This document shows positions 1-45,910 of a stretch of 45,910 bases of DNA, one piece after another. Source of the DNA: Paludibacteraceae bacterium (GTDB lineage Bacteria; Bacteroidota; Bacteroidia; Bacteroidales; Paludibacteraceae); the NCBI GenBank assembly GCA_017479885.1, contig JAFVBR010000038.1:1-45910 (forward strand), given 5' to 3'. Numbering within the stretch: position 1 is the stretch's first letter; each line of letters begins with the position of its first letter. The position numbers and the translations under genes were made by a program. Below the pieces are notes generated by a model. That model saw only the letters and a list, made by a program, of their open reading frames with translations, was not told where the DNA came from and searched no databases.

Positions 1-198
1 GCGCTCCTCTTGTCTTGCGGTTTCTAATTCGGTGTCGCTACGCTCCGCTTGATTATTGTTTTCTTTTTTTCCCACCCCCTTTTATATTTTCTGCTGTCAC
101 ACGGAGCGGCCACGCGCAACACAGGGCAAAACCGCCGCCTTGTCTCGACTCGTTCTTCAAAATAGGTATAGGCACACGATTCTGATTCTCCGACAAAA
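1..198. other. 5' edge of window, no gene seen
   Basis: No convincing gene is visible. Frames are broken by stops, and the minus-strand open frame across this stretch has no recognisable protein features and overlaps the signal peptide of the next gene. There is no clear TAnnTTTG promoter element, so the first gene may be transcribed from further upstream, outside the window. Confidence 0.5.
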
Positions 199-1236
199 GT
201 GAAAAAGACATTATTCATATTCGCAATGATGTTGGCAAGCATCGGTTGTACGCTTGCACAAGCAACACCCTTCAAAGAAGGCGTGTTCCGATATGCTCCC
301 TACGGGCACTCCCTACTGAGCGATGTGCACCCTTACTTCGTAAGGCTTGACGTAGGAGGAATAAGCAACCACTCCGAATGGGACTGGGGGCAGACCGGCA
401 AACAATGGAGGGTCAACACCTTCGCCGTGTTCGGCTTCGCATTGCCATTGTGGAGAGGAGATATCGTAAGCCACGAATATGCACTGAGTGTTACATGGCC
501 TATGTCTGCCACCATCTGGCTCGACCTGTTCGAACATGTGACAGCACCAGTCGTGAATGCTGATTGGCGTATCGCATTGCCCGTGTGGACTTTTATGCAC
601 AGAGCTGACAAAGGGTTCCTCAGAAACTACTCCGTCAGTGTCGCACCTTTTAAGCACGAGAGCACGCACATAGGCGACGAACTGGTGCTACAACATGTTG
701 ACCAAGGCTTTCCGCTCAGACGGGTCAACGTCAGCTACAACTACTCAGAGTATGTTTTCACGGTGAACGAAGCTGAGGATTTCCGGGCGGAGTGTCATAC
801 TCTGCGCCTCGGACTGATGCTGCTCTGGGCACCCAAGGAAGGCTGGTACTTCATCGACGAGACCGACGGCGACGCCACTCTGGCACAGCCACGAGTCTCA
901 CCATGGGAACTGTATCTGCAATACCAATACCAGTCACGTGCATCAAAACACGGGTTTCAGGCTGTGGTGTCGGCCGAAGTGCGCAACCGTGCCTTATACG
1001 GATACCCCGTCTTCAACCGGGACAAGGATGAAGCACTGAGTTACGAAATGCAACCAGAAAAAAGAGTATTCACCTACAATGTTTTCGCAGGCGCACGCTG
1101 GTGCAATCCCAAATACGACGGATATTTCTCGCGGTTCTCAATGGGAATACGTGCATATCACGGCAACAACCCATACGGGCAGTTCCGCAACCACAAGAAC
1201 TTCAACCATGTAGGAGTTTCACTCGTGTTTGAATAG
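199..1236 (+). CDS. putative outer-membrane protein, unknown function
   Basis: The protein is 345 residues with a clear N-terminal signal peptide: KK, then a hydrophobic stretch ending near TLAQA, so it is exported. The mature part is rich in alternating aromatic and polar residues (for example LYLQYQYQS and FTYNVFAGARW). It ends in a beta-strand-like tail, VGVSLVFE, which suggests a beta-barrel or another outer-membrane protein. I do not recognise the family; a DUF1207-like barrel is one possibility. The start is GTG at 199: the same frame has a stop at 169-171 and no ATG precedes the signal peptide. fmt begins 48 bases after its stop on the same strand, so the two may be co-transcribed. Export is well supported; function is unknown. 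Confidence 0.8.
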   Translation: MKKTLFIFAMMLASIGCTLAQATPFKEGVFRYAPYGHSLLSDVHPYFVRLDVGGISNHSEWDWGQTGKQWRVNTFAVFGFALPLWRGDIVSHEYALSVTWPMSATIWLDLFEHVTAPVVNADWRIALPVWTFMHRADKGFLRNYSVSVAPFKHESTHIGDELVLQHVDQGFPLRRVNVSYNYSEYVFTVNEAEDFRAECHTLRLGLMLLWAPKEGWYFIDETDGDATLAQPRVSPWELYLQYQYQSRASKHGFQAVVSAEVRNRALYGYPVFNRDKDEALSYEMQPEKRVFTYNVFAGARWCNPKYDGYFSRFSMGIRAYHGNNPYGQFRNHKNFNHVGVSLVFE

Positions 1237-1284
1237 GAAGAACAGCAAGGAAAAACAAGAATCTCAAGAAACTACGAATACAAC

Positions 1285-2190
1285 ATGACAAAACAAGAAC
1301 TGAGAATAATATACATGGGTACGCCTGACTTCGCGGTGGAAAGTCTGAGAGCGCTGGTGGAACAAGGCTACAATGTGGTGGCTGTGGTCACCATGCCCGA
1401 CAAACCGGCAGGAAGAGGACACAAAGTGCAATTCTCTCCCGTAAAGCAGTATGCACTGCAAGCAGGTCTCCCCGTACTTCAACCCGAGAAACTGAAAGAC
1501 GAGAATTTTGTGGAGGAGTTGCGCGGTTATAAGGCTGACTTGCAGATTGTGGTGGCTTTCCGCATGCTGCCTGAGGTGGTGTGGGCTATGCCACGACTCG
1601 GCACATTCAACCTCCACGCCTCACTATTGCCGCAATATCGCGGGGCAGCGCCTATCAACTGGGCTATCATCAACGGAGACAAAGAGACGGGAGCAACTAC
1701 GTTTTTCTTGAAACACGAGATTGATACCGGAGACATCATTATGCAAAGGCGCATCAGCATCGCTCAGGAAGAAGATGCCGGCAGCGTACATGACAGACTG
1801 ATGACTATGGGGGCAAAGATGGTATGCGACACTGTGGATCTTATTCTCTCCGATGATGTTCATCCTCTACCACAACCCGAACTGCCGGAATCAGAGTTGC
1901 GACCCGCACCAAAGATATTTCGCGAGACATGCAGGATAGACCCCACAAAGACCGCACAACAAGTCCACGACTTTGTGCGGGGACTGAGTCCCTACCCTGC
2001 CGCATGGTGCACTATGCAACTCAACGGCGAAGAGCAGACAGTGAAAATATACAAAACTGCACTCGCTAAAGACAAACAAAAGAACCATTTGTATATCGAT
2101 TGTGCTGACGGTCCACTGGAACTGCTTGAGATACAACTCCCAAGCAAACGGCGCATGACGGTAAAAGATTATCTGAATGGATTACATTAG
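1285..2190 (+). CDS. fmt: methionyl-tRNA formyltransferase
   Basis: This enzyme transfers a formyl group from 10-formyl-tetrahydrofolate to the amino group of Met-tRNAfMet, making the initiator tRNA in the cytoplasm. The N-terminal formyltransferase domain (about residues 6-190) starts with RIIYMGTPDFAVESL. It carries the signature HASLLPQYRGAAPINWAI followed by GDKETGATTFF and IDTGDII; the catalytic Asn-His-Asp set is in the FNLHASLLP and DTGD segments. A C-terminal OB-like domain (about 205-301) ends in KRRMTVKDYLNG, typical of the family. At 301 residues it has near-normal length. Its last 14 bases overlap the start of the HD-domain gene, so translation of the two is probably coupled. Confidence 0.97.
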   Translation: MTKQELRIIYMGTPDFAVESLRALVEQGYNVVAVVTMPDKPAGRGHKVQFSPVKQYALQAGLPVLQPEKLKDENFVEELRGYKADLQIVVAFRMLPEVVWAMPRLGTFNLHASLLPQYRGAAPINWAIINGDKETGATTFFLKHEIDTGDIIMQRRISIAQEEDAGSVHDRLMTMGAKMVCDTVDLILSDDVHPLPQPELPESELRPAPKIFRETCRIDPTKTAQQVHDFVRGLSPYPAAWCTMQLNGEEQTVKIYKTALAKDKQKNHLYIDCADGPLELLEIQLPSKRRMTVKDYLNGLH

Positions 2191-2713
2191 CCTCATAGAC
2201 AAATACTACTCGCATGTGCCCGAACTGAAACAAGTACTGCTCACTCACAGCAGGCAGGTGACCGAGCGGGCACTGAAGATTCTCGACCTCCACCCTAAGT
2301 TTGAGGTCGATCGCGGTTTTATAGAAGAGGCTGCCATGCTGCATGACATCGGAATAATCTACTGCGATGCGCCCAAAATTCACTGCCATGGCAGCCATAA
2401 ATACATTGAGCACGGCTATCTCGGAGCCGAACTGCTGAGAAAAGAAGGTCTCCCCTTGCATGCCGGGGTGGCGGAAAGACACACCGGAAGCGGTATTACG
2501 CTTGAGCAGGTTATCAGAGAGCAACTGCCACTACCCGAGCGCGACTATTGCCCGCAGACAATCGAAGAGGAGATAATCTGTTACGCCGACAAATTCTACT
2601 CGAAAAGTCACCTCGGCGAGGAACTGCCATACGACAAAGTGAGATACAACATCTGGCGTTACGGACACGAAGCTGTACAACGTTTCGACAGATGGCGCGA
2701 AATGTTCGAGTAA
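2177..2713 (+). CDS. HD-domain hydrolase, uncharacterised
   Basis: The protein is 178 residues and soluble, with an HD-superfamily fold. The metal-binding signature is visible: an early His in LTHSRQV (about residue 24), the doublet in AAMLHDIGI (about 55), and later His residues in CHGSHKYIEHG and AERHTGSG. HD proteins are metal-dependent phosphohydrolases acting on nucleotides or other phosphate esters, but the substrate cannot be read from sequence. The ATG lies inside the end of fmt (14-base overlap in another frame). This gives a firm start and suggests an operon. The gene ends 26 bases before the stop of the opposing DUF3078 gene, with no strong hairpin between. Confidence 0.88.
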   Translation: MDYISLIDKYYSHVPELKQVLLTHSRQVTERALKILDLHPKFEVDRGFIEEAAMLHDIGIIYCDAPKIHCHGSHKYIEHGYLGAELLRKEGLPLHAGVAERHTGSGITLEQVIREQLPLPERDYCPQTIEEEIICYADKFYSKSHLGEELPYDKVRYNIWRYGHEAVQRFDRWREMFE

Positions 2714-2739
2714 TTGAATTCCTAAAGATATTTTAACCC

Positions 2740-4143
2740 TTAATGGAACTTGTGCGAAAATCCTACTGAGATAAACTCTTTGAACTGGATTTTGGCACGT
2801 TCATCGTCAGGCAAGATGACTGTATTGTCATAACGAGGGTGCAAAAGAATTCTTGCTGACAAGAAACGATTGATAAGAAAATCGGCAGCAATCTCAAGGT
2901 CGAGTTCCACACGCGAATAGTTGGTATAGAAATAGAACTTGCTGTCAAGACTGATCTCACGCACAGGCTTGTAGAGCCACTCCACACGAATGGATGAACC
3001 CGCTTCATTAAGTACTTTCTGACCGGCGGGGATAGAGAATGAAGTCTGTGAGGCGTGAATGGTGTCAGCAGCAGCCACCATACGATAGGTTAACGGAGAA
3101 AACAACAGCGAAAGACCTTTCACCGGCTTATAGTCGAGACCAAGCGACAGATTGAGACGGGCAGGAGTAAAGGGTGCAGTCTTTGCCTCTTTGGTATTTT
3201 CCTTCCAAGTATGGAAGAAATGCGTCTGGAACTCGGCAGACAGCGTTCCGCTAAGTTTGTCCACTATCTTGATACCGAACTTGGAGTAGAGTTTGAAAAG
3301 GTCCTCATTGGTGTTGATCTTGCGAAGCGTATCAGCACTGACTGTATTAAAACCGAATCTCCATTCGCCGGTATTCTCCCACGTAATATTCCTGCGATTA
3401 TTATAAATAATCTTACCCTGCAAAATACCGAGAACGGCGAAACTGCTGTTACCGCCTGCATACCAGTTTTTGGTAACGTAGTTCTGAGACAACTGTACCA
3501 TAGTGGTAGCCTCTTTATACCAGTAAGTATATCGTTGTCGGATAGCACGAAGGCGGTCCAACCTGTCTTCTTGCGGATCAGGCACCAACGCTTTTATATG
3601 CCTTATTGGAATGACCTCAGGTTCAATCTCTCTATTGCGTATATCAGCAAGTATATCAGGTCGGTAAATACCGACATACAATTCGGGGTGATAAGTGGAT
3701 ATATAGCGGATAGACTGCTGATTGGAAGACAGATTATTAGTTGATTTCTTTTCCAAGAATGAACGCTCGGCAAAGCCGTCGGTGATTAGCCGGTCTGACA
3801 ATCGGTTAGAACGATAGTCTATTTGCGGCATTGAGAGAGCATCATCCGTAAGAGGCACATAGAGCAATGGCATAAGCAAAGGGTTAGCCTGCCACATCAT
3901 CTCGCTATAGTTACGGATACGCAGCGAGTCGCGCAAACCGACATGATACGGAAAAGCAGTGGTGGTGTCCTCAACAAAGCGCTTCCGGAGTTCAGCCAAC
4001 TCTTTCTCATGCAACTCTCTACCCTGCTGCTCAACAAGATAGAGAAGAAGCTGGTCGTTGCTAAGCACAATGTCTGTTGCTTGAATGCGGATAGCACACA
4101 TGCAGCAAAACAACACACACCATATTTTGCGCCGAGAAAGCAT
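2740..4143 (-). CDS. DUF3078 family protein, likely outer-membrane
   Basis: The protein has 467 residues. Residues 1-22 form a signal peptide (RRKIW, then a hydrophobic run). The C-terminal half carries the features I associate with Bacteroidetes DUF3078 proteins: KNWYAGGNSSFAVLGIL, then NITWENTGEWRFG, then KFGIKIVDKLSGTLSAEF, with beta-strand periodicity to an ISVGFSHKFH tail. That layout points to an outer-membrane barrel-like protein. The middle (residues 115-210) is polar and lacks a recognised domain. It is the last gene of a probable secA-lgt-DUF3078 transcript, 59 bases after lgt, with a perfect hairpin in the gap. The molecular function of the family is not known to me. Confidence 0.82.
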   Translation of the reverse strand: MLSRRKIWCVLFCCMCAIRIQATDIVLSNDQLLLYLVEQQGRELHEKELAELRKRFVEDTTTAFPYHVGLRDSLRIRNYSEMMWQANPLLMPLLYVPLTDDALSMPQIDYRSNRLSDRLITDGFAERSFLEKKSTNNLSSNQQSIRYISTYHPELYVGIYRPDILADIRNREIEPEVIPIRHIKALVPDPQEDRLDRLRAIRQRYTYWYKEATTMVQLSQNYVTKNWYAGGNSSFAVLGILQGKIIYNNRRNITWENTGEWRFGFNTVSADTLRKINTNEDLFKLYSKFGIKIVDKLSGTLSAEFQTHFFHTWKENTKEAKTAPFTPARLNLSLGLDYKPVKGLSLLFSPLTYRMVAAADTIHASQTSFSIPAGQKVLNEAGSSIRVEWLYKPVREISLDSKFYFYTNYSRVELDLEIAADFLINRFLSARILLHPRYDNTVILPDDERAKIQFKEFISVGFSHKFH

Positions 4144-4159
4144 AACTTTTCACTATTTG

Positions 4160-4183
4160 AGAGACATTCCGCCGAATGTCTCT
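4160..4183. repeat. perfect 10-bp-arm hairpin between lgt and DUF3078 gene
   Basis: AGAGACATTC and GAATGTCTCT form a perfect stem with a 4-base loop. It lies between the lgt stop and the DUF3078 start and has no T-run on either side, so it does not look like a standard terminator. Palindromes of the GTAGAGAC...GTCTCTAC type are often scattered through bacterial genomes; this may be one such element, or an RNA-processing or stability hairpin inside the operon. Confidence 0.6.
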
Positions 4184-4202
4184 ACAAGTCTGTTTGCTCT
4201 AT

Positions 4203-5087
4203 TTACTCCCACCAACGGTTGTGAGGTAATCCCTCTACCGGCGGTTTACGCAGAGAATGCCATATCAGCCAAATACCATATATGATAAAGGGGATACTGA
4301 GCCACTGACCCATATTGAGGAGCATGCCTGCCTCGAATGCTTCCTGATCGAGCTTGATAAATTCAAGACAGAAACGCGTAACAAAGATAATCTCAAAAAA
4401 GACACCAAAAATAAGTCCCTGCCGCTTACCGCAATCCCACTTGTAATACATGAGCATAGTAACTATGAACGCCACGATGCAGTACATCATCTCATATATT
4501 TGCGTGGGATGGCATGGCAGAGTGTCACCATTGCGTACGAAAAGAAATCCCCATGGCAAGTCGGTAGGATTGCCATAAATCTCCGAATTGAAGAGATTGC
4601 CAAGGCGAATAAGTGTGGCTGTAATGCAAATACCGATAACGAGCCTGTCAAAAATCCAATTGATGCCGGTATGGAAATGCTTCTTGTTGAGTATGATACC
4701 GGCAGTAATCAATCCTATTGCCCCGCCATGCGATGATAGTCCCCCCTGCCATATTTTGAGCAATTCAAGAGGATGCTCTATATACGGGTTGCGATAATTG
4801 ATGTTCCATGCAAATATCTGTATGGGTTCAAGTCCGAGAGTGGAGGCCTCATGCCATTCGTAGAACCAGCAATGTCCAAGTCGTGCACCTACAATGACAC
4901 CTGTCACCATATAGATGAAGATTTTGTCAGGCCAGTCCTCAGGAGCCTTGTCATGTTTATACAAACGCACCTGCATCAGATAGCAGAGATAGATACCCAC
5001 AGCCCACAATATGCCGTACCAACGGACCTCCAACGGTCCAAGACTGAAGGCTACCGGGTCAACATTCCATGTAACGAAAGAGAGCAT
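4203..5087 (-). CDS. lgt: prolipoprotein diacylglyceryl transferase
   Basis: Lgt is an inner-membrane enzyme that moves diacylglycerol from phosphatidylglycerol to the lipobox Cys of prolipoproteins, the first step of lipoprotein maturation. The 294-residue protein has about seven hydrophobic segments. The conserved family blocks are present: VRWYGILWAVG, GVIVGARLGHC, the signature QGGLSSHGGAIG, and LIRLGNLFNSEIYG (Arg and Asn of the active site), then the ATQIYEM-like block HPTQIYEMMYC. It starts 29 bases after the secA stop on the same strand. Pairing secA with lgt is sensible because lipoproteins pass through Sec before lipidation. This window alone encodes at least four lipobox proteins that would need Lgt. 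Confidence 0.97.
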   Translation of the reverse strand: MLSFVTWNVDPVAFSLGPLEVRWYGILWAVGIYLCYLMQVRLYKHDKAPEDWPDKIFIYMVTGVIVGARLGHCWFYEWHEASTLGLEPIQIFAWNINYRNPYIEHPLELLKIWQGGLSSHGGAIGLITAGIILNKKHFHTGINWIFDRLVIGICITATLIRLGNLFNSEIYGNPTDLPWGFLFVRNGDTLPCHPTQIYEMMYCIVAFIVTMLMYYKWDCGKRQGLIFGVFFEIIFVTRFCLEFIKLDQEAFEAGMLLNMGQWLSIPFIIYGIWLIWHSLRKPPVEGLPHNRWWE

Positions 5088-5116
5088 TAATTTCAGGTTA
5101 ACAGTTGAATTTATTA

Positions 5117-8100
5117 TTATGCCATTTTACCATGGCATTGTTTGTATTTCTTTCCGCTTCCGCACGGACACGGGTCATTAGGACGTATTTTCGGTTCAGT
5201 GCGTCTGATTGGTTCAGGCCGCTGCTGCTCACGTGTGTCGCGACCTGCAGCCTGCTGCTGAGCACGGTTCTCAAGCGAGTCTTTCTGCATGCGGTAGCGG
5301 CTCATATCCTGACGTCTCTGCGGTGCCTGTGCCTGCTGAGCCTCCTGCTGATTGGGCATATATAGTTGTCCGCGAAGCAGAATGCCTATGGCACGACGGT
5401 TGAAGTTGTTGAGCATCTGAGAGAACAGATTGAACGACTCAAGTTTATAAATCAAGAGCGGGTCTTTCTGCTCGTAACTTGCATTCTGCGCCGATTGCTT
5501 GAGGTCGTCCAATTGACGGAGATGCTCTTTCCACTCATCGTCAATCACGTAAAGCAATATGCGTTTTTCAAACTCCTTGACAATCTCCTTGCCCTCGTTC
5601 TCTACAGTGCGTTTCATGTTGGCAATAATTGGATATACGCGCTTGCCGTCGGTGAGGTCAACACGTACATTCTCGAACATATTGCCACGCGATTCGTAGG
5701 TACGTTTGATCAGAGGATTGATGGTCTGAGTCAGTTTGTCCATCTTACGTTTGAAAGTATCAAGAGCAGCCTCTGCAACCTTATCGGACAATTTGCTTGC
5801 ACGCGACGAGCGGAACTCATCTTCGGAGAAAGGCACCTCCATAGCAAATGTCTGCAGCAACTCCTGCTGCAATCCTTCGTAATCGAGGAAACTATGGTAG
5901 TCCTGAACAATAGCTTCTGCAGTGTCGTAGAGCATATTTGTGATATCCACGCCGAGACGTTCACCCATAAGAGCATGATGACGCTTGGCATAGATGACGT
6001 TACGCTGCTGGTTCATTACATCGTCATACTCAAGCAGACGCTTACGGATTCCGAAGTTGTTTTCCTCAACTTTCTTCTGGGCACGCTCGATACTGCTGTT
6101 TATCATCTTGTGCTCAATCACTTCACCCTCTTCAAGCCCCATTCTGTCCATCAGGCCTGCTATTCGCTCGCTGCCGAACATACGCATCAGGTCATCTTCA
6201 AGACTGACAAAGAAAACAGATGAACCCGGGTCACCCTGACGACCTGAACGGCCGCGCAACTGACGGTCCACACGGCGGCTCTCGTGCCGCTCGGTACCGA
6301 TAATAGCCAGACCGCCTGCCTCACGTACTTCAGGAGTAAGTTTGATATCAGTACCACGACCTGCCATGTTGGTGGCGATGGTGATGACACCTTTCTGTCC
6401 TGCCTCTTTGACAACCATTGCCTCCTGTTGGTGCAACTTGGCATTGAGCACATTATGTTTGAGTTTCTTGCGGTCGAGCATACGACTGAGCAACTCACTA
6501 ATCTCGACTGAAGTTGTACCTACAAGCACGGGTCTGCCATCTGCCACAAGACGCTCAATCTCTTCGATGACAGCATTGTACTTCTCGCGTTTGGTCTTGT
6601 AGATACGATCGTTCATATCAATACGTGCAACAGGGCGATTGGTAGGAATAACCACAACATCAAGTTTGTAGATATTCCAGAACTCACCTGCCTCTGTTTC
6701 TGCAGTACCGGTCATACCCGCAAGTTTGGAGTACATGCGGAAATAGTTTTGCAGAGTGATGGTTGCAAAGGTCTGTGTTGCTGCTTCCACTTTCACGTTC
6801 TCCTTCGCCTCAACAGCCTGATGCAGACCGTCGCTCCAACGGCGACCTTCCATGATACGGCCTGTCTGTTCGTCCACTATCTTCACCTCACCGTTCATGA
6901 TGACGTAGTCAACATCTTTCTCAAACAAAGTGTAGGCTTTAAGCAACTGGTTGACAGTGTGTACGCGCTCGCTCTTGATGCTGTACTGCTGCATAACTTC
7001 ATCCTTCTTCAGCTGCTTTTCTTCGGCAGAGATATTCATCTTCTCTATCTCGGCCACTTCACTTCCGACATCAGGCAGTACGAAGAACTGTGGGTCATCG
7101 GTTGAACCGGTGAGAGCATCTATACCCTTATCCGTCAACTCGATAGACTTATTTTTCTCGTCGATGACAAAGTATAGCACGTCAGTAGCGATGTGCATGT
7201 TCTTGTTGTTCTCCTGCATGTAGAACTCTTCGGTTTTCTGCAGACGAACCTTGTTGCCCTGTTCGGAGAGGAACTTGATGAGAGCCTTGTTCTTAGGCAT
7301 GCCCTTGAATGAGCGGAACAATGCCAACTCGCCCTCCTCTGCCACCTTTTTGTCTTCTGACGGCATTTTCTGACGTGCCTCGGCAAGCAGACGGGTGGTG
7401 AGTTGCTGCTGACTGCGCACAAGCAGTTCGACACGATGCTTGTACTCATCGAACATCTGCTCCTCACCCTTCTCCACTGGACCGGAGATAATCAACGGTG
7501 TACGCGCATCATCAATAAGCACTGAGTCAACCTCATCGACGATTGCATAGTTGTGCTTGCGCTGCACGAGATCCATTGGCGAGAAAGCCATATTGTCACG
7601 CAGATAGTCGAAACCGAACTCGTTGTTGGTACCGAAGGTAATATCGCAGGCGTATGCACGGCGACGCTCTTCGGAGTTGGGTTTGTATTTGTCGATACAA
7701 TCAACCGACAACCCGTGGAACATATAGAGCGGACCCATCCACTCGGAGTCACGTTTGGCAAGATAGTCGTTGACAGTAACAACATGTACACCTTCGTGAG
7801 TCAAGGCATTGAGGAATACGGGTAGCGTCGCAACGAGGGTTTTACCTTCACCGGTTGCCATCTCCGCTATCTTTCCCTGATGCAAAACCACGCCGCCTAT
7901 AAGCTGCACGTCATAGTGCACCATGTCCCAGGTAATCTCGTTACCTCCCGCCATCCAGTGGTTCTGATAGACAGCCTTATCGCCCTCAATATGCACAAAA
8001 TCGTGGTCGATACTCAGGTCTTTATCCATCTGAGTGGCAATCACTTCTATCGTCTCATTCTCTGCAAAGCGGCGGGCGGTACTCTTCACTATAGCAAACA

Positions 8101-8428
8101 CCTCGGGAAGCACCTGAAGGAGCACTTCTTCGTACTTCTTGGTAATGGTCTTCTCCAGTTCATCAACCTCGCGATAAATCTTCTCGCGTTTCTCTATCGG
8201 AGTATCCTCCACAGTGGCTTTGAGGTCAACAATACGTTGCTTCTCTTGTGCCACATAGTCGGCTATCTGCTGCTTTATCTGCTCGGTACGCTGACGCAGT
8301 TCGTTGTTGTCAAGTTTGTCAATCTGTTCGTATTGTGCCTTTATTTTCTCCACATACGGCATAATCTCACGCAAGTCACGCTGTGACTTGTTGCCGAACA
8401 GCTTCTGCAAAAATTCTACAAATCCCAT
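5117..8428 (-). CDS. secA: preprotein translocase ATPase SecA
   Basis: SecA is the ATP-driven motor that pushes unfolded preproteins through SecYEG. The protein is 1103 residues, long as in other Bacteroidetes SecA. Walker A is in [14 protein letters not shown], Walker B in [19 protein letters not shown], and the second motor domain in [10 protein letters not shown] and [15 protein letters not shown]. The N-terminal segment begins [13 protein letters not shown] Gln/Arg-rich linker leads to a C-terminal zinc-binding SEC-C motif, [17 protein letters not shown], which contacts SecB or ribosomes in other species. A promoter of the Bacteroidetes type sits about 55 bases upstream. The long plus-strand open frames across this gene are antisense shadows. 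Confidence 0.99.
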
Positions 8429-8481
8429 ATATTATTGCGGTTTAATATTGTTTATATTCTTGGTACTGCATATTTAGCGTG

Positions 8482-8489
8482 CAAAGTTA
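8482..8489 (-). promoter_or_regulatory. secA promoter, -7 element
   Basis: Read on the minus strand this is TAACTTTG, a match to the Bacteroidetes -7 consensus TAnnTTTG. A GTTG lies 20 bases further upstream in the place of the -33 TTTG. The inferred start is near 8476, giving a leader of roughly 50 bases before the secA ATG. Confidence 0.65.
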
Positions 8490-8555
8490 CTACTTTTCCG
8501 CCGAATAAGCAACAACAAAAACCATACCGCTGTAAAAAACAGTCGTATAAAGCAC

Positions 8556-8582
8556 GGGAAACTGCCAAATTGACAGTTTCCC
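8556..8582 (-). terminator. hairpin after the esterase gene
   Basis: GGGAAACTG and CAGTTTCCC form a perfect 9-bp stem around a 9-base loop, 54 bases after the esterase stop. On the minus strand it is followed only by a T-rich stretch (TTTAT, then TTTTTT about 20 bases later), so it is a plausible but not classical terminator for the amidase operon. Confidence 0.5.
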
Positions 8583-8636
8583 ATAAGAGGTTTAGCATAT
8601 ACGTGACTTAGGAATCTTAAGTAGCTGATATAAGAA

Positions 8637-9485
8637 CTACAACTCGCTAAGCCAATGGAGCAGAGACTGGCGGAAGACAGCAGTTTGCGGTATCTCGCGC
8701 TGAAAACCGAAGCCATGACCGCCTGTGGGCATAATCAACAGTTCCGCAGGCACTTTGTTGGCGGTAAGTGCCGAGTAGAAATCAATGCTGTTGCTCACCT
8801 GCACTGTTTTGTCGTCCTGACAGGCAACAATAAAGCAGGGCGGTGTGTCAGATGTTACATTATTCTTCAGGGTCCATTTGGCACGCTGCATTTCAGTAGG
8901 ATTATCTCCAAGCAACAACTGACATGTCTTCTTATGCGTATCACCCATCATTGAGAGTACGGGATAGACAAGCACGGAGAAGTCAGGGCGGGTCTTACTG
9001 TCGGTGTACATTGTGGTAAGCGAACCTGCAAGATGACCGCCTGCCGAGAAACCTATCACACCTATCTTGTCAGGCAGAAGATTCCATACTTCGGCACTGT
9101 CGCGCAAGATACGCATAGCATCAAGGGCATCCTCCAGAGGCACATTCTCATGTCCGTTGGGCATACGATATTTGAGCACTGCCACAGCAATGTTCTGCTG
9201 CATAGCCCACTGCGCTACATAAATGCCTTCGTTGGGAATGGACACATACTGGTAGGCTCCCCCTGGACAACAGAGCATCATGGGAACTTTCTTGTCTGTT
9301 TTGGGCAGATAGACATCAATCCGCGGTTCGGTGATTTCGTATATCTGGCCGTGAGTGCCTACGCGTTCGGGTGTGGTGATTCCATTACCGCCTTTGCGGG
9401 GCAATTGTATAACTTTAGGTTCTGCCTGCTGCGCAGATATCATCCCTGCCCACACAATAGCGAGCACAAATAAAATTCGCTTCAT
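8637..9485 (-). CDS. secreted alpha/beta hydrolase, acetyl-esterase-like
   Basis: The protein is 282 residues with a signal peptide (residues 1-19, ending ISAQQ), so it acts in the periplasm or outside. The fold is alpha/beta hydrolase of the Aes/carbohydrate-esterase kind. An oxyanion segment CPGGAYQYVS is at 73-82, the nucleophile Ser147 in GFSAGGHLAG, Asp225 in CQDDKTVQVSNS, and His257 in PTGGHGFGF. Such enzymes usually remove acetyl groups from polysaccharides. It lies one base after the stop of the amidase gene. In that setting an attractive but unproven role is removing O-acetyl groups from MurNAc. Catalytic competence looks intact; the substrate is inferred only from neighbours. Confidence 0.88.
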   Translation of the reverse strand: MKRILFVLAIVWAGMISAQQAEPKVIQLPRKGGNGITTPERVGTHGQIYEITEPRIDVYLPKTDKKVPMMLCCPGGAYQYVSIPNEGIYVAQWAMQQNIAVAVLKYRMPNGHENVPLEDALDAMRILRDSAEVWNLLPDKIGVIGFSAGGHLAGSLTTMYTDSKTRPDFSVLVYPVLSMMGDTHKKTCQLLLGDNPTEMQRAKWTLKNNVTSDTPPCFIVACQDDKTVQVSNSIDFYSALTANKVPAELLIMPTGGHGFGFQREIPQTAVFRQSLLHWLSEL

Positions 9486-9486
9486 A

Positions 9487-12400
9487 TCAATGACTTATTA
9501 TAACTGATTTAACTATTCTCAATTTTGGTGTAGTAATTTCCAACAGATACATTCCTGCATCTATGTCCGCTACCGGCATCAGGCTGCCGAATGCTGATCT
9601 GAATTGCTTTCCGTCAAGACCCAACAGCCTCAACTCAGCACTTTCCTCAAGTCCGCCCACGGCAATAACAGTGTTGGCAGGATTGGGATATACAGTTACA
9701 CTTTTTGCCAGCATCTGCTCAACACCGGTAGGTTCCTGACGCTCGTAATACATATTGTCAACAAATATGCTACCAGTCTGCGAGAGAACACCTTCCTTAC
9801 GTATCAAGCGCAAGCCCATAAACTGGTAATCAACATCAGTCGGAAGTACGCTCATGTCGGCTTCCTTGTAGTGCCATCCTGCATAATCAAGCGTGCAGAC
9901 AGGCGTGTATTTGATATCACCGGAAGCGTCCCATACCGCCTGTAATTCGTTCTGTGAGAAGTCGGAGTACACATACATTCCAAGTTTGCAATTGCCGTTG
10001 CCGTTGAACAACATTCCCGTATAACGGTACATTGCCATACCCTCTGTATCGGCAAACTCATACTTGAATTCATTGGAAGCGGCATTGGCATATTTTTTCT
10101 CCTTGTTGAGGAATGTGGAAGCATTGGTCACATACAGACTGGCATCAGCATCGTAATTGAACGAGAGCGTCTCCATATTGTCAACAAGTGAGCCGGCAGT
10201 GTTACCGTTTTCCGCCGTAGTATGGAACGGTATCTCGGTAGTTTGATTATAATACACACCGAGCACGTCCTGCAGATTGGGAGATATTATCAGTTTGTAA
10301 TCCTTATCAGGCTCCAGGCTGTTGACCAATTCGAATGATATAAATCCGCACGTATTTCCCAATATATTGTATTTGAACAAACGGGAGTTCACGCTCTGGG
10401 CATTACCTCCTGCATCAACAACAGAAAGGTTCGACTTGCCTGTGCTGGTATTTACACGTTCATCAAACATCAGAATGAATGACGGTTTCAATGGCACATC
10501 CCCTGAACCTACCGAAGGATACGTGGAGAGCAGACGCAAATTAGGTCTGTCTTTCGTCCTGAATTTGAAAATGAAGTCTTCCGCCATAGTGTTGGCAAAA
10601 CTGGTGTCAGGATGACATGCCGACTTTGCCAATCTGACTGTATATTCGGTTCCTTTTTCCAACATACGGTCCGGTTTGAAACGGAGTGTACGATATGAAT
10701 CTTCAAAAACAATAGTCCCCTCAACAGCAGGAGTGATACTGAATGCGGCACGGGTATCATCTTCCTTCATGTCCCAGTTGAAGTTCAGCACTATGTCTAT
10801 CGACACTTCCACACTATCGGTTATATTCTCCACATGCGGAGTGTAACTTACCACCTCCGGACGGGTCTCACGCTTTGCATTGACAAGCATATCCTGATAT
10901 GCTATGTCGCCGGCGACCACTGTCACCTCTTTCTCCATTGTATAATAGTGGTCTATCTCAGTACGCAAAGTGTATGTGCCCGGCTTCAGGTCCCAGAAGA
11001 AGAACACCCCGTTATAAAGAGTATCAGTGGTATAAGTTGCCAACTGCTTGCCATCTTGCAACAGAATGACCTTTGCTCCGTGTATCGGAAGCAACTCGTC
11101 GCGACTGCCGCGTATCTTGGTCATCTTCGGGAACTCTATCTTCTTATACCAGTCACGCACCTGACCGCCTATTGCTCCGTATGGCAATGTCTTGCCGAGG
11201 AAATACTCATAGAATGCCGCCATAAAGTAGAACGACTCGCGCCATTTGTAGTCCATATTCAGCAATCGGTATGTCTCAGGGATATAGTCGTGCATGCAAC
11301 CTTCGGAGATACAACCCGGGACAGACAATTTGCGGAGCACTCCGTAGCCGTCAGTCCAGCCGCCCATGATAGTGTAGCCGAAAGTCTTGTCACCTATCAC
11401 CCATCCGTTGGCACGGCTCGCAGGCGACCATGTAGTAACCTGGTTCTTCGTAAGCCACTTTGCTATAACGGTAGATATTGCCCTACTCTCTGCCTGACGC
11501 GGAGCGGGGTTACGGTACGTGCGGGTGTCGTTCTCTTCCTGACCGGAATAGAGTTCAAGCACATAGTTGCTCGGACCGCCGGCATTGGAGTGGATAGACA
11601 GCATATAGTCAGCGCCATAGGCACTTGCTTCGGCAGAGATTGCCGACAATGCGCGGTCGTCCTCGGTGCGGTTCTGGGTGCGGCTCATCTTGGTTTGGAA
11701 GCCTTCACGCTGCAACCATTCGTTAAGTTTCAGACCCTTGTCCAGATTGGATGTTGACTCCCAGAAACCGTTTGGATCACCACCCTTGAAGGGATAAACC
11801 ACCATATTCCTGTCATCAGAATCATTACCTCCGTGACCCGGGTTGATATAAATCTTCACTTGTGAAGGGCTTGTGTATTGAGCCTTTGCAGCTTTCAACG
11901 GTTTGGGCATCGGTGCGACCCGCCGAACTTGCGGAGCGATACGCACATCAGCCAAATCAGTCTGCAAGAGCCACACCTCGCCTTTGAGAGTACTATATGC
12001 AATCATACCCGTCTCTTCGGAAACGGCGGGGTACATACCAAACTCCTGGGGATCGGTAAGTTGCTGATTAAGCCTGCCGTCAATACTGCGAACAGCAATG
12101 CAGGAAGATGTGAAGAAATCACCATCGTGAGTGTCAAGCATACCTACAACCTTGTCATTGCCACACCAAACAGGAGCATCAATCGGACCGAGGTTTGCAA
12201 GTTCGTTGCCATCCAAGTCGCAGACACCGGTACCGTACAGGGTGTTAAAGAGGATTTTCTGCTTGTCGGGTGAAAGAGAAATCCACACATAGTTTACATC
12301 CTCACCATGAGGAGTGAGCACACGGCGCTCACCATTACGGTAGAGTGCAATTTGCAGGTCTTCGTTAGCAACATAGATGTCGGTCAGCTCTACAGCAACC

Positions 12401-12567
12401 GGCACTTCGTCCGCCTCCTGAGCCACATAGAGCAACTCTTTTGAATCGGCGGAAAAACGCGGGTTCCAACCGTCAGCCACTTTCTGATTGCTCAACACAC
12501 GTATCGGCTGAGCCATAGTTGCCACTGCACACAGGCAGACAGCACAAACAAGTAACGTCTTTTTCAT
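9487..12567 (-). CDS. secreted propeller-fused N-acetylmuramoyl-L-alanine amidase
   Basis: Of 1026 residues, 1-19 are a signal peptide. Residues about 25-215 contain TolB/PD40-like propeller strands (FSADSKELLYVA, WISLSPDKQKILFN). An Amidase_3 zinc domain covers about 237-455: His245 in INPGHGGND, Glu270 in GFWESTSNLDKG, His326 in MLSIHSNAGG and a catalytic Glu422 in CISEGCMHDY, so the enzyme looks active. Next come a carboxypeptidase-regulatory-like module (about 485-565), two SbsA-like Ig modules (about 570-780), a beta-sandwich, and a type IX sorting domain starting VTVYPNPANTVIAVGG. Amidases of this family cut the MurNAc-L-Ala bond and free stem peptides. The gene begins 5 bases after the NAGPA gene. 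The distant sorting domain implies surface or secreted action, not a housekeeping AmiC role. Confidence 0.92.
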   Translation of the reverse strand: MKKTLLVCAVCLCAVATMAQPIRVLSNQKVADGWNPRFSADSKELLYVAQEADEVPVAVELTDIYVANEDLQIALYRNGERRVLTPHGEDVNYVWISLSPDKQKILFNTLYGTGVCDLDGNELANLGPIDAPVWCGNDKVVGMLDTHDGDFFTSSCIAVRSIDGRLNQQLTDPQEFGMYPAVSEETGMIAYSTLKGEVWLLQTDLADVRIAPQVRRVAPMPKPLKAAKAQYTSPSQVKIYINPGHGGNDSDDRNMVVYPFKGGDPNGFWESTSNLDKGLKLNEWLQREGFQTKMSRTQNRTEDDRALSAISAEASAYGADYMLSIHSNAGGPSNYVLELYSGQEENDTRTYRNPAPRQAESRAISTVIAKWLTKNQVTTWSPASRANGWVIGDKTFGYTIMGGWTDGYGVLRKLSVPGCISEGCMHDYIPETYRLLNMDYKWRESFYFMAAFYEYFLGKTLPYGAIGGQVRDWYKKIEFPKMTKIRGSRDELLPIHGAKVILLQDGKQLATYTTDTLYNGVFFFWDLKPGTYTLRTEIDHYYTMEKEVTVVAGDIAYQDMLVNAKRETRPEVVSYTPHVENITDSVEVSIDIVLNFNWDMKEDDTRAAFSITPAVEGTIVFEDSYRTLRFKPDRMLEKGTEYTVRLAKSACHPDTSFANTMAEDFIFKFRTKDRPNLRLLSTYPSVGSGDVPLKPSFILMFDERVNTSTGKSNLSVVDAGGNAQSVNSRLFKYNILGNTCGFISFELVNSLEPDKDYKLIISPNLQDVLGVYYNQTTEIPFHTTAENGNTAGSLVDNMETLSFNYDADASLYVTNASTFLNKEKKYANAASNEFKYEFADTEGMAMYRYTGMLFNGNGNCKLGMYVYSDFSQNELQAVWDASGDIKYTPVCTLDYAGWHYKEADMSVLPTDVDYQFMGLRLIRKEGVLSQTGSIFVDNMYYERQEPTGVEQMLAKSVTVYPNPANTVIAVGGLEESAELRLLGLDGKQFRSAFGSLMPVADIDAGMYLLEITTPKLRIVKSVIISH

Positions 12568-12572
12568 GATAT

Positions 12573-15002
12573 CTATTTTTTAAGTATTTTCACTGTTTCG
12601 CCATTCACCTGCAGCAGGTAGGTTCCCGGAGCGGCAATATGCATGTCAAGCATGGCGTTGCCGTCAAGAGTTCCGGAGAACAGACACTTGCCATCGGTGG
12701 TGAATAATTGCACTGGACAGCCAGCCTCTGCACCCAGAACATGAATATAATCGGTTGCCGGCACGGGATAGACGCGTAGCGAAGTCTCTCTGACTCCGTC
12801 AAGGGCTGTAACCTCTATACCTTGATAACAAAGCGTGATGCCACGAAGGCGGATATAGTGTGCGCCTGCCGTGGTGCTTGAAGCAAGATAGAAACGCAGT
12901 TGCCTGAACGAAAGCGGATAATGTTCTTTGCTCTCTTTTGCCGAAAGCAAATCTGCAACAGGAACAACCATCTGCGCGCCCGTTCCAGACAGAGGCTCCG
13001 TAAAAGTCTTCATACAGTTCTGACCTGCTGCTGAAGACAGCGTAAGTTGAACATTGTCTATCTGTGCATCCGTGTCATAATCAATCTTTATTGTATCAGG
13101 AATACCGTAGAAGCGTATCTGCTTTTCAAACAGCACGTATGGCTTGCGCGTTACAGAGAAGTTGAACGCCACATTGAGTGCTCCATCCTGCAATGCCGGC
13201 TGCGGATTGAAGCCGCTCATGGACGTGATGTCCCAGTTGTCGAGCGAAGAGAAATCCTCAGCACCGACTACAGGTGCCGAAGGCGTTTCCACGCTCACCA
13301 GCATTGTGTCAGCAAACAGATTGTCAAGCGAGCCAACCACTTGCGCTTTGCCGTTGGCAACCGCACTCATAACGCCATCTTCATTGATAGTGCATATATC
13401 TTCATTAAGGCTCTTCCATGAGAGCGCAGGTGCAAGAACCGCCTGCTCACCGTCGCGATTGACGTTGACCACCTCCACCTGCCAGTCAGAGCGTTTGTCA
13501 AGCACAACAGAGTCGTACTTTAAGTGCATATTGCCTGCCACTATACGTATCTCTATCTCGGTCGTGGCAGAGCCCTTGGTGGCTGTAAGCGTGCCGCCAT
13601 TTTTGGTTGAAGCAAAGAAAGATGCGCCGTTATCGCGTATCTCTCCCACCGATTGGTCGCATGACAACGTAACGCCCTGCACATCGGTGTCTATCATCAC
13701 TCCGTATTTGTTATAGCCCAGGAAACGAGGGGTATAGAAGCCGCAGTAGGGCAGACTATAGACAGCATAATACGGTACGAGCTGCGCCACCTCATCGTCT
13801 GCTTCAGGCAGATTGGCTACAACGAACATGGCGTTACCTACTGCACGTTCCGACCCGTCGGAACCGTTGTTTACCTGATTGCCGAAGCCGCGTACATACA
13901 TAGAGCTGCTGCCGCCGCCGTCCCAGTTGACTGCACGCCAAGCGCCATAGTGGTGCATAATCTCTCCAAGCACACTCGTAGTGCAACCGTAAGATTGCAC
14001 CGTGCGCCCGTCAACGACACAGAACACGGCAGTGTCGCCCGTATGACTGACGCCATAGCCTGTACGGGGATGAATCTCATTCCAGAAGTTGGATGTCTCT
14101 GCCACTCCGTTGTCAAGAATGAGTGCATAGTTGTCGCCTCCGATAGCCTGACTGAGATTGGTATTGACATCATCGAGTTTGAGAGTGAAGCGGATGATGA
14201 CAGTGTCGCCAACGTTGACAAGCGAGTCAAGCGCTTTCTGCATCACTCCATGCCCCGACAACACCGCCTGCCCTACAGGAATAGCCATCGAGCCTTTGTT
14301 CTGCTCTTTGGAAACGACCACCGCTTTCTGCCGTCCATGGGTCTTCCACTGCTCGCCTTCGCACAGGCGGACCAGAAGCTCGGTTCCATACTGGTTGGTG
14401 GCTGTGGTTGCACCCTGATGCTGGTTGTAGAGCACAAGTTCGTCGGTATTGCGCGAGTAGTTGACATGCTTGATGACAAGAGTATCCTTGCTGCCTGATG
14501 TATAGAGTCGGCCGGTGTATTTCCAGTTGGTGGCAACTACGGGTTTGCCGGCAGCCGTCACAGCACCTACACGACGGTTTGTGGAGCCGATGTAAGCATA
14601 CTCGTTATTCTCGATGGTAAGACCTGTCGGACGGCCTACATCGCCTGTTGTGGCAAAGAAATCACCGTTGGTACCGGCAAAGGCGATATGAGTGGGCGTG
14701 GTGATGCGCTGCGCCATTGCCGAAGGACGCTCTGTTCCGACCACCTTGTTCTTTCCCAGTTCCTGCTCAATGCTGACGTATGGATTGCGTGTGTCAACCC
14801 TCATGACAAATACATCAAGCGGATATGATGCGGTTGAAGTGCGCGTCATGCGCAGTTTGAGATAGTCGGTACCCGGGCCTACGGGATAGAAGGCTACGGT
14901 GTCGATGTTATAACTTACTCCGCCGAAGGTAACTGGTTGTGCACCAACGTGTGCTGCAAGGAGTAACGCAAAAGAAAGCGTCAGAAGAGAGGTGTGCTTC
15001 AT
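12573..15002 (-). CDS. secreted phosphodiester glycosidase, NAGPA family
   Basis: The domain is PF09992 (DUF2233/NAGPA), the family of the human uncovering enzyme, which cleaves GlcNAc-alpha-1-P-6-mannose. Family blocks are visible: TNGDFFATTG (111-120), HPRTGYG (311-317), VNWDGGGSSSMYVRG (358-372) and GSERAVGNAMFVV (383-395). A Big_2-like Ig module follows (about 525-600), then a beta-sandwich and a type IX sorting domain from LRVYPVPATDYIHV. Length is 809 residues from the ATG at 15002, directly before the signal peptide KHTSLLTLSFALLLAAHVGA. A longer frame starting at 15110 is rejected because it would read through a terminator and a promoter. It heads the operon with the amidase and esterase. 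A role in splitting teichoic-acid-type phosphodiester links is inference. Confidence 0.9.
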   Translation of the reverse strand: MKHTSLLTLSFALLLAAHVGAQPVTFGGVSYNIDTVAFYPVGPGTDYLKLRMTRTSTASYPLDVFVMRVDTRNPYVSIEQELGKNKVVGTERPSAMAQRITTPTHIAFAGTNGDFFATTGDVGRPTGLTIENNEYAYIGSTNRRVGAVTAAGKPVVATNWKYTGRLYTSGSKDTLVIKHVNYSRNTDELVLYNQHQGATTATNQYGTELLVRLCEGEQWKTHGRQKAVVVSKEQNKGSMAIPVGQAVLSGHGVMQKALDSLVNVGDTVIIRFTLKLDDVNTNLSQAIGGDNYALILDNGVAETSNFWNEIHPRTGYGVSHTGDTAVFCVVDGRTVQSYGCTTSVLGEIMHHYGAWRAVNWDGGGSSSMYVRGFGNQVNNGSDGSERAVGNAMFVVANLPEADDEVAQLVPYYAVYSLPYCGFYTPRFLGYNKYGVMIDTDVQGVTLSCDQSVGEIRDNGASFFASTKNGGTLTATKGSATTEIEIRIVAGNMHLKYDSVVLDKRSDWQVEVVNVNRDGEQAVLAPALSWKSLNEDICTINEDGVMSAVANGKAQVVGSLDNLFADTMLVSVETPSAPVVGAEDFSSLDNWDITSMSGFNPQPALQDGALNVAFNFSVTRKPYVLFEKQIRFYGIPDTIKIDYDTDAQIDNVQLTLSSAAGQNCMKTFTEPLSGTGAQMVVPVADLLSAKESKEHYPLSFRQLRFYLASSTTAGAHYIRLRGITLCYQGIEVTALDGVRETSLRVYPVPATDYIHVLGAEAGCPVQLFTTDGKCLFSGTLDGNAMLDMHIAAPGTYLLQVNGETVKILKK

Positions 15003-15023
15003 AGTAGATATTGTTATGGACTG

Positions 15024-15055
15024 CAAAGTTAAGATATATTTTTCTTTTTTGCAAA
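15024..15055 (-). promoter_or_regulatory. promoter of NAGPA-amidase-esterase operon
   Basis: On the minus strand TTTG (15055-15052) is followed after exactly 20 bases by TAACTTTG (15031-15024), a full match to the Bacteroidetes promoter TTTG-N19-21-TAnnTTTG. It lies just after the terminator of the SusC/SusD operon and about 22 bases before the ATG at 15002, which supports that start and marks a separate transcription unit. Confidence 0.85.
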
Positions 15056-15056
15056 C

Positions 15057-15092
15057 AAAAAAGCAGGATGACCAAAGCCATCCTGCTTTTTT
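15057..15092 (-). terminator. intrinsic terminator of the SusC/SusD operon
   Basis: GCAGGATG and CATCCTGC form a perfect stem with an 8-base loop, extended by A and T runs on each side, so it could work in both directions. It is 47 bases after the stop of the OB-fold secreted protein gene and closes the operon that starts at SusC. Confidence 0.9.
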
Positions 15093-15138
15093 ATATTCCA
15101 ATGCACTCAATTATGCATTGTGCATTAAGAGCTATGCA

Positions 15139-17697
15139 TTATTTTACCTGTGCACCCATTACGTTGTAACGTACGCCATCGCGATAGATGTAGATAACAC
15201 CGTTCTCAAGCACTTTCTGTGCTTTCTCGAAGCTCTGCTCGATGATGTTCTCAAGACCATCGCCTGTGCCTTCCTTACCTGTGAAGGTGTAAGCGGCATA
15301 ACCGTTATTGAGGGTATAGAGATAAATCTTTGCAACTTTACCATTAACCTCAACATAAGGAACTGCAGAACGTGCGCCTGCTGTAGCCTTGCCCATACCG
15401 TTTGCAGGGAAATACCACATAGGCTCCATCTCAGCAAACGACTTGGCAGCATCTTTGTATTTGAAGAGAGCATAAGCTGATGACGGAGTACCTTCTGTAT
15501 TGGTTGCAGCCATAACAAGGAAGTACTCATCACCAATCTGGAACTCAGCCAAGCCGTTGTGACCCTGATTCATTCTGCAAGTATCACCTTCAGCATTGCC
15601 TACATACACACCTGTCGGAACGTTTGCAAAGTCATCAAGCAGAGATGCTTCGTATGCACCCGGGTGAGCATAAGACTCTGTGCCTGCATCGAAGAGCATA
15701 GGCAGTGTGCCGTGATAGTCAACATAGAACATGTCGCCCTCAAGCGGGAAGATTTGAGGAGCAGTGCTATTCGGAGAATAATTCCAAGCACCATTTTCCA
15801 CTATGAACGACTTAACGCCATCGCCGGGAGTAAGTTCTACAAGTTCAGCCTTACCTGCAACACCACCCTTAATGTGCCAGCGGAAAGCATTCATTCCGTT
15901 TGAATTGCAAGCCATAACGGTAGCATCTTTGGTAACATCACCGTAAACACCGTATGCATCGAAACGATAATTTATCTTATTGATAACTGTATCTTCCGAA
16001 TCATACAGACGCTCGTTGATAAGTTCTGTCGCAGCACCAGTTGCAAGGTCAACAACGTAAATTTGAACTCGGTTGCCGCCAGATACACAACCACCGATAA
16101 TAGCATGACCTGCATTATCAAGTTTAATATCATTGAAAGAAAGAGTTGCACACATTGAATATTCTCCTTCATCATTTGCAGCTTCAAAAAGGTGATTGTC
16201 TTGGATTGCTATAGGATCCAACATTTCACCTGTTGCACCGTCAACAACGGTCAGAGATCCGACACCTTTAACACTTACTCCTCCGCCTTTATTGTTGATA
16301 AAGTACATCTTACCATCTTTTGCCACCATACCACGCACTTGGTCTACATTACCAGGAGCATTGTCGGAGTAGTTGTCATAAGTGTTGGCATAAATCCACT
16401 CGTTTGTCAGAGTGTAGCCTTCGAAGTCACCTTCTGCATCACGAACAGGATAAGCGTAAGTGTCTTTTCCTGCTGCCGAAGCGGCAACAACATCTTCGGT
16501 GTTACCTACGAACTGAACATTCTCGTTGTAGTTGGCAACAACAGCCTTGATGTTAACCTTGGTGCCGACAGGCAGAGCAGTCTGGTCAGGAGTCATATAG
16601 TAACCCTCGAGTTCGTTTGTACCGTCAGTTACATACACATTGCCATAAGAATCATATTTCGAAATCTTCACACCTTCAACCAATACGGGAGTACCATAAA
16701 GCGCCTGAGGATCAGCAACAATAGTAGCCAATGTAGTGGTAGTGACAGTGGCAGGAGTTCCTGCAGCAGCAGAAATGAGGGTGTTGTTTGTCATCTCGGG
16801 GAAAGTCATATAGACTGTATATTTACCGCTGATAGTAATATCATCAGCCACCTTGAGGTCTTTCCAACCATCAAGTGTATTGTAGTTGGCAGTCAGATAA
16901 ACCAGAATACCAACACCGCCGTCAGCGATATATACATTCTTACCGCCTACGTAGGTAACAACACCATGAGTTTTGGTCTCAGTGCCTGCCTCCATTGTGC
17001 GGACTTCCTTGATTGAAGGGATATACTCGCCAAACTTTGCATACAACTTGCCTGTGGTAGCAGAGGTTATCTCTTTGATAGGAGTACCCGAACCTGCTTC
17101 ATTGTCGAACCAGCCGCGGAAACTCTCACCTTCAAGATAAGGAGCATTAAGTGTCCATGTAACTCCCTCTGCTACTTCTGTCGGGTTGTCAAAGCCATGT
17201 TTCCAAGCAGTTTTAAACACATCATAAGTACCTGCATTAGCAAAATCTGCTGTATATGGCCAGCCTGTCATTTGCCCTGCAAAGAAGAATGCACCTGACT
17301 CATAACGCCAATGGGCAGAATTAAAAGCAGCAGTTCCAAGAGCCGAAGCATTAAGATGTCCGTCTTGTGTCAAATAATCGTCAACAGTAGCAATCAGATA
17401 ATTCTTAAGCCAATCCCATTTGCCTGTTGCATCTTCATAAGCACCGGCAGTGTTTAGCAAATATTTGCCGATTCCTTCTCCTGAATACTTGTTGTCCATA
17501 GCCATAAACTGGTCATAAGTCGGCACACCTTCAGGATATCCTGCAATACAAGCAGCCATGAAGTCATTGTACATGTCCACTTTGCTCATCCAACCATAAT
17601 CGTTGGTAACAGCACCTGTGGGGAGCACGTACTCCACAGCGGCGAACGACATTGCTGCCATCATTACGGCAGCACAAAAAGTTGTTAGTCTTTTCAT
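15139..17697 (-). CDS. secreted OB-fold and DUF4623-like protein of the Sus locus
   Basis: The 852-residue protein has a signal peptide (MKRLTTFCAA, cleaved near SFAAV). Residues about 25-185 are an unassigned helical segment. Then comes an InlB/Listeria-Bacteroides-like strand set (GESFRGWFDNEAGSGTPI). Two OB-fold-like modules follow at about 230-320 (THGVVTYVGGKNVYIADG) and 325-405 (VLVEGVKISKYDSYGNVYVT). Residues about 420-800 look like a propeller similar to DUF4623 proteins (VRGMVAKDGKMYFINNK). The tail KVLENGVIYIYRDGVRYNVM resembles the tail of the GHL10 protein and may be a short secretion signal. No catalytic motif was recognised, so binding or scaffolding is more likely than hydrolysis. 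It is the last gene before the terminator. Confidence 0.8.
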   Translation of the reverse strand: MKRLTTFCAAVMMAAMSFAAVEYVLPTGAVTNDYGWMSKVDMYNDFMAACIAGYPEGVPTYDQFMAMDNKYSGEGIGKYLLNTAGAYEDATGKWDWLKNYLIATVDDYLTQDGHLNASALGTAAFNSAHWRYESGAFFFAGQMTGWPYTADFANAGTYDVFKTAWKHGFDNPTEVAEGVTWTLNAPYLEGESFRGWFDNEAGSGTPIKEITSATTGKLYAKFGEYIPSIKEVRTMEAGTETKTHGVVTYVGGKNVYIADGGVGILVYLTANYNTLDGWKDLKVADDITISGKYTVYMTFPEMTNNTLISAAAGTPATVTTTTLATIVADPQALYGTPVLVEGVKISKYDSYGNVYVTDGTNELEGYYMTPDQTALPVGTKVNIKAVVANYNENVQFVGNTEDVVAASAAGKDTYAYPVRDAEGDFEGYTLTNEWIYANTYDNYSDNAPGNVDQVRGMVAKDGKMYFINNKGGGVSVKGVGSLTVVDGATGEMLDPIAIQDNHLFEAANDEGEYSMCATLSFNDIKLDNAGHAIIGGCVSGGNRVQIYVVDLATGAATELINERLYDSEDTVINKINYRFDAYGVYGDVTKDATVMACNSNGMNAFRWHIKGGVAGKAELVELTPGDGVKSFIVENGAWNYSPNSTAPQIFPLEGDMFYVDYHGTLPMLFDAGTESYAHPGAYEASLLDDFANVPTGVYVGNAEGDTCRMNQGHNGLAEFQIGDEYFLVMAATNTEGTPSSAYALFKYKDAAKSFAEMEPMWYFPANGMGKATAGARSAVPYVEVNGKVAKIYLYTLNNGYAAYTFTGKEGTGDGLENIIEQSFEKAQKVLENGVIYIYRDGVRYNVMGAQVK

Positions 17698-17736
17698 AAG
17701 ATCTATTAATTAAGTAAAGTTGTTAATATTGTGGTT

Positions 17737-17777
17737 CCTCCTCCCCAAGGGGCACGCCCTCAGTGACTCGTCACCGG
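17737..17777. other. palindromic GC-rich spacer between two Sus-locus genes
   Basis: The 91-base gap between the GHL10 gene and the next gene holds two short inverted repeats: CCCC-AA-GGGG and GTGAC-TC-GTCAC. No TAnnTTTG element is seen on the minus strand here, so the downstream gene probably shares the SusC transcript. The block looks like a small dispersed element or an RNA-processing site; which one is not decidable by eye. Confidence 0.4.
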
Positions 17778-17788
17778 TTAATTATTAT

Positions 17789-20260
17789 TTATTTTGTTTG
17801 TTTTTCTCCGAGTAGTGTATATTTTGTGCCATCGGGCATCTGTATGTAAACATGTCCGTCTTGCAGTACTTTCCGAATCTCAGATTGTTCTCCTTCTACC
17901 TCTTGCAGAGCAGTCGGTTGCACAACGGTTATCTCCAATACGTCAGAATATACATAATCATTATCAGCCGTAGCCCTTACGCGCAGATAGTAGTTACCGG
18001 GCTCAACGGCAGAAATAGTAGCATTATAGACGTACATAGCGGTAACGGCGGTCTTTGTGACACGCGGAGCAAAAGAACTGATAGTAGATAGTTCGGCACG
18101 GAAGGCTGCAGCATTCTGTTCCTGCCACTCTACATATACTTCAGCGCCGGCAATAGTGTCACCGTCATGCGGAGTGATAATCACCGGCTCAGGCACCGGC
18201 AGAGGCATTGTGCGGAAAGCGAAAGCCTTCGACATGCTATAGATCTCACCCGCTGTTACCGAAGCACGCACATAATAAACGGTTGCAGGTTTGAGCACGG
18301 AGTCAGGCATCTGCACACGCGGAACCGAAGCTGAACCTTCCCAAACCCGGTTAAGAGCAGAGAAATCGTTCTTGCTTGACACTTCAAAAGTATATTGTGC
18401 ACCATTCACTGACAAACTGTCGCACCTGAACTCAGGTGCCAGTGCCACATCTCTCTCTCCGTCGGCAGGTGCAACCATTGCAAACGGACTACCTACAAAC
18501 TTACGTACTTCCGAAGTCACATCCTCGGCATTGGCACCACGGGCAGTAACGCGCCACCAGTAGGTCTTGCCCTCTTCAAGAAGAGTTATATCACCCGTAT
18601 AGAAACGCGGCTCACCACGCTCGACAAACGAAATAATATCTTTGAACTCTTCGTCGGTTGCAATCTCAATAAAGTATGAGTCCGCCCCCTGAGGTGCCTC
18701 CCAACGGAAATAGGTCGGCAGCAAGGGTGCCGCATCGCGGGCAGGATAAGTAAGCACAGGTGCAGAAAGCGTAGTGCGCGGCATATCTTTCACCATAGGA
18801 GCATACTCGTTGCCATAGCGGTCAACCACCGAAACGGCATACACGTAGTTCTGCTTCACAGGCACCTTGTAGCTCGTTTCGTAAGTCATACCGAGCAGAT
18901 ATGCCGGCGAATAGAACTGTCCGTGCCTGCCTACACTGTCTTTGGGCAGATAGTAAACCGCATAGCGCACATTGCTGTTCTCTGTCGGAGCTGTCCATGA
19001 GAGCACATAAGACGAATACTTTATGTCACTCACAAAGAGTTGTGCCGGCTGCTTGCGCCACCACTTCTGCGGCGGCAAAGCGGGAGCCTGCCATACGTTC
19101 TGGCGCATATAGGCTGTGTAGCCCGAATTTTTGTATATAGCGTTTCTGATGCTATACAGCACAGAGCCGGGAGCATCAATACGGTCGTCCTCACGCAACA
19201 CCACAACCTCTTTCTCTGTCTCTGCCGCCTTGCTGTCTTCCACAGAGTGACTGGCGTAGAAATGTCTGCCGTATTTCTCTGCTATCATACTCCACCACTC
19301 CGAGAGTTTGCTGAAGTCGCAAGTGCTGCTGCCCACATGCCAGTACATCTGAGGTGAAATATAGTCTATCGTCATGCGACTCATCCATGCCAACGGGTCA
19401 GAGTAGATACCGCCGTACTGCCAATCGGAGAAAGGCCCTTGCGGCACACCGTATTGGTCGGCATGCGCCTTTGAGGAAGCCACTTGCGGGGCAGGTCCGA
19501 TACCGAAAGTGACCCACGGCTTAGTCACGAGTATAGTGTCCTGCACACGGCGCACCATATCGTTCACCTGCTCACGACGCCAGTCAGCCTGACTCAGACC
19601 ACCGGGATTGTTTGCCTTATATAGGTCGGCATCCATAGAAAGGGGTGAACCTGAGAGATAGAAATAGTCGTCAAACAACACTCCGTCAACGTCATACTTC
19701 TCCAAAAGGTCTGCAACCACCGCACAGATGCGTGTCTTGACCTCAGGCAGACCGGGGTTGAGTATGCTTGCCCCGTTGTACTTCATCAGCCATTCGGGGT
19801 GAGTGTTGGCATAATCATCGGCATTCGCCTTGTTGGTATCGAACTGCGTTTCCGAAGATGAATAACGATAAGGATTTATCCACACATGGAGCTCCATGCC
19901 GCGCTTATGAGCCTCTTGGATTGCGAAAGCCATGGGGTCGTAGGAAGGTGTCTTACCGCGTGTACCCGTTATCCACTGGCTCCACGGTTCATATTTTGAC
20001 TCATACCAAGCGTCTGACATCGTGCGTCCCTGCAAGGCAACACAATTCATGTTCATGCGCTGCATTGAGTCAAGCATCTGCACAAGCAGTTGCTGCTGCT
20101 GCTGAGCATCGGTGACCCAACTGCCGGAAGATGTAGCAGGCCAGTCAAGTGCCCAGACCGTGGCAACCCATGCCGAGCGCATCTCGCGCTTGGGAGTAGC
20201 ATAGAGCACGGAAAAAGCGCAGAGTGCAGAGAGCAATAATATTAGCGAACAACGTTTCAT
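17789..20260 (-). CDS. GHL10 family glycoside hydrolase (DigH-like)
   Basis: The protein is 823 residues with a signal peptide (residues 1-21). The N-terminal TIM-barrel (about 24-350) is the GHL10/DUF187 family: EMRSAWVATVWALDWP (26-41), ELHVWINPYRYS (123-134), DVDGVLFDDYFYL (190-202) and DYISPQMYWHVG. The best studied member, E. coli DigH, cleaves peptide-free (denuded) peptidoglycan glycan strands. The rest is Fn3- and Ig-like modules (about 415-790) and a short tail, RKVLQDGHVYIQMPDG, like that of the next gene. Its ATG shares one base with the TGA of the PKD lipoprotein gene, so translation is coupled. Peptidoglycan as substrate is inferred from the family and the nearby amidase; other glycans are possible. 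Confidence 0.9.
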   Translation of the reverse strand: MKRCSLILLLSALCAFSVLYATPKREMRSAWVATVWALDWPATSSGSWVTDAQQQQQLLVQMLDSMQRMNMNCVALQGRTMSDAWYESKYEPWSQWITGTRGKTPSYDPMAFAIQEAHKRGMELHVWINPYRYSSSETQFDTNKANADDYANTHPEWLMKYNGASILNPGLPEVKTRICAVVADLLEKYDVDGVLFDDYFYLSGSPLSMDADLYKANNPGGLSQADWRREQVNDMVRRVQDTILVTKPWVTFGIGPAPQVASSKAHADQYGVPQGPFSDWQYGGIYSDPLAWMSRMTIDYISPQMYWHVGSSTCDFSKLSEWWSMIAEKYGRHFYASHSVEDSKAAETEKEVVVLREDDRIDAPGSVLYSIRNAIYKNSGYTAYMRQNVWQAPALPPQKWWRKQPAQLFVSDIKYSSYVLSWTAPTENSNVRYAVYYLPKDSVGRHGQFYSPAYLLGMTYETSYKVPVKQNYVYAVSVVDRYGNEYAPMVKDMPRTTLSAPVLTYPARDAAPLLPTYFRWEAPQGADSYFIEIATDEEFKDIISFVERGEPRFYTGDITLLEEGKTYWWRVTARGANAEDVTSEVRKFVGSPFAMVAPADGERDVALAPEFRCDSLSVNGAQYTFEVSSKNDFSALNRVWEGSASVPRVQMPDSVLKPATVYYVRASVTAGEIYSMSKAFAFRTMPLPVPEPVIITPHDGDTIAGAEVYVEWQEQNAAAFRAELSTISSFAPRVTKTAVTAMYVYNATISAVEPGNYYLRVRATADNDYVYSDVLEITVVQPTALQEVEGEQSEIRKVLQDGHVYIQMPDGTKYTLLGEKQTK

Positions 20261-21954
20261 CAGAACAGTTTTGATGGTGTAGGATTAACAACCACACCGT
20301 ATATTTCCACTCCTTCTATAACGGTTTCAACCTTTCCTGTAGCAGGATTATAACACATCAGACCTGAAGGAGCATTGGTGGCATCTCCGGGCGAGCGGTA
20401 GCCGAAATAGATGCAACCGGTAGCCTCATCAAGAGCCAGCTGACAGATGGCGACAGGCTCGGAGGTCGTGCCTTCGTAAGCGGCAGGCTTGCCTGATATA
20501 TTAGGCTCCAAGCCCAGACCTGATTCATGGAGAATCTTATAAGGAGCCAGGTTGGCTTTTTTGGTGCCGATACCGTCAAGGTCGGCTATGGTAGGACAGC
20601 GATAGAAGCCTCCGTAACCCTCGTCCCAGAGGGTGAAGAAGAACTCACCGGTAGCCTTGTTGTAAACATAGGATTTCGGGCACATTGATGACAGTGCTAT
20701 TCCTGCAGCGGGGGCATTGGTTCCCTGAGCAGTGGCAGCAGGCAGAATGTCAGCATCAGTAAAGCGGAAAATACCGGTACCGTTATAAGTCTTGCACCAA
20801 TACCATGTACCTTCAACCTTACCGAAACATCCTCCGATACAGCCATAGCCCCAACCGTTATTGTAGTATTCGAGCGTACTGTGCTGTACGTAATACGGAT
20901 ATTCCGAAGCGCTGTATTTCTTGTTGCGGTCTGTCAGGGGCACAGGAATTATGCCGGTATTACGATTGGCATAATAAAGCACACTGCCGTCAATAAATCC
21001 ATAGAACGGGTCGTCGAAAGCAGCCTGTCCGACATTGCTTATCATCGTTTCAAGTTTGCTCCCGTCTTTTGCAACAACCGAAATCTTACCATCGCCCATA
21101 CTGCCTTCCGTGTCGTTCACGTAGTAAAACTGCTTGCCACAATCAAGCACATACAATAGCGAGTCTGCAAACAAGAGGTTGAAGGGATGAGAACCGGAAG
21201 ACAATCCAAGGTCGTACGGCATTATCTTCATGCCCTCGGGTGCATCAGAGGCAAGTTTGAGTGCCATGATGTTGCCGTCTTTCACAGCATAATACAGCGT
21301 AGGAACATCCTTATTGTAACCCACTTGCACATTGATGCTCGCTTCTTCAAGCATGCGCCCGTCAAGAGCCACCTGCAAGCGCACGGTCTGCGAACCTACA
21401 TTTGAGAAAATCACTTCGCCGGGCAACTCCTTGTCAGAAGTCTCAAGCAGGTTTCCCTCGGCATCAGTAGTGCCCTCGGGGAATATCCAATTGTATGTTG
21501 CCGTACGTTTTTTGGGATTAGGCAGGTCAATATTGAAACTGATTCTGGTTGTCAGCACCTCGCACACTCCCTCATACGGATTGATTCCCATCACAGGCTT
21601 GAGGTCAGAAATCATAATAGGCTGCTTCTTCGTGACCTTCTCTCCGTTACTCTTCTCGATAGTAAGCACAACATAGAATGTGCCAGCCTTGTCGTAGGCA
21701 TGAGTAACCGTCGGCTCGGTGGTGCGCACCTCTTCAGTGTCGTCTCCGAAATTCCAGACTGCAGTTCCTTCAGTGGGTGATATATTCTCGAATGTTATCT
21801 CAGAATCGACATAATAATCAAGCGTATAATCACCGTTTATGACGTAAGTGAACTGCACTGCCTCTTGTGGCAGGTCTTCTACTTTAGGCTCATGCTCCCG
21901 GCAACCGACCAACATGAGGGAAAATAACAGCGGAAATATATATTTTGCTTTCAT
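20260..21954 (-). CDS. PKD-like family surface lipoprotein
   Basis: The 564-residue protein has a lipoprotein signal peptide with lipobox Cys18 (LMLVGC). It is followed by acidic residues, typical of Bacteroidetes lipoproteins that reach the cell surface. A PKD-like module spans about 35-115 (VWNFGDDTEEVRTTEPTVTH), then a second Ig-like module (about 118-210), then about 350 residues with repeated Tyr, Trp and Gly strands (YYAVKDGNIMALK, NGWGYGCIGGCFG) that look like a propeller. Genes of this layout often sit beside SusC/SusD and are thought to bind glycan at the surface. It lies 18 bases after the smaller lipoprotein gene and overlaps the GHL10 gene by one base. No enzymatic motif was seen. 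Confidence 0.85.
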   Translation of the reverse strand: MKAKYIFPLLFSLMLVGCREHEPKVEDLPQEAVQFTYVINGDYTLDYYVDSEITFENISPTEGTAVWNFGDDTEEVRTTEPTVTHAYDKAGTFYVVLTIEKSNGEKVTKKQPIMISDLKPVMGINPYEGVCEVLTTRISFNIDLPNPKKRTATYNWIFPEGTTDAEGNLLETSDKELPGEVIFSNVGSQTVRLQVALDGRMLEEASINVQVGYNKDVPTLYYAVKDGNIMALKLASDAPEGMKIMPYDLGLSSGSHPFNLLFADSLLYVLDCGKQFYYVNDTEGSMGDGKISVVAKDGSKLETMISNVGQAAFDDPFYGFIDGSVLYYANRNTGIIPVPLTDRNKKYSASEYPYYVQHSTLEYYNNGWGYGCIGGCFGKVEGTWYWCKTYNGTGIFRFTDADILPAATAQGTNAPAAGIALSSMCPKSYVYNKATGEFFFTLWDEGYGGFYRCPTIADLDGIGTKKANLAPYKILHESGLGLEPNISGKPAAYEGTTSEPVAICQLALDEATGCIYFGYRSPGDATNAPSGLMCYNPATGKVETVIEGVEIYGVVVNPTPSKLF

Positions 21955-21972
21955 ACAATAAAAATTACGTTA

Positions 21973-22830
21973 TTATTGGATTACTTCAATCTCTTTAGGC
22001 TCTGTTATGCCATACACATCTCTGTCGTCATAAACACGAATCAAAGCGCGAATATTGTATTTCCGAATATACGACACGGAATAACTGTTATCCGCTGAAC
22101 TGTATATCAAACGGTCAAAACTTACGCTGTCGCGATACAATGTCGTCAGTTCGTCCGGCACAGGCTGGGCGGTAGAGTCGGCATTCCACTTGAAATGATA
22201 TACGTATGCATCGGAGTTCACATCGAACGTAGAGTCGGTATATTGCATGAAGTCATCAACCAGTCCCAGGCCTATCATCATAGAGCGGTAGTCGGCATAT
22301 TTGAGTTTCTGCTCAAGACTGTCCTTGAAATGCTGCATAAAACCTTCACCGAAATACTGATTCATCTTGTCAGCTTCAAACACCGCAGGATTGGTCCATG
22401 AGAAAGGAGCGAGTGTACTGCTGACGGGGAACGACTCCTCAATATAGTAGGCATGAAGCGAGTCATTCCACAGGTCTTCAGTATGAGCATAGGTCTTTAT
22501 TTTCTGCTCTATGCGTTTCTCTTCGGCTACAGAAGATATGACCGAATAGGTAAAACTGCTGACCCACGGACACGAAACCTGGCGCTCAATGTTCTCTGTC
22601 AGGTTGTACCATGCCTCAGAGCGATCAATACTTACACCCTTCAATGCCGTGTAATATTGCAATTGAAAACTGAGCGACTGTCCGGCAGACACTGCCGAAC
22701 TCCCAATTTCCCAATAAGCCTGAGGTCCGACTTCACCGGTAATCGTAAGGTCATCAAAGAAATCGTGTTTGTCGCACCCGACAAGCATGAATGCCGCCAC
22801 AGTTAAAATAAATATGCTTCTGGTTTTCAT
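21973..22830 (-). CDS. lipoprotein of unknown family at the third position of the Sus operon
   Basis: The protein is 285 residues from the ATG at 22830; a TTG four codons earlier is less likely. Signal peptide and lipobox are clear: MKTRSIF, a hydrophobic run, then MLVGC with an acidic stretch after the Cys (DKHDFFDD). The rest is rich in Tyr, Trp, Ser and Asp with alternating strands, for example QAYWEIGSSAVSAGQSLSFQ. It has no motif I recognise. Its place, 29 bases after SusD and before the PKD lipoprotein, is where surface glycan-binding proteins (SusE/SusF-like) usually sit. A binding role is therefore the simplest guess, from position only. Confidence 0.8.
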   Translation of the reverse strand: MKTRSIFILTVAAFMLVGCDKHDFFDDLTITGEVGPQAYWEIGSSAVSAGQSLSFQLQYYTALKGVSIDRSEAWYNLTENIERQVSCPWVSSFTYSVISSVAEEKRIEQKIKTYAHTEDLWNDSLHAYYIEESFPVSSTLAPFSWTNPAVFEADKMNQYFGEGFMQHFKDSLEQKLKYADYRSMMIGLGLVDDFMQYTDSTFDVNSDAYVYHFKWNADSTAQPVPDELTTLYRDSVSFDRLIYSSADNSYSVSYIRKYNIRALIRVYDDRDVYGITEPKEIEVIQ

Positions 22831-22859
22831 AATATATATCAATTATAAATTATCAACTA

Positions 22860-24620
22860 TCATTTCCACTCTATTGCGTTTGAGCAGGTGCATACAGAAG
22901 GATTGAACTTAGCCCAAATCAGGTGTTTCTGCATCCAGTGGTAATCAACCTGCCCCGAAGCATTACAAGCACCTATACGGATAAGTTCCTTAGAGTTGTA
23001 CTTTGTCTCGGTCTCGGTATCAGGATTCAGACGATTGACCCAGGCATTAGGTGAATATATCGCCTTGGAAGACGGGTCTTCATAGCAGTCATCCTGATCC
23101 CAATACGGGGCATAGAGGTTATAGGGACGTCGAAGCGAATATTCGCCTGTATAAGCAGTGGGAACATATTTGGAGCCCACGCGTACTTTAGCCGTATATA
23201 CCGGCACGCCGTCATAGTAGATACCGTTGGTCTTGCTTGAATAATTGTAACGACGCATGTCAGTCCACTGCTCTTCCTGCAGATACATCGCAACATATTT
23301 CTGCTGCATAAGGTCGGCAATGGTAAACTCGGTTTCACCTGGCAATTTCACGTCGAAGAATAACTGTGTCAGAGTAGAACCCATATTCACATCATAACGC
23401 ATCATATTTTGCTCTGTTGCCAGACGTGTTGTAGCAAATGCGCCAACCTTGTCGCCTGCCCAATATTGCGCTTCTGCCTTGATGAAAAGAAGTTCCTCTT
23501 CGGTAATGAGAGCTATGTAACCTGTATTCTGCGTATATGGATTATGTCCGCTTCCGGCATACAGGTCAGGATAATAGGTAACTTTCATTGAGTTGTCCAT
23601 ACCTATATTGCTTTCAAGCCAGCGTATTGCCTCGCTGCCTGCAGTTCCGGTATTGCGCGGAGTCATCATTTTCTCTGCACGCGGGTCAAGGGCATAACCG
23701 TAGAGAGTACTTTTGGTAGGATATGCTCCAAGAATAGCCTTGGCAAAGAATGTGGTCGGGATAGACGATGACAAGCGGTTGTCACGACTCTCCCATGAAT
23801 TGATCTTCGGGCAAGTACTGCCCCATGGGCAGTTGCTCTCGGTTACGCCGCCGGGATAGTGATATCTTGGTTCCTCCCAGTTGGGGTCTGTAAGTACCTC
23901 GTCCACCATCTGTATTATCTTCTGGCAGGTGGCGGGAGTGTTGTCCCAGTTGGGGAGTTTGCGAAGCCACAGGCGGCAGCGGAGAGCCTTGGCGTAAGCC
24001 GCCCATTTTTTCATATCACCCTTATAAATCCTGTCCTGCTTTTCCGTTATGGGTTTTGCATCCGGATTGTCCGTCCAAGCAGGATCAGCATAGAGTTTCA
24101 CCAATTCGTCAGCTTCCTCAAACAACCACTCATACACTTCCTCCTGCGAGTCATACTTAGGTGAGTTCTTCAAATATGCTTCCGAACGCGGCATATCCCC
24201 AAAGAGGTCGGTGGTCATCATGGTAGATTGCAAGCGAATGGTACGACCTATCAACTCGTAGTTTGGAGAGTTCTGCTCCTCAGCTATCTCTATCATTTTG
24301 CGTATATTTGCACCAAGGTCGTAGAAATGGCGACGCCACATCGGGTGACGGTTGATACCGAGAAATTCCCAACCCTGACTATACGGGTAAGAGCCTGTTT
24401 GCGATTTGGAAGAGGTCGTCAGTGCCTGCGACATATACACCCCGTACTCTGCATGGTCGTAGTTGATTTGCGCCGCATAGAAGATGATAGGAGGCAGAGC
24501 CTGATCGAGAGTAGTGGTCACCGGCTGGTTAGGATTGGTATTGATATCCAGCCAATCCTGGCATCCCGTCAAGAAAGAGAGGACAGCCACACACATTATT
24601 ATATTTATATACTTCTTCAT
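22860..24620 (-). CDS. SusD/RagB family nutrient-binding lipoprotein
   Basis: SusD-type proteins form the lid over a SusC channel and capture oligosaccharides or peptides at the cell surface. This 586-residue protein has a lipobox at Cys20 (LSFLTGC) followed by QDWLDINTNPNQP, a common SusD-like_2 start. TPR-like helices follow with blocks such as IGRTIRLQSTMMTTDLFGDMP, KWAAYAKALRCRLWLRK and LLFIKAEAQYWAGDK. The C-terminal QKYVAMYLQEEQWTDMRRYN is also typical of the family. It begins 18 bases after the SusC gene. The family is sure; the ligand cannot be read from sequence, but neighbours point to cell-wall fragments. Confidence 0.96.
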   Translation of the reverse strand: MKKYINIIMCVAVLSFLTGCQDWLDINTNPNQPVTTTLDQALPPIIFYAAQINYDHAEYGVYMSQALTTSSKSQTGSYPYSQGWEFLGINRHPMWRRHFYDLGANIRKMIEIAEEQNSPNYELIGRTIRLQSTMMTTDLFGDMPRSEAYLKNSPKYDSQEEVYEWLFEEADELVKLYADPAWTDNPDAKPITEKQDRIYKGDMKKWAAYAKALRCRLWLRKLPNWDNTPATCQKIIQMVDEVLTDPNWEEPRYHYPGGVTESNCPWGSTCPKINSWESRDNRLSSSIPTTFFAKAILGAYPTKSTLYGYALDPRAEKMMTPRNTGTAGSEAIRWLESNIGMDNSMKVTYYPDLYAGSGHNPYTQNTGYIALITEEELLFIKAEAQYWAGDKVGAFATTRLATEQNMMRYDVNMGSTLTQLFFDVKLPGETEFTIADLMQQKYVAMYLQEEQWTDMRRYNYSSKTNGIYYDGVPVYTAKVRVGSKYVPTAYTGEYSLRRPYNLYAPYWDQDDCYEDPSSKAIYSPNAWVNRLNPDTETETKYNSKELIRIGACNASGQVDYHWMQKHLIWAKFNPSVCTCSNAIEWK

Positions 24621-24638
24621 ATTCTGTTCCTCCTGTTT

Positions 24639-27600
24639 TTAGAATTTAACATTAAGTGAGAAGTTATAGCTTCTGAGCGAGGGTATGGGGAAAGAGTCTA
24701 TACCTGCCGAACCTGTACCGCCGCTACCTGTTGATGCGTTACACATCGGATCAGAACCTGCGTAACGAGTAAGAGTGAAGAGGTTGTTTGCCGTAAACGA
24801 GAGGTTAAGACCTTTCAGCACCTTCTGGTTCTTCATCAGTTGTGCAAAATCGTAGCCAAGAGTCACATAACTCAGACGTAGATACGATCCGTCTTCTATG
24901 AAGTTGGAACTTACATTGTAGAAGGAGTTGATGATGGTTGTAGCATCTAACGTAATAGGCTTGGTGTTCTTCACATAGCCTCCGTTGCCGTCGCTGACCA
25001 CACCGTCAAACACGACCTGACGTCCACGGTATTGTTCCAAAATGGCAGCCTGTCCGCTTGAGATAAGCGACTGCTGGGTGAAGTTGAATACATCGCCGCC
25101 CACTCTGCCGTCGAACAAGAAACTGAATTGCACACCATATATACTCATACGGCTGCTAAGACCGGCAGAAAACAAGCCTTCACGATTACCGATATACTTA
25201 TTCTTTATAGGAGATATTGTCGGATAACCGTTCTCGTCACAAATAATCCGTCCGTCCTCAGTACGCTCATAGTCCTTGCCTGAAAGCGAAGTCGTAGACA
25301 TTCCGAGATATGCAGAGGTGAACACCGTACCATATTGAACGCCTGTTATTTCAAGCACGTCTTCCGGCAGAGAGACCACCTTGCCTCGGTTCAGACCGAA
25401 GTTGAGCGCCATCGTCCAATTAAAATTCTTCTTTTTGAGAATATCCTGCTCAAGTGTAAACTCAAAGCCCTGATTGCGGATAGAACCTTCATTGCGGCGT
25501 TGAAGGATATAACCCGAAGCGGGAGAAACACGCACTGTCACTATCTGGTTGTCAACTTGAGTGGAATAATAGGCGAGGTCAAGACGTGTGCGGTTGTTGA
25601 AGAAACGCAGGTCGGCACCTATCTCCCATGATGTTGACATCTCCGGAGCAAGTTCGAGCGAGGCGGCTGCCATAGTGGGGTCAATGCCGTAGCCGCCGTC
25701 AGGATAAGTGGCAAACTGCTTGTATGAGCGGTCATAGCCGTAAGGCGATGTGTCCTTACCCACAACTGCAAAGTTACCACGGAGTTTGCCGTAAGAGAAC
25801 CAGTTATTCTTCGTCTGATTCAAACCGGGAATAAGTTCCGAGAAAACAAGACCTGCAGTAACAGACGGATAGAAATACGGACTTGTCTTCAGTGCCGACG
25901 ACCAGTCCCACCTGCCGGTAACGGAAATAGATGCCAGATTATTGTAATCCGCCTTCACCTCCCAATAGTAGGAAAAGGTGCGTTTCTGATTGATGGTAGA
26001 AGTGCGGTCAGCCACTGCCATATCATCGCCGCCTGAGGTATTGCTCATAGAGTATGTACCGGGGATGATGAAGTTATAACCCGTCATTGACTTAGACACG
26101 CTGCTTGCGCTCTTCAGGTCACCACCAACCATAAAGTTCATACCAAAATTCTTAGGCAACTCAAGATTATATGTCGCCATAAATCCCGCGTTCAAAAGTT
26201 CACTCATACTGGAGGACGACGAGTAGTAACCGAGATAGCTGTTACGCGACCCCATATTCTCTATATCCTTTGTCGTCAAATAAGTATCTGTCAAGTAATC
26301 ACCACTCAGATAAGCCAGATATGCCTCATAAGCATCCCATTCGGCATCGTTGGTACCGTCTCTTTCCGTAGCAGGCTTGGCAATTGACTGTATCACGTTT
26401 GAATCATCCCAACGCGGCACCACATAACTCTCGGTAGAAACAGACTTCATATCGTAACTTACACGTCCTGTAAGTTCCAACCCCTTAACAGGCTTGAACA
26501 CCACCGAAGCATTAAGTATGTTGCGCATTGCACGGCTCAAACCGTTATCATGATGGATTCCGTAGAGAGGACTGATGGGCGAAGCGTACTTTTTCCCCTC
26601 ACCATCGGTATAATAACGGAAATGGGGCATGCCGGATGCTTCTTCGTAATAAGTCATATCATCAGTCAGAGGCCAGCCGTAGGCTGTCTGCACACCGCTC
26701 GTCGAACGGGAACGGGTATTGCTGAAATTCACAGAAGCGTTTATAGTAACCCATTTGGCAGGGGAATAGCTTGCTTTTAGCAGGGCTCCGAGTTTCTGCC
26801 TATAGTCGTTTGGAATCACACCATCCGCTTTCGACCAATTGGCGGAAGCGTATGCCTGGAATTTCTCCGTACCACCACTCACACTCACATCATATTTCTG
26901 ATAGAAACCCATAGTAAGGAAGTTCTCCAGATTGTTATACACCTGCTGTTCCGGCGAGAGCAACGGTCCCCAACCTCCGGAGGCTTTGTCGCGATAGAAG
27001 CCGTTGGAACCCGGCATATAAGAAGTCTGTTGCTTCAGCAAGTTCGACGGTGTATCCATCTGCCAGCTACCATTTGCCTGAACCGAGACCTTACCGGCCT
27101 CAGCACTCTTGGTTGTAATCATAATTACACCATTGGCACCCTCCTGTCCGTATAGAGCGGCAGCGGCAGCACCTTTCAGAACGGTTACATTCTCAATGTC
27201 GTTAGGGTTAATATCTGCTGCAGCAGTAGCACCACCGTTTATCGGCATTCCGTCAAGCACGAACAAAGGCTCGTTTGACTGAGACGTGTTGATAGATGAT
27301 ATACCACGGATGATAATCTGTGAGCCGGCGTTAGGAGAACCGGAGCCGTTGGTAACCTGCACACCGGCAATCTGGCCTTGGAGGGCATTAACGAAGTTGG
27401 CGTTCTTACCTGCAGTGAGGTCTTCGGACTTGACGTTCTGCACGGCAAAGTTCATGCGTTTCTTTTCCTGCACTATACCCATAGCCGTTACCACCACTTC
27501 TTCCATTGCGATGGCATCGTCCTTGAGTTTGACATTCATTTCAGAGCCGGTGACACGCAACTCCTGCGTGGTCATACCGACATACGAGAACACCAGTGTC

Positions 27601-27797
27601 GCCTTGTCCGCTACAGTGATTGAATAGTTACCGTCAAAATCGGTGATAGTACCGTTGGATGTTCCTTTCTCAATGACTGAAGCGCCTATGACAGGTTCAC
27701 CGTCTGCCTGAGAAGTAACCTTGCCGGTAACCGTAACTGCCGCCCATGCGTAAGGCACAAGCAGCAATACGAGTAGTAACGAGTAGATTTTCTTCAT
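24639..27797 (-). CDS. SusC/RagA family TonB-linked outer-membrane transporter
   Basis: The protein is 1052 residues. After the signal peptide (ending YAWA) comes a carboxypeptidase-regulatory-like domain (about 20-95: VTVTGKVTSQADGEPVIGAS). Then the TonB box region EEVVVTAMG leads to the plug with NALQGQIAGVQVTNGSGSPN and the SusC signature PLFVLDGMPING. A 22-strand barrel fills the rest and ends in Phe (NFSLNVKF). No anti-sigma-interaction domain precedes the plug. It is the first gene of the operon, with a Bacteroidetes promoter about 75 bases upstream. Energy from TonB-ExbBD would drive import of the ligand captured by the SusD partner. Substrate is inferred only from context. Confidence 0.97.
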   Translation of the reverse strand: MKKIYSLLLVLLLVPYAWAAVTVTGKVTSQADGEPVIGASVIEKGTSNGTITDFDGNYSITVADKATLVFSYVGMTTQELRVTGSEMNVKLKDDAIAMEEVVVTAMGIVQEKKRMNFAVQNVKSEDLTAGKNANFVNALQGQIAGVQVTNGSGSPNAGSQIIIRGISSINTSQSNEPLFVLDGMPINGGATAAADINPNDIENVTVLKGAAAAALYGQEGANGVIMITTKSAEAGKVSVQANGSWQMDTPSNLLKQQTSYMPGSNGFYRDKASGGWGPLLSPEQQVYNNLENFLTMGFYQKYDVSVSGGTEKFQAYASANWSKADGVIPNDYRQKLGALLKASYSPAKWVTINASVNFSNTRSRSTSGVQTAYGWPLTDDMTYYEEASGMPHFRYYTDGEGKKYASPISPLYGIHHDNGLSRAMRNILNASVVFKPVKGLELTGRVSYDMKSVSTESYVVPRWDDSNVIQSIAKPATERDGTNDAEWDAYEAYLAYLSGDYLTDTYLTTKDIENMGSRNSYLGYYSSSSSMSELLNAGFMATYNLELPKNFGMNFMVGGDLKSASSVSKSMTGYNFIIPGTYSMSNTSGGDDMAVADRTSTINQKRTFSYYWEVKADYNNLASISVTGRWDWSSALKTSPYFYPSVTAGLVFSELIPGLNQTKNNWFSYGKLRGNFAVVGKDTSPYGYDRSYKQFATYPDGGYGIDPTMAAASLELAPEMSTSWEIGADLRFFNNRTRLDLAYYSTQVDNQIVTVRVSPASGYILQRRNEGSIRNQGFEFTLEQDILKKKNFNWTMALNFGLNRGKVVSLPEDVLEITGVQYGTVFTSAYLGMSTTSLSGKDYERTEDGRIICDENGYPTISPIKNKYIGNREGLFSAGLSSRMSIYGVQFSFLFDGRVGGDVFNFTQQSLISSGQAAILEQYRGRQVVFDGVVSDGNGGYVKNTKPITLDATTIINSFYNVSSNFIEDGSYLRLSYVTLGYDFAQLMKNQKVLKGLNLSFTANNLFTLTRYAGSDPMCNASTGSGGTGSAGIDSFPIPSLRSYNFSLNVKF

Positions 27798-27871
27798 ATT
27801 GTGTAATTCATGAATTATTTATTCTTATTATCTGCACCCCATATCTTTGAAAGGGTTCAAAATAGAACGGG

Positions 27872-27879
27872 CAAAATTA
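27872..27879 (-). promoter_or_regulatory. promoter of the SusC/SusD operon, -7 element
   Basis: On the minus strand this reads TAATTTTG, matching TAnnTTTG, with TCTTG ending 20 bases upstream as a weak -33 element. The predicted start lies near 27866, giving a leader of about 70 bases before the SusC ATG. No adjoining sigma/anti-sigma or two-component gene was found, so the regulator is not in this window. Confidence 0.7.
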
Positions 27880-27913
27880 CATATTTTCCCCCATCTTTAC
27901 AAGAAAAATTTAT

Positions 27914-27927
27914 ATGTTATAAAACAT
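27914..27927 (-). terminator. weak hairpin after murQ
   Basis: ATGTT and AACAT pair around a 4-base loop, and on the minus strand the stem is soon followed by ATTTTT. The stem is short and A/T-rich, so this is only a possible terminator for murQ just before the SusC promoter. Confidence 0.3.
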
Positions 27928-27947
27928 GTTTTTGCAGGTAGTCATGC

Positions 27948-28760
27948 TTAACTTCCTCTGTATGCGTCAGTTGCCTTCTTTACGGAACCATGCAGCAGAA
28001 GCAGTCGCTGTGCTTCGTCGTAAGGCAGGCCGAGTTCTTCGACCAACATGCGAGTGCCGCGGTCAACAAGTTTCTTGTTGCTGAGCTGCATATTGACCAT
28101 CTTGTTGCCTTTGACACGTCCGAGGCGGATCATGGTGGTGGTGGTAATCATGTTGCAGATAAGTTTCTGCGCCGTGCCCGACTTGAGACGGGTGGAGCCT
28201 GTGACGAACTCGGGTCCTACGACAGCCTCAATAGGAATCTCAGCCTCCTGAGCCACAGGAGAGTCGGGATTGCATGAGATACTTGCCGTAAGGCAGCCGA
28301 ACTCGCGGGCATGGCGGAGAGCGCCTACCACATAAGGAGTAGTGCCGGAAGCGGCAATGCCTATGACCGTATCCAAAGTAGTGATGTTGTGTTCAAGCAG
28401 TTCCTGCCACGAGCGTTCGGGGTCGTCTTCCGCTTTCTCGACAGGGTTACGGAGAGCGATGTCGCCGCCGGCAATAAGGCCTATGACGTAGGTGTTGGGC
28501 ATACCGAAGGTAGGAGGAATTTCGCTGGCATCAAGCACACCGAGTCTGCCCGAAGTGCCGGCACCCATATAGAAGATTCTGCCTCCTTGTTTCATACGGG
28601 GAACAATGCCCTCAACAAGTTTTTCTATTTGAGGAATGGCTTTCTGTACAGCCAATGCGACCTTTTGGTCTTCTTCGTTCATCTCACGAAGGAGTTCGCC
28701 CACCGACTTCTTGTCAAGATTGTCGTGCAGCGAAGGTTGCTCTGTTATTTTTGTAAACAT
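27948..28760 (-). CDS. murQ: N-acetylmuramic acid 6-phosphate etherase
   Basis: MurQ removes the lactyl ether of MurNAc-6-phosphate, giving GlcNAc-6-phosphate and D-lactate in the cytoplasm; it is the key step of peptidoglycan sugar recycling. The 270-residue protein is a SIS-fold enzyme. Visible blocks are ITEQPSLHDNLDKKSV at the N-terminus, GRIFYMGAGTSGRLGVLDAS (phosphosugar loop), EIPPTFG with the catalytic Glu, IGIAASGTTPYVVGAL (second SIS loop) and TRLKSGTAQKLICNMITT, the family signature. Length is slightly below that of E. coli MurQ, as is common in Bacteroidetes. It lies 155 bases after the BadF-family kinase on the same strand, the same pairing as murK-murQ in Tannerella forsythia. 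Confidence 0.97.
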   Translation of the reverse strand: MFTKITEQPSLHDNLDKKSVGELLREMNEEDQKVALAVQKAIPQIEKLVEGIVPRMKQGGRIFYMGAGTSGRLGVLDASEIPPTFGMPNTYVIGLIAGGDIALRNPVEKAEDDPERSWQELLEHNITTLDTVIGIAASGTTPYVVGALRHAREFGCLTASISCNPDSPVAQEAEIPIEAVVGPEFVTGSTRLKSGTAQKLICNMITTTTMIRLGRVKGNKMVNMQLSNKKLVDRGTRMLVEELGLPYDEAQRLLLLHGSVKKATDAYRGS

Positions 28761-28838
28761 AGATGGTGTTATTATGGTTGTTTAAGGTAGATAGTGACGA
28801 AGAAATCAAGCAGTTATAGCATAGAGTCAGCTTAATCA

Positions 28839-28882
28839 CATACTAATCTCATACTAATCACATACTAATCACATACTAACGA
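28839..28882. repeat. four 11-bp direct repeats between kinase gene and murQ
   Basis: The unit CATACTAATCA (last base varying) occurs head to tail four times, the fourth copy diverged at its end. It fills part of the 155-base gap between the kinase stop and the murQ start. It has no spacers, so it is not a CRISPR. Slippage-generated repeats or a binding array are both possible. Confidence 0.8.
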
Positions 28883-28915
28883 TTGCTGTAACCTATTGAT
28901 ATAACGGCATTCATG

Positions 28916-29773
28916 TCAGGCAGGAATCAGGTCTTTCTTGTGATACTGTTTCAGTCCTTCGACAGGGTCTTGGAGAATGTTTGCAAGTTGGATGCCATTG
29001 TCGTTGAGCACCTTCTCAAGCACATCTTTGTAATAATAAGCGATAGAACCTACGAACCCGACAGGCAACTCTTGCGGATACTGTTTGAGGTTGCGGATAA
29101 CAAACTGGTTGAAGTGGTCATAAACCAGATTGTATATCATCGGATTATCAATATTCTCGGCAGCGAACTTGGAGAGTTTAGCAAGGAAACGGTTGGGGAA
29201 GGGTTTGCGATATACATTCTCTATAATATCAGCTTGGGAAGTGTTGTATTGTGTCAGGAACTTCTCTTTCAGTTCGTCGGAAAGCTGATTCTTCAGCAAG
29301 TCTGCCACCAGTCTCTTTCCGAGCACGGCACCCGAGCCCTCGTCGCCGAGGATAAAGCCGAGAGCAGGCACGTTCTTGACGAATTTCTCACCGTCGTACT
29401 GACAAGAGTTGCTGCCAGTACCAAGTATGCAAGCCACCCCGGCTTTGTCGCCGAGCAAAGCACGTGCTGCGCCGAGCATATCGGAATTGACCTCAACCTG
29501 TGCTTTTTTGAACACAGCCTGAAGTGCACGGGCAACAAAAGGAATCTTCTCGGGAGTGCACCCTGCACCATAGAAGAAGACGTTGGTTACAGGCCCTACC
29601 CACATCAGATGCCCCATCTGCGGAAGGAGCTGGTTGCTAACGGAGTTCTGCATTGCCTCAGAAGTCTGGAAGAAGGGGTTGATACCGTCGGTGAAGAATT
29701 CGTTGGCATCACCATTGTTGGCTATCAGGCACCAATGTGTCTTGGTTGAGCCGCTGTCTGCGATTAGGATCAT
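28916..29773 (-). CDS. BadF/BadG-family amino-sugar kinase, MurK-like
   Basis: This is an actin-fold (ASKHA) kinase of 285 residues. The ATP phosphate-1 loop is ILIADSGSTKTHWCLI at residues 2-17. GVACILGTGSNSCQYD and ALGFILGDEGSGAVLGKRL give the phosphate-2 and connecting motifs. VGFVGSIAYYYKDVL gives the adenosine motif. Such proteins are GlcNAc kinases (NAGK type) or, in T. forsythia, the MurNAc kinase MurK. Lying directly upstream of murQ favours MurNAc or a dual GlcNAc/MurNAc substrate, because the product MurNAc-6-phosphate is what MurQ uses. The family is certain and the exact sugar is not. The leader upstream contains 49-bp repeats. Confidence 0.88.
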   Translation of the reverse strand: MILIADSGSTKTHWCLIANNGDANEFFTDGINPFFQTSEAMQNSVSNQLLPQMGHLMWVGPVTNVFFYGAGCTPEKIPFVARALQAVFKKAQVEVNSDMLGAARALLGDKAGVACILGTGSNSCQYDGEKFVKNVPALGFILGDEGSGAVLGKRLVADLLKNQLSDELKEKFLTQYNTSQADIIENVYRKPFPNRFLAKLSKFAAENIDNPMIYNLVYDHFNQFVIRNLKQYPQELPVGFVGSIAYYYKDVLEKVLNDNGIQLANILQDPVEGLKQYHKKDLIPA

Positions 29774-29844
29774 AAATTTATCGGTTTATACGTGAGTTCG
29801 ATATATGAAGTTTATATTCTTGATGGTGGTACTTCGGCAGGAAT

Positions 29845-29961
29845 GAGATTCTGAAACAAGTGCTTATCTCTGTATACTGCACTGCTGGCTTACGAGATCC
29901 TGAAACAAGTTCTTATCTCTGCATACTGCATTGATGCTTGACGAGATCCTGAAACAAGTTC
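29845..29961. repeat. 49-bp tandem repeat, about 2.4 copies
   Basis: Copies begin at 29845, 29894 and 29943, each with GAGAT(C/T)CTGAAACAAGT. The first two are full length (49 bp) with scattered mismatches; the third runs into a palindrome. If the minus-strand promoter at 30051 is used, the repeats lie in the transcribed leader of the kinase gene. Confidence 0.8.
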
Positions 29962-29966
29962 AGGAT
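29946..29966. repeat. REP-like palindrome
   Basis: ATCCTGAA-ACAAG-TTCAGGAT is a perfect 8-bp-arm hairpin. Sequences of the GTCATCCTGAACTTGTTTC type are, to my knowledge, dispersed palindromes in many bacterial genomes. It sits at the third copy of the 49-bp repeat, so the tandem repeat probably arose from it. Confidence 0.7.
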
Positions 29967-30050
29967 GACGATGACGATTCCGCTTATATCGAACTCACGT
30001 TGGTTTTATATATAATGTGGTTATTTTTAGTTATCGCACAAAATAGCGCA

Positions 30051-30058
30051 CAAAGTTA
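30051..30058 (-). promoter_or_regulatory. possible promoter of kinase-murQ genes, -7 element
   Basis: TAACTTTG on the minus strand matches TAnnTTTG, but the best TTTG upstream is 27 bases away, longer than ideal. If real, the transcript has a leader of about 270 bases that includes the 49-bp repeats. Confidence 0.45.
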
Positions 30059-30142
30059 CAACAAATCGTTCGAATATGAAAGGAGCAAATTCAATATATG
30101 TATTTTTTACCGAAAAACATGCTCAAAAACATAAAAAACGGT

Positions 30143-30174
30143 ATTGCACACAGGAATGAAAAGCAGTAATTTTG
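30143..30174 (+). promoter_or_regulatory. promoter of NagB-like/GT/LplA/SpoIID operon
   Basis: ATTG (30143-30146) is followed after 20 bases by TAATTTTG (30167-30174), a good match to the Bacteroidetes promoter. The predicted start near 30181 leaves a leader of about 95 bases before the ATG at 30275. Confidence 0.75.
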
Positions 30175-30274
30175 CAGTGGGGAATTCAGGGCATGCAAGT
30201 TGCGGCTTTTCCGCTTATAAATGCGGTGAGTTATACATTATTACTTACATTTGAAATAATAAAACCATACATAT

Positions 30275-32257
30275 ATGCGAAACAATCTTAGTTCACTCAT
30301 CACGCTGAGCCACGTGCAGAAACGGCTCTACCGCCCTGAGGATGTGTTCGAGCTTTCGCGCGTGACACGCCTTGAGCAAGTCAGAACAGATATTTATGAG
30401 ACCGCCCGCGAAGGTGCAATAATTGTAGCCAGACAGATAGCCTCATTGATTTTGGAGAAGCAGAAAAAGGGCGAAAAAGCCGTAATCTCTCTTGCTTCAG
30501 GCAGAAGCATGACAGACATCTTTCAGGAACTGGTACGCATGCACCAGGAGGAAGGACTCAGTTTCAGCAATGTGATTCTGTTCAACCTGTTTGAATACTA
30601 CCCTCTTCTGGATAGGAAACAAGGCTGCTACCACCAGTTGAAGGAGCAATTGATTGACCAGATTGACATTCCCGCAGAAAACATATATTCTTTCGACGGC
30701 ATGCAGGCAAAAGAGAGTCTGCTTGCGACCTTCAACGAATACGAGCGTTGCATAGAGAAGTTAGGCGGAATAGACCTTCAACTTTTAGGTATAGGGCGCG
30801 GCGGCAACATCGGATTCAACGAACCCGGCACACAATTCAACAGCCAGACCCGTCTGGTAATTCTTGACAACGTATCGAAGAATGATGCAGCAGGTCTGTT
30901 CGGTTCTGCAGAACAAGTTCCGGTAAGTGCAATGACTATGGGTATAGGCACCATACTTCGTGCAAAAGAAATCATAATGGTTGCCTGGGGGGAACACAAG
31001 TCGCAGCAGTTGAGACTGGCAGTTGAGGGCAAGGCAGAGACATCGTGCCCCGCAAGCGCGATACAACTGCACCAGAACGCCCATGTGGTAGCCGACTTGT
31101 CGGCAGCCGGCGCACTGACGCGTATCAGTCACCCGTGGCTTGTCACCAGTTGCGAATGGGATGACCAACTGACACGCCGTGCAATAGTATGGCTCTGCCA
31201 ACAGACAGGCAAACCCATTCTGAAACTAACCAACAAGGATTATAATGAGTTCGGACTGAGCGACCTTATCACACTTCACGGATCGGCATACAACTGTAAT
31301 ATAAAGGTGTTCAACCAACTTCAGCACACCATCACCGGTTGGCCGGGCGGCAAACCCAATGCAGACGACTCCACTCGTCCGGAGAGAGCCACTCCGTTTC
31401 CGAAGAAGGTGCTCATATTCTCCCCCCACCCCGACGACGACGTTATCTCGATGGGCGGCACCTTTGCCCGTCTGATAAAGCAGGGACACGATGTACACGT
31501 AGCATACGAGACCTCGGGCTGCATTGCAGTAGGAGACGTTGAAGTGGTACGTTTCATGGACTTCATGAAAGGCTTTGCCGAGATGCATATCCCCGAGGCA
31601 AAGGTCATTCCGCAGAAATTTGAGGAATATATGCACTTCTTCAAGCACGAGAAAGTGGGAGACCAGGACACACGCGAGATACTTGACCTGAAGGCTCTAA
31701 TCCGCAGAGGCGAGGCAACAGCCGCCTGCCGCCACATGGGACTTGACACGTCGCATATTCATTTCCTCAACCTGCCGTTCTATGAAACAGGAACGATAAA
31801 AAAAGGTGACCTGAGTCAGAAAGACATTGACATAGTGAAACGTCTGCTGCTGGAACTGAAGCCTGACGAGATGTTTGTTGCAGGCGACCTTGCAGACCCG
31901 CACGGCACGCACAAGGTATGTCTTGACGCAGTGCTTGCCGCCATTGACGAACTGAAAGACACAGAGAAGTGGCTGCATGAGTGCCGAATCTGGATGTACA
32001 GAGGCGCATGGATGGAATGGGAAGTTGACCTGATAGAGATGGCAGTGCCCATGTCGCCCGAGGAACTGCGTTTCAAACGCAACACGATACTCAACCACCA
32101 GAGTCAGATGGAGTCGGCTCCGTTCCTCGGAAATGACGAGCGTCTGTTCTGGCAACGTGCCGAAGACCGCAACCATGCCACGGCAGAGTTGTATGCACAA
32201 TTAGGTCTTGCCAACTACGAGGCAATAGAAGCATTTGTGCAATACCACATTCTATAG
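30275..32257 (+). CDS. NagB-like (degenerate) and PIG-L deacetylase fusion protein
   Basis: The protein is 660 residues, cytoplasmic, with two domains. Residues about 35-290 follow the glucosamine-6-phosphate deaminase fold (SLASGRSM, FNLFEYYP, LGIGRGGNIGFNEPG, MGIGTILRAKEI). The residues that do the chemistry in E. coli NagB are changed: Asp72 aligns with Phe106, Asp141 with Gly176 and His143 with Asn178; only Glu148 (Glu183) is kept. Residues about 375-640 are a PIG-L/LmbE deacetylase with the metal site intact: SPHPDDDVISMGG (His385, Asp387, Asp388) and DPHGTHK (His543, His546). PIG-L enzymes deacetylate GlcNAc-type groups. A deaminase annotation would be misleading. A sugar-phosphate-sensing or -binding domain joined to an active deacetylase fits better. 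It opens a four-gene plus-strand set. Confidence 0.9.
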   Translation: MRNNLSSLITLSHVQKRLYRPEDVFELSRVTRLEQVRTDIYETAREGAIIVARQIASLILEKQKKGEKAVISLASGRSMTDIFQELVRMHQEEGLSFSNVILFNLFEYYPLLDRKQGCYHQLKEQLIDQIDIPAENIYSFDGMQAKESLLATFNEYERCIEKLGGIDLQLLGIGRGGNIGFNEPGTQFNSQTRLVILDNVSKNDAAGLFGSAEQVPVSAMTMGIGTILRAKEIIMVAWGEHKSQQLRLAVEGKAETSCPASAIQLHQNAHVVADLSAAGALTRISHPWLVTSCEWDDQLTRRAIVWLCQQTGKPILKLTNKDYNEFGLSDLITLHGSAYNCNIKVFNQLQHTITGWPGGKPNADDSTRPERATPFPKKVLIFSPHPDDDVISMGGTFARLIKQGHDVHVAYETSGCIAVGDVEVVRFMDFMKGFAEMHIPEAKVIPQKFEEYMHFFKHEKVGDQDTREILDLKALIRRGEATAACRHMGLDTSHIHFLNLPFYETGTIKKGDLSQKDIDIVKRLLLELKPDEMFVAGDLADPHGTHKVCLDAVLAAIDELKDTEKWLHECRIWMYRGAWMEWEVDLIEMAVPMSPEELRFKRNTILNHQSQMESAPFLGNDERLFWQRAEDRNHATAELYAQLGLANYEAIEAFVQYHIL

Positions 32258-32292
32258 TTGAGAGTTGAGAGTTGAAAGTTGAGAGTTGAAAG
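32257..32292. repeat. heptamer array (GTTGARA x5) starting in a stop codon
   Basis: Five head-to-tail copies of GTTGAGA or GTTGAAA begin with the G of the TAG stop of the NagB-like/PIG-L gene. The array fills the start of the 77-base gap before the glycosyltransferase gene. Its perfect 7-base period suggests slippage or a spreading simple repeat. Confidence 0.85.
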
Positions 32293-32334
32293 AAGTCATT
32301 TAGTATAAAGTTATAAGTATAAAGATAAAATACA

Positions 32335-33786
32335 ATGAAGACAATCAATTGTTTTGTGCCTTTTCAGAGTGAAGAACAAGTAGCTCAGACGGTTGAAAAC
32401 CTCAAAAAACAAGAGTTGGTAAAGGAAGTGTTCCTGCTTGACGGCGACATCCGTTCCACCAAAAACATGCGCTACATAGCTCAGCATGCCGACACACCTT
32501 ACACCCTCATCTACACCAAGTACACCACCCTCTCGTTCGTGCTTTTCGCACTTGAAAGAATGGTTGCCCTGATGGAAGACTCAGCAGCCATGATGGTGTA
32601 TGCCGACCACTTCAATCAGTCGAAAGTCGAAAGCAAAAAGTCGAAAGGCGAATTTGAGGTAATCACCACACAAGCGCCTGTTATTGACTATCAGTTCGGT
32701 TCTTTGCGTGATGACTTCGACTTCGGTTCTGTGCTTCTGTATCGCACTGACGCACTGCTGAATGCAGTAGGACGTATGGACACTGATTACCAGTATGCCG
32801 GACTCTACGACCTTCGTCTGAAAGTGAGTCAGCTTGGTGCTCTGGAGCATATCAACGAGTACTTGTACTACGACGTGGAACTCGACACCCGCAAGTCGGG
32901 CGAGAAACTGTTCGACTATGTTGACCCCAAGAACCGCGGTGTACAGATAGAAATGGAGCAGGCATGCACACAGCATCTGAAAGACATAGGGGGCTACCTT
33001 GAGCCCAAGTTCCGTGACGTGGATATGACAGCAGGTGACTTCGAGTACGAAGCATCGGTGGTCATCCCCTGCAAGAACCGCGTCCGCACCATAGGTGACG
33101 CCATCCGTTCCGCCCTCTCGCAGAAAGTGCGTGCACCTTACAAATATAATGTCATTGTGGTTGACGACAACTCGGAAGACGGCTCGGTGGATATAATAAA
33201 GTCGTTCCTCGGCGACGAGAAACTGGTGTATATAGCTCAGGACAAGTCGTGGCACGCCATCGGCGGAAACTGGAACGTGGCACTCCACCATCCCAAATGC
33301 GGCAGGTTCGCCATACAGCTTGACTCTGACGACGTTTACTACGATGAGAACACCGTGCAGAAATTCATTGACGCCTTCCATGAGCAGAACTGCGCCATGG
33401 TGGTAGGCACCTACCGCATGACCAACTTCCACATGGAAACACTGCCTCCGGGAATCATCGACCACAGAGAGTGGACTCCCGAAAACGGACGCAACAACGC
33501 ATTGCGCATCAACGGATTAGGTGCTCCGCGCGGGTTCTATACGCCGATGCTGCGCCAAATCAACTTCCCCACCACCAAATACGGAGAGGATTATGCAGTG
33601 GGTCTGCGTGTAAGCCGTGAATACCAGATAGGCAGAATATACGACGTGGTTTACAACTGCCGCCGTTGGGACGACAACTCGGACGCCAATGTGGACATAG
33701 AAGGCATGAACCGCAACAACCTCTACAAAGACCGCATCCGCACTTGGGAGTTGAAAGCAAGAATTCAAATGAACCAAGCAGAGTAA
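32335..33786 (+). CDS. glycosyltransferase family 2, two GT-A-like domains
   Basis: The protein is 483 residues, soluble, no signal or membrane segment. The C-terminal half (about 240-460) is a GT2 domain: YEASVVIPCKNRVRTIGDAI, NVIVVDDNSEDGS (273-284), then the metal- and nucleotide-binding FAIQLDSDDVYYDE (Asp330-Asp333 region) and later TTKYGEDYAVGLRVS, a typical acceptor-side block. The N-terminal half (1-235) resembles a second, degenerate GT-A fold (VKEVFLLDGDIRST, MMVYADHF, GSVLLYRTDALLNAVG). The nucleotide-sugar donor and acceptor are unknown. Residues about 96-108 (SKVESKKSKGEFE) are encoded by a GTCGAAAG-type simple repeat, probably a local expansion. Its neighbours are the PIG-L fusion upstream and lplA 37 bases downstream. 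Confidence 0.88.
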   Translation: MKTINCFVPFQSEEQVAQTVENLKKQELVKEVFLLDGDIRSTKNMRYIAQHADTPYTLIYTKYTTLSFVLFALERMVALMEDSAAMMVYADHFNQSKVESKKSKGEFEVITTQAPVIDYQFGSLRDDFDFGSVLLYRTDALLNAVGRMDTDYQYAGLYDLRLKVSQLGALEHINEYLYYDVELDTRKSGEKLFDYVDPKNRGVQIEMEQACTQHLKDIGGYLEPKFRDVDMTAGDFEYEASVVIPCKNRVRTIGDAIRSALSQKVRAPYKYNVIVVDDNSEDGSVDIIKSFLGDEKLVYIAQDKSWHAIGGNWNVALHHPKCGRFAIQLDSDDVYYDENTVQKFIDAFHEQNCAMVVGTYRMTNFHMETLPPGIIDHREWTPENGRNNALRINGLGAPRGFYTPMLRQINFPTTKYGEDYAVGLRVSREYQIGRIYDVVYNCRRWDDNSDANVDIEGMNRNNLYKDRIRTWELKARIQMNQAE

Positions 33787-33823
33787 ATAATACACACTGA
33801 ATCAATTAAACCTACATTTCGAT

Positions 33824-34552
33824 ATGATTTATATTCCTGCTCCTTCAAACAAGCGCCTTGTATGGTACTTGGCAATGGAAGAATACGTTGGTCAGAACAT
33901 AGAGCAATATCCCGACGGAGTGTTCTTCACATGGGTGGTTGACCCAACAGTGATTTTTGGTCGTCATCAGGTGATGGCACAAGAAGTTAATCTTGATTAT
34001 TGTCAGGAGCATGGGATTTACACCTACCGCCGCAAAAGTGGCGGTGGGTGTGTTTATGCAGACAGGGGTAACCTAATGCTCTCATACGTAGTACCCTCTC
34101 CACATGCTGAGCAAGTGTTTCAACAATATCTTGACGACATATCAGCAACTCTGACCAAAATAGGATTAGCGGCAGTCAAGTCGGAACACAATGATATTTT
34201 GGTTGACTCGCAGAAAGTGTCGGGCAATGCTTGCTACGCACTGAAGAAAGGGACGATTGTGCATGGCACTATGCTTTACGACTTAGACTTCGACCAAATG
34301 CAGCATGCAATAACTCCACCCGCAGCTAAATTGGAGAAACATGGTGTGCAGTCGGTACGTCAAAGAGTAAGGAACTTGAAGCCGCTACTGGAAGAGATGG
34401 CTGACAATAAGATTAGTGATATTTACGACTTATCTGATTGTCTAATAAAAGCTCTCAGTGACAAGACTTACAATCTGACTGCAGAAGACATGGCAGCTAT
34501 AGATGAGATAGAAACCACATATCTGAATCCTGATTTCTTATACGACAGATAG
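33824..34552 (+). CDS. lipoate-protein ligase A family protein
   Basis: The enzyme activates lipoate with ATP and attaches it to Lys of lipoyl domains (or transfers octanoyl groups). The 242-residue protein has the BPL_LplA_LipB fold: TWVVDPTVIFGRHQVMAQEV, the lipoyl-AMP loop YTYRRKSGGGCVYADRGN and the catalytic Lys in SQKVSGNACYALKKG, then TIVHGTMLYDLDF. It lacks the C-terminal accessory domain of E. coli LplA (about 330 residues), as do many LplA-like proteins, so it may need a partner or be a lipoyl/octanoyl transferase. Its TAG abuts the ATG of the SpoIID-domain gene with no spacer, implying joint translation. A functional link with cell-wall sugars is not obvious. Confidence 0.9.
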   Translation: MIYIPAPSNKRLVWYLAMEEYVGQNIEQYPDGVFFTWVVDPTVIFGRHQVMAQEVNLDYCQEHGIYTYRRKSGGGCVYADRGNLMLSYVVPSPHAEQVFQQYLDDISATLTKIGLAAVKSEHNDILVDSQKVSGNACYALKKGTIVHGTMLYDLDFDQMQHAITPPAAKLEKHGVQSVRQRVRNLKPLLEEMADNKISDIYDLSDCLIKALSDKTYNLTAEDMAAIDEIETTYLNPDFLYDR

Positions 34553-35863
34553 ATGAAACGACTTCTCAGCGTGGGCATAATGTCAGCCCCGACCATAAGT
34601 TTCTCGCTTCGAGGCAAGTATGTATTCAACGGCAAGAACTACCAAGGCGAGTACACGGCTACTATAGAAAACGGCAGAGTTGGTTTCTGCGGAGAAGAAT
34701 ATGAAGAATTGTGCTTCCGCGGCGGAGATAGTTTCACTCTGCACGAAGTAACAATAGGAGTGAATTTCCACTGGCAGAGAAAAGAAGACCAGTCGTTCAA
34801 AGGGGACTTGAAGATAACAGCCGGACATGACAGAGTGCTATACAATGAGCCTGCACTGATAGCCGTCAATCTGATTGACGTGGAGGACTATCTGGTGTCG
34901 GTAATCTCTTCGGAGATGTCGGCTACTTCTTCGTTTGAGCTCCTGAAAGCCCATGCAGTCATATCCCGAAGTTGGCTTCTGCACCCTATATTGAATCCGC
35001 ACGCAGGAGGCAATCATCAAACATCTATAGAGACTGAGAAAAGGATTATCCGTTGGTATGAGCGCGATGCCCACTCCTTGTTCGACGTATGTGCTGACGA
35101 CCATTGCCAGCGATATCAGGGTATAACCAAGCAGACTTCGGAGAACGTGCAGCGTGCTATTGACGAGACTCGCGGTTTGGTGCTTCGCAGCATTGATAAC
35201 GGAGAGGTTTGCGATGCCCGTTTCTACAAGTCCTGCGGAGGTGCTACCGAATTGTTTGAGAACTGCTGGGCAGACGAACATTATCCATATCTGGGAGCTG
35301 TTCGCGACGACAAAGACAGCATCTTACCTGATTTAACCAACGAGACAGAGGCAGAGCATTGGATTCGCACCGCTCCGAAAGCCTTCTGCAACACATCGGA
35401 CCGCCGAATCTTGCAGCAAGTGCTCAACAACTACGACCAAGAGACGCAGGACTTCTACCGGTGGAAAGTGGAATACACACAAGAAGAGTTGAGCGAGATA
35501 GTGCGCGAGCGAAGCGGAATAGACTTCGGCTTGATTGAGGAACTTATCCCTATCCGCCGCGGTCCTTCGGCACGAATCTACGAACTCAAGATAGTAGGCG
35601 AAAAGCGCACTATGATAGTGGGTAAAGAGTTGGAGATACGCAAGTGGCTCTCACATTCGCACTTGTATTCATCAGCATTTGTAGTGGACAAACAGACTTC
35701 AAGCGATTCGCAAACCATTATCTTTTCCCTCACAGGTGCAGGCTGGGGACACGGAGTCGGTCTGTGCCAGATAGGTGCCGCAGTAATGGCAGACCAAGGC
35801 TATAAGTACGAGCAGATACTCGCCCACTATTTCCCGAATACAGAACTTAGACCGCTGCGCTGA
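34553..35863 (+). CDS. SpoIID/LytB domain protein without signal peptide
   Basis: The SpoIID domain is visible at NLIDVEDYLVSVISSEMSAT (107-126). Glu121 aligns with the catalytic Glu of SpoIID, and the following AHAVISRSWLL matches the family. RFYKSCGGATELFENCW, and the C-terminal GAGWGHGVGLCQIGAAVMAD before LAHYFP, are also signatures. SpoIID is a lytic transglycosylase that cuts denuded peptidoglycan strands. This 436-residue protein has no usable signal peptide: residues 1-20 (MKRLLSVGIMSAPTISFSLR) are only mildly hydrophobic and flow into a beta domain. It may therefore act in the cytoplasm, perhaps on imported fragments, or be exported another way. The start is fixed by the lplA stop immediately before it. 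Confidence 0.88.
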   Translation: MKRLLSVGIMSAPTISFSLRGKYVFNGKNYQGEYTATIENGRVGFCGEEYEELCFRGGDSFTLHEVTIGVNFHWQRKEDQSFKGDLKITAGHDRVLYNEPALIAVNLIDVEDYLVSVISSEMSATSSFELLKAHAVISRSWLLHPILNPHAGGNHQTSIETEKRIIRWYERDAHSLFDVCADDHCQRYQGITKQTSENVQRAIDETRGLVLRSIDNGEVCDARFYKSCGGATELFENCWADEHYPYLGAVRDDKDSILPDLTNETEAEHWIRTAPKAFCNTSDRRILQQVLNNYDQETQDFYRWKVEYTQEELSEIVRERSGIDFGLIEELIPIRRGPSARIYELKIVGEKRTMIVGKELEIRKWLSHSHLYSSAFVVDKQTSSDSQTIIFSLTGAGWGHGVGLCQIGAAVMADQGYKYEQILAHYFPNTELRPLR

Positions 35864-35896
35864 AAGAGAAAAGATTGCTGCGCTGAAAGAGAAAAG
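35854..35896. repeat. 20-bp direct repeat, 23-bp period, over the SpoIID gene stop
   Basis: GCTGCGCTGAAAGAGAAAAG occurs at 35854-35873 and again at 35877-35896, separated by ATT. The first copy contains the last codons and TGA stop of the SpoIID-domain gene, so the second is a recent-looking tandem duplication outside it. Confidence 0.9.
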
Positions 35897-35938
35897 CCTG
35901 ATATGAATAGTCTCTGAGACGAACCATAATAGGCTTTT
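35892..35938 (+). terminator. possible bidirectional terminator, SpoIID and FecCD genes
   Basis: AAAAGCCT (35892-35899) and AGGCTTTT (35931-35938) can pair, with a small internal GTCT/AGAC stem in the 31-base loop. It lies between two convergent genes and ends in T residues on both strands. Confidence 0.6.
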
Positions 35939-35975
35939 ATCTTTTAGTGAACGCAGTGAACGGTCTTTATTCCTT

Positions 35976-36947
35976 CTACTTTTTCTTAAGAATTATCCAG
36001 ATGATAATCGGTGCTCCGAAGAGTGCCGAGAGTGTGCTTATAGGCAGAGGATAGGTGAACTGATTGGCGAGCAAATCGCATACAAGGAGCAGGTCGGCAC
36101 CAATGAGTGCAGATGCAGGCATGATAAGACGATGGTTGCTTGTTGAGAAGAGTCCTCGGGCTATATGAGGCACTGCCACACCGACGAAAGCTATCGGTCC
36201 GCAGAAAGCTGTAATACCGCCTGCCAAGAGTCCTGTTGCAAGCACAATGAGCAATCTGACGCGATTCACGTTTATTCCGAGTCCGCGGGCATAGTTCTCT
36301 CCCAAAAGGAGTCCGTTCAAAGGTTTAATCAGCAGCAATGCCACTATGAAACCTATGAGGAAGATGGGCAGCAGATAGGGCATCTCGTGCCATGTAACCG
36401 ATGAGAGCGAACCAAGAGACCACACAATGAAGAGTTTGAGTGCGTCAGGGTTGGCGAAGTTCTGCATAAGGTTGACCAATGCACCCGCTATACTGCCTAT
36501 CATCATACCTATAATCAACAGCGACACATTGCTCTTCACCCTGTAGGAGATGGCAAGCACCAGCAAAAGGCAGAAAGTGGCACCTATAATGGCGGCAACC
36601 ACTGTCATGAGGTTGGTTGCTGCAAAGCCGAACAATGTACCTACGAGCACGAGCAAACCTACACCGAATGTGGCACCGGACGATACACCCAGTATGTAAG
36701 GTCCTGCCAACGGGTTACGGAAGAGGGTCTGCATCATGAGACCGCTCACGGAAAGTGCCACACCTGCAAGCACAGCCGTTATGGCACGCGGCAGACGCAG
36801 GTCAAGCATAATCCGGCGGTTGATGCTTTCGGCATCAGAAAAGAGTTCGGCAAGAGATATACGTATGCTGCCGAAAGTGAGGTCAAGCACAAACATCACT
36901 GCGAGAAGCAGCAAAAGCAGAATTGATATGAGGATGGTTCGTTTCAT
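35976..36947 (-). CDS. FecCD-family iron/cobalamin ABC transporter permease
   Basis: The 323-residue protein has nine to ten hydrophobic segments and the BtuC/FecCD signatures: DLRLPRAITAVLAGVALSVS, MQTLFRNPLAGPYILGVSSG, GENYARGLGINVNRVRLLIV (coupling region) and AFCGPIAFVGVAVPHIARGL. Such permeases move iron-siderophore, haem or vitamin B12 across the inner membrane with a binding protein and an ATPase. Neither partner is in this window; they could be encoded elsewhere. It is transcribed alone, from a promoter with a perfect 20-bp palindrome at its predicted start, pointing to tight control. The metal or cofactor cannot be told from sequence. Confidence 0.94.
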   Translation of the reverse strand: MKRTILISILLLLLLAVMFVLDLTFGSIRISLAELFSDAESINRRIMLDLRLPRAITAVLAGVALSVSGLMMQTLFRNPLAGPYILGVSSGATFGVGLLVLVGTLFGFAATNLMTVVAAIIGATFCLLLVLAISYRVKSNVSLLIIGMMIGSIAGALVNLMQNFANPDALKLFIVWSLGSLSSVTWHEMPYLLPIFLIGFIVALLLIKPLNGLLLGENYARGLGINVNRVRLLIVLATGLLAGGITAFCGPIAFVGVAVPHIARGLFSTSNHRLIMPASALIGADLLLVCDLLANQFTYPLPISTLSALFGAPIIIWIILKKK

Positions 36948-36960
36948 AGGGCTACGCCCT

Positions 36961-37012
36961 AATTTTTGGTTTTTAGTTATTGGTTCTTAGGTTTTAGTTT
37001 TTAGTGTTTAGT
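36961..37012. repeat. T-rich simple repeat upstream of FecCD gene
   Basis: Irregular copies of TTTTTAG and TTTAG fill this stretch between the FecCD ATG and the palindrome. It lies in the predicted 5' leader of the FecCD mRNA and has no coding signal. Similar short simple repeats occur at 32257-32292. Confidence 0.5.
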
Positions 37013-37019
37013 GAACAAG

Positions 37020-37053
37020 GATTCTATATGTATAGAATCGTGGTGCAAAATTA
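37020..37053 (-). promoter_or_regulatory. FecCD promoter with overlapping palindrome
   Basis: TAATTTTG (37053-37046, minus) is the -7 element, with GTTG 20 bases upstream as -33. At 37020-37039 lies GATTCTATA-TG-TATAGAATC, a perfect 9-bp-arm palindrome covering about +1 to +20. This is a natural place for a repressor operator, or a 5' hairpin in the mRNA. It does not match the classical E. coli Fur box. Confidence 0.65.
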
Positions 37054-37181
37054 CTATTTTCCATTAAAATACGCAACAAAAATATATATTTTAATAACAC
37101 GCCAATACACCACGGATAGTGAGGCATCGGGTGAGGCATACGCTTGCCGAGGCGTGGACAGAACTGCTATTTGCTGCTATT

Positions 37182-37326
37182 CTACTGTTTCATAAGTTTC
37201 TTCTGAATGCCTTTCAGGACTTTTGAGTTGGTGCTGAGCGACTTGGTGTCGCGGTCGGATACATAGATGATTTCCACCTCAGGCCATGAGGACTCAAGCT
37301 TGTAAGTGAGAATAGAGAGAGACGTA
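37182..37326 (-). pseudogene. possible 3' remnant of a gene
   Basis: An open frame on the minus strand ends at the TAG at 37184-37182 and reads like real protein: SLSILTYKLESSWPEVEIIY and then VSDRDTKSLSTNSKVLKGIQ plus KKLMKQ. It has no start codon at a useful place and begins inside the rplT terminator. This suggests the tail of a gene whose 5' part was lost by rearrangement next to the infC operon. The family is not recognised; it could also be a chance frame. Confidence 0.3.
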
Positions 37327-37357
37327 AAAAAAGAGAAGACTGCAATGCAATCTTCTC
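37326..37357 (-). terminator. intrinsic terminator of infC-rpmI-rplT
   Basis: GAGAAGA and TCTTCTC form a perfect stem around an 11-base loop, followed on the minus strand by seven T residues. It is about 50 bases after the rplT stop. Confidence 0.93.
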
Positions 37358-37409
37358 AGGTTGTCAGTACGAATCTGACAAATGCAGTCAAGCATTCTTT
37401 GCTTTTCTG

Positions 37410-37760
37410 TTAAGCGTTTTTAGCTTTTTCAACGATAGCCTTGAAAGCAGCGGGTTGATTCATAGCGAGGTCGGCAAGCACCTTGCGGTTGATGACGATA
37501 CCTGCTTTGTGGAGAGCACCCATAAGCTGGCTATAGCTGAGCCCTTCGAGACGGGCAGCGGCGTTGATACGCTGAATCCAGAGAGCGCGGAAGCTACGTT
37601 TTTTGTTTTTGCGGTCACGGTAAGCATACTGCAAACCTTTTTCCCAAGTGTTTTTGGCAACGGTCCAAACGTTGGCGCGTCCACCAAAGTTGCCTCGAGT
37701 GAGGCTCATGATCTTTTTACGACGGTTGCGCGAAGCAACATGATTTACTGATCTTGGCAT
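37410..37760 (-). CDS. rplT: 50S ribosomal protein L20
   Basis: L20 is an early 23S rRNA-binding assembly protein of the large subunit. The 116-residue sequence is typical: [60 protein letters not shown] and [14 protein letters not shown]. In several bacteria L20 also represses its own operon by binding mRNA upstream of rpmI. Here the gaps before rpmI and before rplT both contain nested hairpins. It is the last gene of the infC-rpmI-rplT operon, 76 bases after rpmI, and is followed by a strong terminator. Confidence 0.98.
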
Positions 37761-37781
37761 AATGTTAAGTTGTTTTGACTG

Positions 37782-37815
37782 CCGGCGCTGCTATTTATGG
37801 CAGACTTGATGCCGG
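37782..37815 (-). promoter_or_regulatory. nested hairpin before rplT
   Basis: CCGGC/GCCGG encloses an inner CTGC/GCAG stem with an 8-base loop, within the rpmI-rplT gap. It is about 20 bases before the rplT ATG and could affect rplT translation or mRNA processing. The role is inferred. Confidence 0.45.
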
Positions 37816-37836
37816 TCATTCGGTTAATACTGTTGG

Positions 37837-38034
37837 TTAGCGCAGAAGAAGCATTTCTTTGATGCTGCGAGTGTTGGCAGTGTCAGCGATTGAAACATGC
37901 GTCAGATTACGTTTCTGCTTCTTGGTTTTCTTGGTCAAGATGTGACTCTTGTAAGCGTGTTTGCGCTTGATTTTTCCTGTTCCGGTAAGATTGAAGCGTT
38001 TCTTTGCACCGGAATTAGTTTTAACTTTTGGCAT
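37837..38034 (-). CDS. rpmI: 50S ribosomal protein L35
   Basis: L35 is a small, strongly basic large-subunit protein. The 65-residue sequence has the family pattern [40 protein letters not shown] and a C-terminal IKEMLLLR. It lies between infC and rplT in the usual order. The 87-base gap upstream carries a nested hairpin that could be the site of L20 feedback control. Confidence 0.97.
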
Positions 38035-38065
38035 TTTGTTGATAATTTAATTAGTTGTTAATTAT

Positions 38066-38098
38066 GAGACGTCAGGCAGCCTTTAGCCTGTTCGTCTC
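38066..38098 (-). promoter_or_regulatory. nested hairpin before rpmI, candidate L20 control site
   Basis: GAGACG/CGTCTC encloses AGGC/GCCT, with a loop that carries a second AGGC able to compete for the same GCCT. It is about 30 bases before the rpmI ATG. In E. coli the L20 translational operator is upstream of rpmI, so this is a fair candidate by position. Confidence 0.5.
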
Positions 38099-38121
38099 GT
38101 TGTTATGGAATTATTTATCCA

Positions 38122-38679
38122 TTATTTCTTGGGTGCGAGGAAGAGAATCATGCGTTTTCCTTCAAGTTTGGGGAGTTGCTCGACTTTGCCGTATTCCTCG
38201 AGGTCAAGTGCAAAACGAGCCAACAGTTGTTCTCCCTGCTCTTTGTAAACGATAGAGCGTCCTTTGAAGAAGACGTAAGCCTTTACTTTGCTGCCTTCTT
38301 TGAGGAACTCCTGCGCATGTTTGAGCTTGAAGTTGTAGTCGTGGTCATCGGTCTGTGGTCCGAAACGAATCTCTTTTACCACAACCTTTGCAGACTTCTG
38401 CTTCTGCTCTTTCTCTTTCTTTTTAATCTGATAGAGGAACTTCTGATAGTCGATAATCCTGCAGACAGGAGGGTCGGCTTTGGCAGAAATCTCCACCAGG
38501 TCAAGGTTTTGCTCGTCAGCAATCCGCATCGCCTCCTTGTAGGAATAGATGCCTTGCTCAACATTGTCGCCCACGAGACGGACTTCTTGTACACCACGAA
38601 TCTTGTCGTTAATGCGATGCGGGTCTTCTTTGATTACGCGTCCGGGACGCTGAGGTTTTGGTTTTTGAGGCAATGCCAT
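38122..38679 (-). CDS. infC: translation initiation factor IF-3
   Basis: IF-3 binds the 30S subunit, keeps the subunits apart and checks start-codon pairing. The 185-residue protein has both halves: the N-domain from [19 protein letters not shown] with [20 protein letters not shown], and the C-domain with [40 protein letters not shown] and MILFLAPKK at the end. Residues 1-20 are a short basic extension. The start here is ATG, not the rare AUU used by E. coli infC. thrS, often next to infC, is absent; instead a divergent lipoprotein gene lies upstream, and the leader carries a long decamer repeat. Confidence 0.98.
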
Positions 38680-38682
38680 AGG

Positions 38683-38821
38683 CGTTGTTTAACGGTTGTT
38701 TAACGTTGTTTGACGTTGTTTGATATAGTTTGACGTTGTTTGATATAGTTTGATATAGTTTGACGTTGTTTGACGTTGTTTGACGTTGTTTGACGTTGTT
38801 TGACGTTGTTTGACGTTGTTT
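38683..38821. repeat. 10-bp tandem array in the infC leader
   Basis: From 38701 to 38820 there are twelve exact-period decamers of two kinds, TGACGTTGTT (or TAACGTTGTT) and TGATATAGTT, with less regular copies before. On the infC sense strand they read AACAACGTCA and AACTATATCA. The array lies between the predicted infC start of transcription (about 38853) and the ATG. It has no spacers and is not a CRISPR. A single inverted match (CAACGTCAAACAA) occurs at 38957-38969 beyond the promoters. Confidence 0.95.
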
Positions 38822-38858
38822 GTCCGTCAGTTGACGGATTGATTACTGAAAAAGCGTG

Positions 38859-38866
38859 CAAAGGTA
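38859..38866 (-). promoter_or_regulatory. infC operon promoter, -7 element
   Basis: TACCTTTG on the minus strand is a full -7 match; CTTG lies 20 bases upstream as -33. The predicted transcript starts near 38853, leaving about 175 bases of leader that contain the decamer array and the short palindrome TCCGTCA-GT-TGACGGA. Confidence 0.75.
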
Positions 38867-38924
38867 CAACATATTTTTATATGTGGCAAGTATTTGGGCA
38901 AAAAAAATTATTTTTATCGGTTTA

Positions 38925-38956
38925 TTTGCACATTAATATAAATAACATTACCTTTG
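38925..38956 (+). promoter_or_regulatory. promoter of OB-fold lipoprotein gene
   Basis: TTTG (38925-38928), 20 bases, then TACCTTTG (38949-38956): a perfect Bacteroidetes promoter on the plus strand, about 90 bases before the ATG at 39045. It is back to back with the infC promoter. Confidence 0.88.
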
Positions 38957-39044
38957 CAACGTCAAACAATCCGCCCATACGGATAGCGGGCAGAGACAAT
39001 AACCTCGAATAATAATATCAACTATAAAAAAAACATCAATTCTT

Positions 39045-40781
39045 ATGAGACTCAACAAGATTTATTCAGCACTCATGCTGACCGCAGCAATGTTTTTTGC
39101 TGCATGCAACAATCAGAACATTCCAGAAGAACCGGATCCAAACCAGACAAACCCTAATCAACCGGGTGCAGTAGTTGACACTGTAGCTATTCCCGACGGC
39201 ATAGAGATTCCCGAAGGTGCCATCACAGTAAGTAAGGCTCGTGCCATCTGCGAGAAGTTGGAGAACAATGTCGCTACCGAAGAGTTCTACTTTGTTCACG
39301 GCTGGATAAAGAAACTGCACAGTGCCAACACCACCGCCATTGAAGGAGATTACCACAATGCCCAGTTCTACATAAGCGAAAACAAAATGGTAGATGAGAA
39401 GGGCAACGAGACATACGACAGTGACGACCTCTATGCATACCGCGTGAAAGGTCCTGACAACTCGAGCATAACTGATGTAAATGCCGTTCAGGTAGGCGAC
39501 TATGTAGTGCTGAAATGCAAGTTGACCAACTACAACAACACCTTCGAGACTCCGATGAATTCGGGCAGTTACATCTATGCCTCCACCAATCCGCTGCTTG
39601 TCGGAGCAGAGCCTGTAACAGATTACACAGACATCACCGTAGCACAGGCTATAGAGAAGGCACAAGCCGGAGATCAGGGCAATTACCGTGTGACTGCCAC
39701 TGTTGTTGAGGTGAAGACAGCCAAGGACAAAGTACCGGGCACATACACGAATATCAACATGACAGTGAAGGACGAGACCGGCAAGATAGACTGCTTCTAC
39801 ACCAACTACATTGACAACAAGCCTTTCACATCGGCCGACCAGATTCCTCCTGTAGGAACCAAACTGACAGTTATCGGCAAGGTAAAGATGTACACCAAAG
39901 ACGAGACAAGCACACCCGAGTTCTACGAGGCATACATAGGCGAAATCATTGAGATAGGCACAGGAGGCGGTGAAATTATAGCAGATGCGACAGCTATCAC
40001 TATTGCCGAAGCCATTGAGAAAGCCAAAGCTGGCGACAAAGGCAACTACAAACTGACAGGTATTGTATATTCATATTCAACTGACCTAACGAACGTGCCC
40101 GGCACCTATACAAATGTTGACTTCACGTTGAAGGACGAGACAGGTTCGATTACCTGCTTCCGCACCAACTATATAGACAACATGCCGTTCTCCGCAGCCG
40201 ACCAGATTCCTCCTGTAGGAAGCAAGATATCAGTGGTTGGTCCTTTGACGATGTATCAAGAGACTACTCCTGAGGTCGACCACGGTTACATCACAGAGGT
40301 TATCGAGAGAGGAAACGGCACTGTGCCTCTCAACCCTGACGATTTCACAGGTGACGGTTCTAAAGAGAATCCTTATACAATAGCAGACGTGATTGCGCTG
40401 GACAATGCTTTGGAAGGTCCGTTCTGGGTAAAGGGATACATTGTAGGTTCGGCTAACGGCAGTATAAGCAAACCAGTCTTTGAAAGCGGAGACAATGCTA
40501 TTGTTTCGAACATTCTGATTGCCGATGATGCAGCAGAAGATGATGCAGCAGAAAAAGAGACAAAGAAACTGATTCCTGTAGAGTTGAAAAACAGCACGAA
40601 ATTCCGCACTGAGATAAATCTGAAGGACAATCCGAACAATCTCGGTCAAGAGATTCTCATTCACGGCAAACTGGTAAAATATTTCAGCGTAGCAGGTGTG
40701 AAGGAGCTTGACGATGCATACATCAATAATAAACACGTAGGCGAGGAAGACGGGAATGAAGAACCCATCATAATAAATTGA
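39045..40781 (+). CDS. OB-fold repeat lipoprotein with DUF6359-like end
   Basis: The 578-residue lipoprotein has lipobox Cys21 (AMFFAAC), followed by an Asn/Pro/Glu-rich linker. Four OB-fold-like modules follow: about 58-180, 195-305, 316-422 and 440-560. Modules 2 and 3 are close copies (VPGTYTNINMTVKDETGKID versus VPGTYTNVDFTLKDETGSIT, both with ADQIPPVG), so an internal duplication happened. Module 4 begins GSKENPYTIADVIAL and includes FWVKGYIVGS, as in DUF6359 proteins. OB folds bind nucleic acid or glycan; no enzymatic motif is seen, and a DNA- or sugar-binding surface role is a guess. A strong promoter precedes it and a hairpin terminator follows. Confidence 0.85.
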   Translation: MRLNKIYSALMLTAAMFFAACNNQNIPEEPDPNQTNPNQPGAVVDTVAIPDGIEIPEGAITVSKARAICEKLENNVATEEFYFVHGWIKKLHSANTTAIEGDYHNAQFYISENKMVDEKGNETYDSDDLYAYRVKGPDNSSITDVNAVQVGDYVVLKCKLTNYNNTFETPMNSGSYIYASTNPLLVGAEPVTDYTDITVAQAIEKAQAGDQGNYRVTATVVEVKTAKDKVPGTYTNINMTVKDETGKIDCFYTNYIDNKPFTSADQIPPVGTKLTVIGKVKMYTKDETSTPEFYEAYIGEIIEIGTGGGEIIADATAITIAEAIEKAKAGDKGNYKLTGIVYSYSTDLTNVPGTYTNVDFTLKDETGSITCFRTNYIDNMPFSAADQIPPVGSKISVVGPLTMYQETTPEVDHGYITEVIERGNGTVPLNPDDFTGDGSKENPYTIADVIALDNALEGPFWVKGYIVGSANGSISKPVFESGDNAIVSNILIADDAAEDDAAEKETKKLIPVELKNSTKFRTEINLKDNPNNLGQEILIHGKLVKYFSVAGVKELDDAYINNKHVGEEDGNEEPIIIN

Positions 40782-40800
40782 TTCGACTAAATATTTTACA

Positions 40801-40832
40801 TAACAAAGGCAGCCGCGAGGTTGCCTTTGTTA
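40801..40832 (+). terminator. hairpin terminator after lipoprotein gene
   Basis: TAACAAAGGCA and TGCCTTTGTTA form a perfect 11-bp stem with a 10-base loop, 19 bases after the lipoprotein stop. The stem ends in T residues, so it can work as an intrinsic terminator. Confidence 0.8.
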
Positions 40833-40887
40833 ATAGTGTGCCATATTTTTATAAAAACATTCCATTTGTTATTTTCGGAGTGAAGCA

Positions 40888-40919
40888 TTTGCATATTTGG
40901 CAAAGTTGAAGTAATTTTG
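40888..40919 (+). promoter_or_regulatory. promoter of small outer-membrane protein gene
   Basis: TTTG (40888-40891), 20 bases, then TAATTTTG (40912-40919) match the Bacteroidetes consensus fully. The start would be near 40926, about 40 bases before the ATG at 40966. Confidence 0.88.
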
Positions 40920-40965
40920 TGCCCGCTAAGATTAACAAAACAACAATAATAAATTATTTACTACA

Positions 40966-41556
40966 ATGAAAAAAGGTATTATTCTTGTTGCCATAATGGC
41001 AGCATGCGCAGTGGTGGCAAACGCCCAGCCCCGCGCAATCGGTGGTCGCCTCGGTGCATTCGACGGTGTGAGCTACCAGCACAGTTTCGGTGACAGCAAC
41101 ATGTTGGAAGTAGAACTCGGATTCAACTTCGGTACTTACTGGGGCAACCGTATCAACGGCAGAACCAGCGACGGAACGAAATGGCACATGTTCGGTCATG
41201 ACATTCAGGCAGCCGTTACTTACGACTGGATTGACCCGTTCGGTGCAACTTTCCCCTGGGATCACAAAGGCGAATGGCACTGGTATCTTGGTGTCGGTGG
41301 TGCAGGCGGCTACGGCTGGTACGGCAACACATACGAGAAGGGTGTAGGTACAGTTGGTACCAATGCAAACTGGGGCTTTGTCGGCGGTGCAGGCCGTGCA
41401 GGCGTTGAATATGACTTCTGGTTCCCGCTCCAACTCTCAATCGACTATCGTCCCACTCTCGGCGTCGGTCTTATTGATGACGGCAAGGGCGGAGCAAGAG
41501 CAGGCTGCTATTGGGATATGCTCTCATTGTGCCTCGGTGTACGCTACAAGTTCTAA
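40966..41556 (+). CDS. small outer-membrane beta-barrel protein
   Basis: The 196-residue protein has a signal peptide (MKKGIILVAIMAACAVVANA). The mature part is about 176 residues of alternating strands rich in Gly, Tyr and Trp (GGRLGAFDGVSYQHSFGD, WHWYLGVGGAGGYGWYGN, LCLGVRYKF) and ends in the C-terminal Phe typical of barrel proteins. This fits an eight-stranded OmpA/OmpW-like or OmpX-like barrel. It has no peptidoglycan-binding domain. It has its own full promoter and a short leader. Four hairpins follow directly after the stop. Function is unknown. Confidence 0.85.
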   Translation: MKKGIILVAIMAACAVVANAQPRAIGGRLGAFDGVSYQHSFGDSNMLEVELGFNFGTYWGNRINGRTSDGTKWHMFGHDIQAAVTYDWIDPFGATFPWDHKGEWHWYLGVGGAGGYGWYGNTYEKGVGTVGTNANWGFVGGAGRAGVEYDFWFPLQLSIDYRPTLGVGLIDDGKGGARAGCYWDMLSLCLGVRYKF

Positions 41557-41675
41557 TTCTGCACAGAGCAGAACTATTGTTTTCAACTGATTTGCAGAGC
41601 GATCTGCAACAGTATATTTGGTTGCCAGAGGCAACCGCCCTAACCTCTTTAGAAAGGCTGCTTCGGCAGCCTTTC
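41557..41675 (+). other. four consecutive hairpins after outer-membrane protein gene
   Basis: Four perfect stems follow the stop at once: TTCTGC/GCAGAA (41557-41573), TTGCAGA/TCTGCAA with a GCGA loop (41592-41609), GGTTGCC/GGCAACC (41620-41636) and GAAAGGCTGC/GCAGCCTTTC with a TTCG tetraloop (41652-41675). The last is terminator-like but has no T-run. A structured 3' UTR, a processed small RNA or a set of tandem terminators are possible. Confidence 0.75.
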
Positions 41676-41754
41676 ATCATTGAGTTATCGAAGTCGAAGC
41701 GTTACAAACGAGTTCCCGAGCACTATTTTTGTTTCGTATTCCGACTTTTATTTG

Positions 41755-41762
41755 TAACTTTG
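41755..41762 (+). promoter_or_regulatory. promoter of CNNM/CBS gene, -7 element
   Basis: TAACTTTG matches TAnnTTTG; a TTTG lies 23 bases upstream, slightly far. It is about 36 bases before the ATG at 41798, which argues against the longer TTG start at 41729 because that would lie upstream of the promoter. Confidence 0.65.
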
Positions 41763-41797
41763 CAGCCGTTTATATTTGGCAAACTATCCTCCAAAAT

Positions 41798-43063
41798 ATG
41801 GAAATTTACATTATTATCGCCTGCGCTCTGCTTCTTGCCGCTTTTTTTTCGGGCATGGAGATTGCGTTTGTGAGTTCGAACAAGCTGTTGTTTGAAGTTG
41901 AGAACGCCGACAAGAGCGTGACGGCCACCATCATCCGCCGTTTCTACAAGCAGCCGCAACAGTTTATCACGACAATGCTTATAGGCGGCAACATAGTGCT
42001 TGTGGTATTCTCAATAAAGATGAACGAGTTGCTGCTTCCGCACTTCACATTCAGCGACAATCAGGTACTCTTATCGTTCCTTGTCTCCCTGATTGCAACC
42101 ATCATAGTGCTATTGTTCGGCGAATATCTGCCGAAGATGCTCATGCACAGCAACCCGAACACCTGGCTTAGGGTATTCTCGCCACTGCTATACCTAATAT
42201 ATATAATTCTCTACCCCTTTGCCGTCTTCTGCATGTGGCTATCCAAGGGTATGCTCCGCATCTTCCGCGTGAAGATTCCGAAGAATAACGATGTCAGTTT
42301 CTCCACAGCCGACCTCAACTACCTGGTAGAAGAGATAGCGCCTCAGCCCGACACTGAAAGCCCTGCGAACAAAGAAGAGGCTCCATCAGAAAACGAGATT
42401 CAGATACTTAAGAACGCCTTGGAGTTCTCCAAAGTGAAGATAAGAGACTGCTACGTGCCCCGCACCGACATAGTAGCCCTGCCATACGAGGTGGATGAAG
42501 ACGAGCTGAAACGCACTTTCGACGAGACAGGATTTTCAAAGATACCCATCTACAAGGGCGATATTGACAACATCATCGGCTACATTCACTGCCTTGAGAT
42601 GTTTCACCACAGAAAGACATGGCGCGACCATATCAACAAGATGCCGTTTGTTCCCGAGAACATGGCTGCCGAGAAGCTGATGCGCACGTTCATGCAGCAG
42701 AAGAAGTCGGTTGCAGTAGTAGTTGACGAGTTCGGCGGCACGGCAGGCATAGTAACTTTAGAGGACATCTTCGAGGAGATATTCGGCGATATAGAAGACG
42801 AGCACGATGTACAGGAGTTCACCGCCAAACGTGTGAGCGACAACGAGATAGTGGTCAACGGGAGAATGGAGGTGGAGGAGCTGAATGAGCAGTTTGCACT
42901 CAACCTGCCCGAAGACGAGGCATACGACACAATAGCCGGACTGATACTCAACCAGACAGGCACTTTCCCAAAAGTGAACGAGGAAATACGTGTAGGCAAA
43001 TACCGCCTCAAATGCATCAAAACAGGAGGCAACCGCATCGAAAGAATTAAAATTATACTATAA
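41798..43063 (+). CDS. CNNM/CBS/CorC-domain membrane protein, GldE-like
   Basis: The protein is 421 residues from the ATG at 41798. Domains in order are a DUF21/CNNM transmembrane domain (about 1-165: IIACALLLAAFFSGMEIAFV, LLFGEYLPKMLM), a CBS pair (about 195-325: VKIRDCYVPRTDIVALPYEV, KSVAVVVDEFGGTAGIVTLE) and a CorC/HlyC domain (about 330-420: VVNGRMEVEELNEQFALNLP). Such proteins are linked to magnesium or cobalt efflux. In gliding Bacteroidetes GldE has this layout, but no other gld gene is here. It has its own promoter, and the PpiD gene follows after 141 bases with another promoter. Ion specificity cannot be deduced. Confidence 0.9.
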   Translation: MEIYIIIACALLLAAFFSGMEIAFVSSNKLLFEVENADKSVTATIIRRFYKQPQQFITTMLIGGNIVLVVFSIKMNELLLPHFTFSDNQVLLSFLVSLIATIIVLLFGEYLPKMLMHSNPNTWLRVFSPLLYLIYIILYPFAVFCMWLSKGMLRIFRVKIPKNNDVSFSTADLNYLVEEIAPQPDTESPANKEEAPSENEIQILKNALEFSKVKIRDCYVPRTDIVALPYEVDEDELKRTFDETGFSKIPIYKGDIDNIIGYIHCLEMFHHRKTWRDHINKMPFVPENMAAEKLMRTFMQQKKSVAVVVDEFGGTAGIVTLEDIFEEIFGDIEDEHDVQEFTAKRVSDNEIVVNGRMEVEELNEQFALNLPEDEAYDTIAGLILNQTGTFPKVNEEIRVGKYRLKCIKTGGNRIERIKIIL

Positions 43064-43065
43064 GA

Positions 43066-43097
43066 TTTGTGAGAGTGAATAATAATTTGTACCTTTG
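43066..43097 (+). promoter_or_regulatory. promoter of PpiD-like gene
   Basis: TTTG (43066-43069), 20 bases, then TACCTTTG (43090-43097): full consensus match. The start would be near 43104, about 100 bases before the ATG at 43205. Confidence 0.88.
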
Positions 43098-43204
43098 CAG
43101 GCTTTTTGTGAAAAACTTACAAACAACTCGCAAATAAACCGACATACATATGTCAGCACAGAGTAACAAACATTTACTAAAATAACTAAAACAACTATTA
43201 TAAT

Positions 43205-45259
43205 ATGGCATCTTTACAAAAGATTAGAGAACATGGCGTCCTGCTGCTTATCATAGTAGGTCTCGCCATGCTGGCATTCATCATGGGTGACTTTATGAAT
43301 TCCGGTTCCAGTTTTTTCCACCGCTCAGAGCAGTATGTGGGTGAGATTGAGGGTGAAGACATTCATATCACCGACTTTGAGAATGCACGCGAACAACTGA
43401 CAGAGGTTTACAAAATCGAGACCGGCAGAAACGACCTTGACGAGGAACTTCAATCGAACATTAACAACCAGGTATGGCAACTGATGCTCATGCAGCACAC
43501 TCTCGGTGCTCAGGCACAGAAAATCGGCATGGATGTAACCGCTGACGAGCTTGCAGACAAGTGCTTCGGCGAACACCCGCATCAGATTATAGCCCAGCGC
43601 CCTGCTTTCCGCGACCAGAGCGGACAATTCAACCGCGTTGCCCTCATACAGTTCCTTGCCGGACTGGAGCAGGCTGCACAAGACCCCGAGCAGGCACAGA
43701 ACATCAAGCAGGCACAAACCTACTGGATGTATTGGGAGAATGCCGTTCGTCTGACATGGCTTCAGGAGAAATATACCGACCTGCTGCAAGAGCTGGTTGG
43801 CGCCAACAAACTTGATGCCGAGCAGAACGGAAAGGCAGCTCAGACCAACGTAAACGTACAATACGTTATGCAGCCTTACTACAGTGTGCCAGACTCTGTC
43901 ATCAAAATCAGCAACAGCGACATCCGCAGTCTGTACAAGCAGAAGAAAGAGCAATACAAGCAGGAGCCTACCCGCTCGCTTGAGTATGTAGCCTTCAACA
44001 TTCAGCCCTCTGAGACCGATTTCCAGGATGCAGAGGCATGGATCAAGAAACTGCAGGAAGAGTTCAACACTACCGATGATATCGCAGGTGTGGTCAACCC
44101 CAACAGCGACATCATCTACAACGGTCAGAACTACTCGGATGCCACCATTCCCGCAATGTTCAAGGAGTGGGCATTCCAGAAAGGAAGAAAAGCAGGAGAT
44201 GTTACCGACCTTATCTTCGAGGACAACACCTATGCTCTCGGCCGCATCATGCAGGCAGGTTACACTCTTGCCGACTCAGTAGAACTCCGCGGAACCATCC
44301 TCGCAAGTGCCGACCAACTTGACTCTCTGCAGCGCGAGTGGAAGCAGGGCAAATTCGGAACATCCGAGGAAACCCAGTGGGTTACCGAGACCATGCTCTC
44401 TCGCGAGATTGCAGACAAGGCATTCGAGGGTCAGAAGGGCGCTATCTTCACTGTTCCTTACGGCACCGGCGTTCAGGCAATTCAGATTGTGAACAAAGCC
44501 GCAGCCACTCCCAAGGTCAAAGTGGCTATCCTCTCCCGCACGGTTACTCCGAGCAGCAAGACTTATGCCGCTCTCTACAACGAGGCCAAGCAGTTTGTTG
44601 TCAACAACAACACAGAAGAAAAATTCAAGGCTGCCGCTGAAGAAGGCAACATGGAGATAGAGACCGCCTACAACCTGCAAAAGAACACCAACAAGGTTAA
44701 CGACCTGCAACAGTCGCGTGCTATCGTTCGCTGGGCAAACAAGGCCAAAGAAGGTGCAGTAAGCGATGTGTTCGAATGTGGCGAGAAGTTTGTAGTTGCT
44801 GTTCTTACCGAAGTGAAAGACGGCGAGTATCGTTCAATCAACGATGTTCAGGCAGAACTCCGCATGGAGGTTCTCCGTGACAAGCGAGCAGACATACTCA
44901 TCAAGAAACTACAGGATGCAGAGACCCTGCAGGAGGCTGCCGATCTTGCTTCTGCCGAGATAAAGACCGCCGAAGGCATCAACCTCAACTCCTATCGTTT
45001 CGGAGATGCCGGCATGGAGCCTGCCGTGATTGGTGCAGCAGTCAGTCTTAATGAAGGCGAACTCTCCGCTCCTGTCAAAGGTATGCAGGGTGTATATGTA
45101 CTCCAGTCGGTAAGCAAACAGACCAGTGAGGCAGAAGTAAATGTTGAACAGGAAATTCAGCAACTCAACATGCGCTACTCCTACAGTCTGCCCTACATGG
45201 CTCTCAACCTCATTCAGGAAAAGGCTGACATTACCGACAACCGCAGCAACTTCTATTAA
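43205..45259 (+). CDS. PpiD-like membrane-anchored peptidyl-prolyl isomerase/chaperone
   Basis: The 684-residue protein is anchored by a single N-terminal membrane segment (about residues 12-30: VLLLIIVGLAMLAFIMGDF), with the rest in the periplasm. A SurA_N-like chaperone domain covers about 40-230 (GEIEGEDIHITDFENAREQL, TADELADKCFG). Parvulin-like regions follow at about 255-360 and 555-650 (GAAVSLNEGELSAPVKGMQG). The classical parvulin active-site His/Cys pattern is weak, so isomerase activity is uncertain; a chaperone role in outer-membrane protein folding near SecYEG fits the family. It has a full promoter upstream and a strong terminator downstream, so it is probably monocistronic. Confidence 0.9.
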   Translation: MASLQKIREHGVLLLIIVGLAMLAFIMGDFMNSGSSFFHRSEQYVGEIEGEDIHITDFENAREQLTEVYKIETGRNDLDEELQSNINNQVWQLMLMQHTLGAQAQKIGMDVTADELADKCFGEHPHQIIAQRPAFRDQSGQFNRVALIQFLAGLEQAAQDPEQAQNIKQAQTYWMYWENAVRLTWLQEKYTDLLQELVGANKLDAEQNGKAAQTNVNVQYVMQPYYSVPDSVIKISNSDIRSLYKQKKEQYKQEPTRSLEYVAFNIQPSETDFQDAEAWIKKLQEEFNTTDDIAGVVNPNSDIIYNGQNYSDATIPAMFKEWAFQKGRKAGDVTDLIFEDNTYALGRIMQAGYTLADSVELRGTILASADQLDSLQREWKQGKFGTSEETQWVTETMLSREIADKAFEGQKGAIFTVPYGTGVQAIQIVNKAAATPKVKVAILSRTVTPSSKTYAALYNEAKQFVVNNNTEEKFKAAAEEGNMEIETAYNLQKNTNKVNDLQQSRAIVRWANKAKEGAVSDVFECGEKFVVAVLTEVKDGEYRSINDVQAELRMEVLRDKRADILIKKLQDAETLQEAADLASAEIKTAEGINLNSYRFGDAGMEPAVIGAAVSLNEGELSAPVKGMQGVYVLQSVSKQTSEAEVNVEQEIQQLNMRYSYSLPYMALNLIQEKADITDNRSNFY

Positions 45260-45286
45260 AAAAGACTTGTCAATACAAACAAACCA

Positions 45287-45326
45287 CAGATGAGAGCATT
45301 TACATGAGTGCTCTCATCTGCGTTTT
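45287..45326 (+). terminator. intrinsic terminator of PpiD-like gene
   Basis: CAGATGAGAGCA and TGCTCTCATCTG form a perfect 12-bp stem with a 10-base loop, followed by CGTTTT. It begins 27 bases after the gene stop. Confidence 0.92.
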
Positions 45327-45346
45327 AGCAATTCATTGCTTTTTTG

Positions 45347-45354
45347 TATCTTTG
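45347..45354 (+). promoter_or_regulatory. promoter of last gene, -7 element
   Basis: TATCTTTG matches TAnnTTTG, with TTTT about 20 bases upstream as a weak -33. It lies about 50 to 100 bases before the TPR lipoprotein coding region. Confidence 0.6.
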
Positions 45355-45451
45355 CAGTCGGAAACAGTTAAACCCAAAGTGATCATTAGACTATTTGGGT
45401 TAAACAAACAGAACTATCAGACATTCAAGCATCATATCAGTTGTTATTCTG

Positions 45452-45910
45452 TTGAGTATCAGTCTCTGTTCCTGTTCTCTGACAGAGCAGCGCGAGGCGG
45501 CACTGCAGACCATTGCTATGGCAGACAGTTTGGACATCAAGGGTATGTTATACTCTGATACTGTACGTCTTAGTCAGGCTGTTGATGCCTTGTGCCGCTT
45601 GCCCCACCGCACGGAAAAGGCCAAAGCGCTATATTATTTGGGCAGAAACCACTCTGTCACAGGCAAGGACGCCACTGCAGTTGACTACTATATCGAAGCA
45701 GACAGGCTACACCCAAAAGATCAGCGACTCAAAGGAAGACTATATGCAAACATGGCATATATATGTACACAGCAGAACAAAGACAGCCTGGCTATTGTTT
45801 TCTATGAGAAAGAGTCAAGAATATGGGAAGAACTGCAGAATAAGGATTACTTTGTTTCCTGTCAGTTAGATATCTGTAATTCTCTATGCAAAGAAGGCAA
45901 AACTTATTTA
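45452..45910 (+). CDS. TPR lipoprotein, partial (3' end outside window)
   Basis: The frame stays open to the window end. It reads as a lipoprotein signal (IISVVILLSISLCSC, then SLTEQREAALQTIAMADS) followed by TPR-like helices (AKALYYLGRNHSVTGKDATA, RLYANMAYICTQQNKDSLAI). The start is a problem. After the in-frame stop at 45401-45403 there is no ATG or GTG before the hydrophobic stretch; only TTG at 45452 (used here) or ATG at 45518 is available, and both cut into or lose the signal. A rare start codon (ATT, ATC or ATA, around 45416-45446) or a base error is possible. Function is unknown; TPRs suggest protein contacts. Confidence 0.6.
   Translation, partial: MSISLCSCSLTEQREAALQTIAMADSLDIKGMLYSDTVRLSQAVDALCRLPHRTEKAKALYYLGRNHSVTGKDATAVDYYIEADRLHPKDQRLKGRLYANMAYICTQQNKDSLAIVFYEKESRIWEELQNKDYFVSCQLDICNSLCKEGKTYL

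Follow-up and report, generated by a model that had tools for sequence, protein, structure and literature searches.

A run of genes from a Paludibacteraceae bacterium probably constitutes a Sus-type utilization locus for the glycan of peptidoglycan, with MurNAc routed through the kinase MurK and the etherase MurQ. A reading of the same DNA made from the sequence alone had proposed that the locus serves the use of cell wall. This proposal was upheld by the linkage of the genes, their co-occurrence across genomes, the conserved residues of the amidase and the GHL10 protein, the MurK-like character of the kinase and a MurQ that scored above its cut-off. Sequence directly supports what is said below about which genes are present, which residues are conserved, where sorting signals occur, and how the genes are linked and co-occur.

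Gene content and organization

The window, which is the complete stretch of 45,910 nucleotides that was analysed (contig JAFVBR010000038.1 of assembly GCA_017479885.1), is from an organism described as a gut bacterium. The genes named in the sequence-only reading (SusC, SusD, the lipoproteins, GHL10, NAGPA, Amidase_3, the esterase, the kinase, MurQ, the PIG-L fusion and SpoIID) were all found where that reading had placed them. The features were as follows.

8637-9485, minus strand: esterase, alpha/beta-hydrolase with a signal-like N-terminus, last gene of the run (PF20434, 68.8 bits)
9487-12567, minus strand: Amidase_3 with a CarboxypepD_reg-like part, Big_5 and a T9SS tail (PF01520, 49.2 bits, cut-off 27)
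12573-15110, minus strand: NAGPA (DUF2233) phosphodiester-glycosidase-like protein with a T9SS tail (PF09992, 80.1 bits; TIGR04183)
15139-17697, minus strand: secreted protein of 852 aa, no match in the Pfam scan (structure model, confidence given below)
17789-20260, minus strand: GHL10 glycosidase or lytic transglycosylase with a short C-terminal tail (PF02638, 183.8 bits)
20260-21954, minus strand: PKD-domain lipoprotein of 564 aa, the locus marker (PF00801, 42.2 bits)
21973-22842, minus strand: lipoprotein of 289 aa, no Pfam family, lipobox LVGC (from its N-terminus; same place in relatives)
22860-24620, minus strand: SusD-like surface lipoprotein, lipobox LTGC (PF12771, 89.6 bits)
24639-27797, minus strand: SusC/RagA TonB-dependent outer-membrane transporter (TIGR04056, 616.7 bits, cut-off 368)
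27948-28760, minus strand: MurQ, MurNAc-6-phosphate etherase (TIGR00274, 314.4 bits, cut-off 302)
28916-29773, minus strand: MurK-like sugar kinase of the BadF/BcrA fold, predicted MurNAc kinase (best match PDB 8oqw)
30275-32257, plus strand: NagB/PIG-L fusion, GlcN-6-P deaminase with predicted GlcNAc-6-P deacetylase (NF002557, 971.6 bits, cut-off 384)
32335-33786, plus strand: GT2 (profile scans)
33824-34552, plus strand: lipoate-ligase-like gene (profile scans)
34553-35863, plus strand: SpoIID (profile scans)

The genes from the kinase to the esterase form a single codirectional run. Gaps between SusC and the esterase range from -1 to 91 bp, with 18 bp between SusC and SusD, while 150 bp separate SusC from MurQ and 155 bp separate MurQ from the kinase. 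The latter two genes sit directly upstream of SusC. The NagB/PIG-L fusion, GT2, the lipoate-ligase-like gene and SpoIID lie in divergent orientation to them. GT2 and the lipoate-ligase-like gene had gone unmentioned in the earlier reading, as had the 852-aa gene inside the SusC run, which recurs in relatives.

The locus has the adjacent SusC/SusD pair of a polysaccharide utilization locus (PUL), and its lipoproteins and exported glycan-active enzymes lie in one run, as indicated by the lipoboxes, the T9SS tails and GHL10. Many accepted PULs have no regulator gene in the cluster. None of the regulator families was matched in Pfam scans of the 29 main ORFs of the window; in the excerpted text of PMC6987092, a regulator gene is named as a component of the canonical PUL.

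The window was also inspected for promoters. A match to TTTG-N-TANNTTTG, which we take to be a Bacteroidales-type promoter motif, was present at 15024..15055 on the minus strand, upstream of the NAGPA start; this is a match to the consensus only, and the window contained 8 such matches against 0.86 expected. The NAGPA gene itself probably starts at the ATG at 15002. Judged by eye, a separate promoter seems to precede SusC. A sigma-70 scan (48 found, 27.1 expected) was set aside, as that promoter type is not typical of the phylum Bacteroidota.

Conservation of the locus in relatives

Within Paludibacteraceae, the same arrangement of the genes between SusC and Amidase_3 was seen again, complete in 13 of 19 regions, and parts of the set were also found in loci labelled Dysgonomonadaceae, Barnesiella, Bacteroides salyersiae and others. 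A total of 80 loci were named, and the position of MurQ could be evaluated in 63. It was directly upstream of SusC in 40 of these, nearby in another layout in 4, and not near SusC in 19, a count that refers to position at the locus only. The 19 include every judged Barnesiella locus (3), the Muribaculaceae-labelled loci (3) and B. salyersiae (1). The earlier reading had named the lack of a conserved link between the SusC/SusD operon, the amidase and murQ as grounds against it; linkage and co-occurrence were instead seen across genera, if not at every locus. The set stays together in many relatives, suggesting that cell walls serve as food for some Bacteroidales.

Not every proposed member belongs to the conserved set. 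The linked core held, NAGPA was missing from some loci, and the esterase found no counterpart: it gave no BLAST match in the compared relative loci and was absent from all 14 of the 19 family regions that extend past the amidase. An AxeA1-like model scored far below its cut-off for this protein. SpoIID stands beside the set in the window, as had been claimed, but GT2 and SpoIID are found near murK/murQ in relatives even where the SusC operon is absent.

Co-occurrence with MurQ

A sample of 120 genomes of the family was examined with the PKD lipoprotein as carrier marker. The full-length marker was present in 21 genomes and a contig-end fragment in one more (G011; 139 bits, C-terminal third), giving 22 carriers. 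Left out of the carrier count were PKD matches of 100-156 bits in G012, G031, G059, G076, G077, G092 and G105, together with a second match in G061. MurQ was accepted only above 240 bits to TIGR00274, which 32 of the 120 genomes reached; the matches at E 0.001 (101/120) were mostly to short SIS domains and were not used. NAGPA was rejected as a marker because only 20 of the 82 matched genomes (among the 120) had long matches to the catalytic part, and most of the remainder hit its T9SS tail.

MurQ was found in 22/22 carriers and 10/98 non-carriers (table 22/0/10/88, Fisher p = 1e-16), and within-genus shuffling never reached the observed co-occurrence (0/20,000). Inside genera the locus was patchy, being carried by 4/8, 4/7, 2/7, 1/5 and 1/2 genomes. 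In three carriers (G006, G024 and G072), murK/murQ lay apart from SusC and beside NamZ; in G101 and G102 they also lay apart, with no NamZ among the neighbours scanned.

It is very improbable that murK/murQ adjoin the SusC operon through history only, the two being unrelated in function. Such an origin would suit the separation of the parts in 6 of the 20 judgeable family carriers and in the 19 named loci, the apparent promoter of SusC, and the 10 of 120 genomes with murK/murQ and no SusC operon. However, the co-occurrence is complete with the separated genomes included, adjacency of MurQ and SusC changed at least 7 times on the PKD tree, and other layouts exist, of which two showed, in the scans, a gene for an MFS permease between MurQ-GT2 and SusC.

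Enzymes and binding proteins of the SusC run

In Amidase_3, H245, E270, H326 and E422, presumably the zinc and catalytic positions, were kept in 24/24 aligned rows; most relatives encode its N-terminal region as a gene of its own. The T9SS sorting tails (TIGR04183, cut-off 23) scored 28.4 bits for Amidase_3 and 25.8 bits for NAGPA, and both proteins are therefore expected to act beyond the outer membrane. The GHL10 domain is homologous over its length to that of Clostridioides difficile Cwp19 (243 bits to PDB 5oq2), with residues conserved across 71 rows. DigH is likewise a GHL10 protein. Cwp19 is a demonstrated lytic transglycosylase (PMC6016235, in part), and DigH is described in the excerpted text of PMC12288456 as acting on the denuded glycan that amidases leave behind. 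By analogy, the amidase and GHL10 pair matches a known order of attack, in which the stem peptides would be stripped before the denuded glycan is cut.

The same enzymes would do for recovering the organism's own shed muropeptides or turnover glycan at the surface, and murK/murQ are also found beside NamZ and, in genomes without the SusC operon, near SpoIID. Self-recovery is nevertheless quite unlikely as the function of the locus, given that the T9SS tails of the amidase and NAGPA point beyond the outer membrane and that the patchiness within genera is unlike core self-recycling.

In NAGPA, which matches PDB 3ohg (DUF2233/NAGPA), the PRT motif was invariant in 19 rows, and DGR and DGGGS were invariant or nearly so. 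The operon might instead be aimed at some other envelope polymer that contains phosphodiesters, such as teichoic acid or capsule, and NAGPA would be its key enzyme; the amidase and GHL10 would then merely open the wall, and MurK and MurQ process what comes along. In 52 of the 56 named loci that were judged, the 852-aa gene is followed by NAGPA, which has at least two copies in some loci (e.g. L085, L127, L134, L135, L140). In L148 it lies beside an 852-aa homologue, with the sole GHL10 piece upstream on the other strand, and subtilases follow in the divergent PKD loci L144 and L148. These observations favour another polymer, but it is an unlikely target overall. MurNAc is typical of peptidoglycan, and MurQ is present in all 22 carriers and tracks the locus within genera. 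NAGPA is absent although the amidase follows in 3/56 loci (L070, L071, L118), and the first of these, the nearest relative, retains the amidase, GHL10, murK and murQ. In L119, neither NAGPA nor the amidase follows the 852-aa gene, yet murK/murQ adjoin.

The predicted model of the 852-aa protein (mean pLDDT 86.6) has a helical N-terminal part, strand domains and a strand-rich C-terminal half, and its family profile includes a gingipain-type T9SS domain at the end. The best PDB match of SusC by sequence was 5fq6, BT_2264. The lipobox Cys18 of the PKD lipoprotein was invariant across 57 rows; in its AlphaFold2 model (mean pLDDT 91.6), the PKD domain precedes a region made mostly of strands that may be a beta-propeller. 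A search of this protein against plasmids gave no match.

MurK-like kinase, MurQ and downstream steps

The kinase scored 314.8 bits to PDB 8oqw versus 230.2 bits to 8oqk and, among kinases with studied substrates, is nearer to Tannerella forsythia MurK than to MurK's paralogue. The catalytic Asp (D98) was present in 40/40 rows. At the lactyl pocket, P-A-L is found at the S133-P134-L135 region. Thr94 is replaced by Ser. The MurK residues S-P-L and T-D, as named in the available portion of PMC10465942, are present in chain 8oqw in the printed alignment; following that portion, the kinase has space for the lactyl ether, with no bulky Glu/His and the catalytic Asp kept. It is a predicted MurNAc kinase, though the pocket residues leave its choice of substrate unproven.

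MurQ gave 270 bits to PDB 4s12, and E80 and E111, which we assume to be the catalytic Glu pair, were found in 42/42 rows. In the fusion, the PIG-L domain, with an HPDDD motif, is joined to the GlcN-6-P deaminase domain. The organism's own genome (93.8% complete) gave no match to NagA, NamZ (PF07075) or AnmK. These absences leave no evident step for freeing MurNAc or, should GHL10 prove to be a transglycosylase, for using the anhydro ends. The window contained no MurT, AmpG or other inner-membrane transporter; an MFS/BT1 gene occupies the MurT/AmpG-type place in loci L086 and L098.

Proposed pathway

For the preferred assignment, use of peptidoglycan glycan, the T9SS-exported Amidase_3 would take stem peptides off peptidoglycan outside the cell, and GHL10, perhaps also surface-exported, would cleave the denuded GlcNAc-MurNAc strands. 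NAGPA, as an accessory, may take off a phosphodiester-linked glycan or polymer, perhaps at the wall-teichoic-acid linkage. SusD and the two other lipoproteins, the PKD-domain and the 289-aa protein, would bind the fragments for SusC to bring across the outer membrane, with periplasmic trimming and inner-membrane import provided by genes elsewhere. MurK would then phosphorylate MurNAc to MurNAc-6-P, MurQ would split this into D-lactate and GlcNAc-6-P, and the latter would be deacetylated and deaminated towards fructose-6-P by the NagB/PIG-L fusion. The fuller proposal has about an even chance of being correct: that the SusC/SusD locus serves several Bacteroidales families for the peptidoglycan glycan of other bacteria, with NagB/PIG-L replacing NagA on the way from MurNAc to fructose-6-phosphate.

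The rumen, the gut and anaerobic digesters are rich in bacterial cell wall polymer. If the fuller proposal is true, the locus would identify the missing step by which peptidoglycan sugars cross the outer membrane in Bacteroidota. It supplies candidates for the importer, the binding proteins and the enzymes, all open to direct testing, and the fusion is a candidate GlcNAc-6-P deacetylase in genomes without NagA.

Comparison with known systems

In the open-licence literature, neither a published locus of this gene content nor a named system for Bacteroidota uptake of peptidoglycan glycan across the outer membrane was found. A Rhodothermus paper in which PUL, amidase and peptidoglycan appear together deals with a PUL for xylan and with recycling genes that are separate from it. 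In a Prolixibacteraceae MAG, a predicted PUL (susC-susC-susD-unk-GT51) was automatically assigned peptidoglycan as target; as given in the excerpt of PMC11653725, the assignment was through GT51, a peptidoglycan-synthesis family, and no amidase, GHL10, NAGPA, MurK or MurQ is listed.

Systems of amidase and DigH/Cwp19-type hydrolysis share the combination of Amidase_3 with GHL10, which here resembles Cwp19; they serve the cell's own separation or autolysis, whereas here the pair lies in a Sus-type run and the amidase is T9SS-tailed. With PDB 3ohg, presumably BACOVA_00430, the likeness of the present NAGPA is by domain alone. NamZ is part of the T. forsythia pathway, and the present window is without NamZ, MurT and AmpG. 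T. forsythia uses intact foreign peptidoglycan, mainly the sugar backbone, and its cell extract has amidase, transglycosylase and muramidase activities (PMC7670621, in part). Its cluster Tanf_08345-08385 (ampG, murT, murK, murQ) shares MurK and MurQ with the present locus; the excerpted text of that paper names no SusC/SusD or exported-enzyme operon.

With the Sus-type PULs of Bacteroidota, the locus has in common the SusC/SusD pair, lipoproteins, exported degradative enzymes and an operon-like run. It differs from them in that the amidase, GHL10 and NAGPA replace plant- or host-glycan hydrolases, no regulator adjoins, and murK/murQ are coupled to the run.

Locus organization

Pfam and NCBIfam scans of the window proteins confirmed the genes that the sequence-only reading had named (SusC/SusD, amidase, GHL10, NAGPA, kinase and MurQ), and its observation of the gene set was right. 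The genome to which the window belongs, as contig C4, spans 2.8 Mb (93.8% complete) and has 26 TonB plug-domain matches. The genes were arranged as follows:

29773 to 8637, minus strand, first part: kinase, murQ, susC, susD, 289-aa lipoprotein, PKD-domain lipoprotein, GHL10
Continuing to 8637, minus strand: 852-aa protein (no match in the Pfam scan), NAGPA, Amidase_3, esterase
Divergent from this run: NagB/PIG-L fusion, GT2, lipoate-ligase-like gene, SpoIID

From susC onward the intergenic gaps were −1 to 91 bp, with 155 bp between kinase and murQ and 150 bp between murQ and susC. A TAATTTTG box lies ~75 bp ahead of susC with TTG 20 bases before the box (by eye), and a pattern scan found a second promoter-like site preceding NAGPA. 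Given promoter-like sites before both genes, the run likely gives more than one transcript. By eye, the stretch upstream of the kinase (29870-29990) also holds three repeat copies resembling CGTCATCCTGAACTTGTTTCAGGATCTC, and the kinase-murQ interval has short tandem units at about 28830-28880.

Conservation of the SusC-to-amidase run

BLAST comparison of the window proteins with 19 contig regions, drawn from 19 family genomes, recovered the complete eight-gene set, SusC to Amidase_3, as one cluster in 13 regions; in G111, G083, G102, G028 and G011 a contig end falls within the locus. Contig C5 of G042 carried a partial, differing copy; on another contig of that genome the PKD gene was 5.8 kb downstream of murQ, a space inferred to leave room for about susC, susD and the lipoprotein. 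Most relatives encode the amidase N-terminus in a gene of its own (~300 aa). The esterase had no match in any relative compared, 14/19 regions reaching beyond the amidase.

When contigs were scanned more widely with the PKD alignment, 89 relatives were retrieved and 80 loci kept; this survey overlaps the 120-genome family survey, since some contigs are common to both. Matches above 60 bits were found for SusC (71), SusD (75), the 289-aa lipoprotein (76), GHL10 (72), the 852-aa protein (59), NAGPA (53) and Amidase_3 (33), all lower bounds because contig ends or the 10-kb flank cut many loci. Record names included Paludibacteraceae, Dysgonamonadaceae, Candidatus Symbiothrix, Barnesiella, Bacteroides salyersiae DSM 18765, Prevotellaceae and Muribaculaceae. 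Across the order the marker was rare (5/295 genomes, two of the five from the window's own family). By PKD protein, the closest named relatives are two Paludibacteraceae MAGs of reindeer and roe deer origin, L070 (89% identical) and L071 (81%).

The gene after the 852-aa gene was NAGPA in 52 of 56 judgeable loci. In three (L070, L071, L118) the amidase followed directly, and L119 had neither between the 852-aa gene and secA. With four loci lacking it, NAGPA is a usual, not an essential, member of the set.

Contig C27 of the window's own genome (~105-110 kb, L069) holds a paralogous cluster of GHL10 (962 aa), a 302-aa protein and Amidase_3 (1584 aa), repeating the amidase-GHL10 pairing; no match to the window's SusC/SusD was found within the 20 kb read. 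Two divergent PKD/SusC/SusD loci, L144 and L148, continue with subtilases and dockerin-bearing proteins, a possible sign that peptides or proteins are the target of this branch. By domain scan, L089:1656-3611 encodes a calcineurin-like phosphoesterase joined to a PQQ-type propeller, divergent from and adjoining susC; L085:1505-3409 may be its counterpart.

Association with MurQ

Of the 120 genomes of the family, 21 carried the PKD marker at full length, and G011 carried a fragment of it at a contig end. MurQ, called at >240 bits, was found in 32, including 22/22 marker carriers; ten genomes had MurQ without the locus and 88 had neither (Fisher p = 1e-16). Five genera varied for both, and in 20,000 rounds of within-genus shuffling the count averaged 16.1 and stayed below 22 throughout. 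With NAGPA as the marker, MurQ was present in 20/20 carriers. No susC of this type adjoined murQ in the stretches read from the ten MurQ-only genomes, several of them short contigs.

murQ adjoined susC in 14 of the 22 carriers (G000, G111, G118, G018, G047, G055, G028, G079, G044, G083, G094, G020, G042 by spacing, and G075 by a contig-end piece) and was apart in six (G101, G024, G102, G006, G072, G061), contig ends leaving two undecidable (G011, G089). Among the 80 named loci, 63 were judgeable and 17 were not. The linkage of murQ to the SusC/SusD operon expected in relatives was borne out: murQ was directly upstream of susC in 40/63 (a script identified 38; in L072 and L121, which complete the count, called ORFs overlap or abut) and nearby in another layout in four (L086, L094, L098, L130). 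It was not found within 2.4-4.4 kb in 19, and was absent from 12/12 judged loci of a clade outside the main 60 tree rows. On a quick-method PKD tree, adjacency required at least seven changes, six forced by starred branches, vs 18.9 for shuffled labels; the linkage is thus inherited in blocks, yet has been made or broken several times. In B. salyersiae a kinase homologue (44%) adjoins susC, with amidase pieces on the opposite strand.

Away from susC, NamZ was beside murK/murQ in G006, G024 and G072, with an acyltransferase-like gene also in G006 and G072. An FAD/Fe-S oxidase was close to murK/murQ in G024, G072 and the MurQ-only genome G078, and before susC in L083; it would suit D-lactate released by MurQ. 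An MFS/BT1 permease lay between murQ-GT2 and susC in L086 and L098. From their domain sets, we infer D-lactate dehydrogenase and AmpG, respectively. A GH20 hexosaminidase adjoined murQ in G061. Not all neighbours fit: those scanned were a beta-lactamase-fold/GDSL protein in G102 and, in G101, a UvrD-type helicase plus a protein assigned to no family.

Kinase and amino-sugar enzymes

The window kinase scored 314.8 bits to PDB 8oqw, which shows the MurK residues, vs 230.2 to 8oqk, another studied kinase. In MurK, Thr94 and small residues at positions 133-135 are linked to MurNAc specificity (PMC10465942); the window kinase has Ser and P-A-L, respectively. Across 40 aligned kinases, itself included, the three positions were P 32, S 4, Y 2, L 1, K 1; A 33, P 6, S 1; and L 37, G 2, A 1, with Ser at Thr94 and the catalytic Asp in 40/40. 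Since the slower paralogue K1058 has Arg-Ala in the 133-135 region, action on MurNAc is plausible, not proven.

Window MurQ scored 314.4 bits (cut-off 302), and NagB/PIG-L (30275-32257) was a full NF002557 match. NagA had no match in the window's own genome and exceeded the cut-off in 6/120 family genomes (5/22 carriers); the fusion did so in 41/120 (21/22 carriers), being in two pieces in G089. The carrier without it, G094, has NagA; the MurQ-only genomes G001 and G034 have neither. The PIG-L part may be a GlcNAc-6-P deacetylase. NamZ and AnmK had no match in the 93.8% complete genome; T. forsythia is likewise described as lacking a predicted AnmK orthologue (PMC7670621).

Predicted exported proteins

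Amidase residues H245, E270, H326 and E422 were present in 24/24 aligned rows. The best solved relative of NAGPA was PDB 3ohg, mammalian-type NAGPA ranking further down. The window GHL10 scored 243 bits to Cwp19; DigH is a GHL10 protein. Cwp19 is reported to be a lytic transglycosylase (PMC6016235), and DigH to act specifically on denuded strands, the products of amidases (PMC12288456).

AlphaFold2 modelled the PKD lipoprotein (mean pLDDT 91.6) as a PKD domain with, after it, a region made up mostly of strands, and the 852-aa protein (86.6) with a helical N-terminal part, strand domains and a strand-rich C-terminal half; at a guess, the strand regions of both models could be beta-propellers. 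A profile search with the 852-aa family matched only T9SS-type C-terminal domains, e.g. gingipain's. GHL10 (17789-20260) and the 852-aa protein (15139-17697) share a ~25-aa C-terminal tail with the pattern K-x-L-x-DG-x-YI; at this point their orthologues elsewhere have a T9SS-type domain of greater length. The tail may serve as another kind of T9SS sorting signal.

Comparison with known systems

The T. forsythia cluster Tanf_08345-08385 is described as containing ampG, murT, murK and murQ, and the species as using intact foreign peptidoglycan (PMC7670621; PMC5790795). The passages covered of a review of TonB-dependent uptake name no Sus-type peptidoglycan transporter (PMC11658791). Within the open-licence literature, judged mostly by title and abstract start, no peptidoglycan PUL with this content was found, though one may have been described elsewhere. 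Judged from sequence, the best interpretation of the locus would be the one that the sequence-only reading gave: a Sus-type system for the glycan of peptidoglycan, with MurNAc catabolism coupled to it. The GT51 family belongs to peptidoglycan synthesis. It appears in the predicted PUL of a Prolixibacteraceae MAG from a woodchip bioreactor study (susC-susC-susD-unk-GT51), for which peptidoglycan is the predicted target and which differs from the window locus in gene content (PMC11653725).
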